This document shows positions 1 through 64,000 of a DNA stretch of 64,000 nucleotides, piece after piece (the first letter of the stretch is position 1; each line of letters starts with the position of its first letter). The notes below the pieces were generated by a model. That model searched no databases and was not told the origin of the DNA. It saw nothing but the letters and a program-made list of their open reading frames with translations. Origin of the DNA: a virus; IMG/VR virus record IMGVR_UViG_3300020450_000010, positions 1 to 64,000 of that record. The stretch is one strand, 5' to 3'. A program made the translations under genes and the position numbers.

Positions 1-15
1 AACAAGGAGAACTTT

Positions 16-396
16 ATGCTTGACCAAACAGTAAAATTTGAAGATGTTGATGCTTTTGAACTTGAAATGGAGCATTTCGATGACCTTAAAGCTGAACTAG
101 GTTATGCTACTACATGGTCAATGGGACAAGGTATTATGTCACTTGATCAAAAGATTTTTACTGATAAAACTCGTGTTGTAACATACAAGTGTATTGCTGA
201 AATGGGCGATACAATGGATGATGTTACATGGATGACATTTACTGCCGTTGCAATGAATGGTACAGTGAGCGAGCTTTGGAAAGCCGCTGAAAGTTGCTTC
301 CAACAAGCCAAAGCGGCTTTAGGTGATTGGCATTACTTTGTAGAAGATTTTGAATTACAAGAAGACGGAAGTCTTTCTTTGGTAACAGGATCTTAA
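16..396 (+). CDS. Hypothetical protein, 126 aa
   Basis: No family is recognised. The protein is acidic, with several Trp and Phe residues and no signal peptide or membrane segment, so it is probably a small soluble protein. The start is supported by an AAGGAG ribosome-binding site 7 nt upstream of the ATG. It lies just ahead of the MoxR-like ATPase gene but is separated from it by a sigma70-like promoter, so the two need not be co-regulated. The gene that precedes it lies outside the window. Confidence 0.75.
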   Translation: MLDQTVKFEDVDAFELEMEHFDDLKAELGYATTWSMGQGIMSLDQKIFTDKTRVVTYKCIAEMGDTMDDVTWMTFTAVAMNGTVSELWKAAESCFQQAKAALGDWHYFVEDFELQEDGSLSLVTGS

Positions 397-400
397 AAGG

Positions 401-428
401 TTGACATTAACCTCTAAGATGCTACAAT
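401..428 (+). promoter_or_regulatory. Sigma70-like promoter for the ATPase gene
   Basis: TTGACA (401-406), a 16-nt spacer and TACAAT (423-428), 35 nt upstream of the ATPase start codon. The -35 box sits in a short inverted repeat, AGGTT (398-402) and AACCT (409-413), which could act as an operator. The 11-mer AAAGGTTGACA recurs at the next promoter (1608-1618). Initiation by host RNA polymerase early in infection is inferred. Confidence 0.65.
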
Positions 429-462
429 ATACATATAGTTAGAAACAACCCAGGAGATAGCT

Positions 463-1560
463 ATGCAAACAGAAACTAATACACGTCAAGTGACGCTAAC
501 AGAACTTAAGAAGTATGCAATGCATAACTTCAAAACTAAACGACCTATGTTCGTTTGGGGACCTCCAGGCATTGGTAAGTCCGAAACTTTTGAACAAATT
601 AAAAATGCTTATATTGAGCAAGGCAAAAAAGCTCATTTGATCGATTGTCGATTGGCTCTTTGGGATCCGACCGACCTTAAAGGTTATCCTTACTTCGACC
701 AAACTGCTAACAAAATGCGGTTTAGTGCGCCTGATGAACTTCCGGATGAGGAGTTGGCAAAACAGTATGATGTGATCATATTGTTCTTAGATGAACTTAA
801 TGGTGCTAGCCCTGCTACACAGGCGGCGGCATACCAGCTAGTTCTTAACCGTGCTATTGGCAAATACAAGTTGCCCGACAATGTAGTAATTGCGGCGGCT
901 GGTAACCGTGACACTGATAAAGGTGTTACTTATAGAATGCCTAAGCCTTTGGCTAACCGTTTCCTACACTACGAAGTACGTGTTGACTTTTACACATGGC
1001 AGGATTGGGCTATTGAGAACCAAATCCATCCTGATGTAGTTGGTTACCTTACTACGTTTAAAAACGACCTTTACAACTTCGATGCTAGCAGTAACGAACG
1101 TTCGTTTGCTACTCCGCGAAGCTGGACTTTTGTAAGTGAAACTATCCAAGATGTGGACGGCTTTACTGAAGAAGAGGTAACAGATATGGTTGCCGCAGGT
1201 ATTGGTGAAGGACTTGCACTCAAGTTCAAAGCACACCGAGAGGTTAGTGGTACACTACCTAACCCAAGTGACATACTTGACGGTAAGGTAAAAGACCTTA
1301 AAACAGACAACATCAGTGCTAAGTATTCGTTGACTACTGCACTATGTTATGAGCTAAAAGAAGCTTTCGATAACGATGATGATGGTAACAAGAAGTTTGA
1401 TAACTTCTTGGAGTTTATCCAAAAGAACTTCGAAAGCGAAATGGTTGTGATGGGAGCCACAGTTGCTTTGAGCAAATATGGTATCCGTCCAAAGTTCAAT
1501 CAGTTGAAAAACTATAAACCGTTTATTGCTGAATATGGCAAACTGATTGAACAGGCATAG
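463..1560 (+). CDS. MoxR-like AAA+ ATPase
   Basis: 365 aa. A P-loop GPPGIGKS lies at residues 33-40, a Walker B IILFLDE at 105-111 and a sensor-1 Asn in AAAGNRD near 147, followed by an arginine-bearing segment near 160-168. This is the order expected for MoxR/dynein-type AAA+ ATPases. Such ATPases usually act as chaperones that remodel or insert cofactors into a partner. They are often encoded next to a VWA protein, as here (the next gene has a metallopeptidase-like domain and a VWA domain). AGGAG lies 8 nt before the ATG. The substrate is unknown. Family call is firm; role is inferred from the pairing. Confidence 0.9.
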   Translation: MQTETNTRQVTLTELKKYAMHNFKTKRPMFVWGPPGIGKSETFEQIKNAYIEQGKKAHLIDCRLALWDPTDLKGYPYFDQTANKMRFSAPDELPDEELAKQYDVIILFLDELNGASPATQAAAYQLVLNRAIGKYKLPDNVVIAAAGNRDTDKGVTYRMPKPLANRFLHYEVRVDFYTWQDWAIENQIHPDVVGYLTTFKNDLYNFDASSNERSFATPRSWTFVSETIQDVDGFTEEEVTDMVAAGIGEGLALKFKAHREVSGTLPNPSDILDGKVKDLKTDNISAKYSLTTALCYELKEAFDNDDDGNKKFDNFLEFIQKNFESEMVVMGATVALSKYGIRPKFNQLKNYKPFIAEYGKLIEQA

Positions 1561-1578
1561 GAAACTATGCTCCTGGGA

Positions 1579-1604
1579 GTTAATGGGGCTTCGGCCCCAT
1601 TAAC
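1579..1604 (+). terminator. Perfect 11-bp hairpin with UUCG loop
   Basis: GTTAATGGGGC (1579-1589), loop TTCG (1590-1593), GCCCCATTAAC (1594-1604). It lies 18 nt after the ATPase stop codon and 8 nt before the next -35 box. The very stable UUCG tetraloop and G+C-rich stem fit a terminator or an mRNA-stabilising 3' end. No T-run follows, so classical intrinsic termination is uncertain and attenuation or RNA processing is equally possible. Confidence 0.6.
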
Positions 1605-1612
1605 ATTAAAGG

Positions 1613-1640
1613 TTGACAAATAAGTAAGATATGTTACTAT
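1613..1640 (+). promoter_or_regulatory. Sigma70-like promoter for the VWA gene
   Basis: TTGACA (1613-1618), 16-nt spacer, TACTAT (1635-1640). Spacing and the preceding AAAGG are identical to the promoter at 401-428. It follows directly after the UUCG hairpin and would start transcription about 20-25 nt before the gene at 1669. Confidence 0.65.
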
Positions 1641-1668
1641 AAAGTATATTAAAAATTTGGAGTGAGAT

Positions 1669-3024
1669 ATGTCATTAGACACACAAGAACAAGATATGCA
1701 AAAAGATATTATCGACCGTATGCTCAATGAGGATGCTGAAGTCGAAGCAGAAAAAACTCCAGAACAGAAAGCACAAGAGTCAGAAGAAGCTAAAGAAAAG
1801 CTAGTAACTGCTCGTGTGAAGATGCTTTTTAACCAACCATTCTTTGGTAATATTGCTTGTAGGCTACAGTTGAAAGATGTTACAGATGACGGTTGGTGCC
1901 CTACGGCGGCGACAGATGGTCGTCATTTCTTTTACAATAGAAACTTTGTAAACAAACTAAATGTTCAACAGAACGTGTTCTTAGTAGGACACGAAATTGG
2001 ACATTGTATATACGAACACTTTCTAAGGGTTGGTGACCGTGATAGAAAATATTGGAACATGGCTGGTGACTATAAGATTAACGGCATGTTGGTACGTGAA
2101 AAGATTGGTGAAGTAATTGACCAAATAGATATTTGTTTTGATACAAAATATATGGATGACAGTTGGTATACTGAAAATGTATATGACCAACTAATGAAAG
2201 AAAAGCCTCCAATAAAAATGACACTTGATGTTCATTTAGATGTTGATGGTGAAGGTGAAGATGGTAAGCCTTGTAACAGTGGTGGCGGAGATGAAAGCGA
2301 AGATGGCAAAGGTAAAGGCAAAGGTAAGAAGCCAACTATCTCTAAAGATGATGCTAAAGCTATCTCAGATGAATTGAAGAATGCAGTCATACAGGCGGCA
2401 CAGAGTGTTGGTGCTGGCAATGTTCCTGCTGAAATTGCTCGAATCGTTGGACAGTTGACAGAGCCTAAAATGGACTGGAGACAGTTTATTCGTGTTACAT
2501 TAGAAAGTAATCTGAGCAGTGACTTTACTTTTATGAAGCCTAATAGAAAGAGTCAGTTTAACAATGTAGTTTTACCTAGTATGCGAAACGATGACAAGAT
2601 TGATATTTGTCTTTGTTTAGATGCTAGTGGTAGTATTGGACAAGCTGATGCTACAGACTTTCTAAGTGAAGTAAAAGGCATTATGGATCAGTTTGGTAGC
2701 TACAGGATCCGAGTATGGAGTTTTGATACAAAGTGCTATAACTTTGATGAGTTTACAGATGATGATGGTAGAAGCATAGAAGAATATAAACTTGTTGGAG
2801 GCGGCGGAACTGACTTCATGTGTAATTGGGAATACATGGAAGAAAATGACATTACACCTAATCAGCTAATTATGTTTACTGATGGTGAACCTTTTAATAA
2901 ATGGGGAATAGAAGACTACTGTGATACATTGTTCTTGATTAAGAATCGTTACAGTAAGCCTGAGGCTCCGTTCGGACAAACAATATATTATGGTGAAGAT
3001 ACCAATCAGAAATTGGCGGCATAA
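1669..3024 (+). CDS. Metallopeptidase-like plus VWA-like protein (DUF2201 type)
   Basis: 451 aa. An HEIGH zinc-binding motif lies at residues 108-112. A Gly/Lys/Glu-rich linker follows near 195-222. The C-terminal VWA-like domain carries a MIDAS-type DASGS at 318-322 and a later TDGEP metal-site segment near 406. This is the layout of the DUF2201 putative metallopeptidase family. The partner is the MoxR-like ATPase just upstream, and the two probably form a remodelling or proteolytic machine. The start is supported by GGAG upstream of the ATG. Whether the HExxH site is catalytic cannot be told from sequence. Confidence 0.85.
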   Translation: MSLDTQEQDMQKDIIDRMLNEDAEVEAEKTPEQKAQESEEAKEKLVTARVKMLFNQPFFGNIACRLQLKDVTDDGWCPTAATDGRHFFYNRNFVNKLNVQQNVFLVGHEIGHCIYEHFLRVGDRDRKYWNMAGDYKINGMLVREKIGEVIDQIDICFDTKYMDDSWYTENVYDQLMKEKPPIKMTLDVHLDVDGEGEDGKPCNSGGGDESEDGKGKGKGKKPTISKDDAKAISDELKNAVIQAAQSVGAGNVPAEIARIVGQLTEPKMDWRQFIRVTLESNLSSDFTFMKPNRKSQFNNVVLPSMRNDDKIDICLCLDASGSIGQADATDFLSEVKGIMDQFGSYRIRVWSFDTKCYNFDEFTDDDGRSIEEYKLVGGGGTDFMCNWEYMEENDITPNQLIMFTDGEPFNKWGIEDYCDTLFLIKNRYSKPEAPFGQTIYYGEDTNQKLAA

Positions 3025-3030
3025 GTAAAC

Positions 3031-3315
3031 ATGCGAATAGTTGAACAAAAATACAGTTTAAGCGAAGAAGATCTTGTACATTTACAAGGCACAGACACAA
3101 TAGAAAAAATGCTTAAACAAAGATTAGTATGTGAGTTCGACTCAAATCCAGATATAGACCAAATAGATTTTAGTGGAGCAAGAGGCTTTTATCTAATAAA
3201 AAATTTAGGACATAAAATGTATCAGTTTTGGTTTGAAGATATCCAAGACTATGATGATTTTAGAGCCAATATTTTGGCATATAAAATGAGTAGTAGTATC
3301 AAAGATGATAAATAA
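3031..3315 (+). CDS. Small hypothetical protein, 94 aa
   Basis: No family is recognised. The protein is acidic and soluble, with aromatic residues in the centre (segment YQFWFED). It starts 6 nt after the VWA gene ends and no promoter lies between them, so it is probably co-transcribed and may belong to the same functional unit. Its 3' end overlaps the late promoter of the next gene. Confidence 0.6.
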   Translation: MRIVEQKYSLSEEDLVHLQGTDTIEKMLKQRLVCEFDSNPDIDQIDFSGARGFYLIKNLGHKMYQFWFEDIQDYDDFRANILAYKMSSSIKDDK

Positions 3316-3326
3316 CTACGTATATA
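3308..3326 (+). promoter_or_regulatory. T4-type late promoter, ATAAATA-N4-CGTATATA
   Basis: ATAAATA (3308-3314), four bases, then CGTATATA (3319-3326), inside the end of the 94-aa gene and ahead of the 84-aa gene. With T4 late spacing the transcript would start at the G of GTATATA (3320). The arrangement is repeated exactly at 5394-5412. Confidence 0.65.
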
Positions 3327-3347
3327 ATTCGTTTATAGGAGTTAATA

Positions 3348-3602
3348 ATGGCGAAAAAAGAAGAAACTATTGAAGCAACTGCTACCGAAGTACCAACAAA
3401 CGGTGCGCCAGCAGAAGATCAAGCACCACAATTAGGTGTTGGTGATTTACAAAATGCGGCGCAGGTTATTGATGCGGCTGTAAGTAGAGGTGCTTTCAGA
3501 GCTAATGAAGCGGCACAGGTAGGTGCTGTCTATGAAAAACTTACCTCATTTATCAAAAGTGTAAGTGAAGCACAAAAAACAGATGCTCCTGCATCTGAAT
3601 AA
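3348..3602 (+). CDS. Small acidic hypothetical protein, 84 aa
   Basis: No family is assigned. The first 30 residues are Glu/Ala/Pro/Thr-rich and probably disordered. The remainder is Ala/Val-rich with predicted helices (segment around NAAQVIDAAVSRGAFRANEA). AGGAG precedes the ATG. The late promoter directly upstream suggests late expression, so a minor virion or assembly protein is possible; this is inference. Confidence 0.65.
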   Translation: MAKKEETIEATATEVPTNGAPAEDQAPQLGVGDLQNAAQVIDAAVSRGAFRANEAAQVGAVYEKLTSFIKSVSEAQKTDAPASE

Positions 3603-3612
3603 GGAGACATCC

Positions 3613-4263
3613 ATGCAAAATATGAAACATATAGGTCGAGTGGCGAATACTGGACTAAAATGTGTAGTTGTATTCAGAGAAATCTATGATGAAAATGGAA
3701 ACGTTACGGATCCTAATAATTGTTTGATTGTTGAAACTGAAAGGCTACCAGATATGGAACATGATGATATGGTAAGAGTAGTTGAAAGTGATACTGCTCA
3801 AGACAATCCAGATTTTTATCATGTTGCCCAACGTAATAAGTTTAGTGATGGTACTAACATGCTTGTAAAGTTAAGTCAGATGGGATATCTTAAAAAGTAT
3901 CCTACAAATCAAATTGAACTTACACCTAATTCAAGCACTGCGGTAAAACTAAGTGATGTAAACACTGTTATTAATAAACAAGCAACTGGTATGTCAGATG
4001 CAGATATTGCTAATACAATGGTAGACGATACTGATAGTCCACCACGTAATCATACTAATTTAAGTCAAACACAGACTGTAAATGAAGCTATGAATACAAA
4101 TGAACAAGCATTAGATGATACCGCACTTGCTCAACAAATGTTGGATCAAGCTAATACTTACGAAGCAGAAGTAAAACGTCTTCGCGAAGAAGCCTATGTA
4201 ATGGCACCAGACTTGAAACCCAAGCGGGGTCGTCCTAAGGCTACCGCAAATGCCAATACATAA
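3613..4263 (+). CDS. Hypothetical protein with C-terminal AT-hook-like motif
   Basis: 216 aa from the ATG at 3613, which is preceded by AAGGAG. A longer reading from 3565 would overlap the previous gene by 38 nt and is less likely. The N-terminal 120 residues look like a compact beta-rich domain. The middle is Asn/Thr/Gln-rich, a helical segment lies near 165-195, and the basic tail contains KPKRGRPK, which matches the minor-groove-binding AT-hook core. DNA binding is therefore possible but unproven. It overlaps the next gene by 14 nt. Confidence 0.7.
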   Translation: MQNMKHIGRVANTGLKCVVVFREIYDENGNVTDPNNCLIVETERLPDMEHDDMVRVVESDTAQDNPDFYHVAQRNKFSDGTNMLVKLSQMGYLKKYPTNQIELTPNSSTAVKLSDVNTVINKQATGMSDADIANTMVDDTDSPPRNHTNLSQTQTVNEAMNTNEQALDDTALAQQMLDQANTYEAEVKRLREEAYVMAPDLKPKRGRPKATANANT

Positions 4264-4555
4264 GCGAGATCGTAATTTTCAACAAATAGTAAGTAAACTT
4301 GATGTAAAAACTATTCCAGGTGAATATATTCAACAACTTAATTTAATTTGTGAGAACGGTGACCGTATTGCTTTTAGAGAGGAAGATATAAAATCTTTCG
4401 AGGGTGGTGATTTGGTTGCTGGTCTTATCAATTATGTTGAAGAAAGTGATATTAAGACTAGGGTAGTAGACGTAGAAATCATAGTGGACTATCTTAGATT
4501 AGAACAAGATGTCAAAAAAAGAACGGATCAATTATTAAAAAATGACAACAGTTAA
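4250..4555 (+). CDS. Small hypothetical protein, 101 aa
   Basis: No family is recognised. The N-terminus is basic, followed by a mixed alpha/beta body and a charged helical C-terminus (DVKKRTDQLL). It overlaps its upstream neighbour by 14 nt and thyX by 14 nt, so the three are translated from one message and probably translationally coupled. Confidence 0.65.
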   Translation: MPIHKRDRNFQQIVSKLDVKTIPGEYIQQLNLICENGDRIAFREEDIKSFEGGDLVAGLINYVEESDIKTRVVDVEIIVDYLRLEQDVKKRTDQLLKNDNS

Positions 4556-5228
4556 ACTAGTATCTTATACAAAACCTACTGAAGAATTTGAACAACATGG
4601 ACTTATGGATGCACAAGACTTAATTGCTTTTTGTGCTAGAGTAAGCAATCCTTCAGCACAAATAAACAGTGAGACCAGTGAGAAACTTATCAAATACTTG
4701 ATTAAACATCAGCATTGGTCGCCATTGGAAATGGTAAATGCTTGTTTAGAAATAAACACCACCAGAGACATTGCACACCAAATTGTAAGGCACAGAAGTT
4801 TTAGTTTCCAAGAATTCAGTCAACGTTATGCTGATGTAAATGCACTTGGTGATATGTTTGTACATCGAGAAGCTAGAATGCAAGACACAAAAAATAGACA
4901 AAACAGTGTCGAACTAGATGAAAATAACAAAGAAGATGTACGTCTGGCTATGATATGGTCAAGTTATCAAAACAAAGTAATTCAAGAAGCAAAGGATGCC
5001 TACAAGTGGGCTATTGAAAACGGCATTGCTAAAGAACAAGCTCGTGTTGTTTTGCCTGAAGGCTTAACTAAAACAAGATTGTACATGAATGGTACATTGC
5101 GTAGTTGGGTACATTACATTGAATTACGTGGTGGACATGGTACACAAAAAGAACACATGCAAGTAGCTCATGCTTGTGCAGAAGTTATTAGCAGTATCTT
5201 TCCATTAATGGAGAAACTCGATGTCTAA
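4542..5228 (+). CDS. thyX: FAD-dependent thymidylate synthase ThyX
   Basis: 228 aa, normal length for the family. The signature RHR-x7-S-x-R is intact: R83-H84-R85 then S93 and R95 (segment RHRSFSFQEFSQRY). A conserved C-terminal region with LPEGLTKTRLYMNG and Arg residues is also present. The enzyme makes dTMP from dUMP using methylene-tetrahydrofolate and reduced FAD. In phages it boosts thymidine supply for genome replication, which suits this AT-rich genome. It overlaps genes at both ends (14 nt upstream, 8 nt downstream). Confidence 0.95.
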   Translation: MTTVKLVSYTKPTEEFEQHGLMDAQDLIAFCARVSNPSAQINSETSEKLIKYLIKHQHWSPLEMVNACLEINTTRDIAHQIVRHRSFSFQEFSQRYADVNALGDMFVHREARMQDTKNRQNSVELDENNKEDVRLAMIWSSYQNKVIQEAKDAYKWAIENGIAKEQARVVLPEGLTKTRLYMNGTLRSWVHYIELRGGHGTQKEHMQVAHACAEVISSIFPLMEKLDV

Positions 5229-5394
5229 TTCAGAAAAAGTATCACACATGCTTGCACTAAAAGAAGAAGTAAAAGTGCTAAAAACAATGATTAGACCACA
5301 TGATACTGGTCATATCCATACCACAATATCTACTTTACAAGATAGAATAAAAACATTGTACAAAGAAGTATATAGTAGAGAAGCCAGAAATTAA
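5221..5394 (+). CDS. Small coiled-coil-like protein, 57 aa
   Basis: A short reading frame that begins with ATG inside the last codons of thyX (overlap 8 nt) and ends at TAA 5392-5394. The sequence (starting MSNSEKVSHMLALKEEVK) is Lys/Glu-rich with heptad-like Leu/Ile/Met spacing and probably forms helices. Coupled overlap with thyX and coding-like composition support it. Its stop codon lies at the late promoter of the next gene. Function unknown. Confidence 0.6.
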   Translation: MSNSEKVSHMLALKEEVKVLKTMIRPHDTGHIHTTISTLQDRIKTLYKEVYSREARN

Positions 5395-5412
5395 TAAATA
5401 CTTGCGTATATA
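5394..5412 (+). promoter_or_regulatory. T4-type late promoter, ATAAATA-N4-CGTATATA
   Basis: ATAAATA (5394-5400), CTTG, CGTATATA (5405-5412), followed by AAGGAG and the ATG at 5428. It is identical in layout to the copy at 3308-3326. The predicted start is the G at 5406. Confidence 0.65.
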
Positions 5413-5427
5413 TTAAGGAGTACAAAA

Positions 5428-5709
5428 ATGGTTTTACAAGTGGAATCAACATATAAGACTAAAAATAGTAACACATACTCGACTGTAGCCGAGTTTGTTG
5501 CAGAACACGGACCTCTTGGTAGAGACAATCTAGATCATATCTTAGAACAAGGTACCGCTGTACTAGTCGGAGACGATAGTATGAAAGTAACAGTCAAGTA
5601 TAACACAGAAGCTGAATACGACACACATGCGGCAGTAACTTCAGGTGGTGAATATGCTGGTAAAGGTGGTGATGTTACTCGAGAGTCTGTAGTAAAAACT
5701 GAGTTATAA
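5428..5709 (+). CDS. Small hypothetical protein, 93 aa
   Basis: No family is recognised. The N-terminal half has mixed charge, and the C-terminus is Gly-rich (GGEYAGKGGD), probably flexible. It is expressed from the late promoter just upstream, with AAGGAG 8 nt before the ATG. Its stop codon overlaps the desaturase start codon (TAATG), so the two are co-translated. Confidence 0.65.
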   Translation: MVLQVESTYKTKNSNTYSTVAEFVAEHGPLGRDNLDHILEQGTAVLVGDDSMKVTVKYNTEAEYDTHAAVTSGGEYAGKGGDVTRESVVKTEL

Positions 5710-6374
5710 TGTTTGGTAGTATTCTTATATCAATTTTCATAGGAATCATTTGGAGTCAAATTATAAGTCATTGGGGTGCAAGTATATTACTGCACAGATA
5801 TTACTGTCATAAACAATTCAAAGTTCCAGTCTGGTTTGAAACTATTGGGCTCGCAATGCTTATGGTTGCTTGCATAAGAACTCCAATTGGATGGATTGCT
5901 AGTCATAGAATGCATCATGAACATAGTGACCATGAAGGTGATCCACATGCAGTAAGTCAAGTTGGTTACTGGAGAGTGCTATTAACAACTTGGAATATAG
6001 AAAAAATACCAATGAAGTATGCCAGAGACTTGTTTAAAAATCCTCGTTTGGTATTTTGTCATCATCACTGGGGCAAAATTTTGATTGCAGTAAATGTAAT
6101 CAGCTTGTTAATAAGTCCATATTTTTGGATAGCATTTTGTGCAGTACCTTTCGTTTTTGCTAAAATAGGTTTTGGATTATTGAATACTGTAGGGCATAGA
6201 GTTGAGGGCGGAGCAGATGTTCCGTGGTTAAACTTTTTCATTGCTGGTGAAGGATTTCATAGACAGCATCACAAAAACTGGAAACGTATTAGATTACACA
6301 AATGGGATACCGGAGGCTGGATAGCAGAAAAACTATTTCATCCAAAGACTGGTCTAATTGCCGTTAAAAATTAA
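5709..6374 (+). CDS. Membrane fatty-acid desaturase (delta-9 type)
   Basis: 221 aa with all three di-iron His boxes: HRYYCH (29-34), HRMHH (66-70) and HRQHH (184-188). Hydrophobic membrane segments lie near residues 3-25, 42-58 and 122-160. Members of this family put a double bond into acyl chains in the inner membrane. Marine phages carry related genes, presumably to change host membrane fluidity. It is shorter than cellular desaturases (often 270-300 aa) but the catalytic set is complete. It sits under a late promoter and its 3' end overlaps the convergent gene at 6354 by 21 nt. Confidence 0.9.
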   Translation: MFGSILISIFIGIIWSQIISHWGASILLHRYYCHKQFKVPVWFETIGLAMLMVACIRTPIGWIASHRMHHEHSDHEGDPHAVSQVGYWRVLLTTWNIEKIPMKYARDLFKNPRLVFCHHHWGKILIAVNVISLLISPYFWIAFCAVPFVFAKIGFGLLNTVGHRVEGGADVPWLNFFIAGEGFHRQHHKNWKRIRLHKWDTGGWIAEKLFHPKTGLIAVKN

Positions 6375-6938
6375 TTCATCAATAAACTTCTCAGAACCTG
6401 TATATAATATACCCTGCCAATTATCTTTCCACACCAGCTCAATTGTATCTTTATACACTTGCCAATTTTCAAAAACATCTGGTCTTTTGTTTTTTATACG
6501 TTCAAAAAATTTAGATCCTTTTTCTCTACTCCAAAAAAAGAACGGGTATTGTTGCTTTAAATGTTCGTAGTGGAATAAGTCTACTTGAAAATCATCTACC
6601 ATATTGAATTTTTGATTGGTCTGATTGGTTCTATAATTACTAAACAACCAGTACCTACTAAACAGTCTACAAGTGTTATCGGTCATATGTTGAGCACCTG
6701 TAACTAGCACTGGCTGATCTTTTTGATAGTCCCATAACACACTAAAAATAGCCATATCCTTTAGTTTTAAGCCCTTGTAAGTGTAGTTCCATGCCAACTT
6801 GTCATTTGCACTGTCTTGTTCTAATAGTGGAATAGTTTTGCTGGCTATATCATTAAACTGTTTGCTAGGACTTGTACCATTTACAATTATAGGTACAACT
6901 GTATATCCACAAGCTAACTTTTGTTTTGTTACTTCCAT
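6354..6938 (-). CDS. Hypothetical protein, possibly GNAT-like
   Basis: 194 aa and the last gene of the long leftward block. No diagnostic motif is visible. The alternating strands and helices around SVLWDYQKDQPVLVTGAQ, followed by an Arg-rich segment (CRLFSRYWLF), are reminiscent of acyl-CoA N-acyltransferases, but the acetyl-CoA-binding signature cannot be placed with confidence. Its start overlaps the stop of the reductase-methyltransferase fusion by 10 nt, so it is probably co-translated with it. Confidence 0.6.
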   Translation of the reverse strand: MEVTKQKLACGYTVVPIIVNGTSPSKQFNDIASKTIPLLEQDSANDKLAWNYTYKGLKLKDMAIFSVLWDYQKDQPVLVTGAQHMTDNTCRLFSRYWLFSNYRTNQTNQKFNMVDDFQVDLFHYEHLKQQYPFFFWSREKGSKFFERIKNKRPDVFENWQVYKDTIELVWKDNWQGILYTGSEKFIDELIFNGN

Positions 6939-8203
6939 ATATGAGCAATCCGTCTTTTACCAGAGAATATATTAGCATCAACTACCCAATCCTGATAGTT
7001 ATACTGTTCTTTATACTTGTACAAGTCTTGTTCAATAGTATTCAAACGCATGTTAGGTAACCATTTACTTGGATGTTGATCTTTACAAGGCTCTTGAATA
7101 ATAGCATGTTTGCTATTATAATATTCAAATGTTAGATTGTTGAACAACTGCATATGATTGTCTGGATCATATAGTAATACTCCACTCCAGATTACACAGT
7201 CAACTGCAAAGTCTACAGGAATATTATCATACATATTTCCCACTGCATAACTTATATTATCATTATTTTGCCAAACTTCGTTGGCAAACTCAATTGGCTG
7301 TGGGCTTGTATCAAATCCAAAATAATTGTAATCTTTATATCCCCTTTGATATAATACATCATTGACTGTACCTATTCGACAACCCACATCAACTATGCCT
7401 TTTATATTGTTTTCAATTATTATATCTGCTTGTTTTTCAAATATTGGTTTAGCTTCCTGCGTGTCCAAGTAACTCATGCTTCTCAATTTATAGTCTTGTT
7501 TTAAAGGTACTTCAACTATCTCTTGTGCATTTTTAGGAAGTCTGGGCCATGGTATACCATTTACTCTGTGTACATTTTTTATTTCATATTTCCATTTGGT
7601 ATTCCATTTTTCATAGTCAGATATCCAAGTCAGACTATTGTCTTTTACTTCTTTTTTTGTCTTAGATACATGCGTATCAGAATATTCACTTATGCTATCG
7701 TATATATGTTTTACGTTTTTAAATGCACCAGGAACTACACAATTCCAACTATCATTTACAACAAAACTTTGTACTACATTTGCACCCATTTTGGTTAGTA
7801 GATGTTGAGTCATCTCAAAATGTCTAGCTCCATTAGGAGCTTTTGATGTGGGCGTGAATGTAATTACAAATATAGGCTTGTCAGTTATTGCATAATCTGT
7901 TCCTAGTTTAGCATTGAACTTAGACTTGACTACTAACCAATCCATAGCATTTTTAAATCCTGCACTATAGTGACTGGTTGCTTCACTAATAGCAAAAACC
8001 AATATGTCAGCATCTAACGCACTATTAAATTGTTCAACACTGTCAGGCACATTACCATCGCTTTTGTTTGAATAACAAACAGGCATATCAAAGTCTGTCA
8101 TGTCAAATATACTATCAAACAACTTTTCTTCATTGAGTAATTTCAATCCACGAGTCTGTAGACTGTTTTCTGCGTGACTAAAACTTATTCCTACTATTTT
8201 CAT
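6929..8203 (-). CDS. FMN reductase / SAM methyltransferase fusion
   Basis: 424 aa. Residues 1-205 match the NADPH-dependent FMN reductase (flavodoxin-like) fold and its conserved FKNAMDWLVVK (83-93). They align over their full length with the stand-alone protein at 11808-12452, including the terminal W-x6-W-x3-W-type segment. Residues 245-424 form a class I SAM-dependent methyltransferase with motif I VDVGCRIG (271-278) and a following acidic FGFD. The natural reading is a flavin reductase coupled to a methyltransferase acting on one intermediate. Substrates are unknown. It overlaps the next upstream gene by 4 nt. Confidence 0.8.
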   Translation of the reverse strand: MKIVGISFSHAENSLQTRGLKLLNEEKLFDSIFDMTDFDMPVCYSNKSDGNVPDSVEQFNSALDADILVFAISEATSHYSAGFKNAMDWLVVKSKFNAKLGTDYAITDKPIFVITFTPTSKAPNGARHFEMTQHLLTKMGANVVQSFVVNDSWNCVVPGAFKNVKHIYDSISEYSDTHVSKTKKEVKDNSLTWISDYEKWNTKWKYEIKNVHRVNGIPWPRLPKNAQEIVEVPLKQDYKLRSMSYLDTQEAKPIFEKQADIIIENNIKGIVDVGCRIGTVNDVLYQRGYKDYNYFGFDTSPQPIEFANEVWQNNDNISYAVGNMYDNIPVDFAVDCVIWSGVLLYDPDNHMQLFNNLTFEYYNSKHAIIQEPCKDQHPSKWLPNMRLNTIEQDLYKYKEQYNYQDWVVDANIFSGKRRIAHIWK

Positions 8204-8718
8204 ATCGAGTCTAAATCTGTTCCTTTAATTATGAAAAACATTACAACTAATCTATACTCATCTATAGGTTCTACCATATGCCAATACTCACCATTTTTCA
8301 ACCAAAATCCTTCTCCTGGACCATATGTTATGCTGTCTATTTTATTTGCAGTATTAGGTTCAACTATACTAGTTGTTGCTTTTCCTATTAACGGCAATAA
8401 AAAAGTTGCCTCATATATTTCAGTAGGATCAATATGTGGAGATAGAATTTTACAACTTGGGTACTCTTGTAGTGTACAATAATTAGGACCTTTGTCTCTA
8501 AAGTTTCCGTCGAGTGGAACTATTGTGTTCAGATAATTCCATAAGTTATTAGGACATTCACCGTCCCAATATATTTGATCATTACTAAGTAACCAATCTT
8601 CTTCTGCAGGTTTACTAAGTTGTAGTTTTCTTGCCCATATTAATGCTTGGTCTAAATCGAAGTCTAGTTTGTAACTAGTACCCCATTGTTTTTTAGTTCC
8701 ATAATCTCTTGTAGTCAC
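8200..8718 (-). CDS. 2OG-Fe(II) oxygenase-like (aspartyl-hydroxylase fold)
   Basis: 172 aa. The metal triad is visible as H95-x-D97 and H147, with R156 in position to bind 2-oxoglutarate. The double-stranded beta-helix fold is supported by the strand-rich segment between them. The start is a GTG preceded by GGAG, and it overlaps the previous gene by 26 nt. It is one of five such oxygenase-like genes in a row (8200-11844). Substrate unknown; it could be a free amino acid, a peptide or a glycan intermediate. Confidence 0.7.
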   Translation of the reverse strand: MTTRDYGTKKQWGTSYKLDFDLDQALIWARKLQLSKPAEEDWLLSNDQIYWDGECPNNLWNYLNTIVPLDGNFRDKGPNYCTLQEYPSCKILSPHIDPTEIYEATFLLPLIGKATTSIVEPNTANKIDSITYGPGEGFWLKNGEYWHMVEPIDEYRLVVMFFIIKGTDLDSI

Positions 8719-9493
8719 TTGCTACTCTCCAAAGCAATCTAGGACCCATCACGGGTGTACGTCTATGCAAGCTGGTAAACTGATCCATAAACAACATATC
8801 ACCATACTGGAAAATATGATGTGTTTGATACTTACTTTTGAATATCTTTGGAATAAGTTTTTCAATTATAGGCTCGTGGTCTACTTTCTTTTTACCTTCC
8901 CATGCACCACATATAAAGTGATAGGGAAAGTAAAAGTACTTTAGATCATTGTGAGGATGTACGCCTATTAGATTTCTGATACTGCCTCTGTTTTTGTTCA
9001 TAAACTCCAGTTCAGGATCGTCATCATCTAAGCTGTACATTGTATGGTTTTTAAATTTAATCTTAATTTTAATACTGTTATAATATTCTTGCTCATCTTC
9101 ACTCATGTCATAATAAGGTTGGCTAGTGTTGCATATACTAAGAGTAGTATTAGGATCACCTTTAACACAATACAAACCAATTAGTATTTTATCAATAAGA
9201 TGTCTACTGTTTCCATTGCTATGCCAGCCCAATTCGCCATCGCCAAACATACCAATTTTGTTTCCTTCTGCATCTCTTTCACCACTTACTTTGAATATTT
9301 CTGGATGATCTGGATCATTCATAAACAATCCTGGAGCTTCACATTCGCCAATGCGTTTGAATATACTAGTAAGTTGTGCTTCTGTGTATTCTTGTTCAGT
9401 GAATATTGCAAGTCCGTCATGTTGAACTTGCTTCATAACATCTCTTAGTTCGTCGTCTGTGTAATCATAAAGTTGTGAGGTCATCTGTACCAT
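8693..9493 (-). CDS. TauD/TfdA-family oxygenase with H-S-N motif
   Basis: 266 aa. The fold is recognisable from FGDGELGWHSN (83-93), the distal His in MDQFTSLHRR (H243) and the 2OG-binding Arg near 252-256. The usual H-x-D metal ligand reads H91-S92-N93; the same replacement is found in the paralogue at 10085-11008. TauD proteins use Fe(II) and 2-oxoglutarate to hydroxylate small substrates. Asn in place of Asp may alter chemistry or simply mark this subfamily. It overlaps both neighbours by more than 20 nt. Two ATGs (codons 1 and 4) are possible starts. Confidence 0.8.
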   Translation of the reverse strand: MVQMTSQLYDYTDDELRDVMKQVQHDGLAIFTEQEYTEAQLTSIFKRIGECEAPGLFMNDPDHPEIFKVSGERDAEGNKIGMFGDGELGWHSNGNSRHLIDKILIGLYCVKGDPNTTLSICNTSQPYYDMSEDEQEYYNSIKIKIKFKNHTMYSLDDDDPELEFMNKNRGSIRNLIGVHPHNDLKYFYFPYHFICGAWEGKKKVDHEPIIEKLIPKIFKSKYQTHHIFQYGDMLFMDQFTSLHRRTPVMGPRLLWRVASDYKRLWN

Positions 9494-10076
9494 CCAAACT
9501 AAACATCAAAGCTATTCTTGGTTGGTTACTCATATTAACCACTGCATGTGGATAACCAATGTTAAGAAAGTTTGCTGTTCCATCTTCTAAATTATATGCT
9601 TCTAGCTTTCCGTCTCTTTTAAATAAATTAATTACATTTTTTCCACCATAGACTGGACATATACATCTGACTGCATAGCTTACATCATAGTCTACGTGAA
9701 AAGGAATAGTTTTTCCTGGAGCAAGTTTTGTTATTCGTACTCTGCTGGCAGGCGCTTTTAATTGTGTTACAATTTCTTCAAAGTAACTGTCTGTATAATG
9801 TTCAGTTGGAACATTGTACAAGTGTTCTTCTCTGCGTCTAAGTCGTTTTTTAATACTAGGCTCATATGGAAGTATTTCACTTGGTTTAGTTAGATTAATT
9901 TGTTCAAAATTATCATACACATCTGCTACTAACTCCATGTGATTATCACATAGCATTGGGTTTGCTGTTTTTACATCTACAAATTTTTCTGCTAGTGTAT
10001 CTGTTGCTTCTCTTAATCTTACGAGATCAATGTCAAGATTTAGATTGGCTATTGTTGGTAAATCTTGTTTTTTCAT
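9465..10076 (-). CDS. Aspartyl/asparaginyl hydroxylase-like 2OG oxygenase
   Basis: 203 aa. H127-x-D129 (FHVDYDVSYAVRC), distal H177 (YPHAVVN) and R187 give a complete Fe(II)/2-oxoglutarate site in the order expected for the aspartyl beta-hydroxylase family. The first 100 residues are helical and charged. A strong GGAGG precedes the ATG by 4 nt. It may hydroxylate a protein side chain or an intermediate of the local pathway; the substrate is not visible from sequence. Confidence 0.8.
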   Translation of the reverse strand: MKKQDLPTIANLNLDIDLVRLREATDTLAEKFVDVKTANPMLCDNHMELVADVYDNFEQINLTKPSEILPYEPSIKKRLRRREEHLYNVPTEHYTDSYFEEIVTQLKAPASRVRITKLAPGKTIPFHVDYDVSYAVRCICPVYGGKNVINLFKRDGKLEAYNLEDGTANFLNIGYPHAVVNMSNQPRIALMFSLDGTDDLTTL

Positions 10077-10084
10077 TTTTCCTC

Positions 10085-11008
10085 CTACAAAACGTAATTA
10101 TAATGATTACGGACTTCAGCTTTATACCAATTAGCTGTTCTCAGTAATTCCCTGGGTTTATCCTTTAAGACATCGGGTCTTCTGTGAATTGTTGTTGTTT
10201 GATCCATCAACATAATATCTCCAGGTTTCCATGGATGCTTGTACGTGTACTTATCTGAACAAATCCAAGCGTTCCATATCTCATCATATATCTCTTTGCT
10301 ATTGTCTAATATTTTTCCATCTTGTATAAAACTTGTAATTTCATAAGGTTGGAAAAATAATCCTTCAGTGCCAAGTGGATGGTCAGGCACAAGCCTATGT
10401 TTATCAACTACACCTCTCCATTCGTTAAACTTGGACTTAACATCTTCTTCAATATTTGTACAGAGTTGAACTTTGCTTTTGTCTCTATTTTGCTTTATTC
10501 CTTTCATTACAGTGTCCGTATACTTAATATCCCAGTCAGGTTTCCATGGCTGATTCAAAGGTGTTGTATCAGTAGCATGCCAAAGTGTACTGTGTAATGT
10601 TTTATAAAAATTTTGTGTGTCTTTGCTTAGTGTATGCCAATAAGGAATACTAGTACATATCCATGTTTCCGTATGGTATGTTATAGTTTTTCCATATATT
10701 CCAACTATTTCTTGTGCGTCACAATGCGGAACAAGATTGCTGTGCCAGTCTAGTTCATCATCACCAAATAGTCCTTTGCTTCCATCTTCTGCCAGTGCTT
10801 CTGTTGATACACGCCAAAAATATTCACTATGTTCTTTGTCTGTACACCAGATGTCTGGGCTTACATGATAGCCAAACTCTAATGCCCATTGTGCATATTC
10901 TTCTGGTGAAGCACCACTGTTAAGTATCATTAAATATCCATGTTCGGCACACCAACGGCTGGCTTGAATAGGATCAATTGCTTCTAGTTTTTTATCTTTT
11001 ATAATCAC
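10085..11008 (-). CDS. TauD/TfdA-family oxygenase with H-S-N motif
   Basis: 307 aa and a paralogue of the gene at 8693. The conserved segment FGDDELDWHSN puts H89-S90-N91 where H-x-D is expected. The distal His is H275 in MDQTTTIHRRPDV, followed by the 2OG-binding Arg near 290. Trp-rich loops between strands suggest a specific substrate pocket. It probably starts at a GTG that overlaps the upstream stop codon (GTGA). Reaction: Fe(II)/2OG-dependent hydroxylation or related oxidation; substrate unknown. Confidence 0.8.
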   Translation of the reverse strand: MIIKDKKLEAIDPIQASRWCAEHGYLMILNSGASPEEYAQWALEFGYHVSPDIWCTDKEHSEYFWRVSTEALAEDGSKGLFGDDELDWHSNLVPHCDAQEIVGIYGKTITYHTETWICTSIPYWHTLSKDTQNFYKTLHSTLWHATDTTPLNQPWKPDWDIKYTDTVMKGIKQNRDKSKVQLCTNIEEDVKSKFNEWRGVVDKHRLVPDHPLGTEGLFFQPYEITSFIQDGKILDNSKEIYDEIWNAWICSDKYTYKHPWKPGDIMLMDQTTTIHRRPDVLKDKPRELLRTANWYKAEVRNHYNYVL

Positions 11009-11844
11009 TTGAAATGGTCCTCGGTAATAATATAGTCCTTGTATTTTTCAATACTTCTGTCTAATAGTTCATGCCACTTTTGTATATTTAACGTTCCCAT
11101 TGGCATTAATTGTATTCTCTGGCTAGGATGATAACCAGCATCTGCTCCATGTTCATGCACATTTCCGTCATACGCCATTGTGTTTGTTTCTGGTGGCAAT
11201 TGAGGATATATTCGTGTTTGTGCATGATCTTTGGTAAAATACAAATGCTCCTTGCGCCAATCTGTAACTCGGCTCCAACGCACTCTTAGTTGGCTAGGTT
11301 CTTGTGGCACTAATTTTTTACGAGCTCCTTCATATTCATCATAATGCGGACCAACTCCGTGATCATCTCTTCCTACAAACGCAAGCCAACGTATATTATC
11401 ATATGGCAGTGCTTCAACAAAGTCTACTATCTGAGGGAATTCATCACGCATAAAGTCAAACCATTCTCCTTTGACATCAGCGTAGTATTCACCATTTTTA
11501 AAACACATCAATGCTCTATAGTCGTGGTCATTAAAAGTGCTGTGTCTACTGCTGTTCATGTCTTCTGGTTTTTTATCAAACCAAGGTTGTGCTAAACCTT
11601 CATTTTTCTTTTGTACAATATCCTGCCAAACATTCCAGAATTTATCAAGATCTAAATCTACGTAGGGTAAATCTAAAGGTGTCCAAACTACCCCTTTATA
11701 ACCTGTGTACTCAGAGTTATAATTTACTTTATGATGCTCAGGATGACTTGGATCCTGCCTAGCAACATATTTGCTAACGTCACTTCCTGGAAGTCTTTGT
11801 TCGCTGTTTAAGACTTTTCTATAATTGTCCATTTCTCGTCCCAT
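11005..11844 (-). CDS. 2OG-Fe(II) oxygenase-like protein
   Basis: 279 aa. A candidate metal site is H167-x-D169 in GVGPHYDEY, with a distal His among H230/H232/H239 and R243 (SQRIQLM) for 2-oxoglutarate. The family resembles phage and bacterial aspartyl-hydroxylase-like proteins but is not certain. The start is doubtful: the ATG at 11844 overlaps the FMN-reductase gene by 37 nt, and a second ATG lies four codons later. It is part of the five-gene oxygenase run. Confidence 0.7.
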   Translation of the reverse strand: MGREMDNYRKVLNSEQRLPGSDVSKYVARQDPSHPEHHKVNYNSEYTGYKGVVWTPLDLPYVDLDLDKFWNVWQDIVQKKNEGLAQPWFDKKPEDMNSSRHSTFNDHDYRALMCFKNGEYYADVKGEWFDFMRDEFPQIVDFVEALPYDNIRWLAFVGRDDHGVGPHYDEYEGARKKLVPQEPSQLRVRWSRVTDWRKEHLYFTKDHAQTRIYPQLPPETNTMAYDGNVHEHGADAGYHPSQRIQLMPMGTLNIQKWHELLDRSIEKYKDYIITEDHFK

Positions 11845-12452
11845 TCTTCATATAAATGCAACCATTCACACATAGTTCTTACGTCTGTGTGTTCTGTAAT
11901 CATATTTTTCTTTTCATAAGGTTGCGATAAATCATTGTAAATTGTTTCAGATTCTGTTTTGACATACTCAAAATTGTCGGGCACACACTTGTCCCACCCA
12001 CGATTGAAAGCAATATGTCCTCTATAATCTGTGTTAAATTGTTTTAATAAATCCCGCATCATATCACTATGTCTAGCACCATTTGTATAACTTGGAGAAA
12101 ATGTAATACTATACATAGGCTTATGACTAATGCTATAGGGAATATCTAATCTTTTGTCAAAGTTAGTTTTTACAACTAACCAATCCATTGCGTTCTTGAA
12201 TGTGCCGCAATATCCGCCCATCATTTCACTTACTGCAAAAACATATGCATCAGCATCTATAAGTGCTTTATCAAATTTAATCACGCTTTCCGGCACACTG
12301 CCGTCAGCTACATTAGAATTTAAAACAGGAATATCAAAATCTATCAAATTAACATATTTGTGAAATCCTATAAATTTATCCATTAACTGCAATCCACGAG
12401 CTTGCATACTTTTAGGACTATTGCTGAAATTTACTGCTACTATTTTATTCAC
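11808..12452 (-). CDS. NADPH-dependent FMN reductase-like protein
   Basis: 214 aa with a flavodoxin-like fold. The N-terminal strand and loop (VAVNFSNSPKSMQARG) and FKNAMDWLVVK are family hallmarks. It is the stand-alone version of the N-terminal half of the fusion at 6929-8203. It could supply reduced flavin to a partner or deliver electrons to Fe-S enzymes, of which this window has twelve; this is inference. The start is a GTG that overlaps the upstream gene by 8 nt. Confidence 0.8.
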   Translation of the reverse strand: MNKIVAVNFSNSPKSMQARGLQLMDKFIGFHKYVNLIDFDIPVLNSNVADGSVPESVIKFDKALIDADAYVFAVSEMMGGYCGTFKNAMDWLVVKTNFDKRLDIPYSISHKPMYSITFSPSYTNGARHSDMMRDLLKQFNTDYRGHIAFNRGWDKCVPDNFEYVKTESETIYNDLSQPYEKKNMITEHTDVRTMCEWLHLYEEWDEKWTIIEKS

Positions 12453-13281
12453 CGATTTCTCTATTCATTAAGTAAGATAAGTCAAGTCTAGCAACGTCTT
12501 TTACTCTGCGTCTTACTTTATATTCTTCGCTGTTACTATTGGCAATAAAGAAACAATCACTTGGTGTTAACGAATATTCTTTGCAAATTTGATATTGTTT
12601 TTCTTTATACATATTGTATATATCATCTATTTTAAAGTTTGCCATTACAGCAAGACATATCTCTACACTTGTATAATTCCAAGCTTCAACACGTTTCATA
12701 ATACTAAGGCTTTTGTGTGGCTGTTTTGTAAAAACTAAACCACTGCGTTGTCCTATCAATCCCCAGCCTTTGCTAAAACTAAACCATACTTGTTCAGTGT
12801 TTACAGGCGGAACGATTGTTCGTATAGCAGTTGAACCTACATATGCACAATCCAGTATAACATCATTTTGAATTTTGTCAATATCAATTATGTTGCCGGT
12901 AGCACATGCAGGATTGCTAATGTAAAGCAAAGTATCAGGTTGTATTACTTCTACACTGGATCCATTGCCTCCTATCATTTTAGCATACTCATAGTCGCCT
13001 TTTAAGTATTGCCAAGGTCTTGTTTCAGTTGCTATCCATTGGTTGAGTGCATCAGTTACTCCGTTAACAAAGTAGCAGTGTGTAAACTCTGTAAGGTCAA
13101 TTATATCTTTAACCCATTCTCTATATTGCTGTTCTAATAGATCCAAACGTTTTTTTGCAATTCCGTTTCCTCTTGTATAATTTACTGGAGTAATTGTTTT
13201 TAACAAACTTTGTACTTCGGGTATTTGCGGTGCTTGTACCCAAGGATTCTTTTTCATAATACTTTTATAAAGTTTATTCAT
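12445..13281 (-). CDS. Short PLP-dependent aminotransferase-like protein
   Basis: 278 aa. The large-domain PLP site is complete: phosphate-binding NGVTDA (73-78), aromatic ring stacker in the Tyr/Trp segment near 90-100, N123 (ISNPACATGN), D144 for the pyridine nitrogen (ILDCAY), and the Schiff-base lysine K171 in FSFSKGWG. It is about 100 residues shorter than typical fold-type I enzymes, mostly at the ends, so the small domain is reduced. It likely acts on an amino or keto intermediate of the local pathway. Confidence 0.75.
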   Translation of the reverse strand: MNKLYKSIMKKNPWVQAPQIPEVQSLLKTITPVNYTRGNGIAKKRLDLLEQQYREWVKDIIDLTEFTHCYFVNGVTDALNQWIATETRPWQYLKGDYEYAKMIGGNGSSVEVIQPDTLLYISNPACATGNIIDIDKIQNDVILDCAYVGSTAIRTIVPPVNTEQVWFSFSKGWGLIGQRSGLVFTKQPHKSLSIMKRVEAWNYTSVEICLAVMANFKIDDIYNMYKEKQYQICKEYSLTPSDCFFIANSNSEEYKVRRRVKDVARLDLSYLMNREIGE

Positions 13282-13969
13282 CTACACCTACTGTAAAAAT
13301 ACTAATACCAATTTTTCTTTCAATGCCTTTACTTTTAAAATCACTGCTACAGTGTAATGCTAAACTATCAAAACACAATGCGTCTCCAACACGCCATGGC
13401 AATGCTTTATTAATACTAAGTCCGTTAAGCCAATTTTCTCTGAGATGTGTCAGATATGTGTCTTTAAAATTACTATCAATTGTAGAATGTAGTTTAATAT
13501 TTTCTACATTATTGTAAGTTGATAAAAATGTATTGTAGTGAATATTCCAATCGCTGGTATCTTCCCCATTAACAAATTTTGCAGGTCCTCCATAGTAATA
13601 CTGATCAAAAATTACAAGTTTAACATCATCACTATTACCATAAATTTTTAAAGGAATAGTAAATGCTTTGTAACAATTTGGATATTCAAACTCATCATCA
13701 TTGTGCAGTATATGAGGATCAGTTACATCAAAGTAATGCATATATCTTATTTTGCAAGGATCGATTGTACTTTGTAATTTACTAAGCAATGGATAAAAGA
13801 TATAATCCATTGGGTTTACTTTAAGCACACGCGGGCCAGTGCTTTTTTGCAATACGTCATGTTGATTTGCAAAATAATAATCTAACAATCCATCTATTGG
13901 AATATTTGTTATACTAAAAGGATCACCTTGTCCTTGTTTAATTTTGTCTATTTGTTGTTGTGTACGCAT
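13274..13969 (-). CDS. 2OG-Fe(II) oxygenase-like protein
   Basis: 231 aa from the ATG at 13969, which overlaps the preceding stop codon as TAATG; a longer reading from 14014 would overlap that gene by 46 nt and is rejected. H89-N90-D91 (ILHNDDEF), distal H206 (LALHCSSD) and R218 form a plausible Fe(II)/2-oxoglutarate site like that of phytanoyl-CoA or aspartyl hydroxylase families. An 8-nt overlap couples it to the aminotransferase gene. Confidence 0.7.
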   Translation of the reverse strand: MRTQQQIDKIKQGQGDPFSITNIPIDGLLDYYFANQHDVLQKSTGPRVLKVNPMDYIFYPLLSKLQSTIDPCKIRYMHYFDVTDPHILHNDDEFEYPNCYKAFTIPLKIYGNSDDVKLVIFDQYYYGGPAKFVNGEDTSDWNIHYNTFLSTYNNVENIKLHSTIDSNFKDTYLTHLRENWLNGLSINKALPWRVGDALCFDSLALHCSSDFKSKGIERKIGISIFTVGVDE

Positions 13970-14718
13970 TAGTAAAACTTTAAACAGCTCATAAGTCGCA
14001 TGACATTTTCCCAAGTCTTAGGAACATTAAGTATTAAATGTAAACTATCGTCACACCAACTGTGAGTTCTATGTACTTGTCTTGTGTCAACGTAATATGT
14101 TTGATTGGCTACAACTGTTCTTCGTTTCTCTCCTAGCCACCATTCGTAACTGTGCATGTCACTGCTGTTACCTAAAAATGTTATAATTCTAAAACAATCC
14201 CTTGCAAGATAAGGGCTATCTCTGTGTGGAGGGAACCAGCCTCCGGCGTTTGCTCTGATAATCATTGTGCGTCCTAGCTCTCCCCAATAATCTAGTAGCG
14301 GGTGTATACTGGTTAAGTCTCGATATGCTTGAGTTGGATATTTAAAGTCTTTTTCATATAGCATACGACCTGCACGTTTAATTGCTTCTGGTCTACTCAA
14401 ACTGTCTGTTGGTTTATCACCTTCTAAGCCTACTAGTAGTAATCCTTCTCTGTCATTGCTAATACCTTCTCGTCTGAGATAAGGTACAAATTTTTGTTGT
14501 TTAATTTGCATTGAAAACAATCCAGTATCGAATGGCATATGTAATGCTTCAAAGTCTCCAAGTGCTTGCAGTTGCAGTTCACATTTAATATCTTCTGCTG
14601 TGGGTTCTAAACTTTCTGGATTTTCTTTCCAATAGCTGTAGTAATCACTTTGACTTCTATTTGCTTTGGGTGTCAAGTTTAATGTGTTGCCGTCTTTGTC
14701 AGTTTTCTTTAGGTCCAT
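13969..14718 (-). CDS. 2OG-Fe(II) oxygenase-like protein (aspartyl-hydroxylase type)
   Basis: 249 aa. H165-x-D167 sits in FPPHRDSPY after a Gly-rich strand, and the distal His is H216 or H219 in the segment RQVHRTHSW, in line with aspartyl/asparaginyl hydroxylase-like proteins. The N-terminal 70 residues are polar. It follows the nitroreductase by 4 nt and is coupled to the next oxygenase by TAATG. The pairing of two oxygenases with an aminotransferase and a nitroreductase suggests sequential oxidation of one intermediate (inference). Confidence 0.75.
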   Translation of the reverse strand: MDLKKTDKDGNTLNLTPKANRSQSDYYSYWKENPESLEPTAEDIKCELQLQALGDFEALHMPFDTGLFSMQIKQQKFVPYLRREGISNDREGLLLVGLEGDKPTDSLSRPEAIKRAGRMLYEKDFKYPTQAYRDLTSIHPLLDYWGELGRTMIIRANAGGWFPPHRDSPYLARDCFRIITFLGNSSDMHSYEWWLGEKRRTVVANQTYYVDTRQVHRTHSWCDDSLHLILNVPKTWENVMRLMSCLKFY

Positions 14719-14722
14719 TTTT

Positions 14723-15430
14723 TTATCCTTTAATAATATCTGTATACAGCGGGCGAGGGTAAGTATCTAATACATTATCCGGAGCAAAAGGAATTGGTTT
14801 AACTTTATCTATTCTGGGATCAAAATAATCATGTCTTACACTGGTATCTTTTCCGTAACCAATTCCCATAATAAATCTAAAATCTAGTGCTCTACTATCT
14901 TCTGCTAGTTTAAAGATTTCAGTTGCTCTTTGATAGTTGTTACATATGTTTTGACACATGCCGCTTTGAATTCCTCTATTAGCTAGTGCTAACATTATAT
15001 ATGCTACAAAAATTCCTATTTCTAAATTTTCACTTTGTGTCTGATCACCATGTGGATCATTTGTTCTCTGATTACCTAACCCATGTCCATCAAATGTTCC
15101 TCTATAACTATTCTTTTCATATCTTATTTCAGTATCAGCACAGTATCTTGCATTGAATCCTAATAGCCATGGAGCAAGTACTTGTGGATTGCCTGGGTCT
15201 ACTTCAGCTTCTAAGTCTTGATTTCTGTGACAGATAGTCATTATTTCTTTGCGTATGTTGACATCGTCGTTTCTTAACAATCTAACTTGATACGGAAATT
15301 GTAAATTTTTACTAGGAACATGTTGATAAACTTCCTTTAATACTTCATCAATTATTGATCTGTCGGGTATCCTATCTTCATCCCATGCAAAAGTAGTATG
15401 TCTCGATTGAATTATTTGTAACCATTCCAT
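14723..15430 (-). CDS. Nitroreductase-family FMN oxidoreductase
   Basis: 235 aa. The N-terminus SRHTTFAWDEDRIPD follows the nitroreductase pattern (R/S-R-x-S-x-R-x-F then an acidic turn). A central helix rich in small residues (GIFVAYIMLALANRGIQSG) matches the dimer and FMN-binding helix, and a GIGYG near residue 205 matches the usual G-x-G-Y turn. Family members reduce nitro groups, flavins or C=C bonds, or oxidise ring systems in biosynthetic pathways. It starts exactly at the end of the radical SAM gene, sharing one base. Confidence 0.75.
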   Translation of the reverse strand: MEWLQIIQSRHTTFAWDEDRIPDRSIIDEVLKEVYQHVPSKNLQFPYQVRLLRNDDVNIRKEIMTICHRNQDLEAEVDPGNPQVLAPWLLGFNARYCADTEIRYEKNSYRGTFDGHGLGNQRTNDPHGDQTQSENLEIGIFVAYIMLALANRGIQSGMCQNICNNYQRATEIFKLAEDSRALDFRFIMGIGYGKDTSVRHDYFDPRIDKVKPIPFAPDNVLDTYPRPLYTDIIKG

Positions 15431-16554
15431 TACAATATTTTCCTTTTTGGTATTTTACTATCAGCACTAGATACACAACTTTCAGTAATACAAGGACGAG
15501 GGCCGTTGAATAATTTAAATCCTGTTTCTATGTTACCAATTGGATTGTCATGGCAACTATAGCTACGTTTAATACTTCCGTCAGGCTCTCTTATAATTAT
15601 GCCACTGTATCCTGCATTACAACTCCATCCTTTGAACTTGTTAAAATTAAACGCATTAAACCGTTCTGCTTGATCCATGTACCATTTTTTACCTTTATTG
15701 TCAGTGAACTCTACCTGCATGTGCCATGGTACACTTTTATCATTTTCTCCGATAGTCTGTGGTGGCAGTTCGAAACTAGGTTTTGGACGATCATTCCATT
15801 GTCGCTTTAACTCAGTATACGCCATTTGTGGCATACCGTTGTATAAACGATCTTTCATATCCCTAGTGTATCCATCAACCACTTTTGACGCAGACGGATC
15901 CGACTGAGGCTTGAGGGTGACATTGATTCCTTGTTCATGGAAGAACAGTGCATTGTCCCAATCTTTTTCAAACCATTCTGGAACCATAACCATATTGATT
16001 GTAATTTGAACATCATATTCCTGACACAAGATCAGCTTATCAGCAAAGTCCTGCATTTTTTCTTTAGTATTTAAGTGTTCTGTATGCAAGCTGGCTGTGA
16101 TGCTAGCTCTGTGAAATGGTTTAACTCGTTCTACATACTGTTCAAACCATTTCATAGGCCTCGAACAGTTTGATGTCATGTGGACACTAGTATAATTAGT
16201 GTTGTGGACATCAGAAGCCAAATGCCCAAGGATGTCCAGGTATCCTGGGTGGAAAGTTGGCTCACCGCCAGATAAGCTAAAATGAAAGCTGTTAAAATTA
16301 TTAGCACGAGCTTGCCTTTTTATTTCGTCGATTGTTTTGAAACATAGTTCTGTTGGTCTGTGATCTTTTCTGTCGCTTCTTGCATAGGGCCAGCAGTAGC
16401 TACATCTGTAGTTACAGAATCTACCGAGGAGCCAGCTAACAGTAAACAAGTCTCTATATAAGAGTGTCCTTTGACCGACTTGAACAATGTCATCATACGG
16501 GATTTTGGTAAAGTCATATTCGCTCCATTTTAAATCTTCATTGGATTTCACCAT
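15430..16554 (-). CDS. Radical SAM protein with C-terminal Cys-rich domain
   Basis: 374 aa. The [4Fe-4S] motif is C47-x3-C51-x2-C54 (FCNYRCSYCWP), followed by LSGGEPTFHP. The C-terminal auxiliary region holds further Cys residues around GWSCNAGYSG, SYSCHDN and PCITESC, consistent with a SPASM/twitch-type domain. Radical SAM enzymes cleave S-adenosylmethionine to a 5'-deoxyadenosyl radical. It groups with the proteins at 18409, 43344 and 46035 by its CNYxCxYC signature. A 48-aa gene overlaps its start by 17 nt. Confidence 0.9.
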   Translation of the reverse strand: MVKSNEDLKWSEYDFTKIPYDDIVQVGQRTLLYRDLFTVSWLLGRFCNYRCSYCWPYARSDRKDHRPTELCFKTIDEIKRQARANNFNSFHFSLSGGEPTFHPGYLDILGHLASDVHNTNYTSVHMTSNCSRPMKWFEQYVERVKPFHRASITASLHTEHLNTKEKMQDFADKLILCQEYDVQITINMVMVPEWFEKDWDNALFFHEQGINVTLKPQSDPSASKVVDGYTRDMKDRLYNGMPQMAYTELKRQWNDRPKPSFELPPQTIGENDKSVPWHMQVEFTDNKGKKWYMDQAERFNAFNFNKFKGWSCNAGYSGIIIREPDGSIKRSYSCHDNPIGNIETGFKLFNGPRPCITESCVSSADSKIPKRKIL

Positions 16555-16684
16555 TTAGTCTCTTTTCCAAATATTCTATAACATGCGGTAACATAGGATC
16601 TTTTGTTTTCAAGTATAGCTCTTTCGCACCCTGTAGTTCGTATTCTAAAAATTCTTTTACAGTCCAAACATCATATTGTGTCAT
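16538..16684 (-). CDS. Small helical protein, 48 aa, next to a radical SAM gene
   Basis: Begins at ATG 16684 with an ATGA overlap with the stop of the SGNH-like gene and ends with TGA at 16538, 17 nt inside the radical SAM gene. The sequence (starting MTQYDVWTVKEFLEYELQGA) is amphipathic and probably helical, with no Cys or Gly-rich core. It fills an otherwise empty 126-nt gap and is coupled at both ends, so it is probably real. It could be a partner of the radical SAM enzyme; a peptide substrate is possible but there is no direct sign of a cleavable core. Confidence 0.6.
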   Translation of the reverse strand: MTQYDVWTVKEFLEYELQGAKELYLKTKDPMLPHVIEYLEKRLNGEIQ

Positions 16685-17322
16685 AGTGTTAAACCTTTTG
16701 TTTCTTTAAATATATCTTGGGCTAGTGTTTTATGTGTAATTTCACCAGGATGATCATTATCCAATGCAAGTGGATTATTTTTAATTAATTGCAAATAGTC
16801 TATTTCCAATATCTTTGTATCAAAGAACTTATAATCCTTCCTTAGATAATTATGCACTAAAATATGATAATTTCTAATTTTTTTACTATTTAAAAATAAG
16901 TTTGCGTAGTGAATGCAATAATGTTGATTCAATGACATATCATTATCATCATGTACATGACTAAAAAATGCTGTAGATGCTCGTTGTTTTTCATTTAAAT
17001 ATTTTTCTGTAGCAAAATTACTAGGATTGGCATGCCATACTCCTAGACGTATAATATAATCTTTCTTAATTACACAAAATCTATCCGTAAAAGTCCAACA
17101 TATTACAACAATGTCATCAGTGTTATAGTCATAATTTAACACATGATGTGCTATCTCTTTATTACTTGATCCTTTATAAGACATATTTACAACTGGAATA
17201 TTTGCTAAGTCGCCGAGAATCTGAGGCCATGCAAGTTTGCTAGGTTGTTCATTGTCGGGATGAATATCACTAAGTCCTTGCCCATATGTGGCGCTACAAC
17301 CAAATGCAACTAATTTACTCAT
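16681..17322 (-). CDS. SGNH/GDSL-like hydrolase
   Basis: 213 aa. Block I reads FGCSATYGQG (nucleophile S10 in GCS rather than GDS). A Gly-x-x-Asn segment YKGSSNKEI includes N54, and the C-terminal DNDHPGEITH supplies the D188-x2-H191 pair of the SGNH triad. Such enzymes remove acyl groups from carbohydrates, lipids or peptides. In this setting de-acetylation or acyl transfer on a glycan is plausible. It overlaps the nucleosidase gene by 4 nt. Confidence 0.75.
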   Translation of the reverse strand: MSKLVAFGCSATYGQGLSDIHPDNEQPSKLAWPQILGDLANIPVVNMSYKGSSNKEIAHHVLNYDYNTDDIVVICWTFTDRFCVIKKDYIIRLGVWHANPSNFATEKYLNEKQRASTAFFSHVHDDNDMSLNQHYCIHYANLFLNSKKIRNYHILVHNYLRKDYKFFDTKILEIDYLQLIKNNPLALDNDHPGEITHKTLAQDIFKETKGLTL

Positions 17323-17867
17323 TTAATATCCTTTACTTTAGATAAAAATAATTCAGCACCATTGCCTACATTGGCATTCCAATCTTTCATTGCATTTTCA
17401 TCAGCCATATCACTAACATATTTCCAACTTTTAAAAGGTATTCCGTATTGTTTTGCTACATATGCTAGTGCCCAGCCTTCCATGTCAACACAATCTATAT
17501 CAGCTTGTGTAAACCAAGGATCATATTCCATTACAAAACTATCACCTGTTCCACAGCGTATACCACCATTACCAGTTTTAATATCACCTATTAGTGGATC
17601 ACTAAAAGGAATACTACCTCTAGGGGCTTGTGGTTCTGCACACATGTCTCTTTGTACAAAAGCACCAACTTGATTTAAACCTGTGACTTTTGGATTTAAT
17701 CCTCCAGCTGTGCCATAGTTTACAATTAAGTCTGGTTTATGAAAATGACATAAACTTTTTGCAAGAGCAGTAGCCGCTTGTACTTTTCCAACTCCAGTAT
17801 AAACTATATTAAAACCATTTGGAGGTTCTGGCAGTTCTGCTTGTAATGCTACGCATAATGTTATCAT
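17319..17867 (-). CDS. MTA/SAH/5'-deoxyadenosine nucleosidase-like
   Basis: 182 aa in the PNP/UDP phosphorylase superfamily. It has the N-terminal strand with an acidic residue (VALQAELPE), Gly-rich TGVGKVQAATAL (24-35), NYGTAGGL (50-57), substrate-gripping VDMEG (127-131) and the later SDMADE with the catalytic Asp. The E. coli MTA/SAH nucleosidase also cleaves 5'-deoxyadenosine. Here it would clear the inhibitory products of 12 radical SAM proteins and 5 methyltransferases. It is about 50 residues shorter than cellular enzymes. It overlaps both neighbours by 4 nt. Confidence 0.75.
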   Translation of the reverse strand: MITLCVALQAELPEPPNGFNIVYTGVGKVQAATALAKSLCHFHKPDLIVNYGTAGGLNPKVTGLNQVGAFVQRDMCAEPQAPRGSIPFSDPLIGDIKTGNGGIRCGTGDSFVMEYDPWFTQADIDCVDMEGWALAYVAKQYGIPFKSWKYVSDMADENAMKDWNANVGNGAELFLSKVKDIK

Positions 17868-18412
17868 GTTTGTCTTTCCTGCATAGGGTCAATACTTAAC
17901 TCATTTATATTAACATGTTTTGGCTGTTCAATCAACCATTTAATATAATCGGCGGCTTCATCTTCTAACATACATTTTCTGTCCGGATGTTTATGTTGAT
18001 TATTTGCTAGCGTACCAAAACTTATTAAACTTATTTTAGGACCACTATGCCATACTCCAACCAAACCCAAACTGTTGCAATAGTCTCTGAGTGCTTTCTT
18101 TTCAGCACTATACAACCATGCTTGACCTTTCTTGGTACGGTCAGTGGTACTGCCAATACATACTATATGTGCTTCCTTTTTGGCGTTATACACTGCTTTG
18201 TATACTAAATCCAGTAGGACAGTTTGACTAAAGCGCCATAATGCACTATTAATTATAATAACATCATGTTTAGTACATTGATTTGCAAACTCGAACATAT
18301 GGTCGGTGTTTGTTAAATCATACCCTGTTGTACGACTGCAAAAAACTGCATTAGGATATACTTTGTGTAGTGCTTTTGCCAAGCCAAAAGTTTTGTTTCC
18401 AGTAATAATCAT
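17864..18412 (-). CDS. Short-chain dehydrogenase/reductase-like protein
   Basis: 182 aa. A Rossmann-like N-terminus (IITGNKTFGLAKAL, with a degenerate Gly motif), a Ser in CIGSTT near 88 and Y101-x3-K105 (YSAEKKAL) give the SDR catalytic set. It is much shorter than a classical SDR (about 250 aa), and the C-terminal substrate loop is reduced. It could oxidise or reduce a carbonyl in the pathway. It is coupled by 4-nt overlaps to the radical SAM gene upstream and the nucleosidase downstream. Confidence 0.7.
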   Translation of the reverse strand: MIITGNKTFGLAKALHKVYPNAVFCSRTTGYDLTNTDHMFEFANQCTKHDVIIINSALWRFSQTVLLDLVYKAVYNAKKEAHIVCIGSTTDRTKKGQAWLYSAEKKALRDYCNSLGLVGVWHSGPKISLISFGTLANNQHKHPDRKCMLEDEAADYIKWLIEQPKHVNINELSIDPMQERQT

Positions 18413-19692
18413 GCAAATATCTCCATATCATTTAAATGCCTTGGCAGTATGTTTTTAAGTTGTTCAAGTTCAGTGCTTTTTGGTGAACACAATCCACAAC
18501 CACATAATTTATTAGGACCTAGCGGACATTGTATTATTGGCATTGTTTTTGTTTCTAACTTATCTTTGAGCCATGTTATTATTTTATCACTTTCAGTAAT
18601 ACTGCCAATGGCTCCTCTTGTTCCATCAAAACGTGCTTGACAAGTTTGATGATGGAATATTTGATCCGTTTGTTGTTCTATATGTAAGAAAAACCAATTA
18701 ACACTACACTGCCAATTTTGAAATCTTTGGTAATCTAAGAATTTTGTTTTTGTCCAACATCCATTTTTGCCACCAGTTTCCATTATTCTTCCACCACAGC
18801 ATGGTCTACCCAAAGTTTCTGATTTATTTTTTGGACTTTTATATGTAGCATAGTCTTTGACTGCTCTTACATCTTTTTTAATAGGTTCAAATTTTTCTAC
18901 AGTTTTTTGTACTTCGACTGTATTATTTACTATGGTTTCTTGCAATTTGACATCACGTTGTATTTCATATTCCTCTACTTTTAAATTTTTAATCTTTTTA
19001 TCACTGCTTTTCCAATAATCTTTCATCCATTGTAATTGTTCATCAGTGTATATGTGAGCGGCAGTATCTCCTTGTTCGTCACCAATCATACGAGGAACAA
19101 AAACTATGCTATCTTCAGTGAGTTGTCTACACAATTCAATACACTCATCAAAATATTGTGCATGAAACATTACATTTATTTTCATGTTAAAGTCATTGTC
19201 CTTTAAAAAATAAATGTTTCTTATAACCTGTTTTTTTAAATTTTTATGTGCTTCAACATGATAACTTATTGTACAGTTATCATATACTTGTAATATACTC
19301 TGTGCCATCTTTTCGCCAAATGCACCATTGCTGGTTAATCCTAGTTTTAGTTTAAATTTATCTTTGTATTCTTTAGTATACAATTCACGTAACCATTGTC
19401 CAAATTCTATAAACTTAGGATTTACTGTTGGTTCACCTCCTGTAAAACTTACATTTAGTTGATCTTTGGTTTTGTATTTGCAAAGTAATTCACTATAATC
19501 AAATAAAAACTTACCAACACTTTGAAGTTCTTGTAAACTAGCATGCGGGCTAAAGTTATCATGTCTATGTGAAGGACAATAAGTGCAATCATAATTGCAC
19601 CTTCTACCAGTGTCCCAGGTGACTACCAGTGGACCATCTTTATGATCGAACAAGTTAACTGTTTCAAAATCTCTTGACTCAGCTTGGCCCAT
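18409..19692 (-). CDS. Radical SAM protein with C-terminal Cys-rich domain
   Basis: 427 aa. C32-x3-C36-x2-C39 (RRCNYDCTYCPSHRHDN) binds the SAM cluster and SFTGGEPTVNP is the next conserved block. A Lys/Glu-rich insertion follows the core. The C-terminal part has many Cys (RPCCGG, QCSVNW, HHQTCQA, and CPLGPNKLCGCGLC near the end), suggesting one or two extra Fe-S clusters. The final Cys group resembles the N-terminal half of the protein at 43344-44771. Substrate unknown. Confidence 0.9.
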   Translation of the reverse strand: MGQAESRDFETVNLFDHKDGPLVVTWDTGRRCNYDCTYCPSHRHDNFSPHASLQELQSVGKFLFDYSELLCKYKTKDQLNVSFTGGEPTVNPKFIEFGQWLRELYTKEYKDKFKLKLGLTSNGAFGEKMAQSILQVYDNCTISYHVEAHKNLKKQVIRNIYFLKDNDFNMKINVMFHAQYFDECIELCRQLTEDSIVFVPRMIGDEQGDTAAHIYTDEQLQWMKDYWKSSDKKIKNLKVEEYEIQRDVKLQETIVNNTVEVQKTVEKFEPIKKDVRAVKDYATYKSPKNKSETLGRPCCGGRIMETGGKNGCWTKTKFLDYQRFQNWQCSVNWFFLHIEQQTDQIFHHQTCQARFDGTRGAIGSITESDKIITWLKDKLETKTMPIIQCPLGPNKLCGCGLCSPKSTELEQLKNILPRHLNDMEIFA

Positions 19693-20633
19693 TATAATTC
19701 TTCCTTAATAAAAATATCTCTTTTGTTTTGTTTACATACCTGTTCACATCTAGGTATTCTAACATCACTGGTCCAACTATTTTTGATATCAGTCCAAACT
19801 TTACCATTTATTGCTTGGTCAACTGTTACACTCTTTAGATTTATATCTACTAGATAATCTTGTTCTATTAGTATATCTTCAAATCTATCTTTTCGTTTAT
19901 TACTAATAGGATACTCTAACATCTTTGCATTCAAATGACAACAAGGAATAACATTGCCCATGTGATTTACAAATATTCTTTTTTGATTTCCGTACTTACA
20001 ACTGATACTTGGATTTTCTTCTTGTTCCACTTTTTTATGCTTAACACCACCAGTATCTTTTCTATGACTGATAATAGTTTTAAATTCTACAAAGCCTTCG
20101 TCTTTGGCTATTTGTTTTGCAGTCTCTAACTGATGCTCATTGTGTTCAAAACTAATAAACTGCCAGTTAGCTCTACCTCCTGCGGCAATAAATGCTCTAT
20201 AATTTTGCTGTACTTTTTTAAAACTTGAGCCTTCTCTATAAACTTCGCTTAGTTCATCACTACCATCAATTCCCCAGACTACTTTGTGACTACTAGGTAA
20301 AATTTTAGCTAGCTGTTCCCACCACTTAGTGGTTCTTAGACTACCGTTTGTAGCAATATTGATATGTGCGTTCCAATCTGCAAAATGTTCAATGATTTTA
20401 TGAAACTGCGGGTGACTGCACGGCTCATCTACACTTCCACAAAAATTAATAATCTTAATATTAGGAAACATTTCTTTTTGAAACTTTTCTTTAAGTGTGT
20501 CGAGATCCAAATAGGTTTTGTTTAATATTTGATCAGCATGTTCACTCATCACACGAAAACAACCTTTGCAACGAATGTTACAAAAACTTGTAAGTTCAAT
20601 ATCAATCCATTCTAATGTATCAATTGACCACAT
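19692..20633 (-). CDS. Radical SAM protein of the HNEH group
   Basis: 313 aa. C18-x3-C22-x2-C25 (SFCNIRCKGC) is the cluster site. The C-terminal third has ISCKYGNQKRIF, VIPCCHLNAK and RCEQVCKQN, a SPASM-like set. It shares FEHNEHQLETAKQIA with the proteins at 24143 and 25141 (general form F-x-HNEH-x-LExA), so the three arose by duplication. It sits next to a PP-loop enzyme gene that overlaps its start by 14 nt, suggesting joint action on one substrate. Confidence 0.9.
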   Translation of the reverse strand: MWSIDTLEWIDIELTSFCNIRCKGCFRVMSEHADQILNKTYLDLDTLKEKFQKEMFPNIKIINFCGSVDEPCSHPQFHKIIEHFADWNAHINIATNGSLRTTKWWEQLAKILPSSHKVVWGIDGSDELSEVYREGSSFKKVQQNYRAFIAAGGRANWQFISFEHNEHQLETAKQIAKDEGFVEFKTIISHRKDTGGVKHKKVEQEENPSISCKYGNQKRIFVNHMGNVIPCCHLNAKMLEYPISNKRKDRFEDILIEQDYLVDINLKSVTVDQAINGKVWTDIKNSWTSDVRIPRCEQVCKQNKRDIFIKEEL

Positions 20634-21453
20634 TCGTCAAAGCCCAATCACGTTCAGCACACCAGAAACAACCTTCAGACAAATCATCTATAATGTCACA
20701 GCAAGTTACCAATGGTGTGGTTCCATGGATATAATTTTTCAAAGTTGGAAAATCTTTTCTCCAACTGGTTGAGTCATATTCATGTTCACAACTTCTAGTT
20801 ATGTCAAGTAGTTCAGTCCAATTATTATTGTAGTACTGTTTTACAATAAACGTTTTATCCAATAGTGTAAATGGAGTAATATGTTCTACATTAACTTGAG
20901 GACACTTCTGTTGAGATAAAAGTTTTTCTTTTGTCCAATTGCGTTTATCTAATGCTGTAGGATGACTGAAGTTTTCATCTTGTGGATTACTAGTTGTAAA
21001 ACCATACGTAATATCTAAGTCATAAGTGTGCATTGCATATCTATTGAAACTTTGTACACAAACTGTATCTCCAGGAGCACCAACTTGTTCAATGTTGCCA
21101 ATTACACCATGCTCAAGTTCTGGAGGAATAAAGTTTTCTATTCTTCTAATAATAATGTTGGGGAACATAGCAACAAGTTTATTGTACACATCTATGCTTA
21201 CTGGTTGTTGCCACGGTCTGGTCTTCCAACATCTGTTGTGTGTTATAACTGTAATTTTTGTATCGCATTCAAGCTCGGTGATTAACTTACATAATAATGC
21301 TGTGCCACATGCACTGTCAGCACCGCCTGATAAGTTTACACCAATATTTTTAATAGTAGGATCAAATAGAAAATACTCATTATCTATTACGTGTAATATA
21401 TCTTCGTCTACATTAAAATGTGTATAAGATAGATTATTTAAACTATCATTCAT
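20620..21453 (-). CDS. PP-loop ATP pyrophosphatase with QueC-like Cys tail
   Basis: 277 aa. The PP-loop SGGADS lies at 42-47 after a hydrophobic strand. The C-terminus carries CFWCAERDW (C262, C265), resembling the zinc-binding Cys region of QueC. Enzymes of this superfamily adenylate a carboxylate or carbonyl using ATP and release pyrophosphate, making amides, nitriles or thio groups. A paralogue lies at 26748-27422. It overlaps radical SAM genes on both sides. It is probably not a queuosine enzyme, because no other deazaguanine genes are present. Confidence 0.8.
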   Translation of the reverse strand: MNDSLNNLSYTHFNVDEDILHVIDNEYFLFDPTIKNIGVNLSGGADSACGTALLCKLITELECDTKITVITHNRCWKTRPWQQPVSIDVYNKLVAMFPNIIIRRIENFIPPELEHGVIGNIEQVGAPGDTVCVQSFNRYAMHTYDLDITYGFTTSNPQDENFSHPTALDKRNWTKEKLLSQQKCPQVNVEHITPFTLLDKTFIVKQYYNNNWTELLDITRSCEHEYDSTSWRKDFPTLKNYIHGTTPLVTCCDIIDDLSEGCFWCAERDWALTNVVN

Positions 21454-22843
21454 TGAATATATCCTTCATCTCTGGAAATGTTTTTGCAAAACTTAATGAA
21501 CGTTGTCTATCACATAAGGAAAGAAACTCTTTCATTTCAGGCAAACGTACACTCCAATCTTCGCTTTCCATAAAATTAAGTATACCTTCTAATCTTTTAA
21601 TACCATACTCTGCACTGCGCCAAGTACTATAATCTACTTTACCTTTATGCCAACTTGGAACTCCTAGTTCCCAATTTTGCTTCCACCAAGGATACCATGC
21701 TTCGTATTTTGCTCTACACTTTGCTTTAAAGTCTACAGGTAAACTTTTAACATTGAGATGTCCGGGCCAATATACAAAATGCTGACTAATGCCGCCAGCA
21801 CCAAATGGCCACATATTAAGTTTCTTAAAACCTTGTTCTAATTTCCATTGTATAAAGTCTGGCAAGTAATATACATTAAGTGCTTGTACTGCACAGGCAA
21901 TTGTTACTTCTACATTGTCGCTAGTATCGTTATCTAATATATGAAATACTTCTTCCTGACGTTTCCATTCGCTTGGATAACGAATATAGTCATTCATTTG
22001 TTTAATGCTGTCTACCGAATAGTGAAAACGCACAAGTTTGAATTCTCTCCATAGATCAAATAAATCCTCTCGCCATTCAACTCCATTTGAGTTATAACGT
22101 AATTCCAAATCTTTTGCATAGCCCATTTTAATTGCATGTTCAAGTATTTCATAGTGTTCCTCAATAATTAAACTCTCTCCACCTGCAAAGTATATCTGTT
22201 GCATTGTGGGCATTTGTTCGTAAAACTGTTTCCAAAAAGTTGGATTTTGTTTGTGCCAGTTGTAGCTACTACCATTGGTACTGCCTTTGTTATCCCATGA
22301 CATGGTGTGTTTCAATGATTCGTTTTGTACTTGTGGAAAGATTTTTTTATAATCTTTAATCCAGCCACTACTATCATGTGGGCTACACATAACGCAAGCC
22401 AACTGACATTTAGTACCAAAACGTAAATCAATATATGCTAGATTAGGCGGCACTTCTCCGTCAGGTTGTGTGTCAGCTACTATCTTATCTAAGTCAACAC
22501 GTTGGCTCCAATAATTTGTTTCCCACATGCGTTTACTTCTATGTCCTGCCGCTTCTTCTTTGTAGCATTTTAAACAACTAGGTGGTTTCTCTCCATTGAG
22601 CATCTGCACTCGCACATTTTTCATATAGTCGCTGTTCCATGCTGTTTCAAAGTCGCTTACATTTAAGTTGTTAGGTCGACCTTCTTCATCTTTGAGGATA
22701 CCAACTTGTCCACCGTGTTCTTTGTCATTGGTAGGACCTACACTACTTGCATTTGCAGTGCAACATACACGCATACTACCGTCTGGTCTTGTACTAAGGT
22801 GAACCCAAGGTAACAAGCAAAATGTATCGCTGGGGGATTTCAT
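21446..22843 (-). CDS. Twitch/SPASM-type radical SAM protein
   Basis: 465 aa. An N-terminal Cys region (FCLLPWVHLSTRPDGSMRVCC with C9, C27, C28, then C90-x2-C93) precedes the cluster motif C146-x3-C150-x2-C153 (KCQLACVMC). YFAGGESLIIEEH is the downstream conserved block. The layout is shared with the proteins at 22876, 39854 and 41016. The gene begins 5 nt after an exact TATAAATA late promoter and has no ribosome-binding site, so a leaderless mRNA is predicted. Confidence 0.9.
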   Translation of the reverse strand: MKSPSDTFCLLPWVHLSTRPDGSMRVCCTANASSVGPTNDKEHGGQVGILKDEEGRPNNLNVSDFETAWNSDYMKNVRVQMLNGEKPPSCLKCYKEEAAGHRSKRMWETNYWSQRVDLDKIVADTQPDGEVPPNLAYIDLRFGTKCQLACVMCSPHDSSGWIKDYKKIFPQVQNESLKHTMSWDNKGSTNGSSYNWHKQNPTFWKQFYEQMPTMQQIYFAGGESLIIEEHYEILEHAIKMGYAKDLELRYNSNGVEWREDLFDLWREFKLVRFHYSVDSIKQMNDYIRYPSEWKRQEEVFHILDNDTSDNVEVTIACAVQALNVYYLPDFIQWKLEQGFKKLNMWPFGAGGISQHFVYWPGHLNVKSLPVDFKAKCRAKYEAWYPWWKQNWELGVPSWHKGKVDYSTWRSAEYGIKRLEGILNFMESEDWSVRLPEMKEFLSLCDRQRSLSFAKTFPEMKDIFNE

Positions 22844-22848
22844 ACAAA

Positions 22849-22870
22849 TATTTATATGCTACTATAAATA
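22849..22870. promoter_or_regulatory. Divergent palindromic T4-type late promoters
   Basis: TATAAATA occurs on the minus strand (22856 to 22849) and on the plus strand (22863-22870), within a perfect 9-bp inverted repeat (22848-22856 and 22863-22871) with a 6-nt centre. Each box ends 5 nt before the ATG it faces. With T4 late spacing (box at -13 to -6) both transcripts would start on the A of the ATG. Confidence 0.7.
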
Positions 22871-22875
22871 TCAAT

Positions 22876-24156
22876 ATGATTCACGAAACATACTGTAGCT
22901 ATCCGTTTGACTCTTTAGCAGTTAAGAAATGGCAAGACGGACTAGCAAAAAGAGTTACTCCTTGCTGTAATATGAAAAACGGCAGGGCTGATGACAAGGA
23001 TCCTATGCGTGTTAAAAACCTAATAGGTAATGGTGCAACCTTATTAGATGTATTTCACAGCAAACAGTTTGATGAACTCAGAGACAATTTATTAAATGGT
23101 GTTAAGCATAATGCTTGTGAATATTGTTGGAGGTTAGAAAGCAAAACTGGAAAAAGTCCAAGGACTGTAGAAATATCTAAACTAAAACAAGCAATAACTA
23201 CACCCAAACTTAATAAGTTTGACACAATGTTAGATGAAAATTGTAATCTTAGATGTAGAATGTGTACTCCTGCTTGTAGCAATAGTCTGAGAAAAGATGT
23301 TACACTTATTAAACAATCCAATCTCACTATGCCAGAATACATGGCACCTGCTGTTGGAACTAGGGAAGACCAAGATCCCAATGGTGTAATGAGCTTTAAT
23401 TCTCCAGATGACACTAACCAAAAACAGTTGGTTGAACTTTGCAATACTCATCTTGAAGAATTAAAGTTTACAGGAGGAGAACCAACCACCAGTGCAACAT
23501 TTTGGAAGATAGTAGACAACATTGAACGTCCTCAGGACATGATACTTAATGTAACAACAAATGGTACAAAATTCAATGACAAGTTTATAAATGCAATCAA
23601 AAAATTTAAATTCAATAAAATTACTGTGAGTATAGACGGTACACACAAAACATATGAATATATACGCTATCCATTCAATTGGCGCAAGCTAGAGCAAAAT
23701 ATAGAACGCTTGTGCAATAAAATGGAAGAGGGTAGATTGGATCTAATGTTTTGTAGTGTGCTTACAATATATAACATATTGAATATAAGAAACTTAATTG
23801 ATTGGATACATCATCATAATATGGATACTGTACACCCAATACATTTTAACTGCATAGTAGATCCTCATCCTGTTGATAGTTGTTTAGATGTAAAATGGGC
23901 TAGTAAAGAACTGTTGGATATAGCACATAAAAATATACAAGTTGCATTAGAAGAATCTGACAAACATACAGTACTGCATATAACAAGATTGCGAGACTAT
24001 CTCAAATGGTGTTTAGAAGCTGAACATGATCCAGAATATCGCAATCAACGTAGACAAAGACTGCTAATGGACACCACTACATTTGATAAAATACGCAATC
24101 AAAACTATGAAAATATTTTAAATCCACCAGTAGTAGATTTTATTAAGAGTATTTGA
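22876..24156 (+). CDS. Twitch/SPASM-type radical SAM protein, opposite strand
   Basis: 426 aa from the ATG at 22876; an upstream in-frame ATG at 22822 lies inside the divergent neighbour and is rejected. The N-terminal Cys region (C7, C30, C31, then C81-x2-C84) is followed by C123-x3-C127-x2-C130 (ENCNLRCRMC) and KFTGGEPTTS. It has the same architecture as the proteins at 21446, 39854 and 41016. It is the only rightward gene in the 45-kb block, with its own late promoter and no leader, and is convergent with the gene at 24143 (14-nt overlap). Confidence 0.9.
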   Translation: MIHETYCSYPFDSLAVKKWQDGLAKRVTPCCNMKNGRADDKDPMRVKNLIGNGATLLDVFHSKQFDELRDNLLNGVKHNACEYCWRLESKTGKSPRTVEISKLKQAITTPKLNKFDTMLDENCNLRCRMCTPACSNSLRKDVTLIKQSNLTMPEYMAPAVGTREDQDPNGVMSFNSPDDTNQKQLVELCNTHLEELKFTGGEPTTSATFWKIVDNIERPQDMILNVTTNGTKFNDKFINAIKKFKFNKITVSIDGTHKTYEYIRYPFNWRKLEQNIERLCNKMEEGRLDLMFCSVLTIYNILNIRNLIDWIHHHNMDTVHPIHFNCIVDPHPVDSCLDVKWASKELLDIAHKNIQVALEESDKHTVLHITRLRDYLKWCLEAEHDPEYRNQRRQRLLMDTTTFDKIRNQNYENILNPPVVDFIKSI

Positions 24157-25144
24157 TTTCATTTTGATATGCACGATTTTTCGCACAAGTTCTAATACAA
24201 CGACTTATATGTAAATTGTGTTCAGGATCCCAACTATCTTTTAATGCTTGTTCATAGTATTCTGTTGCTAGTATTTCATTGATAGAATAATCATTTAAAT
24301 TATTCCAATTATTTGGGTATATATTATATTTTTCTTTTATTTTGTCTTTGTCATTGAAATTACTGTCGTATAAAAAACAGCAGGGCCATAGTGTACTGTC
24401 AGAACCTATGAATATTTCTGAACCGTGATAATATTTGCAATCTATGCTTGAAATAATGTTATGAATTTGTTCTTGACTTTTGTTTTGGTCTTGTATGAAT
24501 TCGTCTAATTTTTTTACTATTGCTACTTTACTGTGTTGTTTAGCACCAGTAGTAGTGATAACTTTTTCTACTTTGTTATTTTTCTTTCCAATTTTTGCTA
24601 TCCAATTATGATAGCTATTACGCATTCCAGTTCTGGTAGCAAACTCGAATCCTAGTTGTTGTGCAAGTTGCTGTGCTTGTTCTAGTTCATGTTCGTTGTG
24701 ATCAAATACAATGTATATCCATGTGGCTTGGCCGCCAGCATCACTGTATGCTTGCATATTGCGTTTAATAATCTTATAGTTTGTGTTTACTCTGTAGATA
24801 TGATTTGTTTCTGTGCCGTCGACGCAAAAATGCACATCAATACCCAGTGTTCCTAGTTCTCGCCACCAGTCAGCACTGTTGCGTCCTCCGTTTGTACTAT
24901 ACTGAATCTTAGCACCATTGTCAACCAAATACTTTGTAATCTCCATACATTCAGGATTAACGATAGGATCACCTAGCACACCACAAAACTTAAACTTTAT
25001 GCCTTGTGGATCGGGGAACCATGTTTGTATTTGTTCTAGTGTGAGATTAGTGGGCTTTACTAAATCTATATTTTGTGTTCTAGCACACCCAGGACAAGCC
25101 GCATTACAATCACTGCTTATCTCTAGTTCAACTCTTTGTATCAT
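24143..25144 (-). CDS. Radical SAM protein of the HNEH group
   Basis: 333 aa. C13-x3-C17-x2-C20 (SSDCNAACPGC) is the cluster motif. FDHNEHELEQAQQLA matches the HNEH signature of its paralogues, and the C-terminal region has SIDCKYYHG, LWPCCFLYD and RCIRTCAKN, a SPASM-like set. The core is short, as in many peptide- or sugar-modifying radical SAM enzymes. Its start overlaps the end of the next paralogue by 4 nt, so the two form a tandem duplicate pair. Confidence 0.9.
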   Translation of the reverse strand: MIQRVELEISSDCNAACPGCARTQNIDLVKPTNLTLEQIQTWFPDPQGIKFKFCGVLGDPIVNPECMEITKYLVDNGAKIQYSTNGGRNSADWWRELGTLGIDVHFCVDGTETNHIYRVNTNYKIIKRNMQAYSDAGGQATWIYIVFDHNEHELEQAQQLAQQLGFEFATRTGMRNSYHNWIAKIGKKNNKVEKVITTTGAKQHSKVAIVKKLDEFIQDQNKSQEQIHNIISSIDCKYYHGSEIFIGSDSTLWPCCFLYDSNFNDKDKIKEKYNIYPNNWNNLNDYSINEILATEYYEQALKDSWDPEHNLHISRCIRTCAKNRAYQNEIKYS

Positions 25145-26226
25145 TGAAACTGTGCTCCAAATGGATCAAACTCTGTGCCACACTTCATACTACACACACC
25201 CAACTTGCCGTTTTTTACACCTTGTATACTCCAACTTGATTGTATATCTTGTAATAGCGTACCGTTGATTACAGTTTCGAGGTCATGTTCAATTACATTA
25301 ATACCTTGTTTGCCTCCTGCTCTATCAATGAAATCCCATACTTGTTCTACTCTATAGTCCTGATGCCACCATTTGTACATGCGTCCTGCTGTCCAACAGC
25401 ATGGCATTAATAATCCTTCTGCTGTAATAAAAATATTACGTTGTTCAGCTACTTTACATTTGATATCACAATTGTCATAGTATTCACGCATTGAACCATA
25501 TGTTTTTTCTATTTCATTTTGTTTTTGTAGTGCAAGATTTTGATTACTTGATTGTTTTGGTTTTTCTATTAGCTGTGTTTCAGCACCTTTGCGATTTTTA
25601 GCCTGATGTGCGTCTTTTTGTACTTGTCCACTTGCTACAATAAACCTACCGCTTTTCTTTTTTATAAATTTTTCACAGCCCCACTGGTTAGCAAGTTCTT
25701 CTGCTTCTTCAACTTGATGTTCGTTATGTTGAAATATTAAGTAGTCCCAACGAGCTCTACCGCCTGCGTCGATAAATGCTCGCATGTTACGTTCTACATT
25801 ATTCCAAACAACATTTTGTCTATACAAATGATTTGTATCACGCAAACCATCAACACTAAAAATTACTGTGCCTTTTCGTCCTATTACACCTGCAAGTTCA
25901 CGCCACCAGTCAGTACTCTTAGCTCCTGCATTTGTATTCATGCTTAACCACATCTTATCGTTGTGTTGTCTAAAGTAACGAAATACTTCTAATGTATCAC
26001 GTGCAACTATAGGATCACCCAAGTTGCCACACATATACATTGTGTTTAGTTGTTGGATAAATGCGGGTGTAAAGATACGTTGACAGTCGTGTAAACTAAG
26101 TTCACTATTATCTATATGGCGGTTGTCTACACCACCATTTTCATTCCTATCACACATAGGGCAAGCGGCTTGGCACTTTTGCGTAATTTCCAAGTGTACT
26201 TGTTTTATCTCATTGTAGTTGTACAT
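25141..26226 (-). CDS. Radical SAM protein of the HNEH group
   Basis: 361 aa. C18-x3-C22-x2-C25 (QKCQAACPMC) and FQHNEHQVEEAEELA are the key segments, with C-terminal NCDIKCKVAEQ, LLMPCCWTAG and CSMKCGTEF. It is a tandem paralogue of the gene at 24143, with an added Lys/Gln-rich linker near residues 200-240. It overlaps the small kinase-like gene by 17 nt. The neighbouring kinase and PP-loop genes suggest a module that phosphorylates or activates a substrate and then rearranges it (inference). Confidence 0.9.
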   Translation of the reverse strand: MYNYNEIKQVHLEITQKCQAACPMCDRNENGGVDNRHIDNSELSLHDCQRIFTPAFIQQLNTMYMCGNLGDPIVARDTLEVFRYFRQHNDKMWLSMNTNAGAKSTDWWRELAGVIGRKGTVIFSVDGLRDTNHLYRQNVVWNNVERNMRAFIDAGGRARWDYLIFQHNEHQVEEAEELANQWGCEKFIKKKSGRFIVASGQVQKDAHQAKNRKGAETQLIEKPKQSSNQNLALQKQNEIEKTYGSMREYYDNCDIKCKVAEQRNIFITAEGLLMPCCWTAGRMYKWWHQDYRVEQVWDFIDRAGGKQGINVIEHDLETVINGTLLQDIQSSWSIQGVKNGKLGVCSMKCGTEFDPFGAQFQ

Positions 26227-26746
26227 AGTTAAACTTTTGTATCTTACCCATTAAATTAATCTGTGTCATGTAATATTTTTCAGTAAAATCAAAAGCCCAA
26301 CTTTCATTAGGTATAGTGTCTATTAGTTCATAACTTTCAGGATCAAGTATTTTAATACTTTTATCTTTGGTTATTACCATGTTATGTAAACTAACATCGG
26401 TATTGATAAAATACTGGTCTTCCCTTATACATTTGCTGTACTCCATACTTTGGGCCCAACTGTAGTTGATTGCATACAAAATATCACACAATATATTTTT
26501 ATTTACTAAATGAAAATAATCGGGATCTTTAAGTAGATCTTCAACGGTAGCTATAAAATCTAGTTTCTCCATGCGAATAGTACTACCAACATCATCTATG
26601 CCAAATACTTCAACTAGAAATCTATTCGCTCTACACAATTCATGGTAATGCATAAGCCATTCTTTGGGTTCGTCCACTGGTTTGTGTTTTAACGTTTTGA
26701 CAACATTGTTGTCGTTTATTTTTATTATACTCTTAAATGTTTCCAA
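26210..26746 (-). CDS. Small kinase-like protein (choline/aminoglycoside kinase fold)
   Basis: 178 aa. The catalytic segment NTDVSLHNMVI gives D117 and N122, and ILDPES gives the metal-binding D135, the pattern of the choline/aminoglycoside/lipopolysaccharide kinase group. Most of the N-lobe is missing or very short, so ATP binding may be unusual or the protein may need a partner. The start codon appears to be TTG, one base after the PP-loop gene stop. Likely role: phosphorylating a small molecule or sugar. Confidence 0.65.
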   Translation of the reverse strand: METFKSIIKINDNNVVKTLKHKPVDEPKEWLMHYHELCRANRFLVEVFGIDDVGSTIRMEKLDFIATVEDLLKDPDYFHLVNKNILCDILYAINYSWAQSMEYSKCIREDQYFINTDVSLHNMVITKDKSIKILDPESYELIDTIPNESWAFDFTEKYYMTQINLMGKIQKFNYVQLQ

Positions 26747-26747
26747 T

Positions 26748-27422
26748 TTATACTAATCTTCCAAATCCCCATTGTCGTTCTCTGCAAAACCAACAATCTT
26801 CACAGTGTTTTTCAAATGTATAAACTTCATCATCTTCACAACTTCTGGTCAACGGAAATATATCTTCTAGTACACCCAATCTAATATAGTGTTCTGCTAC
26901 ACCTTTTTTATCCACATTAATCAAAGGTCTAAAAGTATTGTCTTTCTTTTCCAATCCTTTACTTCTATCCATATCATTGGTACCAAAACTACCAGGTAAC
27001 GCATGTGTGCCGTCGTATAATTCTGGAGCATCTTCTGCTGTTGGATTAGCAGTCAAACCTGAGAAATGCTTTTGCAAGCCTTGACTTGCATAAACATCAT
27101 TGACAAGATCTGCTTGTTGATTGATATAGTTTTCAACTGTAGAGCTATCAATGGTTCTATACTGATGTGTTGCAAATTTAATGCCTGTCATTGATTCAAC
27201 TTTGCGTAATACTTTGTCTGCAAATATCTGTTGAAATGGTTTGGTACTTGCTACCGCAGTAATAGGATGAATGGTGATATCAGGTCTTTCTTCTGTGACA
27301 TACTTTGCGACCATGTAACAAACTATTGCACTGTCAGCACCTCCACTGATTTTTAATCCCAGAGTTTTCATATTCTCCGGGAGGTCAATCTCCCAATTAT
27401 CTTGTGAGTTTTCCAATAACAT
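26748..27422 (-). CDS. PP-loop ATP pyrophosphatase with QueC-like Cys tail
   Basis: 224 aa. The PP-loop SGGADS lies at 26-31. The C-terminus CEDCWFCRERQWGF (C207, C210, C213, then R-x-x-G-F) strongly recalls the zinc-binding end of QueC. It is a shorter paralogue of the protein at 20620. It would activate a carboxylate or carbonyl with ATP. GGAG precedes the ATG. It lies beside a kinase-like gene and two radical SAM genes. Confidence 0.8.
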   Translation of the reverse strand: MLLENSQDNWEIDLPENMKTLGLKISGGADSAIVCYMVAKYVTEERPDITIHPITAVASTKPFQQIFADKVLRKVESMTGIKFATHQYRTIDSSTVENYINQQADLVNDVYASQGLQKHFSGLTANPTAEDAPELYDGTHALPGSFGTNDMDRSKGLEKKDNTFRPLINVDKKGVAEHYIRLGVLEDIFPLTRSCEDDEVYTFEKHCEDCWFCRERQWGFGRLV

Positions 27423-27442
27423 TTATTTCTCCATTATCAACT

Positions 27443-27679
27443 TTATACATTAATAAAATAAATCCAAATTAGTGTTGGTATAATTATAGCAAACTGTGGC
27501 ATAAAATTTAATAGTAATGCTTTTTCATTCCACCTATAACCAACATAACACCAGCCTGTTGCTCCTAACAACTGTACATAGGCATTCCAAGGAGTCACAC
27601 CTAAAGTGTGCAATAACATTGCAATTAGGATTGTGATAGCACTTGCGTATTTAATATACCAAACATGATCTCTATTCAT
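27443..27679 (-). CDS. Small membrane protein, 78 aa
   Basis: Two to three hydrophobic segments are visible (about residues 9-30, 34-48 and 58-77), with little soluble sequence between them, so it should sit in the inner membrane. No family is assigned with confidence. It overlaps the next upstream gene by 8 nt. It might anchor one of the pathway enzymes or alter the host membrane; neither is shown by the sequence. Confidence 0.65.
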   Translation of the reverse strand: MNRDHVWYIKYASAITILIAMLLHTLGVTPWNAYVQLLGATGWCYVGYRWNEKALLLNFMPQFAIIIPTLIWIYFINV

Positions 27680-27893
27680 CTAATATCAACTTTATATCTT
27701 TGCCTGGCCCACACTTGCTAGGTAAGTCGCCGTATTGTTCTACATACCATTCAATAACTGCACTATACCAAAGTTGACTATTATGATGTGCTTTTTTGTT
27801 GAACTGGTGTATGTTATTGTTTGAAGCTTGCATAGTTGATAGTGCTTTTGCGGCTTCAATTTGTAACTCACGTAAAGAAAGGGTATCTAGCAT
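27672..27893 (-). CDS. Small hypothetical protein, 73 aa
   Basis: No family is recognised. The N-terminal half is a likely amphipathic helix (LRELQIEAAKALS), followed by His/Asn-rich sequence and a Trp/Tyr patch (LWYSAVIEWYVEQYG). It lies 2 nt from the methyltransferase-like gene and overlaps the small membrane protein gene, so all are one translational unit. Confidence 0.55.
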   Translation of the reverse strand: MLDTLSLRELQIEAAKALSTMQASNNNIHQFNKKAHHNSQLWYSAVIEWYVEQYGDLPSKCGPGKDIKLILDE

Positions 27894-27895
27894 TT

Positions 27896-28846
27896 TTACT
27901 TTTCACCAATCAGCATATACCTATTATATTTCCAAGTTTCAATTTCACCTTCGAATAATATTTCTTTCATAGGATATTTTTCTTTTGCTTGTTCAATTCC
28001 AGTAACACAATTTATATGTTGTTCTTGTTCAAAAAAATCATTTGTTTGCAGACATACTAGCATGCCTTGAGGTAAATTATTATACCAATCTTCATTCATA
28101 TGTTCACAACTTGTGTTTATAACTAAATTTGGTTTTACATTTACATTTATTGCTTGATTCAGCTTATTTTTAATTTGGATATCAAAACTATCATTATTGT
28201 CATATCTAATTTCATCAACGTTTTTATGCACACTTTTAAACTGCCATTTATTCTGATACTGTTCATAATTAAAATCATCTGCAATTTCTATACAGTCTGG
28301 ATCAACTTCTAAATTGTAATAGTGTGAAACTCTAAAGTTATTGAAAATACTTTTAGCTACAGTTGCATACCATCCTCCATATTGTACAATTATGCCTAGA
28401 TATGTTTCAGGAAAAACTTCTTTTAGTTGTTCGACCATCCAACATTTACTTTTCATTTGTCCTCTACTAAAGTGTTCATTTAGATTAGCAAGCCTTTGCC
28501 ACTTTATACTCCAACTACTAATTTTTCTAATATAATCATCATTAATACAATAAGAAATATATCGCAAAACTTTTCGATGATTAACATATTCATATCCAGT
28601 ATAGTTGCTTAATAGAATATTTAAAAACTCATCAGTCAACTCAATTCGACCTCTGTCAATTTCACTGTTTAACATTTCTTTGATATTCCATATGTTGCCA
28701 TGTAGAATTGCATTGTAAATTTTTTTATATATTTCGAGTTCTGGATGATTGATATAGGTCAAATATTCATCTAAGCCATGCATCCAATGTAAGTTTTCTA
28801 CGTATTGTTTTCCTTCTACATGTGAACCTGTGTTATGAAGAGTCAT
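27896..28846 (-). CDS. Methyltransferase-like protein
   Basis: 316 aa from the ATG at 28846, which has AAGGAGG 6 nt upstream; a TTG one codon earlier is less likely. The C-terminal half has a Rossmann-like core: hydrophobic strand plus Gly (GIIVQYGGWY), an acidic ribose-binding strand end (YNLEVDPDCIEIADDF), and LVINTSCEHM at motif IV. This fits a class I SAM-dependent methyltransferase, although motif I is atypical. The N-terminal 130 residues are helical and unassigned. It overlaps the glycosyltransferase-like gene by 14 nt. Confidence 0.6.
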   Translation of the reverse strand: MTLHNTGSHVEGKQYVENLHWMHGLDEYLTYINHPELEIYKKIYNAILHGNIWNIKEMLNSEIDRGRIELTDEFLNILLSNYTGYEYVNHRKVLRYISYCINDDYIRKISSWSIKWQRLANLNEHFSRGQMKSKCWMVEQLKEVFPETYLGIIVQYGGWYATVAKSIFNNFRVSHYYNLEVDPDCIEIADDFNYEQYQNKWQFKSVHKNVDEIRYDNNDSFDIQIKNKLNQAINVNVKPNLVINTSCEHMNEDWYNNLPQGMLVCLQTNDFFEQEQHINCVTGIEQAKEKYPMKEILFEGEIETWKYNRYMLIGEK

Positions 28847-29537
28847 CAAATACCTCCTTTAGCCAATCAAAGTCGTTGATATTATTTAAAATATGTTTTT
28901 TATCTTTGTATTCGTATCCAAAATCAGCACCTTGTTTTGCTCCTAATATAGCATATTCACCAAACTCTCTATCTGCTCCTTTGGTCTGCCAAACTTTGAG
29001 TCTATATTCATTATCTAAGTTGTCACCGTGTGGAATAATAGCACTGGCTAGTTTTGTACATTCTCTGAACGCACTACGCCAAGCGTTAAATGGATCAGTG
29101 TTAAATGCTGTAATATTACTTATCTGAAACTTAGGTACAAAAGGACATCCTATTGTAGTTGTCATGTCTACACTCCAGTCCTGTGCTTCTCTCATTGCTT
29201 TGCGTTGAAACAGTTTAGCGCCACCATATCCATATAATAAGTCATTAACAGGATTACGACTACGCCATACATATACACATTCACTTTCATATACGCCGGG
29301 CCACTGTTCTTTATTTTTATCTGGTTTGAATCTAAAGCTAAACTCTTCGTCAATGATAGCATCAGCATCAATTACATAAAAATGACTGGTCTCTGCTATT
29401 TCAGCCGCGGCTTTGTGAGCTTCAAATATTCCTTTTACACCTTGTATACGTTTAGCATGGGGTGCAAACAGTTGTAGTAGTTCAAAATTATCATCAGCAT
29501 ATGGTTCGTGATAGCTGATCTGAATAACGTCTAACAT
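28833..29537 (-). CDS. Glycosyltransferase-like protein (GT-A type)
   Basis: 234 aa. VIDADAIID supplies a D57-x-D59 metal/nucleotide motif after a helical segment AHKAAAEIAETS. GYGGAKLFQRKAM and the C-terminal WRSAFRE block are shared with the longer protein at 47034. GT-A enzymes transfer a sugar from a nucleotide-sugar donor. The acceptor could be a virion protein, a host surface glycan or a pathway intermediate. It lies directly after the carbamoyltransferase module. Confidence 0.65.
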   Translation of the reverse strand: MLDVIQISYHEPYADDNFELLQLFAPHAKRIQGVKGIFEAHKAAAEIAETSHFYVIDADAIIDEEFSFRFKPDKNKEQWPGVYESECVYVWRSRNPVNDLLYGYGGAKLFQRKAMREAQDWSVDMTTTIGCPFVPKFQISNITAFNTDPFNAWRSAFRECTKLASAIIPHGDNLDNEYRLKVWQTKGADREFGEYAILGAKQGADFGYEYKDKKHILNNINDFDWLKEVFDDSS

Positions 29538-29544
29538 ATAATTC

Positions 29545-29661
29545 CTATTCGTATATAAATGGGTCTCGTTTTTTTATTTCTTCTAATCGTTTTTGTAATG
29601 CTTTTTTCTCTTTATACCTAATCCAAGGCCATAATATAAAATTTATTATTCTGGTAAACAT
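29545..29661 (-). CDS. Small membrane-associated protein, 38 aa
   Basis: Starts at ATG 29661 with GGAG 7 nt upstream, overlaps the carbamoyltransferase end by 16 nt and stops 7 nt before the glycosyltransferase gene. The N-terminus is hydrophobic and Trp-containing (FTRIINFILWPWI). The rest is a Lys/Glu/Arg helix ending RDPFIYE. The position after a carbamoyltransferase recalls the tiny membrane proteins found beside bacterial NodU-type enzymes, but homology is not established. Confidence 0.6.
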   Translation of the reverse strand: MFTRIINFILWPWIRYKEKKALQKRLEEIKKRDPFIYE

Positions 29662-31130
29662 ACTTCCACTCCATATTGTTTAGTCCAACGCTCTGCATCT
29701 TTTCTTGTGTTAACCAATGGTTCACCTTTTATGTTTAAACTAGTATTGAGTAACATAGGACAACCTGTAAGTTCATACCAACGTTCTAACAGCTTTCTAA
29801 ATCCTGTATTATCTGTTTTAGATACTGTTTGAACTCTTGAGGTGTTATCGTAGTGGACGATTGCTGGAAACTTAACAGGTTGTTTACATTCTGCTGTATA
29901 CTGCATGTATGGACCTGTTGGTCCTTTGAAGTAATCGCTTGCGTGTTCTTCAAGGATTGCTGGCGCAAATGGTCTGAATGATTCACGTTGTTTAATGCTG
30001 TTAACACGGTCTTTGACATCATCTCCACGGGGATCAGCAAGAATACTACGGTTGCCAAGAGCCCGAGGACCAAACTCAGCCCGTCCTGCCGCAACTGCGG
30101 TAATTTTTTTGGTTTGTAGTTGCCGTATAATTTTATCAACTGGATATTCTCCTTTAATGTTATGTCCTAGGTATGGCCCGGGCCAATCTATATGTTCACT
30201 TTTGTGTGCTAGTACACATCCTACTGCACTGCCTGCATCACCTGGATTAGGCATTATCCATACATTTTCAAAATGTGTATGAGCAATTGGATTCGCTACA
30301 CAATTTAACACACAACCTCCTGTAAGCACTAGATTCTTTTTACGACCATTTGTAAGATAGGCAGTGTGTCTGATTAAGCCTAAAAATATTTCTTCGTATA
30401 TACGCTGTACAGCGGCGGCTATATCTGCATAGTCTTGTACACTGGTTAATAATGGTTGCCAGTTCATGCAACCTCTGTGGCAATTGCGTAAGAATACAGT
30501 TTTACCATCTGTCATTGTGGGCATTTTTAAGATAAAATCATCTTTAATTAATTCATAATATCTATTAGGGTCTCCTACAGCCGCCATACCCATTAATATG
30601 TATTCATGTTCCTGTGGCTTTAGACCTATACGCTGTGTCATACCACTGTACCATATGCCTACGCTGTTAGGATAACTTTGACTCCATAGTTTCTTTAACT
30701 GATTGCCTTCGCCTGTCCATATGCTTATTGTTTCCCATTCACCTATACTGTCTATGCACAGTATTACAGCATCATCAAACGGACTGGTAAAATAACCTCC
30801 GGCGGCATGACTGTGATGATGCGTTGTTGTGCGTACACGTGGAGGATTAGTATACAATTTACCAAGCATACTTCTAGGCGAAGATTTTGTAAGTAAATTA
30901 TACTGTCCAGCGTACAACTGTCTTGTTTTCTTTAACCAAGGTCTTTCATAAAAGAAAATTTCATCAGGCTCGCCATGATACAATGCATCTACAAGTATAC
31001 CACGATTCAAATGCTTGTCATTTTTTATTCTACTGTAGCGTTCTGCATGAGAGGCAAATACAAGTCGCTTGTTATCAAAAACTGCCAAACTTGCATCATG
31101 TGCCATGCCTGACCAACCCCATGTAATCAT
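29646..31130 (-). CDS. NodU/CmcH-family carbamoyltransferase
   Basis: 494 aa. The N-terminus has the conserved WGWSGMAHDAS. THHHSHAA (103-110) is the carbamoyl-adenylate site motif and FGPRALGNRSILADPR is the C-terminal hallmark. The enzyme transfers a carbamoyl group from carbamoyl phosphate, via carbamoyl-AMP, to a hydroxyl of a sugar or antibiotic-type product. It is somewhat shorter than many family members (530-600 aa). It is coupled to a P-loop kinase gene upstream (4-nt overlap) and a 38-aa gene downstream. Confidence 0.9.
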   Translation of the reverse strand: MITWGWSGMAHDASLAVFDNKRLVFASHAERYSRIKNDKHLNRGILVDALYHGEPDEIFFYERPWLKKTRQLYAGQYNLLTKSSPRSMLGKLYTNPPRVRTTTHHHSHAAGGYFTSPFDDAVILCIDSIGEWETISIWTGEGNQLKKLWSQSYPNSVGIWYSGMTQRIGLKPQEHEYILMGMAAVGDPNRYYELIKDDFILKMPTMTDGKTVFLRNCHRGCMNWQPLLTSVQDYADIAAAVQRIYEEIFLGLIRHTAYLTNGRKKNLVLTGGCVLNCVANPIAHTHFENVWIMPNPGDAGSAVGCVLAHKSEHIDWPGPYLGHNIKGEYPVDKIIRQLQTKKITAVAAGRAEFGPRALGNRSILADPRGDDVKDRVNSIKQRESFRPFAPAILEEHASDYFKGPTGPYMQYTAECKQPVKFPAIVHYDNTSRVQTVSKTDNTGFRKLLERWYELTGCPMLLNTSLNIKGEPLVNTRKDAERWTKQYGVEVCLPE

Positions 31131-31477
31131 TTATTCTTCTTTTCCATATATCGTTTTACAACTGGCATTAATTGTTGATGTGTATCATTAAACCATTCAG
31201 ACACATGATAATCTACACGCCTAGGCTTTTGTATTTTTTTATCAACAGTGTCCATCCACACAATATAATCAGGATCCAGTTGATCTATGCTTGATTGTAG
31301 TTTACATCTTTTATCAACTACTACCATCTTACCTGTGCTAAGAATGCCATCTATATATGCACGTAGATCCCCATCATAACTATCTTTGTTTACATATGTC
31401 GCGCCTATAAGTTCAGCAAATGGTTTAGCTAGTGTTGTTTTTCCTGATCCTTCTTCGCCGCAAATTAATATAATCAT
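31127..31477 (-). CDS. Small P-loop kinase, APS-kinase-like
   Basis: 116 aa. The Walker A GEEGSGKTT lies at 7-15. VVVDKRCKLQ and the PRRVDYHVS segment fit the small nucleotide/APS kinase group, though the protein is 60-80 residues shorter than an APS kinase. With three sulfotransferase-like genes in the window, supply of the sulfate donor PAPS is a reasonable guess. Phosphorylation of another small substrate is equally possible. Overlaps of 4 nt couple it to both neighbours. Confidence 0.65.
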   Translation of the reverse strand: MIILICGEEGSGKTTLAKPFAELIGATYVNKDSYDGDLRAYIDGILSTGKMVVVDKRCKLQSSIDQLDPDYIVWMDTVDKKIQKPRRVDYHVSEWFNDTHQQLMPVVKRYMEKKNK

Positions 31478-32220
31478 ATTGTAAAAATATTCCCTGGATT
31501 TGCATTGTCCAATAATTGTTGTGTACGTTCAGTTTTAAGTCCAGTCATTTGTAGCACTGCTCTAGGACTACTACTTGCATTAGCTGTACAGTGTGGGACA
31601 TTACTCCAATCAAAAACATGTACTTCGCCTGCTTGCCATTTATCATACATACAGTTGCCATATGTGTAGAAGTGACCTGGTTGCCAATCATCTAACATAA
31701 TAGTAATACGCACAATACGCTCTGGATCGTTTGGACATCTATCCCAAAGTTTGTCAATGTGCATGTTAAACATTTGTCCGGTCATCTGTACGTGTGCTTG
31801 CCATTTAACTAAACTAACACCGTCACTAGTTAGTTTAAAGTAGTCCATCATTTTATACAGTGTAGGATATTCAACTGACCAATCTGCAAAACTGTTTTTG
31901 TTCGTAAGCATTAATCCTTTAGGATCTCCGCCTGCTTGTTGAATATCATATTCTTCCTGTGTAAGCATTTCTGGATCTTTTTTCTTTTGTGCAAAATGTT
32001 TACGTGTTGCCCAATTTACCGGATGACATGCACTTACAAGTCTATCACGTTCCTCTTTCCAATCGCCTTCGAATCTGCCTATTACATCAAACCAATCACC
32101 AGGTTGGTCTTGTATTGTATCGTCAAAATGATATTCACTGTGTGCTACAGTCCAGTCCCAACTACTAGGATAATCATTGGGATCAGCTAGTGTTTTATTC
32201 CAATTAGTTTGATGTTTCAT
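31474..32220 (-). CDS. 2OG-Fe(II) oxygenase-like (aspartyl-hydroxylase type)
   Basis: 248 aa. H154-x-D156 (FNMHIDKLWD), distal H210 (NVPHCTANASS) and R220 give a complete Fe(II)/2-oxoglutarate site, spaced as in aspartyl/asparaginyl hydroxylases. The strand HFYTYGNCMYDKWQAGEV fits the central jelly-roll. Its start codon abuts the sulfotransferase-like stop. It is the only oxygenase of the set away from the 8200-14718 group, and belongs with the carbamoyl/sulfo module. Confidence 0.8.
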   Translation of the reverse strand: MKHQTNWNKTLADPNDYPSSWDWTVAHSEYHFDDTIQDQPGDWFDVIGRFEGDWKEERDRLVSACHPVNWATRKHFAQKKKDPEMLTQEEYDIQQAGGDPKGLMLTNKNSFADWSVEYPTLYKMMDYFKLTSDGVSLVKWQAHVQMTGQMFNMHIDKLWDRCPNDPERIVRITIMLDDWQPGHFYTYGNCMYDKWQAGEVHVFDWSNVPHCTANASSSPRAVLQMTGLKTERTQQLLDNANPGNIFTI

Positions 32221-32892
32221 TTATATAGTATCCTTTTCTATATGAGGTACACTACCATCTATCATATGCCCTACATTATTTCTTCGTCTGTCTAACCAAC
32301 TATGCTCTACGTAGTGTACATACTTTGCATTTGGATCTTTGTTAAGTATATAGTGCAAACGTTCATTAGTATAATCTACAGGAATATCTAGTACGCTGTC
32401 AAGACTTTTAACATACTGATGTCTAAACATGTAAAGCAATTCAACACTTAAAAACGTATGTCGATACTCAATAATATCTTCAATCTTATTTAAGTAGTTA
32501 TGCAAACTCTCAACACCACGTTTACGTAATTGGTTTTGTGCAGTAATGTTTTGGTCTCTACCTATAATACCAACTTGCAAATTACCTTTTTCATTAAGCC
32601 TACGCAATACTTCTTTATAGTTAGGATATTTTGTGTGTCTTACACCGTCTTTGTCTTTATCAACATAAGGACCACTAACACTTAGAACATAGTTTTCATG
32701 TTCTGTCCAGTCATAGTTGTCAATGTTTTCAGGTGTATTCCAAATATCTTTGAACGGAGCATTGTCGTGGTTAATCCAATACTCACGCAGTAGTTGGTCC
32801 CAGCCATGCACATTGCTGTGCATAGATAAGACCTTACTAAACACATGATTGCCAGTACCTTGCGGACCACTGATTACTAAAATGTTTGCCAT
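32221..32892 (-). CDS. P-loop sulfotransferase-like protein
   Basis: 223 aa. The N-terminal strand and loop ISGPQGTGNHVFSKVL (8-23) resemble the PAPS-binding loop of sulfotransferases, with a bridging His residue. The later GIIGRDQNITAQNQ recalls the 3'-phosphate-binding Arg/Ser strand. A kinase role cannot be excluded because the loop is close to Walker A. It overlaps tctC by one base and follows the oxygenase and kinase-like genes, suggesting a sulfation step. Confidence 0.6.
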   Translation of the reverse strand: MANILVISGPQGTGNHVFSKVLSMHSNVHGWDQLLREYWINHDNAPFKDIWNTPENIDNYDWTEHENYVLSVSGPYVDKDKDGVRHTKYPNYKEVLRRLNEKGNLQVGIIGRDQNITAQNQLRKRGVESLHNYLNKIEDIIEYRHTFLSVELLYMFRHQYVKSLDSVLDIPVDYTNERLHYILNKDPNAKYVHYVEHSWLDRRRNNVGHMIDGSVPHIEKDTI

Positions 32893-33956
32893 TATTTTAC
32901 TAACTCTGATTTGTATACTGCTTTGATACCAAATGCTTCAGTGTTAAATTGTACCAGTGTTTTTAGTGCATCAGATGTAACAAACGTCATCAATGTATCA
33001 ACTTGTGCATTGCCGGCATCACCAAGCATCCATTCGTACTTGCCGACTTTCTTTTGAATCTTTTTGATTGACTCAGGATTATTTGCTACTTTTTCTAAAA
33101 CCGCAATTAGTTTTGCTTTGTTTGGATTGTCTTTGTTTACCCAAATTGCTTTTTGTAAACCATCACGAAATGATTTTGCAAGTTTATATGCATCATATAA
33201 AACGCTGTCTGGTTGTTCACCGTGAAGTTCGACAAATAATTCTTCCATTTGAATTCCTGGATAATTTGGATCATCTGCATGTGAACCGTCTGGTTGTAAG
33301 ATACCATGATGGAACCATAAACGTGCTTCGCCTTTATCAATAACTGGCTGTACATGTTTTTTGAAACTTGCAGGATTTTCTCTAGTACCATGTAATTCGC
33401 CACGCTTAAATGCTAAACGTCTTTCATTACCTTTCATACCTTTAATCCAATTTACTTTTTCTTTGAAGCAAGAAACGTATGCTTCAATAGTTGGCAAGTT
33501 ACCACACTTTAGTAGTGTCATAGCAATTCCCTCAGGAATCTTACCGCCGCCTCCGCTAAATGAAGTAGGTGTTTTGCCGTATGGGTCGTGGTCGCCAAAT
33601 ACTGCGGTAATAATATTTAGATTCATAAGACCAATACTATCATAATCTTTATAGTTGTAGTCAACTTTTTCGTTAAGAAAACTAATTCCGTTTCCTCCAT
33701 TACTGACCATAAGTGTTTTATCATCGAATCTAAATTCATTATGAAATTTGTTGAAGCCTGGAATATCTCTTGCACCTTTGATATGCTTGAGGATAATCTT
33801 CTCTCCATCTAAATATTTTTCCATCTCTGTGGCAACAATTTGTGCCCATTGGCTTGTTCCGCCTCCCGGCTTTTGTGGGACAACCATTGTATAATCAGCC
33901 AATGCTGATGTTGTAAATCCTAGTAATGCTACTAGTGTTAGTAAACTTTTATGCAT
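32892..33956 (-). CDS. tctC: TctC-like periplasmic substrate-binding protein
   Basis: 354 aa. A clear signal peptide (hydrophobic core LLTLVALLGF, cleavage after ALA at residue 20) leads into MVVPQKPGGGTSQWAQ, the TctC/Bug-family N-terminal pattern. Most family members bind carboxylates such as citrate in the periplasm and hand them to TctA/TctB. It is about 30 residues longer than usual and some conserved Gly residues in the binding loop differ, so the ligand may be unusual. It overlaps tctA by 8 nt. No TctB gene is visible. Confidence 0.85.
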   Translation of the reverse strand: MHKSLLTLVALLGFTTSALADYTMVVPQKPGGGTSQWAQIVATEMEKYLDGEKIILKHIKGARDIPGFNKFHNEFRFDDKTLMVSNGGNGISFLNEKVDYNYKDYDSIGLMNLNIITAVFGDHDPYGKTPTSFSGGGGKIPEGIAMTLLKCGNLPTIEAYVSCFKEKVNWIKGMKGNERRLAFKRGELHGTRENPASFKKHVQPVIDKGEARLWFHHGILQPDGSHADDPNYPGIQMEELFVELHGEQPDSVLYDAYKLAKSFRDGLQKAIWVNKDNPNKAKLIAVLEKVANNPESIKKIQKKVGKYEWMLGDAGNAQVDTLMTFVTSDALKTLVQFNTEAFGIKAVYKSELVK

Positions 33957-35385
33957 AGTCTATCCTTCCTTTTCTTAATATGCTGTATAAAAACACACCA
34001 ATAGTAATTACTATTAGTGTCATGAATATTGGTCTCGTAACCAATGTGTCTACAGTGTAAAGCCCTGTAATCTGAAGTGTAAGTCCTTCAACTTTTTCTG
34101 CTAGGATGTATCCTATTAAACATGCAGGTCGACTAAATTTAAAATGTCGCATAGTAAATCCTATACAAGAAAATATTGCTAACATTGCTAAGTCTTCCCA
34201 GCCACCTGTGTATTGCATTGATGTAAAAATTATTAATGCAAGTAATACAGGAAAGTAATACTTGTATGGCACTGCGGCTAGTCTACTAATCGGTTTAATT
34301 AGTAACATACAAATTAGTGCAACAATTACAGTTGCTCCTAAAAAGCCAAATGTCATAGCTGTGAACAATTGAGTATCATCTGCTATATCGGGTGTGCCTA
34401 GTTCAATATTTAGATACATAAACAAACTCATAAGTATGGCGGCAAATTTTGCTCCGGGTATTCCAAATATAACAGTAGTAATCATGCTTGTTGCTTTTTG
34501 TGCATTGTTTGCGCCTTCTGGTCCTATAACACCTTTGATGTTACCGTTACCAAACTTTTCTTTTGGATTGGCGGCTACTGCTTGACCATATGCCATCCAG
34601 TCTGCCATTTGTCCTCCAAGTCCTGGAAGTAACCCAATGAATGCACCAATAAATCCTCCACGCAATGCAAGCCATCTATTATCCCAACTTGCTTTTATTC
34701 CTGCCCATAGTTCTCCTTTACGGATTTGACTATCAGCAGTACTATGTTTTAAAAACAAACCTCTTGTAAGTTCTGGTATAGCAAACAAACCTGCGGCGAC
34801 TGCCATAATCTGTATGCCATCTTCTAGATAAAACCATCCCATTGTCATTCTTGGTTCATTGTTATCTGGATTAACACCCACCATTCCTATTAGTATTCCG
34901 AATGCAATAGCCAATATACTACGTAGCCAATATTGATTACTTAAAAATCCTACAGTTGCTAGTGCAAGTAATGTAAAAGCCCAGAGCTCTGGAATACCAA
35001 ATATGTATATTAGGTTAGTATACCACGGAAGTAATAAAAATACTAAACAACCCCATAGCAATCCATTTACAGTACTAGTTGTAACTGCGGCACTAATAGC
35101 ATATCCTGCTCTGCCACGTTGTGCTAGGGGAAATCCATCTACCATAGTAGCCGCGGCACTATTTGCACCAGGAATACCCAATAGGATTGCAGTAAAACTA
35201 TCTCCAGTTGTACTTGCGGCTACAACAGCCATTATAAAAATAACACCCAAATAAGGGTCATATGCAAAGTAACTAATAAATCCAAATAGTGCAATTAGTC
35301 CTGTGCTTGCTCCTGCACTAGGAATAATTCCTATTATTAATCCATATAGTATACCTGCAAATAATATTGCAATTGATTCTAGCAT
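33949..35385 (-). CDS. tctA: TctA-like tripartite transporter membrane subunit
   Basis: 478 aa, very hydrophobic, with about 11-12 predicted membrane segments. Both internal Pro/Gly-rich halves of the family are present: GIIPSAGASTGLIALF near the start and GLLPGLGGQMADWMAYG near residue 260. ILLGIPGANSAAATMVDG and PLAQRGRAGYA are also typical. TctA is the large channel subunit of ion-driven tripartite tricarboxylate transporters in the inner membrane. GGGGA lies 8 nt before the ATG. The gene is preceded by a 109-nt leader. Such a transporter in a virus is unusual. Confidence 0.9.
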   Translation of the reverse strand: MLESIAILFAGILYGLIIGIIPSAGASTGLIALFGFISYFAYDPYLGVIFIMAVVAASTTGDSFTAILLGIPGANSAAATMVDGFPLAQRGRAGYAISAAVTTSTVNGLLWGCLVFLLLPWYTNLIYIFGIPELWAFTLLALATVGFLSNQYWLRSILAIAFGILIGMVGVNPDNNEPRMTMGWFYLEDGIQIMAVAAGLFAIPELTRGLFLKHSTADSQIRKGELWAGIKASWDNRWLALRGGFIGAFIGLLPGLGGQMADWMAYGQAVAANPKEKFGNGNIKGVIGPEGANNAQKATSMITTVIFGIPGAKFAAILMSLFMYLNIELGTPDIADDTQLFTAMTFGFLGATVIVALICMLLIKPISRLAAVPYKYYFPVLLALIIFTSMQYTGGWEDLAMLAIFSCIGFTMRHFKFSRPACLIGYILAEKVEGLTLQITGLYTVDTLVTRPIFMTLIVITIGVFLYSILRKGRIDYA

Positions 35386-35494
35386 TATAATTTCCCCATA
35401 GCGAAGCCACAGCCGAGTAGACTGCGGAATAAAAAATTTAATGAAAATTTATTACTGAACTTCTGCTATAGAGCGTTAGTAATAATGTACATGC
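35386..35494 (-). other. 109-nt leader before tctA with weak hairpin
   Basis: The longest non-coding gap in the leftward block. It is AT-rich, with one G+C-rich segment that can fold on the minus strand: CCGCAG (35427-35422) pairing with CTGTGG (35412-35407) around a 9-nt loop, including one G-U pair. No T-run follows it. It could be a small regulatory leader, an internal promoter region or a remnant; no known riboswitch or promoter motif was identified. Confidence 0.35.
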
Positions 35495-36175
35495 TTATTT
35501 AGTACGCCAAACAAAGTACAATCTATTTTTGTGCGTGTCTGTCCTAATATCTAGAATGTCAACATTAAGTTGTTCAGCACAATTTACAATAAAATTGCTA
35601 TCCCAAGGGTAAAAATAAATCCAATTACTTTCATCTGGTTCGTGTGGTAGTCCAGGGTTTGCTCTAAAGAACATTACTGCACCCGGATTACACAAACTAA
35701 CTGCATGTTCTAATTCTGCAAATATTTTATCAGTACTACCAAAGTTAATTGAACCTAGTGCTAGTGTGACGTCAAACTTTTCTTCAGGATGATAGTCCAA
35801 TAGTTTAACTTGATAGTCAGCTTTTTTGTTGTAAGGATCTATTCCAACAATATTATGTATTTTATTTTTAAATTCATGATATCCGCAACCAATGTCAAGC
35901 ACACGTCTTGGCTTGAGATTGTTTACTTCATCTATTAGTGTAAGTCCACTATACTTGAACTTTTTCATATGACCTTGCCATACTTCGCCAAAATAACGAG
36001 CAAGTACTTTATCGTCTATTCTATCTACCAGTTCACCTATGTTATGATAATCAACATCTTGTAGCTCAACATCAAATGTACCTTGTATTGCTTGTCTAAG
36101 AGTTTCAGGGTTGCGTAACAATTGAGGGCTAGTGTGTATAACTTGTTCAAGTTTGTGTAAAATTTTATGATTCAT
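35495..36175 (-). CDS. Class I SAM-dependent methyltransferase
   Basis: 226 aa. Motif I is VLDIGCGYHEF, followed by HNIVGIDPYNKKADY. It is a paralogue of the protein at 45427 (shared DIGCG...NIVG-x-D pattern). LALGSINFGS marks motif IV. The N-terminal 70 residues are helical. It probably methylates a small molecule or sugar of the pathway. It overlaps the sulfotransferase-like gene upstream by 4 nt. Confidence 0.8.
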   Translation of the reverse strand: MNHKILHKLEQVIHTSPQLLRNPETLRQAIQGTFDVELQDVDYHNIGELVDRIDDKVLARYFGEVWQGHMKKFKYSGLTLIDEVNNLKPRRVLDIGCGYHEFKNKIHNIVGIDPYNKKADYQVKLLDYHPEEKFDVTLALGSINFGSTDKIFAELEHAVSLCNPGAVMFFRANPGLPHEPDESNWIYFYPWDSNFIVNCAEQLNVDILDIRTDTHKNRLYFVWRTK

Positions 36176-36696
36176 ATATTATACTCAGCTAAAAATACAT
36201 CATTATGATTATGATGTTGTACCCATTGTAACATATTTTTCTGGGCAAAGTCAAGTATTAATTTATTTTGTTGTGCAATTTGTTTTCGCATGCCATCTTC
36301 ATCAACATACCAATCATAGTTGGGATATGTAATACCGAACCCACCAGCTCTTAACCACCAATCTAAGCTCGCATCATTTGGTCTGTACACCAGTTTAATA
36401 GTTGCGTTAGGATATTGATCAATGATCTGATCAAAGTAGTAGGGCCATTCGTGGCTCATTAGTAATTTAATACCTGTGCCATTAAATGGTGCTAGTAAGT
36501 TTTCTATATTGAGATCAACAGGAAACTCCATTCCTGTACCAAAGTAACTCTCTTTGTGTCCACTAAATTCGTTATGCTCATAAACTCTGTGTGGTGCTCT
36601 GTCACTAATATCATATTCAGGATCTTGTTTTATTTCTCTGGCAATACCACTCCATTTACTGCCAGGAACACCAGTAAAAAATATTAGATTATTCAA
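36172..36696 (-). CDS. P-loop sulfotransferase-like protein
   Basis: 174 aa. The N-terminal FFTGVPGSKWSGIA (6-19) matches the first strand and PAPS-loop of sulfotransferases, with Ser/Lys/Trp in the loop. LVYRPNDASLDWWLRAGG resembles the 3'-phosphate-binding segment (Arg then Ser about 5-6 residues later). It appears to start at a TTG overlapping the upstream stop. It is one of three such proteins; the sulfo-acceptor is unknown. Confidence 0.6.
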   Translation of the reverse strand: MNNLIFFTGVPGSKWSGIAREIKQDPEYDISDRAPHRVYEHNEFSGHKESYFGTGMEFPVDLNIENLLAPFNGTGIKLLMSHEWPYYFDQIIDQYPNATIKLVYRPNDASLDWWLRAGGFGITYPNYDWYVDEDGMRKQIAQQNKLILDFAQKNMLQWVQHHNHNDVFLAEYNI

Positions 36697-37819
36697 TTAA
36701 ATCAGCTTTCTTAATGCTGTTTTTTTCCATACTATGAAATTCTTCATAATCAACATCTTTAAAAAAACAATGTTCGTGTAACCATGAATCACTTACAGTA
36801 CCGATAGCAATTGGAGCTATCCATCTATCATCATATCCTATGCCATATGATTCTATCCAAGGTTTAATAAAATTATTAGTTAAATGACTTTGATATGGTT
36901 TGATTTCAAATCCACCTTTAGTAGTATTGTAGGTATTGCATATGTCCCATTCTATAGGATTATCATTGTCGTACCATGCTTTTGTATAATCCTTGCCTAA
37001 TATATTTTTTAAATCATACACATTAAATTCAGGACTACTACTATACATCGTAGGATCGTCATGTCTTATTCTTTCAAAATTAAAATCACAACGTTCAACG
37101 TCTGTACAACCATCTGCCATCTTAGAATTCCAATCTAAATTAGGAGTAGTTAAAAATTTATATTGTGGGTGGTGTGTTTGTATGTAAGAATTAAAATGCT
37201 TAAAGGAATTTGTTGGGCTAATACAATCATCTTCAATTTTATGTACATATGAGTTAATTAACGCTAAATGAGGAATAGCATGTTGCTCCCAATGATGGAT
37301 ACTTCCTATCTCCTCTTGCGGTATACTATATGCATCTAGTAAACTTGGATCTAAGTAACGTACTAGATAATATTTCAAGCCTGTATTTAAATTATCCATA
37401 GCGTATTTTAAATTTATTTTTTGATCGTTATCTAAGTTAAAAGTATCACTACAACTGGTTAGCATATGTGTTGTAAAGCCTCTGTGTATTCGATTGCAGT
37501 CTTCATTTGTGGGTTCATCGGGCATGTAGCCTCTGCTCCAACTGTATCCAGCTTTTTTCAAATTATCAATAGATTCGTTGACTACTTTGACATAGTCCAA
37601 TCTGATTTGTGTTGAGGTATCATAACGATTTGTTTGGATAAAATTCCAATGTTCTTCGGGCACAACTGCATATCCTTGTCGAACGATTTTGTCTTGACGT
37701 ACGCCTAATAATTTATTATTACGTGTAAATGCAAACTTCCAAAAGTCCATAAACAAACCATCTCTTAGTTGTACTTCTCCATCAATACCAGATTGTAATT
37801 CAAAAACTATTTTACTCAT
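36689..37819 (-). CDS. Hypothetical protein, 376 aa
   Basis: No family is recognised. The protein is soluble, rich in Asn, Asp, His and Trp, with several His-containing motifs (THMLTSC, HHWEQHAIPH, LHEHCFF) that could bind metal. It lies between the B12-type radical SAM gene and a sulfotransferase-like gene, overlapping both by 8 nt, so it is probably a dedicated pathway enzyme of unknown type. Confidence 0.6.
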   Translation of the reverse strand: MSKIVFELQSGIDGEVQLRDGLFMDFWKFAFTRNNKLLGVRQDKIVRQGYAVVPEEHWNFIQTNRYDTSTQIRLDYVKVVNESIDNLKKAGYSWSRGYMPDEPTNEDCNRIHRGFTTHMLTSCSDTFNLDNDQKINLKYAMDNLNTGLKYYLVRYLDPSLLDAYSIPQEEIGSIHHWEQHAIPHLALINSYVHKIEDDCISPTNSFKHFNSYIQTHHPQYKFLTTPNLDWNSKMADGCTDVERCDFNFERIRHDDPTMYSSSPEFNVYDLKNILGKDYTKAWYDNDNPIEWDICNTYNTTKGGFEIKPYQSHLTNNFIKPWIESYGIGYDDRWIAPIAIGTVSDSWLHEHCFFKDVDYEEFHSMEKNSIKKADLIE

Positions 37820-39860
37820 TGGCTACCTCCTCTATATTCTTATTATTCAAACCTATTGCATTATTTTTAAAACTCATATCACCACCTGTGCCAAACGGTA
37901 TTTCATATTTTTCAACTGCTGTATCATCTTTTAAACTTTTATGTTCAAACCTATGAGTTAGGCTACTATTAATTATGCCAGTTTTATCTACTGTCCACTT
38001 AACACTACTCCAATAATTATTTGTTACAAAAGTTCCAAACTCAGGAAGATCTATTTCAGGACTACACTTCATTTCAAAACTGTGTGCACCAAATGCTTTG
38101 TACAGTAACCAAGCAAATACAGTATATTCATTTGCGAGTGTACAACTTAAATTTTTACTCAGTGAAGTTTTATCTATAAAATAATTAAATGTTTCTTGTG
38201 TCTGTTCAATTCGTTCATTATATTCATTTGTAAGTGGAGTAAATTTGTATGAATCTTGCAAAGAAGGTCTTCTCTGTGTGTTAATTACAGTTCCGTCAGC
38301 ATTATCCTTCATTAAGTTTAACCATATGTTTGTAAACTTTAATCTAATAAATCTATGCAAAATTGTATTCGCATAGTCTTTAGTAAACCAATTACTCAAA
38401 AATCTATTGTCTCCGATCTTTTCTTTCCAAGCAATATCAAACGATTGCCAATTCAATTGCATCTCACTAAAAGGAGCGTCACCACAAGTATACCCAGGGC
38501 TTATAGCAAACATATCTTTTCTTGTATTCCACAACAAAGCCATACTGTGCATAAATTCTTGCCTACCTTCTGTGGGGAATCCAACGATCCAATTACAGTG
38601 ATTTTGCATACCAGCTTGTTTTCCATCTTTAAGATTTGCTTCTATTTCCCATACTTCCACTTTCTTTTTCATTGCATCCAAGACAACCTGACTTCCACTT
38701 TCAACACCAAAACTTAAAGTAGCACAGCCTGTTTCTCTGATATCTTTAAACATTTGTAAATCCATACGACCGTCATTACGTGCATAGCTGTTCCAACGTA
38801 TTTCTAATTTTTCATCTTTTAGTAGTTGTATAAGTTTTTTAAATTCTTTAAAGTTTCCATTTGCAAGGCTATCAACAAACCAAAATCTTCTCACACCATA
38901 CTTGTTAATCTGATGCTTCATTTCTTCAATTGTACGTTCTGCACTAGTGCTTCTAAATTTCCAAAAATGAGTTTCAGCACAAAAAGTACACTTTGCTACA
39001 CACCCTCTACTGGTTTCTATACTGGTTCCGTCTGGGTGTTCATACAAACTGAGATCATAATCAGTATAATCTGGAAAAGGTAATTCTTCGAGGCTAAGCC
39101 TAGATTTAAAGCCTCCCATAATTAACGGTTTAGTATTGTTAGAAGTTGGATAACTATTTAAATTTTCTAGTATTGTAAGTAATTCTTGTTCACCTTCTCC
39201 TGTAACTCTAAAGTCAATCATACACGGATCATATTGGAATAAATCTTCTACTGTATCTTCAAACCAATCATTGAAAGCTTCAGGGCCACCTACTGCAATT
39301 TTTTTATGAGGTGCTTTTTCTTTTATTTCTTTTATCATATACAAAGTAGCAAGAATACTTGTTTGATAAACACTAAATCCTATTAGTTCAGTATCATCAT
39401 TTAAAATATTTTTTACTGCTTTATCCAATACAGGTTTAATCTTTGGATGAACGTCAGTATAATATGTGGGTAACTCCCAACTGTAATAGTAGATACTATT
39501 CCACCAATTTGTATAATTGTTTTTGAGTACATGATGGTAAGCAGAAATATTTACATCATGTACAACCACTCTATGTCCATAGTGTCGTAATAGTCCTGTC
39601 AGTCTTGCTGTACCATAGGGAGGAAAAATTATTCCCCAACTTGGTGCAACTACCATACTGATTCCAACTCCTGTAGGCGGATTTGGTGTAATTTCTGACC
39701 AATAATTATAACCTCTAGGATGTAGAACTTCTACTGTAGAAGTTGGTTGTTGTCGATCTACAAGACTAGGACCCAAATGACTATTATCGTGTTTAATGAG
39801 TTCACGTAGAACACTGTCTCTGTCTCCGTCACCAAAGTCGTATTTGTCATCTGCTACCAT
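37812..39860 (-). CDS. Cobalamin-binding-type radical SAM protein
   Basis: 682 aa. Residues 65-240 match the N-terminal B12-binding-like Rossmann domain of this class (PSWGIIFPPYGTARLTGLL, then GFSVYQTSIL and AVGGPEAF), but no DxHxxG cobalamin motif is visible. The radical SAM motif is C287-x3-C291-x2-C294 (RGCVAKCTFC). A C-terminal domain of about 250 residues follows. Class members carry out methylations, ring changes or C-C couplings. It is the largest enzyme in the block and overlaps neighbours by 7-8 nt. Confidence 0.88.
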   Translation of the reverse strand: MVADDKYDFGDGDRDSVLRELIKHDNSHLGPSLVDRQQPTSTVEVLHPRGYNYWSEITPNPPTGVGISMVVAPSWGIIFPPYGTARLTGLLRHYGHRVVVHDVNISAYHHVLKNNYTNWWNSIYYYSWELPTYYTDVHPKIKPVLDKAVKNILNDDTELIGFSVYQTSILATLYMIKEIKEKAPHKKIAVGGPEAFNDWFEDTVEDLFQYDPCMIDFRVTGEGEQELLTILENLNSYPTSNNTKPLIMGGFKSRLSLEELPFPDYTDYDLSLYEHPDGTSIETSRGCVAKCTFCAETHFWKFRSTSAERTIEEMKHQINKYGVRRFWFVDSLANGNFKEFKKLIQLLKDEKLEIRWNSYARNDGRMDLQMFKDIRETGCATLSFGVESGSQVVLDAMKKKVEVWEIEANLKDGKQAGMQNHCNWIVGFPTEGRQEFMHSMALLWNTRKDMFAISPGYTCGDAPFSEMQLNWQSFDIAWKEKIGDNRFLSNWFTKDYANTILHRFIRLKFTNIWLNLMKDNADGTVINTQRRPSLQDSYKFTPLTNEYNERIEQTQETFNYFIDKTSLSKNLSCTLANEYTVFAWLLYKAFGAHSFEMKCSPEIDLPEFGTFVTNNYWSSVKWTVDKTGIINSSLTHRFEHKSLKDDTAVEKYEIPFGTGGDMSFKNNAIGLNNKNIEEVANE

Positions 39861-41080
39861 TTTGAATAGTATTCTCCTAGCTTTGGATGAACATTTAAGA
39901 TGCTTTGATGTCTGACATTGTCTAGAGCTTCAGTTCGTTGTACCCATCGTTTTCTTAATATATCAGTATAATCACTATCATCAACTGTGATCAATCGTTC
40001 AATAATATGATCTATCCGAGATTCATTTCCTAACAAGTTATTATATTTAACAAGTATATCTGCACGTTCTTGTCTGTCAGATTTTTCTGCAAGATCAATA
40101 CTTAGGTCATCAGGATAATTTACTAAATTAAAAATAAGTTTTCCATTCTCACTTTTATTTTCTTGCCAAAATTCAATAATTTTTTCTATGTTCCATAAGT
40201 TATACAATTGAACAGTTGACATTATGTGTATTTCAGTGTTTGCCATATCTCTGTATTTTTTGTATGCTTCACTCAATGTATTCCAATCTGCTCCGCTTCT
40301 TATGTAATCATTTGTATAACCAACACCACACATACTAAACTGTATAACTTTTTTAAAGTGTTCTAATAGCTTGTATGTCTTTCCTTGTAATCTTGTTCCA
40401 TTTGTTGTAATATCTAAAAATACATTTGTGTTATTACTTTCTATCATCCAACGTAATAATTTTAATACACCTGGCATAAACAATGGTTCACCACCAGCTA
40501 GTTTTAGTGTATGCGTATGAGGTATAAGTTTTTTAACACTTTCAAATGATATTGGATCATTTAACCAATCTTTTATATCTCTAGGATTATCGCCTACTAG
40601 TTCAGCAAGTTCTGGATTATCTACAAGTTCTTCTGCAATAGCACTGCTGACATCACTGAAACACATTCTGCATTTTAAATTACACAATCTGCCTGGTCTT
40701 AAATCTAAGTACACTGGTACTTCTAAGTTATTACCATTTACAACATCAATTTCTATATCAGGAAAATTGTCTACCCATATTTTGTTGTGTACAACTCTAT
40801 CACTGCTATCACCTTGATTATAACAAAGCGTACAACGTGATTCTTTTTTGTTGTCTAACATTGTTTGCCTGATCTTTTGCATCTTCTCACTGGTCCAATG
40901 AACAGTCAGGTCAGAAACATGCTCACTAACTGGATTGTCCCAGTCGGCTACACAGCATAGATTTACTGCACCATTGGTAGCTACATACTGATGTACAAAA
41001 GGAAGTATGCAGAATTTATCTTTTTTTACCAACTGATGCAAGGGTAGCTGATTTTTTCCTTGATTCTTTTTCTTTAACAT
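39854..41080 (-). CDS. Twitch/SPASM-type radical SAM protein
   Basis: 408 aa from the ATG at 41080. The open frame extends to 41128, but that overlaps the upstream gene by 113 nt; TTG codons at 41041 and 41032 are also possible. An N-terminal Cys region (FCILPFVHQYVATNGAVNLCC, then C84-x2-C87) precedes C133-x3-C137-x2-C140 (RLCNLKCRMC) and KLAGGEPLFMPG. It shares its layout with the proteins at 21446, 22876 and 41016 and is a tandem duplicate of the last. Substrate unknown. Confidence 0.88.
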   Translation of the reverse strand: MLKKKNQGKNQLPLHQLVKKDKFCILPFVHQYVATNGAVNLCCVADWDNPVSEHVSDLTVHWTSEKMQKIRQTMLDNKKESRCTLCYNQGDSSDRVVHNKIWVDNFPDIEIDVVNGNNLEVPVYLDLRPGRLCNLKCRMCFSDVSSAIAEELVDNPELAELVGDNPRDIKDWLNDPISFESVKKLIPHTHTLKLAGGEPLFMPGVLKLLRWMIESNNTNVFLDITTNGTRLQGKTYKLLEHFKKVIQFSMCGVGYTNDYIRSGADWNTLSEAYKKYRDMANTEIHIMSTVQLYNLWNIEKIIEFWQENKSENGKLIFNLVNYPDDLSIDLAEKSDRQERADILVKYNNLLGNESRIDHIIERLITVDDSDYTDILRKRWVQRTEALDNVRHQSILNVHPKLGEYYSKW

Positions 41081-42725
41081 CTCTAAAAACCTGTAATAAT
41101 TCTGGACAAACGTCTGAGAATTTTTCATTTCTTATATTATCTAATTGACCTGTAATTTGAAAAAACTTATCCCAATGTTGTGTATTTGCTTCTTTCTTCC
41201 ACATATGATCTAACACTGCATTTAAATGTTTTTTGGTTGCTTGCCGCCAAAAACGATTATCATTTTCAGGCCATTTTTTATCTATGGCTTGTTTGAACTG
41301 AATATAACGTTGTTCAATAAACTGTTTAACTTCATTGGGTAGATTTTGTATATTCATCCAATCTGGGCCATAAAGCATACTAATATTAAACCAGTCTTGT
41401 AAACGTGCAAAATTTTGTTCTTTATGCCACCATACAAAGTCTAAGACATGCAATACATTGTATATGCTTAATGTCAAAGCAACAGAAGCACTTACTCTAT
41501 CAAATCCATCTTCTTTATCAATCCTATTCATTCCTCGCAGTGCTTTGTTCCATTTGCCTGGATATCGCATGTATTCAAAATGTTCATACATACCGTCTAA
41601 GCTCATTCCTATTCCCACATGTCTAAAATGTTTCCATTGATCAAAAACTTTCATTGGCACACCTGCCATATTTGTATTGTATTCTAAATGCACCTTATGT
41701 GCAAGACCTTTTTCAATGATTATGTCTAACAGTTGTCTATGTTTTAAATTGATTGTTGGTTCTCCACCTGTAAAATAGTATCTATCAATATTTTCAATGT
41801 TGTCAATAATGTGTGTAAAGAGTCCACTGTCTTCCCACCAATTGTTTATTTCTGGTACATCATATTTTCCGTTTTTGTCTTTTTCAATATACATCATTGC
41901 GTGATCTCTATAGGAAAATCCGCCTGGTTTTTTGTCAGGTTCCCATTCTTCTGTCAACTTGTAAAAGTCTTCGTACCATAGGTTACTATCTGTTGGACCA
42001 CAGCTACGGCATGCTAGATTACATTTGTTTCCAAAACGAAGATCTAGGTATTGTAAAGGAAATTGTTTACTATCAATTGTTCCATCGGGTTTGGTATTGA
42101 CAAGTGCTCTTTCAAATAAACTAGGATATTTGTCCTTGGTACCTACACGTCTACTATTCACGCCCGTTGCTTCTTGCATTGTACAAAGTTTACAAATACT
42201 AGGATCAATACCTTTTAGCATTGCACTACGTATTTCTTTTAGTGCTGGATGATTTCTATATGCTTCTGGATCATCACTGCCGGTATATGCTTCTTTAACA
42301 TTGCTGTCAGAATTTTCCTTGTACAAAGTACCGTACTTGGGTTCTATATCATTCTGTGTCATTTGACAACACATTCTTACACTACCATCTGCATTTGTAG
42401 CAATATGATTCCAAGGAATAGTGCAAAAAACTTTCCAACGTTGGTCTTTGGCTTCATATTCTCTGAGAATTTTTTTTTGTTTTAAAACTGTATCGTCTTT
42501 TTCTTCTAATCTATCTTTAAGTATAGATCTAATTTTATCATTTAGGTTTGGTAGAAAATAAATTGATTCAAGAACTAGTTGATCCTGGTCATAAGTTGCT
42601 ACAGTTTCTAAAACATCTAAGGGACAATCTGGATCTTCGACCATGGTACAACGTTCCTGCATTGTACGAAATATAGCAGGATCTAAACTAAATTTATCAT
42701 GTTTTTGTTCTTCTGTAGTTTCCAA
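41016..42725 (-). CDS. Twitch/SPASM-type radical SAM protein with N-terminal extension
   Basis: 569 aa, apparently from a TTG start with GGAAGAG upstream. A helical extension of about 95 residues precedes the usual Cys region (VFCTIPWNHIATNADGSVRMCC at 99-120, then C178-x2-C181) and the cluster motif C235-x3-C239-x2-C242 (KCNLACRSC). YFTGGEPTINLKH is the next block. It is the longest of the four twitch-type paralogues. The extension may hold a substrate- or peptide-binding function. Confidence 0.88.
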   Translation of the reverse strand: METTEEQKHDKFSLDPAIFRTMQERCTMVEDPDCPLDVLETVATYDQDQLVLESIYFLPNLNDKIRSILKDRLEEKDDTVLKQKKILREYEAKDQRWKVFCTIPWNHIATNADGSVRMCCQMTQNDIEPKYGTLYKENSDSNVKEAYTGSDDPEAYRNHPALKEIRSAMLKGIDPSICKLCTMQEATGVNSRRVGTKDKYPSLFERALVNTKPDGTIDSKQFPLQYLDLRFGNKCNLACRSCGPTDSNLWYEDFYKLTEEWEPDKKPGGFSYRDHAMMYIEKDKNGKYDVPEINNWWEDSGLFTHIIDNIENIDRYYFTGGEPTINLKHRQLLDIIIEKGLAHKVHLEYNTNMAGVPMKVFDQWKHFRHVGIGMSLDGMYEHFEYMRYPGKWNKALRGMNRIDKEDGFDRVSASVALTLSIYNVLHVLDFVWWHKEQNFARLQDWFNISMLYGPDWMNIQNLPNEVKQFIEQRYIQFKQAIDKKWPENDNRFWRQATKKHLNAVLDHMWKKEANTQHWDKFFQITGQLDNIRNEKFSDVCPELLQVFRDVKEKESRKKSATLASVGKKR

Positions 42726-42736
42726 AATATCTCTTC

Positions 42737-43378
42737 CTAACTATTTAACAACAGTTTTTTATTGCCATCTATCCATTTTTGTAAATCAGAATCAAAATTT
42801 ATTTTATCTAAATCTGGAAAAATTGGTACAAGTTGATCACTTATAGTGCTTGTAGTCAAATTTTTAATATCTATTATATATGAATTTTGAAAGTGTCCTG
42901 CGTACTTCATCACATCTGTGTTTATTAAAGTGGCATGAAAATCTTTGAAAAAATCTTGTTCTGTTTGCGTTATATTTATTTTTTTTAATTTTTGATAACA
43001 TAACCTTGTCCAATATCTATAGTTACAATTTACAACTAAGCAAATACAATTAAAACTTTTAGGCCAATAATCAAATACATCAACTGTATAGTGATCCTTG
43101 TATAGATTGAGTTTTGTTGGATCATCTTCTCCTTTATAGTGTTCTGTATAATAATTTTTATTTTCTAATCCTACCTTACTATAAGTTACTTTGGATACAC
43201 TGGACCATCTATTATTATTAATTTTCTTCTCAGTATCTTCATGGTGTAGACTAACCGTTAATCGATTGAACTGCGGAACATGTTTTGTAAGTATTCCACT
43301 CAAATACTCTCCACCAGTACCAGGGTGATACAACAATACATAATCATTGTTGTTGGAAAAAGGAAATTTCATTCTCAC
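42737..43378 (-). CDS. P-loop protein, possibly sulfotransferase-like
   Basis: 213 aa. The N-terminal strand and loop VLLYHPGTGGEYLSGIL (14-30) resemble a PAPS- or ATP-binding loop without the usual Lys. A second basic strand lies around CLVVNCNYRYWTRLCYQK. This places it loosely with the two sulfotransferase-like proteins at 32221 and 36172. A GTG at 43378 and an ATG two codons later are both possible starts; the gene overlaps the upstream radical SAM gene by about 30 nt. Confidence 0.5.
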   Translation of the reverse strand: MRMKFPFSNNNDYVLLYHPGTGGEYLSGILTKHVPQFNRLTVSLHHEDTEKKINNNRWSSVSKVTYSKVGLENKNYYTEHYKGEDDPTKLNLYKDHYTVDVFDYWPKSFNCICLVVNCNYRYWTRLCYQKLKKINITQTEQDFFKDFHATLINTDVMKYAGHFQNSYIIDIKNLTTSTISDQLVPIFPDLDKINFDSDLQKWIDGNKKLLLNS

Positions 43379-44771
43379 TGTATCCTACTAGTTTACTTGC
43401 ATCATCTAAGGCCCTGATAGGCACTAAACTTATTGCACCAATTTGTCTATTATTTGCACCCAAAGTATCTAGTCCCAACTCAATTATTTTTTCTTTGAAC
43501 TCACTTGCTCTATCCAAATAACCAGGAGGAGTCATCAATTTAATTTCTAACCAATGATCTTTGTTTACTTGCTTATGGTGATTTATGATAGCTTCACAGT
43601 TTTCTATAAATCTTTGTTCGTTACCAGGAAATTTATCCATGCTTCCAAAGTGTGCAGACATATTAATACTATTAATATATTTTACAGCTTCGCTCCAAAA
43701 CTTTTTGCTACGGCTTCCATTTGTTGTTACTAATACCCATTGTTTTTTGTAATTTAGATGTTTGAGTATATCCATAAATTGTGGATGCATACTGGGTTCA
43801 CCACCACCAAAGTTCCAGCGTATTTCATCTCCTTCTGCCCAGTGATCCACTGCTTTATCAATTGTTTGAATAATTTTTTCATAAGCATGATGTGGTTCCA
43901 CATTGTTGTGTACACTGGGCCAACAATAATCACAATCGTAATTACAACGTCTAGTAATATCCCAAAGTATTTGATGTACAATAGGAAAGTTCATTTCCAT
44001 TCCGTGAGGATTTTCAATTTGGTTATTTGTGTTGAAGCCATGTTTTTGTCCCTCAAAACCAAGATTAGTTACAAAAAGTTTTCCAACACTGGATACAGTT
44101 TTTGCTTTGCTTAATATTACATCTGCTCCACAGCCACAGCTTGTATAAGGACATTTTAACCATGTGTCAGGAGCTTCCCAATCTGTATAGATACTACCAA
44201 GTAATCCCCAGTCTTTGTCTTCAACAGTTGTTTTATAACTCCAGTTCTCAGGTGACTTAAGAAACTGCTTGTATAACTGATTGTTTCGATCACCAACATG
44301 TAGATACTTGTCAGGACTAAAGAACTCTGCTTCAAGCCTTGCTATCTCTGCCATTAACTTGTGTTGCTGTTCGCTATCTTTATGATTATACTTGGGCATA
44401 GGCCACCCATTTACTGTATTTTCATTAAGCCATTTTTTACGAAGTTCGCAATTAGGATCATCAGTGCCTATTATTGATTCACGATACTCTTTCCAAGCAT
44501 CTTCCAAATGTTGTTCATGATTTTGTTTAGTTTGTTTGTGAAAGTCGTTAATACGTTTAGTATGTACTTTACCATAGAAGTTTGAACTTGCACAATTAGC
44601 AACCCATACATTGCCGTCATAATCTATATAAAGATTACGTGCACCTGCACTACAATGCCAGTCTTTCCAATGATTCAGCCCCTGTGCAATAATTTCATCA
44701 ACTGAAAATAATTTGTAATTTGCATGATTATCATACAGTCTAAGTTGTTTATTATCTGTTGGTTGTTCCAT
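43344..44771 (-). CDS. Radical SAM protein with domains in reversed order
   Basis: 475 aa. The first 230 residues carry Cys groups (WHCSAGARNLYID at 38-50, VANCASS, KCPYTSCGCGAD at 207-216) that resemble the C-terminal auxiliary domains of the proteins at 15430, 18409 and 46035. The radical SAM core comes afterwards, with C276-x3-C280-x2-C283 (RRCNYDCDYCWP) and FGGGEPSMHP, and ends without a further Cys domain. This is a circularly permuted or fused arrangement. It starts at the FkbM gene's stop, sharing one base. Confidence 0.85.
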   Translation of the reverse strand: MEQPTDNKQLRLYDNHANYKLFSVDEIIAQGLNHWKDWHCSAGARNLYIDYDGNVWVANCASSNFYGKVHTKRINDFHKQTKQNHEQHLEDAWKEYRESIIGTDDPNCELRKKWLNENTVNGWPMPKYNHKDSEQQHKLMAEIARLEAEFFSPDKYLHVGDRNNQLYKQFLKSPENWSYKTTVEDKDWGLLGSIYTDWEAPDTWLKCPYTSCGCGADVILSKAKTVSSVGKLFVTNLGFEGQKHGFNTNNQIENPHGMEMNFPIVHQILWDITRRCNYDCDYCWPSVHNNVEPHHAYEKIIQTIDKAVDHWAEGDEIRWNFGGGEPSMHPQFMDILKHLNYKKQWVLVTTNGSRSKKFWSEAVKYINSINMSAHFGSMDKFPGNEQRFIENCEAIINHHKQVNKDHWLEIKLMTPPGYLDRASEFKEKIIELGLDTLGANNRQIGAISLVPIRALDDASKLVGYSENEISFFQQQ

Positions 44772-45427
44772 TATTTTACTACTTCTTCAGGAAAGAAAAT
44801 TGCATCTTTACAGAACTCTTGTGCATGTTGATGTTGTTTGTACCCTAAATTATTTAAAATCTTTACTATAAGGTGATCATTTCCATCTGTCACAATAGTT
44901 GGACGATATTTAGATATAACTTCTTTTGCTCCCAAAATTGCTTCTGCATCTGCACCTTCGAGATCAGTTTTTAAAAAATCAATAGGAGTATCTATTATAT
45001 CATCTATTTTAGTTGTGGTGAGCTTGCACTCACTGATATTTGTTTGCGTTTCGGGATTGCTGAGATTGTGAAATAAGAAACTTTTATATAAAGACCCTAG
45101 TGCAGGATCGTCTTCGGGTCTATAAAAAGTTAACTCATCTCCAGTTGATGAATATAAACAGTGAGAAATTAAATTAACATTATCAATGTTATCCAAATGT
45201 TTATGAGCATTAGGACTAATTACAGCATCTATACTAGTAACTTGATCAAATATGTCCGCATATACCATACTGTATGTGCCATTGGCGCCGATACCACAAT
45301 CAACAGCATGTATCCATCTATTGTTAAACTTACCATGTACTATTAGAGGATAATACAATGTTGTGTGTCCAATCTTAAGGTGTTCACTGTAAGCTACTGG
45401 ATCAACGTTATAATTTATTAGGCTCAT
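44771..45427 (-). CDS. FkbM-family methyltransferase
   Basis: 218 aa. IDFLKTDLEGADAEAILGAK and the following YRPTIV are the FkbM signature, and AVDCGIGANGTYS is motif I. Enzymes of this family O-methylate sugars and polyketides. It lies between a radical SAM gene and a second methyltransferase-like gene, sharing single-base junctions with each. It is consistent with methylation of a glycan or natural-product-like scaffold. Confidence 0.85.
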   Translation of the reverse strand: MSLINYNVDPVAYSEHLKIGHTTLYYPLIVHGKFNNRWIHAVDCGIGANGTYSMVYADIFDQVTSIDAVISPNAHKHLDNIDNVNLISHCLYSSTGDELTFYRPEDDPALGSLYKSFLFHNLSNPETQTNISECKLTTTKIDDIIDTPIDFLKTDLEGADAEAILGAKEVISKYRPTIVTDGNDHLIVKILNNLGYKQHQHAQEFCKDAIFFPEEVVK

Positions 45428-46038
45428 TATTTGTTTTCCAATACAACTCTTATTACACCAAAAAGAGGATCTTTTAGCACTGCTTCATTGTATATTGCAT
45501 TGGTATCTATTTCAAGTTTATCTAAATGCGTATTACTATACATCTGGTCATTTTTTAAATATCGACTTATATCTTGTTTGGTTTGTTCTTTTTGTCCATG
45601 CCAAAAGTAATGTACATTTCCAAGTTTTTGCCAACGTTTTTTATTTTTCCATTCATCTATGTTTTGATTTTCGTTTAGACTGATGTACATCCTATTGCAT
45701 TTGTTCAGTGCTTGTTTGATATTTTTTTCGATATCGTTCCAATGCAAGCTGTTTACAGCAATACCATATTTGTACTCTGGCAATTTTTCCCATGCTTCAT
45801 CATATTGCCAACCAAAAATGTCTGCTTCATTTGTCCGATCCATTCCAACAATATTTTTAAAAAATAATTTTAGATTGTTCTCACCACATCCTATATCAAG
45901 TATGTCATACCAATCATGACATTCAGTAATAAAACTATACAAAGGTTTAATAGTACAAAAAGGCAAGAATTCACTTCTTCTTGCTGTGTGTCTTAGTCTA
46001 ACTATATATTGCCAAGTTTCATCATATAATTGTATCAT
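45427..46038 (-). CDS. SAM-dependent methyltransferase-like protein
   Basis: 203 aa. Motif I ILDIGCGENNLKLF (46-59) is followed by KNIVGMDRTNEAD. The arrangement matches the paralogue at 35495. GIAVNSLHWNDIEKN corresponds to motif IV. It is shorter than typical class I enzymes at the C-terminus. Its start overlaps the upstream radical SAM gene by 4 nt. Substrate unknown. Confidence 0.75.
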   Translation of the reverse strand: MIQLYDETWQYIVRLRHTARRSEFLPFCTIKPLYSFITECHDWYDILDIGCGENNLKLFFKNIVGMDRTNEADIFGWQYDEAWEKLPEYKYGIAVNSLHWNDIEKNIKQALNKCNRMYISLNENQNIDEWKNKKRWQKLGNVHYFWHGQKEQTKQDISRYLKNDQMYSNTHLDKLEIDTNAIYNEAVLKDPLFGVIRVVLENK

Positions 46039-47033
46039 TCTTCTATCACATATCTATTTCTTGGTAATAATTTCTTACTCATTATGTCAAAATTACAATG
46101 ACACATAGATTTATTGCACATCACAGGCTTTGTGGGCCAGCGTATATATTCAGGCATTTTCATATTGCCAAATGCACCGCCTACTCTACACCAACCAATC
46201 ATTACACTGCCATCAAAGTCAACAACAATTTGTTCTATACCACTCCAACACAACCAGCCTTTCCAGTTGTTAGTTTTGTCATTGATAAATCTGTGGGCAC
46301 TGCTATTCTGATTAAGTTCGTTTACGTCATCATGCATTTGCATACTGCCGCGATAAATTTTCCATTGCTTTGTGTGCTTTATTTTACTTCCTAAATTATG
46401 CCACTGTCTGTCTATATATTCAGTTTGCCAATCTTCATAACTGTATAATGTCTCGCCAAAATCAATAATTAATGGTTGTAGTGCTAAACTGATATTTGGA
46501 ATTTCAATTACATCTTCAGCAACTTCTTGACAACGAGGCCATATCTCTGGATCATAATGCATCATTACATTTACATGTGTTCTGCATTGTTCACTCATAA
46601 TTTTAACGACTTCTACAAAATGGTCTGCTTTTCCTTCTTCAGGATGAAAACTTAAACATACATGATCAAAAATGTGCTTATGCTTTTCCCACCACCGTAT
46701 GGTTCTACTACTATTACTAATAAAACCTATATCATGTCCTATTTCTTTAATGTATTCAGCACCCTTAATAAAATCTCGCCATAAGGTAACTTCACCTCCT
46801 GTAAATTCAAAATAAATTTTACGTGGAGAGTAATGTTCTACAACACTATCTATAAAATCTTTAACTACTTGAAAATCGTTCCAACCAAAACTACCATCAT
46901 GCAATATGCTGGGACAATAACTGCATTTGAAATTGCACATATTGCCTAAGTTCCAATTTACTACTACCCAGTCTTTACATTCAGGATGATGATGGTCCAA
47001 TCTATTGTAGAAATTCTGTGGACCTAGTGGCAT
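46035..47033 (-). CDS. Radical SAM protein with C-terminal Cys-rich domain
   Basis: 332 aa. C33-x3-C37-x2-C40 (NMCNFKCSYCPS) and EFTGGEVTLW define the core. The C-terminal region WLCWSGIEQIVVDFDG, IGWCRVGG and MCNKSMCHCNF supplies at least five more Cys, a SPASM-like set. It is the most compact member of the CNYxCxYC group. It begins one base downstream of the stop codon of the glycosyltransferase-like gene. Confidence 0.9.
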   Translation of the reverse strand: MPLGPQNFYNRLDHHHPECKDWVVVNWNLGNMCNFKCSYCPSILHDGSFGWNDFQVVKDFIDSVVEHYSPRKIYFEFTGGEVTLWRDFIKGAEYIKEIGHDIGFISNSSRTIRWWEKHKHIFDHVCLSFHPEEGKADHFVEVVKIMSEQCRTHVNVMMHYDPEIWPRCQEVAEDVIEIPNISLALQPLIIDFGETLYSYEDWQTEYIDRQWHNLGSKIKHTKQWKIYRGSMQMHDDVNELNQNSSAHRFINDKTNNWKGWLCWSGIEQIVVDFDGSVMIGWCRVGGAFGNMKMPEYIRWPTKPVMCNKSMCHCNFDIMSKKLLPRNRYVIEE

Positions 47034-48026
47034 CTATGTATCTTCGACTCCTATATCATCAACGACTTGTGCCTCGGTAATCATTGCACCAAGTCTGTGA
47101 GGATTTTTATAAACAGCTTTGAAGAATCGACTTGCAACGGGATCCATATCACTTATTTCTAAGTCTAACACTCCTCGTAACTCACTTCCTAGCCTAACTG
47201 TTTCCTCTTTTAGTTTATTTAAGTCCCATGTCGCACCAGTGTTAACACACATCTGATCACCGCCTTCGAATTTGGGAAATAATTCAGTTTGAAAATAATT
47301 ACTTAACCAATCAAAATCTCTAACGTTTTTCCAGTCCCAATCATGCCTTTGAATATTGGTCATATAGCATCCTAGTCTGGATCCGTATATTGCCCATAGT
47401 CCGTTTGTAACATCTTCTCCAATACTCATCCACACCAAAAGTCTTTTATAATTTTCTCTATATATTCTTTTTATATCTTGTGGATCAACAACATCACCGT
47501 TTTCCAAACCCATCTTTACACCTTCACGGAAACCTGCTCTCCAGGCTTGTAGTGGTGAACCATTGTTCATTACATCACAGTACACATTGTTCATTTGCAC
47601 ATAATGGATATTCCAACAAAAGTCAACCTGTGCTCTTTTATCACTTTGCGGGGCCGCTTCATGTGTACGCATTTGATTTACTACATCAACGGGCCAACAT
47701 TTGATACCACCATTTCCATATACTAATCCATTCACTGTATTTTTTCCAGCCCAACTAATTACATCAACTGCTCTAATACGGTCCATGTCAATTTCAATAT
47801 TGAAAAAATCTTCTCTTACAATATTATCAGCATCTACTGTAATAAACCTATCTGTATCACATAATGCCGCCGCCGCTTTGTGTGCGGCATCACTTCCCCA
47901 TACACCATGACTACGTTTTGCCCAAGGACATTTGTTAAGCAAATCATTAAAATTTTGTTCAGCGTTAGGTTCATCATAACTAATAAAAACTATATCAAAT
48001 TCAGTTATAGGTACAAGGTTACTCAT
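47034..48026 (-). CDS. Glycosyltransferase-like protein (GT-A type)
   Basis: 330 aa. FITVDADNIV gives D65-x-D67 after AHKAAAALCDTD. The opening IVFISYDEPNAEQNF and the AWRAGFREGVKM block match the shorter paralogue at 28833. An additional C-terminal region of about 80 residues is present. Sugar transfer from a nucleotide-sugar donor is likely; the acceptor is unknown. It lies with two other glycosyltransferase-like genes just behind the tail genes. Confidence 0.65.
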   Translation of the reverse strand: MSNLVPITEFDIVFISYDEPNAEQNFNDLLNKCPWAKRSHGVWGSDAAHKAAAALCDTDRFITVDADNIVREDFFNIEIDMDRIRAVDVISWAGKNTVNGLVYGNGGIKCWPVDVVNQMRTHEAAPQSDKRAQVDFCWNIHYVQMNNVYCDVMNNGSPLQAWRAGFREGVKMGLENGDVVDPQDIKRIYRENYKRLLVWMSIGEDVTNGLWAIYGSRLGCYMTNIQRHDWDWKNVRDFDWLSNYFQTELFPKFEGGDQMCVNTGATWDLNKLKEETVRLGSELRGVLDLEISDMDPVASRFFKAVYKNPHRLGAMITEAQVVDDIGVEDT

Positions 48027-49033
48027 TAGTTTTCTCCTAAATTCATATCGAAGGTAATGTTCTTATGTTCTTCTCGTGTCATAATTTTACACGTTTTTAA
48101 ATCCATATCAGTATTAAGTATAACTTCTTGATTATATCCTACATCATTGAAAGGAATATGCAACATACCATTAAGTATATTTACATTGTTTTCATTTAGT
48201 ACATACAAAAATATATCTCCATATATTTTTTGTTCTGCTGGTTGCACAAAATTACTTCTAAGATAAAATTTATCTTCCTTGGGAATTATAGTAAAAGTAT
48301 TTGTAACTTGTTGATCTTGTTCTGTAATATCATGTATTAATCTTCTTTTATCTCTTCTTCTACTAAATTCAGCTCTGACAAAATTTTGTTTTCTTTTGAC
48401 TCCATAAGTTTTAAATATTTTTTTTGTTAATACAGTGATTTCACCAAGTCCACAGACAGGTCTAAGTTTATGCAAGTCGTATAAAATATAACCACTGCTC
48501 ACTAATTTTTTTGTATCTATCTCTATTGTGCCAATCAAATAATTAGGATCATTCTGTTTTATAAGAAATAATTGTATGTTATCATACTTTCCTTCGTTGT
48601 CTTGATTCACTGAAATATGTTTATGGAATCTTCTACCTGTCATCCTATACAGTGTATCTTCGTTGAAGTTGACTTCCATTTTCCAACTGTTGATGTAAAA
48701 TATTATATTTACATCTTGATTATTTTTGACTATTGGTAGTTTACTTAGAAAATTTTCAGCAGATCTAATTCTAATGCTTTCAGTTTTTTCCACTAATTTA
48801 AATCCATCGGTTAGTTCAATTACAGAATATTTCTGTGGATTAAGATCTCCAGTTAGTATTTTTCTTGCATCCTCAGATGTTGTATATACATATGGATATT
48901 TTATTTCTTCTCTAGGTCTATTTGTAACTGTAATTACTTCTTCCGTGAAATCATCAAAATACACACAAAATCTATGCGGAGTATCTTTTTCGTGTTTAGT
49001 GCTAACAAGAGGATTATGAACTTCTATAGACAT
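48026..49033 (-). CDS. Hypothetical protein, 335 aa, beta-rich
   Basis: No family is recognised. The sequence alternates hydrophobic strands and polar turns throughout, with a basic patch FSRRRDKRRLIHD near residue 230, and has no Cys-rich or nucleotide-binding motif. A virion or adaptor protein is as likely as an enzyme. It shares single-base or 20-nt junctions with glycosyltransferase-like genes on both sides. Confidence 0.6.
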   Translation of the reverse strand: MSIEVHNPLVSTKHEKDTPHRFCVYFDDFTEEVITVTNRPREEIKYPYVYTTSEDARKILTGDLNPQKYSVIELTDGFKLVEKTESIRIRSAENFLSKLPIVKNNQDVNIIFYINSWKMEVNFNEDTLYRMTGRRFHKHISVNQDNEGKYDNIQLFLIKQNDPNYLIGTIEIDTKKLVSSGYILYDLHKLRPVCGLGEITVLTKKIFKTYGVKRKQNFVRAEFSRRRDKRRLIHDITEQDQQVTNTFTIIPKEDKFYLRSNFVQPAEQKIYGDIFLYVLNENNVNILNGMLHIPFNDVGYNQEVILNTDMDLKTCKIMTREEHKNITFDMNLGEN

Positions 49034-49862
49034 TTATGACTTCATCAGTTAAAAAATTTTCATCGCAGTAATGGATAATACCACTTGTGATAATGTGATT
49101 TTCGATTTGTATCTTACCGTTCGAACTAATCCAATAATTCAACATTTCAGTCCATTCTTTTGGTAAATCTTCAGTCCAAACACCTTGACAGTCTGCATGT
49201 AAATCAAAATGATTGCCTACTAAAACTCCAATTTCGTCTTTAATATCTAAACAGTGCGTAACTAAATTACACAAAATATTTTTATCAAATGTACCAGGTT
49301 TCTTATCAGTAAAAAATCTATTATATGCACTTCTCCAATTTTGCATAATTGGATCTGCCATCTTGAACCATTCTAATGCTAGTTGTGTATCATTTTTCCA
49401 ATAAATCATATTGTTAAAAAATTTTGGTAAATCATACAAAGACTCAAATTCAAATCTATATGTATTGTCTATAGAATAGTTTCTGTAACTTAATGCATTT
49501 TGTGGCACAGCAAAGTCGCCTTTAGAACTCATTATATCCCATAATAAATCTATATCTATGTTGTGTAATAGAGTGTCTGAATCAACATATATTGTTTCAT
49601 CAAACGGACTACAATGAAACATTTGCCAAATATTCATTCCATGAAAACCATCTACGTGAGCACTATTTCCAAAAGGTAACTCAACAATATAATCAAAAAC
49701 CAACAAATAGTCTTTAGGCACCAGATCACTTTTGCCTTTGTCAACAACCAAACATGTTAAAGAATCTGGATCACTATGCTTAATACTACTTGCAAGTGCA
49801 TAACTGTGATATATCCTATCTTTTTCCGTATCTATGCCAAGTGTAATAAATCCTTTAGACAC
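49014..49862 (-). CDS. Glycosyltransferase-like protein (GT8-like)
   Basis: 282 aa from the GTG at 49862, which has GAGGAG 7 nt upstream; the longer TTG reading at 49877 would include that ribosome-binding site in the coding region. FDETIYVDSDTLL gives D94-x-D96, the metal site of GT8-type enzymes, and the N-terminal LGIDTEKDRIYHSYALA and GMNIWQMF fit the donor-binding fold. It pairs with the gene at 49855, overlapping by 8 nt. Confidence 0.7.
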   Translation of the reverse strand: MSKGFITLGIDTEKDRIYHSYALASSIKHSDPDSLTCLVVDKGKSDLVPKDYLLVFDYIVELPFGNSAHVDGFHGMNIWQMFHCSPFDETIYVDSDTLLHNIDIDLLWDIMSSKGDFAVPQNALSYRNYSIDNTYRFEFESLYDLPKFFNNMIYWKNDTQLALEWFKMADPIMQNWRSAYNRFFTDKKPGTFDKNILCNLVTHCLDIKDEIGVLVGNHFDLHADCQGVWTEDLPKEWTEMLNYWISSNGKIQIENHIITSGIIHYCDENFLTDEVINVYRSS

Positions 49863-50760
49863 TACTATTCTCCTCAAACATGGTGTTTATATTTTCAATC
49901 TGTCTATCAAATGCACGTTTGTTCATAAGATGCATATTTGTGTTTGTATGCCTACACAAAATATTTTTCCATGCTTCAAGTCTATTGTGTTTTAAAAATA
50001 CAAAATCGTTTAAACTGTTTAGCTTTACAATATCATCCTTTTGATCCATATTAAGCAATGGAGTGCTTTTAAAATCATCCATGAATACTTCATTTTGAAA
50101 ACCGTTGATCATATGACTAGCAATACTAACACAGAAATCTGTCCTAAATAGTGACTTTGGAAACTGATACAAAAGACTGTAATATTCCCAATTGTCTTTT
50201 ACATGACTCCAAATATCAAAAAACATTTTACTATGTTCGCTTTGATCAAAGTATACAACTGTACTCCACCAATGATTAATTCCTGCTCTATTAAGCATCA
50301 TTTCATCTTGATATGGTAGTTCACCTCCAAGATATTCTGCTGTTCTGTGCATAGCTACTGGAGTGTTTGTTTCAAATATATAATCATAAAAATTATTTTG
50401 TACAATAAAATCCGTATCAATCAATAGTGTACGTTCAAAAGGTGTATATTCAATTACTTTATGTTTATTTGAATTTTGAAACTGTGCAGTAAATTCTGAC
50501 CACGGACTGTCGTGATGCACTCTAGGATTACTAATATGTTCATCTTTAGTAATTATTACATAGTCAAAACAATAATCAATTGTCTGTTGACTTAAACTTT
50601 GTTTCATCCAGTTTTCAGTTCCTTCGTTGGTTATCAAAGCAACTTGATTATTTTTCATATTTCTTTTGACAAATTTACTTACAACACTTGCAAACTTAGC
50701 ATAGTCCAATTGTTCATTGTTGTAGGCAAAAATACATACGCCATTGCCATTTTTATCCAT
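49855..50760 (-). CDS. Glycosyltransferase-like protein (GT-A type)
   Basis: 301 aa. FERTLLIDTDFIV supplies D115-x-D117. The N-terminal CIFAYNNEQLDYAKFA and later WSTVVYFDQSEHS fit a GT-A fold related to its neighbour at 49014. Neighbouring phage tail genes lie directly upstream, so glycosylation of a virion protein is one possibility. Its start abuts the 115-aa gene's stop codon with no gap. Confidence 0.65.
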   Translation of the reverse strand: MDKNGNGVCIFAYNNEQLDYAKFASVVSKFVKRNMKNNQVALITNEGTENWMKQSLSQQTIDYCFDYVIITKDEHISNPRVHHDSPWSEFTAQFQNSNKHKVIEYTPFERTLLIDTDFIVQNNFYDYIFETNTPVAMHRTAEYLGGELPYQDEMMLNRAGINHWWSTVVYFDQSEHSKMFFDIWSHVKDNWEYYSLLYQFPKSLFRTDFCVSIASHMINGFQNEVFMDDFKSTPLLNMDQKDDIVKLNSLNDFVFLKHNRLEAWKNILCRHTNTNMHLMNKRAFDRQIENINTMFEENSSV

Positions 50761-51108
50761 TTACCAGTCCATTAAACTTTTTATGTTTCTAGCTTTTACA
50801 ATTTTATCCATTTGTGTTTTATACTCATTGGTAGATTCAGTATAAGCACTCAAAAGACTTTCTAAAAAATCTGCACAGTCTTCAACATATATGGGCTGTT
50901 CTTTGGAATCTAATATTATTGCATTTTGTTTTCCACTATCTATCAAAGTTTTTATAAAGCTAATTGTTGCAGGATTAGCATTAAATACTCCTCTGTTATA
51001 GTTAACAGTTTGTAACACATGCATACGCTGTCTTATTGTTCTTTTTTGATTACTTAATGTAATCCGATAATTTGCAAATTCTAATGCTTTTTCGAGTCTA
51101 TCATCCAT
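50761..51108 (-). CDS. Small hypothetical protein, 115 aa
   Basis: First gene of the 45-kb leftward block. No family is recognised. It is mainly helical and charged, with a central hydrophobic segment (ATISFIKTLIDSG). The ribosome-binding site AGGAG lies 9 nt before the ATG. It might belong with the tail genes (chaperone or minor structural role) rather than with the enzymes. Confidence 0.65.
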   Translation of the reverse strand: MDDRLEKALEFANYRITLSNQKRTIRQRMHVLQTVNYNRGVFNANPATISFIKTLIDSGKQNAIILDSKEQPIYVEDCADFLESLLSAYTESTNEYKTQMDKIVKARNIKSLMDW

Positions 51109-51136
51109 GATGAGTTTCTCCTATAATTATATACTA

Positions 51137-51165
51137 CTATAACTTATTTATGTGAGGTTTGTCAA
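51137..51165 (-). promoter_or_regulatory. Promoter for the leftward accessory block
   Basis: On the minus strand: TTGACA (51165-51160), a 17-nt spacer, TTATAG (51142-51137). An ATAAATA late-type box (51151-51145) lies within the spacer and GTATATAAT follows near the start point, so the site may be used both early and late. It sits 7 nt past the tail-fibre stop codon and would drive the 45-kb block. Confidence 0.6.
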
Positions 51166-51171
51166 CAGTTT

Positions 51172-52338
51172 TTAGCTATCATCGCCAGTGTTGAAGTTGT
51201 TTGTAATTGCTACTGTTGGAGCAGGCGCTACACTAAATGTTGCTCCACCTTGTGTTATTGCGTCTGGCATTAGATAGCTTAGTGTTGGAGTAAGTGTGCC
51301 GTCAATAATATTATTATGTGCAGTATCATCTAAAACCAATTTTAGATGCACTTCTGCTCCATTTGCCGCATACTTTCCATATAGTTTAAATTTTAATGAT
51401 TGATAGCTACTGTACATACTATAAGCACTAACATAAATTGTATTGCTGTATGAGCCACCTATAATAGCAGGATCAGCCCACTGTGGAAATCCACCAGGAC
51501 CAGTGATGTAACCATAACCATAACCTGATGTACCACTATCACCAACTGTTCTACCAAGTGTTACACCGCTTGATGTAAACAATAGACCTTCATCAGCTGA
51601 ACCAGCATCACTACCATCACCATAATATTGTGTTAGTTGATAAAAACCTTTTCCAGTGCTTGTGCCAGCTGTAGTACTACTACTCTGGGTTACTGTGTCC
51701 CAATCTAAGTTCAGCACACCCATTTCATTTATGACATCGCTCCAGTTGTAATAACCTGCTGTACTACCACCTGTCATTGCTAAATTCACTCTTACTTGTC
51801 CACCACTGTTAAAAAAATATCTTGCTTTATTATAACTCGACCATACCCATTTGTGTTCACCAGCAAGTTTTGTATTCCATTGGGTTGTTCTAGTATAAGG
51901 CCCTCCAGATGTTGGTGTTGCTACTAACGCACTTGCATTTGTAGCATCAACTGTAAGGTGATTGTTTCCGGTTAATATAGAAGTATCAAATTTGTTTTCT
52001 ACAACATTTAAATCTTCTGCTCGTATAGATGTATTAGCTGTTACGTTTACTCTTCCTGTAGGTACAGTAAACACCAAACTGCTATCGGTGACATTTACAT
52101 GGTCAATACTTACATTTGTGCGTTCGACCATAGCTTGTAATCTTGCGGCAGTAATTGTAGTGCCTGTAGCTAGATTGTATGCAATATCAGTTGCACCCCA
52201 ACCAAACTTGTGTGTATCTATTCTATTACTATCTGTGACCGCCGCAGACTGATAATTATCGCCAAAGACTTTGTTTACTTTTGTCGCCACTGTGTTATAG
52301 TGTGTTGCTGTTGCTAACTGTCCCTGGGAGACTGCCAT
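51172..52338 (-). CDS. Tail-fibre/structural protein
   Basis: 388 aa. The composition is typical of phage fibres: Thr/Ser/Gly/Asn-rich with few Lys and Cys. An N-terminal helical segment (GQLATATHYNTVATKVNKVFGDNY) is followed by beta-rich repeats, and a glycine-rich GTSGYGYGYITGPGGF lies near residue 270. T4-like marine phages carry similar proteins among their tail genes. It starts directly after the next tail gene's stop. Confidence 0.75.
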   Translation of the reverse strand: MAVSQGQLATATHYNTVATKVNKVFGDNYQSAAVTDSNRIDTHKFGWGATDIAYNLATGTTITAARLQAMVERTNVSIDHVNVTDSSLVFTVPTGRVNVTANTSIRAEDLNVVENKFDTSILTGNNHLTVDATNASALVATPTSGGPYTRTTQWNTKLAGEHKWVWSSYNKARYFFNSGGQVRVNLAMTGGSTAGYYNWSDVINEMGVLNLDWDTVTQSSSTTAGTSTGKGFYQLTQYYGDGSDAGSADEGLLFTSSGVTLGRTVGDSGTSGYGYGYITGPGGFPQWADPAIIGGSYSNTIYVSAYSMYSSYQSLKFKLYGKYAANGAEVHLKLVLDDTAHNNIIDGTLTPTLSYLMPDAITQGGATFSVAPAPTVAITNNFNTGDDS

Positions 52339-53253
52339 TTACTTTGCTCCTACTACTACTTCTATTGTGCCTGCATCATCAGTATCTTTGGATTCTAATG
52401 CTCTACCAATTATAGGTCTGTAATCTGGAGTATCACCTGTATGTGCTTTTGCAGTGCCTGGTGTGTTACTTGAAACCAGTCTTTCTCCTTTGGCTACTTT
52501 ACCAATAACTTTACATGGAACACGACCTGCTAGTGCTACAAATGGATGTGTAGCATCTGAACCAGCGCCTGCATTCATTTCAAATCCTGGCGAATCACTT
52601 ACTATACCAAACACATCACTGTCGTGTCCTTCCGTTGTCTGTGTAATTTCTTTATCACCGCCTATTTTTACTACTGTACCTGCAGAATATTCTGCATCTG
52701 CTTCATATCTTTCAGCAAGGTCGGCATATTCTGCACTGGTCGCTATACCTCTAAACTTGTAGTTTGCTGTGCTATTCATTTGGATGCCTGCTTGAATAGT
52801 TGCAAACTGTGTAGTTAGAGCAGTTGTACCATCTTCTAAAAATTCTGTTGCATGCGGTGTCCAAACTGTAGTATCATCTGTTGTGATTGAAACAATATTG
52901 TTGTCAACAATTAATTCAATTGTTTTGTGATAAACACCTGCTGTGTCTTGTCTATTCCTGTACTCTATTCTAGTTGTGCCAGCTGGCGAACCTATTGTGA
53001 ACCATTGACCATTATCATAAAGTTTTAAAACACTGTTCGTAGTGTCATACCAAAGTTGACCTTCGGTTGGATTGCTTGGAGCACTTGCGTTAGCAAAATT
53101 TTCCAACAAGTGTAGTAAGTCTTCATTTAACAGTTCACCAAAGTTAGTATAATTTTTCCCAATTAAACTAAGACTTGTAGTTGTATCAACTGTTCCATCA
53201 TTTACTACAATTGCTGTTTTACTACTTGTGCTATAATCTACTGTATATGGCAT
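52339..53253 (-). CDS. Tail-fibre-like structural protein
   Basis: 304 aa. The N-terminal part contains FANASAPSNPTEGQLWYD, a motif common in fibre proteins of T4-like marine phages. The C-terminal half, with DLAERYEADAEYSAGTVV, VALAGRVPCKV and AKAHTGD, resembles the trimeric tail-fibre/adhesin tips of cyanophage-type proteins. It is likely exposed and involved in host recognition. AAGGA precedes the ATG by 9 nt. Its stop abuts the next gene. Confidence 0.8.
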   Translation of the reverse strand: MPYTVDYSTSSKTAIVVNDGTVDTTTSLSLIGKNYTNFGELLNEDLLHLLENFANASAPSNPTEGQLWYDTTNSVLKLYDNGQWFTIGSPAGTTRIEYRNRQDTAGVYHKTIELIVDNNIVSITTDDTTVWTPHATEFLEDGTTALTTQFATIQAGIQMNSTANYKFRGIATSAEYADLAERYEADAEYSAGTVVKIGGDKEITQTTEGHDSDVFGIVSDSPGFEMNAGAGSDATHPFVALAGRVPCKVIGKVAKGERLVSSNTPGTAKAHTGDTPDYRPIIGRALESKDTDDAGTIEVVVGAK

Positions 53254-53265
53254 CTCTATTTCCTT

Positions 53266-53865
53266 TTATAAGTCCGCAAACGAACTTCTTATCCTTAATG
53301 TATAAACAACTTGTATTTTTCTATTCGCACTTTTTTGTACGGGGTGGAAAATGACATGTGTTAAAAGTGTATCGTTGGCTGTGTATAATGCTAATTCATC
53401 AAACACATATGTACCGTTCATATTAGTTGCTGTATCTGATGCGTCTTGTCCGCTTGGTGTTCCATAGTCTAATGTACATGTTGCGATTACATCACTATGT
53501 GTGTTTGGACTTGTATGACTCATCTCTACACTATTATCAGCACTACCTGATATTGTTTCATCTATTGTGGTGCTGTGTGTTTGATTGTACAATGCACCAC
53601 TTGCACTGTTTGTATTAGTTGCTTTGTAAGTCACTGCACCTAATCCATCTATGCTTGTACCACCATTGCCAAAACGCATTGTCTTAATCTCGTAGGTGCT
53701 TGTAGATCCTGATTCGTTTGCTAATAAACTTGCGAGTGCAATACTCATGTTTTCAAAGTTTACAGCATTACGTCTACGAACCATAACTTCACCTGACTCT
53801 GGATCCCATATTTTAATGTGTCCTTCAATGCCTATCAGTGGTGTTTCAATTTGTTCTAAACTCAT
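53266..53865 (-). CDS. Small tail/baseplate-associated structural protein
   Basis: 199 aa. Ser/Thr/Asn-rich beta structure with an N-terminal IGIEGHIKIWDPESGEVMVRR and a central Gly-rich turn (RFGNGGTSIDG). Homologous-looking proteins occur beside tail-fibre genes in T4-like marine phages. It is the first gene after a perfect TATAAATA late promoter, so late expression with the virion proteins is likely. The exact position in the particle is unknown. Confidence 0.7.
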   Translation of the reverse strand: MSLEQIETPLIGIEGHIKIWDPESGEVMVRRRNAVNFENMSIALASLLANESGSTSTYEIKTMRFGNGGTSIDGLGAVTYKATNTNSASGALYNQTHSTTIDETISGSADNSVEMSHTSPNTHSDVIATCTLDYGTPSGQDASDTATNMNGTYVFDELALYTANDTLLTHVIFHPVQKSANRKIQVVYTLRIRSSFADL

Positions 53866-53885
53866 TTGTCTTTTCCAATTTATAA

Positions 53886-53893
53886 TATTTATA
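53886..53893 (-). promoter_or_regulatory. T4-type late promoter TATAAATA
   Basis: TATAAATA on the minus strand (53893-53886), overlapping the giant gene's stop codon. A start near 53880 would give a 15-nt leader including GGAAAAG before the ATG at 53865. It would drive the three tail genes down to 51172. Confidence 0.7.
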
Positions 53894-56800
53894 TCGATCC
53901 TTGCCCTGCATTTCTAATAAATGCGTGTTCAGGTGAGATTCCTGCGGCACTTAAACTTATTCCACTATCATTGTATGCAAGTCGTAAGTTATCTCCGTAA
54001 TCAGAGAACTTTTCTAGTATAGGTATACGTGTTGTTGCGCCACTGTTAACTACAGTTGCTCCACTATCATGTGCTTTTGCACTAGTTCCTAGTGTGCCTC
54101 TTGTACAGAACAGTAAGTTATTACCACTTATGGCACTGTATTCTATTCTTTCACTTCCTATATACACTACTCCTGGTACTTCACCTGTTCCATAAACTGT
54201 ATCAGGATTATCTAACTTGGTTGCATCTGTTACAGGAATAGTTGTATCTAAGCCAGTCACTGCGGCTGTGGTAGTTGTTTTGTTTGTATCTACAATAACA
54301 TTACTTAGTTGAATATTATTTGGCATATACATACTCATTCTATATGTTCTACTGTCAGATGTCAATTGACTTCCTTCTGTAAATGCATATGGAGAGGACA
54401 GTGCATATGATTTCACTAGATCCGCATTATTACCAGTAATAAACATGTTATGCCCGTCGGGTGAAATATGTATACCTGAAGGATTGCCTCCAATAAAATA
54501 AAATTCTTCATGTGTTGCTGTTGATATATCCCATGGTGTGGTAAGTTTCCATAAATCTACACCATTACCACGTGTGCCTACTACAAACAATCTTTTACCG
54601 TCGGGACTCCATTCTATACCAAATGGTTCTACGTCTATAGCGGTCATAGTCAAATCTTGATTGAATGTTGCTGTTGAAATATCAAATGCACTGCTTAAAT
54701 TGTATTCATATATCTTGTTATTTTGATCACCTGTAATGTACATTTTAGTGCCATCATCTTTAAAGTCAAGTCCAAAGTTATCACTGTCTACAGTTGTAAC
54801 AAGTGTTTGGGTAAAACTTGCAGTTGATACATCAAAGCCAGTTGTTAATGCATACTCGTGAACATTACTATTTCCTGTACCAGTAACAAACATTTTTGTA
54901 CCATCACTATTAAACTTTACTGCGGTTGGATTTGGACATTGTGTAACTGCATAACTGTCTACAAAAGCTACTGTAGAAGTTAAATCAAATCCTGTTGAAA
55001 GAGTATATTCATTTACATCATCTCCAGTTGTACCAATAATAAACATTTTTGTTCCGTCAGTGTTAAATGTTATGCCTCTAGGATTGGTTTCTTGAGCATT
55101 TACACTATAAGTTGCACCTGCTGTGACTGTGCCTGGTAAGTTTGTTTGTACAGCAATTGCAATGTTTTCTGTAAAATCAGTTGGATACAATTCACCATCA
55201 CAGTATTGATATCTTGGATTAGCAAATATATCACCATCTGCGATATTATCATAACTTGAATCAAGTGTAGTAAAACTGCTTTCATCAATATTGGTAGCAG
55301 TAGTTTCCATATCTGTTGTGAACAATCCGCCATCTAATATTTCGTCCCCATTCCACTCACATAAAGTATGGTCATTGTAAATCATAGTAATAGCAGTCTG
55401 TCTAGATACTTCTTCCATTTCTGCCATAGTTGCTTCTATGTGTGTGTTGCTTTCAGTGAGATCTAATAGCTTTGTATGGAATGGTTTAATACTTTCAAAA
55501 TAATCTTCAACTACACTTATCTGATATCTTTGGTATGTCTCTTTGTTTGTTAGTAATGGATGTTTTACTCTTAGTTTTACATAACTGGTTTTAAATGCAA
55601 AATCATCTGTTGTGTTTTGTAAAATTGCACTGTATAATAATTTAAACCACATTCTATTGTACATTACTTTGTGTCTATGCACAAAAATTTCACTTCGTAA
55701 TAGATCCATTAGTTTGCCTATTACGTCATTTGATCCACTATCGTAAGGTAAAACGCCAAATCCACCTGCATCAAAACCATGTCCAAATTTACTTTCTAAC
55801 CAAAGTTCTTCACTTAGATTGACAGTGGCTTTTTCCATGCTTACAAGTTTATCTACACCACCTGTAAACAAAAGCATCCTTTGTCTGTTTATTCCATCAT
55901 TACCTTGATTAGTTTTAATTAAAATATAACTACCATCTGGAATGTTTCCTATAAAATTTAAACGATCAGTATCACTATCAAATGTAAAATCAGCTACAGT
56001 GTTTGGATTAAATTCAAATGTTACGTTACCGTCAGAATCTCTTTCAACAAGATTCCAATCAACTAATGTAACGTAATCTTTAATATTGTAGGTTACATTA
56101 CCTTTTTCAAACGTTGCATGGAAACAGTTTTTCCAATTTACTACTTCGTCAATTAAGTTAACTTCTCCTAGTAGATCATTTACTGTAAAGACAAAATTTT
56201 GTCTTGCTTCTGCAACATCTCTAAACAAACTTTGTCTTGGTCTAATCAAATGACCATATCTATTGTACGGATGTAAATTATAATCAGGTAGGTGTTGTCC
56301 TCTCCATATTTTTATATCATCTATTTGTGTTGTATCATCAAATGTAAAATCATAAATCTGTTGCCAATTTGTCATTGCTGTATCCAATGCTGGATCACTG
56401 CCTTGATTTGATGATTTACGACTGATGTAATATTTTCCGTTTCTTATTACCACTGCATCTACTGAGTAACTTGTACTGTTACTCCAAGTTGAATAAGTTG
56501 TATCAAATGTATGATTATTAAAACCAGCTAGACTGTCACGCATTTTAATGTGCAAATATTCTGGAATATAGCAATTAGGATCACCTTCACCTAGTAAAGT
56601 CCAATCATTTAATGGCATGCTGTTTGTTGCTGTGTAATTTTTAGTTACCTGTACAACTGTGTTTTTCGTTACAAAGTTACTGACATTGTTTAACAACAAT
56701 TGATTAGACAACGAAGGTGCCGCCCATGCTATGTCAAATGCACTAGGATTTTTTAGTATCTGTGATATTTGACTTACATTGTATTGTCTAATACCTGCAT

Positions 56801-59800
56801 AGTTAAGTTTATTCTTTACCCAAAAGTAATATACAACTTCGTCACGTCTTGTTTTTGGATTGTAGTATGTTTGTTGTGTCCAATTGTAAACTTTTTCATT
56901 ATTGACTATTGTAAAGTATGCTTCACCACTGGCTTCTTGCCCATCTATAATAATACCATCTTCTACTGCTTGAGACCAAAATTCAGGAAGCACTGTGGAT
57001 CTTGTCCACTCGTATACATCTATGCTTGCACCAGGAAATAGTCTCCCCCAATTGGTTTGTTGATATTCAATAATACTTTGTTCGTAGTCTAAATATACGG
57101 CAGTGCTTAAATCCCACCAACGTACTCCCACATACTCATCTTTCCAAGCATTTAGATTAGTCATTTCGCCATTTAGTGTATTATAGTTGTAACTACCAAT
57201 ATCATTTATTAGTTTGTAATCTATTTCTTTGTCAATAAATCCAAATATAATACCTTTGGCAGGATCCCATATTTCTAAGTTAGCTATACTGGTCCTGGCT
57301 CTTGCATCATAAAGTTTTACTTGTAAGTTTGTTGTTGGTAATGATTGGGCTTGTCCTGTACGAGTTTGAGTAAAGCTACCATTGTGATGTCCATTTGCAT
57401 CAGTATAGTCACCTGACCAATTATATACTGCACTTTTATCATAACTATCGTCGTCAACAAATATATTAATCTTATTCAAACTGTTATTCTGTCTTACTCC
57501 GTTGAAATTATATTTGTGTACACCATTTACTTTTAAGTTGTATACTGTATCTAATTCTGTCTTACTACTAAATCTTACAGGACGCAACGGGTAAATGTTT
57601 CCAAGTTTACCTTCTGATTCTATATATTCATCAATGAAAAATTTTGCATTGTTTGCACTATCAACAAATGTAACTTTGTGTATTCCGTCTATGCTTGGTG
57701 TAGTTGTACTACCTCTGATTAATACATAATCTCCTGCAACTAAATTGTGTGCTTGTGTAACCGTGCTTGGTGAACGTGCTACTGTAACCTCTGCGTCATC
57801 AGCATTTGTTGGTCCGGCACATGCATTGCTAATATACATTCCGAAATCCATAGTTTGATAAACTTGATATCCCTTATTGAAACTGCCAAACTCACTGTCG
57901 TCTGCAACCCAAATACTAAAAACATTAGGATCATTTGTCATTTCTTTAAACACTTCAACGCCATTTACTATTGCATTGAATACATTACTGACTACACTAG
58001 TTGCCGCTGTATATGTTTGTGCAGTTAAACCTACAGTTGCATTGCTTGTTCCTGCACCAATTACTAGGGTTGAATTATTACTGGTCAACTTTAATCTATT
58101 GTTACTGTTACTAGCTGTAACACCACTGATTGTTGTTGTGTTAATTTTATCAACAATGTCATTGATATCTAGTGCAACATTTATTGTTGTTGATGTAGTA
58201 CCAGCTGGAGTTACACCTGTTGTTAAACCTACAATGCTGTTTGCAGTACCAGTTCCTATAAACAATGAACTTGCACTACAATTAATTTGCAATAAATTAT
58301 TATTTGCACTATTGACAACTGCTGAAATATTTGATATACCAGCATCATTAATTTGTTGCACCACTTGTGCTAAAGTTAAATTAGGATTAGTCACTGTAGT
58401 GCTACTAGTGCTGGTGATTGTTTCTGTCGCACTTTGAAATCCTACATCAGTATTAGCTGTGCCTGCACTAATTACCAATGTAAATTGAACAGCAGGTGTG
58501 CTAGTAGTTTTTACAAGTCTTAAAAAGTTACTGCTATTGCTAGCTGTAAGATTTCCAATACCTGCACTGTTTATCTTTTGCACAATATCTGCTAGTGTGT
58601 ATGTTTTGAATGTAGTACCACTTGTTGTTGTAACCACAGTAGATGTTGCTAATACTACTGTTGGATTTGCTTTAATATATGTTGCAAATGCCGCAATATG
58701 AGTTCCGTTGTCAATTGCGTTTTGTGTTGCTGTAATATCTGAACTTGCTACTACGCTTGTACCAGCCAGCACATCTATCGCAACATAACTTGTGCCTTGA
58801 TTTGCATTTATTATTGCTACATCACTAGTAATTAATGAGCCTAATTGTGTTTTGTATGCTGGGTTTGTATTGTATGCATTTAATAACAGTGTTAAATCAA
58901 TACCTGCATTGCTTGGATTAAAATAATCTGTCATAAATGTTGTCCATGCACTTGCACTGTTAGCACTTACATATCCAAGTCTCAATGACTCTAACGCATT
59001 AATTCTATTGGTTGCTAGTGTTGTTACGTTGCTTAATCCGTTGGCATTGAAAGCATTTTCCAAAGCTGTTTGTGCCGTAATATTGTTTGTTGTGCTTACT
59101 GTATCATCAAAAGTAATTGTATTACCATCAATGATTAATGTTTTAGTAGCACTACCAACAAAACTTGGATTGCTTACTATACCATCTTTGGTGATGTTGT
59201 TGTATGTAACATTGCTTGAACTGTTTTGAAAAGTTATTGTACTGCTTAATGCACTGGTTGCACCTAGTATTAATGTGCTTCCGTGTGTGACTACATTGCT
59301 GGTAGCAATGTCTTGTGTTCCAATTTTATTAATTACATTCAATGTTGTTTGTGTTGTGGACTTTGTTAAACTTATTGTGTTTCCGTCTATTATTAGTGTA
59401 CCACCACTTGCAGGAACTATAGGCAGAGTAATTGTACCTACAACTTCGATTGGTTGACTGCTTGTTGCTAATCCACTGTATCCTTTAGGATCAACCATTT
59501 CCCATGTACTTCCGTTATACATGATTTGATCATTGAACTTGTAACTTACATTTGTTTCCCAAGGTGTAGGTTTTTCCCAATCACCAGTAAAGTCATACTC
59601 ACTGTTTATTGTATTTGGAAAAGCAAGTAAACCTTCTCTGTTTAAAACTTTGAAATCTGCTTCTGTAAGCAATGGTAATCCTGCACTTACAAAATCATTT
59701 GCAAATGCATCTTCTGCTGTAATACCTGTTTCAGTATATGTTTTGACTGCTCTAGTATCAAAATAATCTCCTGGTGTACCTGTTACAAGTAAAGGACTTT

Positions 59801-62800
59801 TAGTATCAATATCAATTGTTGTATCTGTAAGCACATCATATTTTTGTGTGCTAAAAAATCTTACAGGTTGTGGACTTGTGATTAATAAATCAGGAGTTAA
59901 TTCAAACTCTAGTGTTTCTCTGCTACGTGTATCTCCAAAGTCACCCATTCGTACAGCCCATTCTTCATATAGTTCACCTGTACTATCTCCATCAAACAAA
60001 CCTTTGTTTTTTAAAAAAGCGTCCAAAGCATATTTTGTACCTTTATATTTGTAAGTACCTTTTACAAATTCAAATAATGAATCTTCGTCAAGGTCCAAAT
60101 TGTTTGCCCAACTGGGTGGATTATATCCTATATTAAATCTAGCTACATCACTTACTTGACTGTTGCTCAAAGTTTTAGTTCTACCTAAATATTGATCTGT
60201 TTGTTCTGCTAAACTATCAAAGTTAGAAATTATAGTATTGTCAGTAACAATAAATCCAGGACTGTAAAATTTTCCGTTCCAATCTTTTGTTCTACTTCCG
60301 TTCCATTGGATTCTTTTATGTCTTTGACCAATACTTGCATTGTAAATTGTATCATCAAAATTAGTGGTGTTGTCAAAAACTATTAGATGTTCTACACTTG
60401 TTTTATATAATCTTAAACCAAATATCTGTGTAGTAGATTTTTTGACTTTAAAAGTAGTATCACTGCTAGGAATCATTAAATTTCTATCAATTATCAAATC
60501 AGTTGGTTGTATTTTTTGACCTAATTTATTGTTAATGTTGAATATACCATCATACTTTGATTCTAAATTATCAAAGTATCCATCAGCTCCGTCGTTAACA
60601 ATTATCTTGCTGTTATCTGGTATTAGATAAAGTGTATCTGTTGTTGATCCTATTGCATAGTTTATAAAATTACTAGCACTACCTCTCCAATTTTGTGTAA
60701 ATCCTTGTTGTGCTAGACATTCACCATAACCTAAAAGAAAATTATATACGTCTTGCATTGTTGGTAGAATTGTGTTATAATTAAGTATAGTTTTAGTTGT
60801 TGCATATTCGTTGTATCTAAATATATCAACACTGAATGTTTGTTTAATAGGCGCACTAGCTGTATTTGGTTTGAAATATTCAAAAAACATTTTGTCATTA
60901 TCATAACCATTTATTTTGTATCCTGTTGCTACTTTATCTACAATTACGCCACTAATAAAATATTCAGCAGTTGGTTTGCTGTTGAATAAAATTGTAGTAA
61001 AGTTTTCCTCAGGTACAAATACTCTGCCTTTATCTTGGCTACTTTCCAACATGAATTTTTGATTGTTGTTTACAAAACCGCCTGCTTTTACAATAGGATT
61101 AAAATCCATACTGGACATTCTTGTTTGTATTGTAGTGCTACCAACATTTAATGACTTAGCAAATTCAATCACAGCATTTTGTAATCCACCAAAATATCTC
61201 TTAGGTTCTTCTGCAAGCACTGTTTCTAGCACTGCTGATCCACTGCTTAATGTTAGCTTTGGATTGTTGTAATAGTCTTTACCTGCGTTTGTTACACTTA
61301 CACTGACTACACTACCATTCTGCACGAAAGCTGTTAGTGTTGCACCACTACCAAAATTATCATTTATAACAATAGTAGGAGCACTTGTATAGCCTGTGCC
61401 TCCGTTTTTAACAATGACGCTTTCAATTATTTTTCCAGTTTGTAATACTCCGCTTACACCAGTAGCTTTAAAGTTAGAAAGTTTTTTACTGTCTACACTA
61501 TAAATTTGAGGTTTATCATATGATGTCAAATCTTTTGTAGATCTTTCATTAAGTTTAAAATAATTGTTCACAGCAATTAAAGGTCTAGTTTTTGCTAGTG
61601 ATAAAAACTCTGCTATTCTATATTCAGGACTGCGTCTCCATTCTGCTTCTACAGGTCCCCAATCGCCATATACAAAATCTTTTGTTCTGTTTGCTAAAGT
61701 TGGCGTACTCACTACGTTTGCAGTATCAGGATCATTTAATGTAGCTGTGTTTGTTACCAAAGTATTGTTTGCCCAGTCATAGTTGTCATAGCTGTAATTA
61801 ATATCAAAAACATCATTAGTGCTAGGATCATTGACTTTACCATATCTTAATGCAGTAATCAATGCAGAACGTTTTGGTGCATTTGTCCAACTGTAATAGG
61901 TATTCCACCATGTAGGTTTTTTGTTATGACCTAACATTTCCCAAGGATGTGTATGTGGTCTGTCTGTGTTAAAGAAATAATGATATATTCCTCTCCAACC
62001 ACCTATGTTTGGACTTACACTTGAATAGTTCCATGTAAACTTATCAGCACCACTGTAGTATGTTGTGCTTTGTAGGTCTGTGTAACTATTTGCTACTTTC
62101 CATTTATTGAATTCACTTACAATTGAATTCTGTATTTGTGTCCAACTATATCTATTTGCCCTATGTGCATTAGGCATATAATTTTTGATATTGTCAACAT
62201 TATCTAATGTAGAATTCAAGTTGTTGTATATACGACACTCTAAGTCAAAAATTGCGGCATCAACTGGATCATATCCAGCTTTGCTTCTATCATATATTTC
62301 TGTACCTTTACGGATATGTATACTTCCATCGTGTCTGGTTATTACATTTGTTGTGGCTGTGCCATTGCTAGACTCACTATAATCTGATCTTAATTCTGGT
62401 GTGTAAGGTTTGATTAATCCAAGTTTTACCGCACTGTTAGGTACGAAACTTACACTGTCTCTTTTATACCATCTTATGTGTGTTTTTGCTACTCCACTAG
62501 AAGGATATGCTACTGAACCAGTGATAGTAACTTTATTACTGTCTAGTGTATAATCAATATCTTTAATTAGTGATCGCCAGCGTAGGTTGCCTGCACCATC
62601 ATCATCTTGCACCCAAACTTGAACATGATTTTCTGTATCATCATATGTATTAACACTTTGAGGCAAATCAAAAACTTTTGTCATTGTTGTTTGAAAACTG
62701 TAATCTTTGCTTTCATAATCTCTATACAATGCCATATTACTTTGTGCAAATTGCATTTCTTTATTTTTGCCAAGATTCATTTCTTCTAAAATCTTATCAA

Positions 62801-64000
62801 CCATTTCATATGTGCTTTTGGTAGTATCCAATGTTTTGTGGATTTGTACAGCCTTGGTTGCAAATTTTTTCAAAAACATGCTGTAATTATTGCTTGCATG
62901 TTTTATACTTGCATAAAGATTTGTATCAGTATCCATAAGTAATTGACTTAACAATTCTGTACTGTATGGTTGTTGTCTAATTGTACCGCCAAACTCATGC
63001 ACATGAGGAAGATTTCTATAATTGTTTGTGCCAAAATAACCACCAGTAAAACCTGGAATACTTGTCATCTGTTCACGCATGTGTTCTATTAAATCTCCAA
63101 ATGTAATATTTGTAAAACTATTATTTTGTGGATTCAGCAAGTGTGTGTCGCTAGCTTGTTGAAATCCTTCAGCTGAATCACTGTAAGTGTTGTGTGTATG
63201 ATACTCTACTTCGTAAATATCATCTACTGCTAGTCCGCCATTTATTGTCAATATATTATTGCTTAGTGTATAGTTACTGGTTTCTATTCTATTTCTAAAT
63301 ACTTTTATATCAGTATCATTTGCAATAGTATTAAAGTAAATTACACCAAACGAATTAGGAGTTGCTGACAGCCTATATTTGATAGCAGTCACAGTGGGAG
63401 AAGTTACTACTATGGTAAAATCATTACCACTACCTGCTGTGCGTGTCAATCCACTACCTATTGCTGAACCGTCTATGTTTACGAATTCAACTTCTGACTG
63501 GGCGAACTGTGTTGTAATATTGTATGTGGTATTAGTTGAGAAAAATAATTCAGGATATTTGCCATTGACATCTGTCAAAACATTTGTTAATCCTGTATCC
63601 TTTTGTGTCTTTACATTAATAAATCCATGACGTTTGAACATTGTAACATGTCTATCAGTTGCAAAATCTGTATATCCTAAATCAAATACCATTGGCAATT
63701 GAGAGTTTGCACTTGTAACAGTTTTGCTTATTGTTCTCTTAACAGGCTGTCCGCCTCGCACCAAACTCCAACCATTAAAAGCATTGCCATCGAAATCTCT
63801 ATAAAAATATTGTCCTATTATTTCTTGGTTCAAACTTCTAAGTCCATCACTGCTTACTTTTGTGTATGTAAATCTATTGCTAAGGAATGGCATGCTAAAA
63901 TTCAAACCTGGACTATTGCCATAATCAGCATAGCTTGGACTAAATCCTAATGCGTCATCTTTTGCATTTGAATCATTGTGTACGTAATCAAATATACATG
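53889..64000 (-). CDS. Giant tail protein, 5' end beyond the window
   Basis: At least 3,369 aa; the frame stays open to the window edge, so the start is outside and the TTG at 63905 is not a convincing start. Composition is Asn/Thr/Ser/Tyr-rich, typical of large tail or fibre proteins. A His/Trp-rich segment (FFNTDRPHTHPWEMLGH) lies in the N-terminal third. Beta-repeat domains lie in the middle (DNA 57990-59430) and a five-blade propeller-like repeat lies near the C-terminus (54370-55130). It probably forms a baseplate/fibre assembly reaching the cell surface. The exact T4 counterpart is not clear. Confidence 0.8.
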   Translation of the reverse strand, partial: CIFDYVHNDSNAKDDALGFSPSYADYGNSPGLNFSMPFLSNRFTYTKVSSDGLRSLNQEIIGQYFYRDFDGNAFNGWSLVRGGQPVKRTISKTVTSANSQLPMVFDLGYTDFATDRHVTMFKRHGFINVKTQKDTGLTNVLTDVNGKYPELFFSTNTTYNITTQFAQSEVEFVNIDGSAIGSGLTRTAGSGNDFTIVVTSPTVTAIKYRLSATPNSFGVIYFNTIANDTDIKVFRNRIETSNYTLSNNILTINGGLAVDDIYEVEYHTHNTYSDSAEGFQQASDTHLLNPQNNSFTNITFGDLIEHMREQMTSIPGFTGGYFGTNNYRNLPHVHEFGGTIRQQPYSTELLSQLLMDTDTNLYASIKHASNNYSMFLKKFATKAVQIHKTLDTTKSTYEMVDKILEEMNLGKNKEMQFAQSNMALYRDYESKDYSFQTTMTKVFDLPQSVNTYDDTENHVQVWVQDDDGAGNLRWRSLIKDIDYTLDSNKVTITGSVAYPSSGVAKTHIRWYKRDSVSFVPNSAVKLGLIKPYTPELRSDYSESSNGTATTNVITRHDGSIHIRKGTEIYDRSKAGYDPVDAAIFDLECRIYNNLNSTLDNVDNIKNYMPNAHRANRYSWTQIQNSIVSEFNKWKVANSYTDLQSTTYYSGADKFTWNYSSVSPNIGGWRGIYHYFFNTDRPHTHPWEMLGHNKKPTWWNTYYSWTNAPKRSALITALRYGKVNDPSTNDVFDINYSYDNYDWANNTLVTNTATLNDPDTANVVSTPTLANRTKDFVYGDWGPVEAEWRRSPEYRIAEFLSLAKTRPLIAVNNYFKLNERSTKDLTSYDKPQIYSVDSKKLSNFKATGVSGVLQTGKIIESVIVKNGGTGYTSAPTIVINDNFGSGATLTAFVQNGSVVSVSVTNAGKDYYNNPKLTLSSGSAVLETVLAEEPKRYFGGLQNAVIEFAKSLNVGSTTIQTRMSSMDFNPIVKAGGFVNNNQKFMLESSQDKGRVFVPEENFTTILFNSKPTAEYFISGVIVDKVATGYKINGYDNDKMFFEYFKPNTASAPIKQTFSVDIFRYNEYATTKTILNYNTILPTMQDVYNFLLGYGECLAQQGFTQNWRGSASNFINYAIGSTTDTLYLIPDNSKIIVNDGADGYFDNLESKYDGIFNINNKLGQKIQPTDLIIDRNLMIPSSDTTFKVKKSTTQIFGLRLYKTSVEHLIVFDNTTNFDDTIYNASIGQRHKRIQWNGSRTKDWNGKFYSPGFIVTDNTIISNFDSLAEQTDQYLGRTKTLSNSQVSDVARFNIGYNPPSWANNLDLDEDSLFEFVKGTYKYKGTKYALDAFLKNKGLFDGDSTGELYEEWAVRMGDFGDTRSRETLEFELTPDLLITSPQPVRFFSTQKYDVLTDTTIDIDTKSPLLVTGTPGDYFDTRAVKTYTETGITAEDAFANDFVSAGLPLLTEADFKVLNREGLLAFPNTINSEYDFTGDWEKPTPWETNVSYKFNDQIMYNGSTWEMVDPKGYSGLATSSQPIEVVGTITLPIVPASGGTLIIDGNTISLTKSTTQTTLNVINKIGTQDIATSNVVTHGSTLILGATSALSSTITFQNSSSNVTYNNITKDGIVSNPSFVGSATKTLIIDGNTITFDDTVSTTNNITAQTALENAFNANGLSNVTTLATNRINALESLRLGYVSANSASAWTTFMTDYFNPSNAGIDLTLLLNAYNTNPAYKTQLGSLITSDVAIINANQGTSYVAIDVLAGTSVVASSDITATQNAIDNGTHIAAFATYIKANPTVVLATSTVVTTTSGTTFKTYTLADIVQKINSAGIGNLTASNSSNFLRLVKTTSTPAVQFTLVISAGTANTDVGFQSATETITSTSSTTVTNPNLTLAQVVQQINDAGISNISAVVNSANNNLLQINCSASSLFIGTGTANSIVGLTTGVTPAGTTSTTINVALDINDIVDKINTTTISGVTASNSNNRLKLTSNNSTLVIGAGTSNATVGLTAQTYTAATSVVSNVFNAIVNGVEVFKEMTNDPNVFSIWVADDSEFGSFNKGYQVYQTMDFGMYISNACAGPTNADDAEVTVARSPSTVTQAHNLVAGDYVLIRGSTTTPSIDGIHKVTFVDSANNAKFFIDEYIESEGKLGNIYPLRPVRFSSKTELDTVYNLKVNGVHKYNFNGVRQNNSLNKINIFVDDDSYDKSAVYNWSGDYTDANGHHNGSFTQTRTGQAQSLPTTNLQVKLYDARARTSIANLEIWDPAKGIIFGFIDKEIDYKLINDIGSYNYNTLNGEMTNLNAWKDEYVGVRWWDLSTAVYLDYEQSIIEYQQTNWGRLFPGASIDVYEWTRSTVLPEFWSQAVEDGIIIDGQEASGEAYFTIVNNEKVYNWTQQTYYNPKTRRDEVVYYFWVKNKLNYAGIRQYNVSQISQILKNPSAFDIAWAAPSLSNQLLLNNVSNFVTKNTVVQVTKNYTATNSMPLNDWTLLGEGDPNCYIPEYLHIKMRDSLAGFNNHTFDTTYSTWSNSTSYSVDAVVIRNGKYYISRKSSNQGSDPALDTAMTNWQQIYDFTFDDTTQIDDIKIWRGQHLPDYNLHPYNRYGHLIRPRQSLFRDVAEARQNFVFTVNDLLGEVNLIDEVVNWKNCFHATFEKGNVTYNIKDYVTLVDWNLVERDSDGNVTFEFNPNTVADFTFDSDTDRLNFIGNIPDGSYILIKTNQGNDGINRQRMLLFTGGVDKLVSMEKATVNLSEELWLESKFGHGFDAGGFGVLPYDSGSNDVIGKLMDLLRSEIFVHRHKVMYNRMWFKLLYSAILQNTTDDFAFKTSYVKLRVKHPLLTNKETYQRYQISVVEDYFESIKPFHTKLLDLTESNTHIEATMAEMEEVSRQTAITMIYNDHTLCEWNGDEILDGGLFTTDMETTATNIDESSFTTLDSSYDNIADGDIFANPRYQYCDGELYPTDFTENIAIAVQTNLPGTVTAGATYSVNAQETNPRGITFNTDGTKMFIIGTTGDDVNEYTLSTGFDLTSTVAFVDSYAVTQCPNPTAVKFNSDGTKMFVTGTGNSNVHEYALTTGFDVSTASFTQTLVTTVDSDNFGLDFKDDGTKMYITGDQNNKIYEYNLSSAFDISTATFNQDLTMTAIDVEPFGIEWSPDGKRLFVVGTRGNGVDLWKLTTPWDISTATHEEFYFIGGNPSGIHISPDGHNMFITGNNADLVKSYALSSPYAFTEGSQLTSDSRTYRMSMYMPNNIQLSNVIVDTNKTTTTAAVTGLDTTIPVTDATKLDNPDTVYGTGEVPGVVYIGSERIEYSAISGNNLLFCTRGTLGTSAKAHDSGATVVNSGATTRIPILEKFSDYGDNLRLAYNDSGISLSAAGISPEHAFIRNAGQGSI
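54370..55130 (-). repeat. Five propeller-like repeats in the giant tail protein
   Basis: Five units of about 49-51 residues (roughly 150 nt) each contain a form of G-x-x-x-x-x-DGTKMF-x-x-G followed by a Tyr/Trp strand and a D-(I/L/V)-S-T-A segment. Examples are FNTDGTKMFIIGT, FNSDGTKMFVTGT, FKDDGTKMYITGD, WSPDGKRLFVVGT and ISPDGHNMFITGN. This is the pattern of NHL/YVTN-type beta-propeller blades. A binding surface for a glycan or protein on the host is plausible. Confidence 0.7.
57990..59430 (-). repeat. Tandem hook-IN-like beta repeats in the giant tail protein
   Basis: Repeats of about 70 residues (210 nt) with the form L-x-D-I-V-x-K-I-N ... G-(I/V)-(S/T)-A-S ... N-x-L-x-(L/I) ... IGAGT-(A/S)-N. 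Three are clear, centred near DNA 58585, 58375 and 58165, and more divergent units lie towards 59400. They resemble flagellin hook-IN-type motifs. They probably form a flexible or extended shaft. The Thr/Ser/Asn codons create spurious open frames on the opposite strand. Confidence 0.6.

What the first reader, a model, noticed from the sequence alone, without database searches (positions are those of the whole stretch)
6354..51108. A 45-kb virus-borne biosynthetic or modification block of about 50 enzymes
Seen: nearly all genes point left, junctions are overlapping or abutting, and one promoter (51165) precedes the block. Established: the families present (12 radical SAM, 8 2OG oxygenase-like, 5 methyltransferase, 4 glycosyltransferase-like, 3 sulfotransferase-like, 2 PP-loop, aminotransferase, carbamoyltransferase, nitroreductase, flavin reductases, nucleosidase) are those of natural-product and glycan pathways. 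Inference: the phage carries an entire pathway, for a surface glycan, a modified virion component or a secreted molecule. I know of no described phage system of this composition.
Basis: partly seen in the sequence, partly recalled or inferred. Interest (0 to 1): 0.92.

Follow-up and report, generated by a model that had tools for sequence, protein, structure and literature searches.

The report
Marine phages' radical-SAM-rich glycan locus
A group of uncultured T4-like aquatic phages devotes 30-45 kb of its genome to a conserved set of radical enzymes, sugar-transferring enzymes and changeable tailoring enzymes that probably builds and decorates an unusual surface sugar structure, a far larger and more orderly pathway than phages are known to carry.

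Summary
The block is real. Window 6354-51108 holds 51 ORFs (50 on the minus strand, 36 of 49 junctions overlapping) in a 124.7-kb T4-like virus record, with exactly 12 radical SAM (rSAM) genes, all with intact CX3CX2C. It is not a random collection. Across 50 non-redundant viral loci a core recurs: GT-A glycosyltransferase / methyltransferase / 73-aa protein / rSAM 25141 / rSAM 21446 / rSAM 15430. All 35 loci holding at least four of the six show the same order and strand. The core is under purifying selection; between its genes lies a changing set of further rSAM, PP-loop, CMP-sugar and sulfotransferase-like genes. Most of the core also sits on Bdellovibrionota-type chromosomes, in the clearest case inside a polysaccharide cluster. 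T4-late-type motifs (ATAAATA) precede the block. Best reading: a late-expressed pathway that assembles and tailors a glycan or glycoconjugate, more likely on the virion than on the host envelope. Product, target and host are not shown. T4-like marine phages with a dozen rSAM genes, and pelagimyophage islands with glycosyltransferases and rSAM cassettes, were already reported; the conserved pathway was not. Among 12 capsid relatives not selected for the block, only one carries it clearly.

The parts
50761..51108 (-). First gene of the block (115 aa), boundary with tail genes; conserved in relatives
   Evidence: 24-64% homologues in the same slot in G001, G003-G006, G008, G010, G012, G013
51145..51151 (-). 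T4-late-type promoter motif ATAAATA 43 nt upstream of the block; overlaps the TTGACA-N18-TATAGT match that starts at 51165
   Evidence: 22 motifs in the record against 86 expected, 19 of 22 just upstream of gene starts
49014..50760 (-). Two glycosyltransferase-like genes (49014-49877, 49855-50760), always next to the tail genes
   Evidence: conserved slot in relatives; no Pfam or PDB sequence match for 49014, so the label is motif-level
48026..49033 (-). Fast-evolving protein of unknown function between glycosyltransferase genes
   Evidence: 38-41% in G007 and G001; replaced by unrelated 175-200-aa proteins elsewhere
47034..48026 (-). Glycosyltransferase of the same family as 28833
   Evidence: 33% to 28833; in 23 of 80 viral loci
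46035..47033 (-). rSAM, ultra-conserved (82-87% across 15 viral contigs)
43344..44771 (-). rSAM with N-terminal extension
   Evidence: 51-58% in relatives; PF04055
36689..42725 (-). Second conserved module: N-twitch rSAM 41016 and 39854, B12-binding rSAM 37812, unknown 36689
   Evidence: syntenic in L009/G006, G010, G007; NF033640 for 41016 and B12-rSAM families for 37812
32892..35385 (-). TctC-like binding protein (32892) and TctA transporter subunit (33949)
   Evidence: PF01970 5.6e-96; pair kept in G010 and G008, TctC also in G007
29646..31130 (-). Carbamoyltransferase (NodU/CmcH type)
   Evidence: PF02543 and PF16861; homologues in HTVC008M
28833..29537 (-). Core gene 1: GT-A glycosyltransferase
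   Evidence: AlphaFold pLDDT 84.6; 27 Foldseek hits E<=1e-3, all glycosyltransferases
27896..28849 (-). Core gene 2: class I methyltransferase-like; relatives carry 0 to several N-terminal LRKAVxEQNLHSIFRL repeats
   Evidence: alignment A9; 50 of 80 loci
27672..27893 (-). Core gene 3: conserved 73-aa three-helix protein, phage-specific
   Evidence: 63 of 80 loci, 64-85% identity; pLDDT 88.9; no PDB fold match
25141..26226 (-). Core gene 4: rSAM
   Evidence: 74 of 80 loci; dN/dS 0.165
21446..22843 (-). Core gene 5: N-twitch rSAM (NF033640), late-type motif 12 nt upstream
   Evidence: 541 related viral stretches, best 80 at 81-90%; dN/dS 0.064
22876..24156 (+). Divergent N-twitch-type rSAM; ORF opens at 22822 but the likely start is 22876, with ATAAATA at 22864
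15430..16554 (-). Core gene 6: rSAM
   Evidence: 44 of 80 loci at a median of 83%; orthologues in 15 of 144 genomes of a Bdellovibrionota class; phage clade 85/86
18409..20633 (-). Accessory rSAM 18409 and 19692, frequent but not universal
   Evidence: 36 and 25 of 80 loci
24143..25144 (-). Accessory rSAM 24143
   Evidence: 30 of 80 loci
20620..21453 (-). PP-loop ATP pyrophosphatase-like
   Evidence: homologous to 26748; 21 of 80 loci
26748..27422 (-). QueC-like PP-loop enzyme
   Evidence: PF06508; 17 of 80 loci
17319..17867 (-). MTA/SAH nucleosidase-type protein
   Evidence: PF01048; PDB 4pr3 E=1.4e-9
6354..15430 (-). Variable tailoring end: 2OG oxygenases (TauD 8693 and 10085, Asp_Arg_Hydrox 9465, others by motif), FMN reductases, aminotransferase-like, nitroreductase-like
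   Evidence: scattered homologues in other loci

Best explanation
The block is one late-expressed pathway of T4-like aquatic phages that assembles a glycan or glycoconjugate with glycosyltransferases and chemically tailors it with many radical SAM enzymes plus methyl-, carbamoyl-, sulfo-, amido- and oxygenase-type enzymes. A fixed core (GT-A glycosyltransferase, methyltransferase, three rSAM enzymes, in phages usually also a 73-aa helper or carrier-like protein) makes or modifies a common scaffold; the changing genes between them vary its chemistry, as in O-antigen loci. The MTA/SAH-type nucleosidase would clear 5'-deoxyadenosine and SAH made by the rSAM and methyl transfer steps. Because the block sits directly behind the tail/baseplate genes and under late-type promoter motifs, the more likely target is the new virion (tail or fibre glycoprotein), with the host envelope as second choice. 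Shown: gene content, conserved order, selection, a glycosyltransferase fold, late-type motifs, cellular relatives with a polysaccharide neighbourhood. Inferred: that the product is a glycan, that it is displayed on the virion, and every individual reaction.
For: Order and strand identical in 35 of 35 non-redundant loci with at least four of six core genes. The block follows the tail genes in the same slot in relatives whose structural proteins are only 22-54% identical while rSAM enzymes are 75-87%. dN/dS medians 0.06-0.25 for the core genes. 276 of 489 genes in the core span are rSAM by motif. 28833 folds as a GT-A glycosyltransferase. Accessory genes include CMP-sugar transferase, asparagine synthase, QueC-like, sulfotransferase and GDSL families. 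Core rSAM trio with methyltransferase and/or GT on Bdellovibrionota-type chromosomes, beside epimerase, AsnB, acyltransferase and GT2 genes in L258 and GT2 or epimerase genes in L253, L254, L260. The single HTVC008M rSAM sits among GT, methyltransferase, carbamoyltransferase, UDP-glucose dehydrogenase and 2OG genes. Vibrio phage K566 interleaves N-twitch rSAM with GT-like genes. ATAAATA: 22 against 86 expected, 86% upstream of gene starts against at most 45% for control 7-mers; one at the block head and a divergent pair at the core rSAM.
Against: No core rSAM has a solved relative close enough to assign a substrate; SPASM/twitch rSAM enzymes mostly act on peptides (established knowledge), so a protein or peptide target is open. 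No complete nucleotide-sugar route was identified in the block. Several Bdellovibrionota loci lack an obvious polysaccharide neighbourhood (L255, L256, L259). A 12-nt spacing at the inner late motifs is short, and the head of the block also carries a sigma-70-like match. Virion against host target is not separated by any direct evidence.
Confidence: 0.5

Rival explanations
1. The pathway remodels the host's surface glycan (O-antigen type) during infection, to exclude competing phages or to alter receptors.
For: Proposed for the pelagimyophage host recognition cluster (PMC7029224); polysaccharide neighbourhood of a cellular core (L258).
Against: Late-type motifs before the block: exclusion is usually set up early; position directly behind virion genes.
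Confidence: 0.22
2. A peptide or protein maturation system: rSAM and 2OG enzymes modify a small protein (such as the 73-aa 27672), the repeat-bearing 27896 or a tail protein, RiPP-like, with the glycosyltransferase adding a sugar.
For: Twitch/SPASM and B12-rSAM families resemble RiPP enzymes; 27672 lies between core enzymes in 63 of 80 loci; variable repeats in 27896.
Against: 27672 is predicted as a folded three-helix protein conserved along its length, not leader plus core; it is absent from G005, G010 and G013 and from the cellular loci while the enzymes remain.
Confidence: 0.17
3. A collection of auxiliary metabolic genes for Fe-S/SAM metabolism or host metabolism without a common product.
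For: Nishimura 2017 read 12 rSAM genes as part of Fe-S metabolism (PMC5332604); A-type carrier gene in G016 and G010; accessory content varies strongly; the block is missing from most capsid relatives.
Against: Fixed order of the core in 35 of 35 loci and the same core in unrelated bacteria; no A-type carrier in the window's record.
Confidence: 0.07
4. DNA base hypermodification: the enzymes build a complex modified base in the phage genome.
For: rSAM, 2OG, GT, carbamoyl- and PP-loop enzymes have been linked to base modification in phages (general knowledge); ThyX lies at 4542-5228.
Against: No hydroxymethylase, DpdA-like or other base-entry enzyme recognised; the core is chromosomal in bacteria with a polysaccharide neighbourhood; late rather than replication-time motifs.
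Confidence: 0.04

Closest known systems
Host recognition cluster (HRC) of pelagimyophages (Zaragoza-Solas 2020, PMC7029224)
   Same: T4-like marine phages; large (mean 44.6 kb) variable island behind the baseplate genes, with glycosyltransferases and some radical SAM cassettes; here the gp25 - gp6 - large baseplate protein - block order is kept.
   Different: Neither VrlC nor the gp14 homologue was detected by blastp in the 124.7-kb record; structural proteins only 25-40% to HTVC008M; many tail-fibre-like genes lie at the other end of the record; rSAM genes number 12 here against 1 in HTVC008M; a fixed-order enzyme core was not described.
T4-like genome TARA_ERS488813_N000010 with 12 radical SAM genes (Nishimura 2017, PMC5332604)
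   Same: T4-like marine virus, the same number of rSAM genes.
   Different: Read as Fe-S metabolism; no locus, order or pathway analysis in the text; its sequence could not be compared here.
HTVC008M cluster gp155-gp164 (NC_020484)
   Same: GT, methyltransferase, carbamoyltransferase, PP-loop-like ('NAD synthetase'), 2OG oxygenase and one rSAM together.
   Different: One rSAM instead of 12; none of the three core rSAM was detected; includes UDP-glucose dehydrogenase.
Chromosomal rSAM clusters of a Bdellovibrionota class (L068, L069, L249-L262)
   Same: Same three core rSAM (37-66%), often with the same methyltransferase or glycosyltransferase.
   Different: Cellular; no 73-aa protein; fewer genes; order and strand not fixed.
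NF033640 twitch domain-containing radical SAM proteins
   Same: 21446 (415 bits) and 41016 (341 bits) exceed the curated cut-off of 170.
   Different: The family name carries no assigned substrate.

Membership tests
Radical SAM superfamily (PF04055) | CX3CX2C cluster-binding motif | tested here: met
   All 12 proteins
Radical SAM superfamily (PF04055) | Score over the curated cut-off of 29.5 bits | tested here: inconclusive
   9 of 12 reach it in the whole-record search; the other three are clear homologues of those, and two of them (21446, 41016) pass NF033640
Pelagimyophage host recognition cluster | T4-like phage island directly behind the gp25-gp6-large baseplate protein order | tested here: met
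   gp25- and gp6-like matches at 69511 and 65915, then 53889-65915, then the block
Pelagimyophage host recognition cluster | Bounded by VrlC and gp14 | tested here: not met
   Neither HTVC008M VrlC nor its gp14 homologue matched a protein of the 124.7-kb record at E<=1e-4; gp14 could lie off the fragment
Pelagimyophage host recognition cluster | Contains glycosyltransferases and tail fibre genes | tested here: inconclusive
   Glycosyltransferase present; 51172 and 52339 are fibre-like at the edge, but most fibre-like genes lie at the other end
RiPP biosynthetic gene cluster | Short precursor with leader and variable core | tested here: not met
   27672 is conserved along its length and predicted folded; no other conserved small ORF of at least 60 aa recurs inside the core span; ORFs under 60 aa were not examined
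RiPP biosynthetic gene cluster | Enzyme modifies the peptide | not testable with these tools
   needs expression
O-antigen/polysaccharide locus | Glycosyltransferases plus nucleotide-sugar enzymes | tested here: inconclusive
   GT fold shown for 28833; CMP-sugar transferase only in other viral loci; no nucleotide-sugar pathway enzyme confirmed in the window
DNA hypermodification system | Base-entry enzyme (hydroxymethylase, DpdA-like) | tested here: not met
   No such Pfam match among the 50 proteins of the block and its edge that were scanned

The most novel reading that the evidence does not exclude
A conserved multi-enzyme radical SAM pathway, shared by a T4-like phage lineage and Bdellovibrionota-type bacteria, that makes a chemically new class of glycan or glycoprotein modification on virions, with a fixed core chemistry and phage-specific tailoring that diversifies the virion surface.
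Probability: 0.3. Interest if true: 0.9.

Novelty: new variant of a known kind. Interest (0 to 1): 0.72.

Why it matters
Phages are known to carry single metabolic genes or short sugar clusters. Here 8 to 21 radical SAM genes per genome (15 long records) stand largely in one ordered locus. If the product is a virion decoration, phage surfaces can be chemically diversified by a dedicated biosynthetic pathway, which bears on host range, competition and defence in aquatic microbial communities, and it points to a set of unassigned radical SAM chemistries with a clear genetic frame. The shared core in Bdellovibrionota-type bacteria and the small cluster in cultured Vibrio phages K566/K567 make the question testable.

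Tried and rejected
Bacterial rather than viral window: rejected (T4-type portal, capsid, protease and recombination genes). The block as a hallmark of everything with this capsid: rejected; of 12 capsid relatives (75-80% identity) not chosen for the block, one has a 66% orthologue of 21446, three have only distant paralogues and eight have none, though most are fragments. The 73-aa protein as a classical RiPP precursor: not favoured. Carrier-protein idea for it: Foldseek gave no match. Fe-S assembly genes as regular partners: found in only 2 of 13 records, not in this one. Host by TctA similarity: best 35-38% among 385 genomes of the class of L071's genome, so uninformative. Nucleotide searches against cultured phages: none; protein searches with the main rSAM genes gave only 20-26% matches. 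The sigma-70 promoter scan is not clearly above background.
Full report
1. What is there. The window is bases 1-64000 of a 124,715-base virus record. From 6354 to 51108 there are 51 ORFs of at least 60 aa, 50 on the minus strand, with 36 of 49 junctions overlapping and 99.1% coding. The record holds exactly 12 Pfam radical SAM matches, all in the block, and all 12 proteins keep CX3CX2C. Pfam also confirms two TauD oxygenases, one Asp_Arg_Hydrox, two FMN reductases, a NodU/CmcH-type carbamoyltransferase, a QueC-like PP-loop protein, a PNP_UDP_1 nucleosidase, several methyltransferases, a B12-binding rSAM and a TctA transporter. The nucleosidase matches MTA/SAH nucleosidases. Five further 2OG-like proteins, the aminotransferase and the sulfotransferase-like 42737 have no Pfam match even at E=1, and the nitroreductase is marginal; those labels rest on motifs.

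2. The virus. The portal is up to 54% identical to that of Pseudomonas phage PA5oct and Sinorhizobium phage Phosso, and the portal, prohead protease, major capsid protein, gp46/47-type and gp25/gp6-type proteins are 25-40% identical to HTVC008M. It is a T4-like myovirus of an uncultured lineage. No nucleotide match to cultured phages was found.

3. Conserved co-occurrence. The rSAM 46035 is 83-87% identical in 15 other viral contigs, which carry 1 to 16 rSAM genes each. Ten of these contigs were read. The block follows the tail genes in the same slot, and where the contig is long enough it ends near the same genes at the other side (G005, G010, G013), although tail proteins are only 22-36% identical and the portal 53%; several rSAM enzymes are 75-87% identical. 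The N-twitch rSAM 21446 hits 541 viral stretches; the best 80 are 81-90% identical. In those 80 loci 25141 recurs in 74, 27672 in 63, 28833 in 53, 27896 in 50 and 15430 in 44 (loci are often truncated). After dereplication at 97% identity of 21446, 50 viral loci remain; 35 hold at least four of the six core genes and all 35 have the same strand and the same order. Of 489 genes in the core span 276 are rSAM by motif. The remaining accessory genes include QueC-like, nitroreductase, cytidylyltransferase, asparagine synthase, sulfotransferase, GDSL, kinase-like and methyltransferase families. Long carriers (84-382 kb) hold 8 to 21 rSAM genes.

4. Selection. Median dN/dS (pairs with dS 0.05-1.5) is 0.064 for 21446, 0.087 for 15430, 0.125 for 27672, 0.165 for 25141, 0.244 for 28833 and 0.250 for 27896. 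The core is under purifying selection.

5. Structures. 28833 (pLDDT 84.6) matches GT-A glycosyltransferases with 27 Foldseek hits at E<=1e-3, although TM-scores are only about 0.35-0.40. 27672 is a confident three-helix protein (pLDDT 88.9) with no PDB fold match. Core rSAM profiles find no close solved relative; the nearest matches for 15430 are an anaerobic sulfatase-maturating enzyme and viperin, at E about 0.001. The B12-rSAM 37812 is nearest to an unnamed rSAM protein and to the apramycin enzyme AprD4.

6. Cellular relatives. Only six loci were found in 84,980 cellular genomes with the 21446 patterns; one (L067) carries the 73-aa gene and is probably a phage contig in a MAG. With a 15430 profile, 15 of 144 genomes of the Bdellovibrionota class of L068 have orthologues. 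There the three core rSAM mostly stand together, often with 27896- or 28833-type genes. In L258 the neighbours are a nucleotide-sugar epimerase, asparagine synthase, an acyltransferase-SGNH protein and a family 2 glycosyltransferase; L253, L254 and L260 have a family 2 glycosyltransferase or an epimerase nearby. In a tree of 15430 the phage sequences lie on one side of a branch (support 85/86), consistent with one transfer; the direction is not shown.

7. Regulation. ATAAATA, the core of the T4 late promoter TATAAATA (established knowledge), occurs 22 times in the record against 86 expected, and 19 of 22 copies lie just upstream of gene starts, typically 25-47 nt before virion genes; control 7-mers of the same composition reach at most 45%. 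One copy precedes the block head (51151) and a divergent pair lies between 21446 and the plus-strand rSAM (22855, 22864). The sigma-70-like site at 51165 is a good match, but such matches are not clearly enriched. Late expression is therefore inferred, not shown.

8. Comparison with what is known. Nishimura 2017 (PMC5332604) noted a T4-like marine genome with 12 rSAM genes and read it as Fe-S metabolism. Zaragoza-Solas 2020 (PMC7029224) described a 44.6-kb host recognition cluster with glycosyltransferases and rSAM cassettes and proposed host O-chain modification. HTVC008M has one rSAM, in a cluster with GT, methyltransferase, carbamoyltransferase, UDP-glucose dehydrogenase and 2OG oxygenase. 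The new part here is the ordered, strongly conserved enzyme core, its variable tailoring genes, its cellular counterpart and the late-type motifs. The literature search covered only the open PubMed Central library, so earlier descriptions elsewhere cannot be excluded.

9. Limits. The block is not universal: of 12 records with a 75-80% identical capsid, taken without regard to the block, one has a clear 21446 orthologue (66%) and three have distant paralogues only. Most records are fragments, so absence is weak evidence. Host, product and target are unknown. The steps from gene content to 'glycan' and from 'late' to 'virion' are inference.

10. Verdict. A real, conserved, probably glycan-directed pathway; a strongly enlarged and radical-SAM-rich variant of the surface-modification islands known in T4-like marine phages.

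Noticed in passing
window 27896-28849; L131, L074, L149: The methyltransferase-like family 27896 carries a varying number (none to several) of N-terminal tandem repeats of about 23 aa (LRKAVxEQNLHSIFRL) in relatives.
   Followed up: partly
L153 (OZ196521.1, about 159.2-171.0 kb): Cultured Vibrio phages K566/K567 have a small cluster of N-twitch-type rSAM genes interleaved with glycosyltransferase-like genes; K566 has 7 rSAM matches.
   Followed up: partly
window 32892-35385: A TctA transporter with a TctC-like binding protein is encoded by the phage and kept in G010 and G008; only distant matches (25-30%) in the phage collection.
   Followed up: partly
G000 record, genome-wide: The late-promoter-type motif ATAAATA is about fourfold under-represented and almost confined to gene starts; a subset sits exactly 12 nt before the start codon.
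   Followed up: partly
L257:12186-13820, L259:11907-13928, L255:8611-9135: Proteins with a pilin-like N-terminus lie next to the core rSAM genes in three Bdellovibrionota-type loci; no Pfam match.
   Followed up: no
L070, L072: Cellular clusters of six or more N-twitch-like rSAM genes in a Bacteriovoracaceae and a Chitinophagales MAG.
   Followed up: no
L067: A 13.5-kb contig in a Neisseriaceae MAG carries the phage-type core including the 73-aa gene; probably a phage contig binned with a bacterium.
   Followed up: no
window 5709-6374: A fatty-acid-desaturase-like gene at the block's end, 73% identical in G010 beside 2OG genes and weaker in seven of the 80 loci.
   Followed up: no
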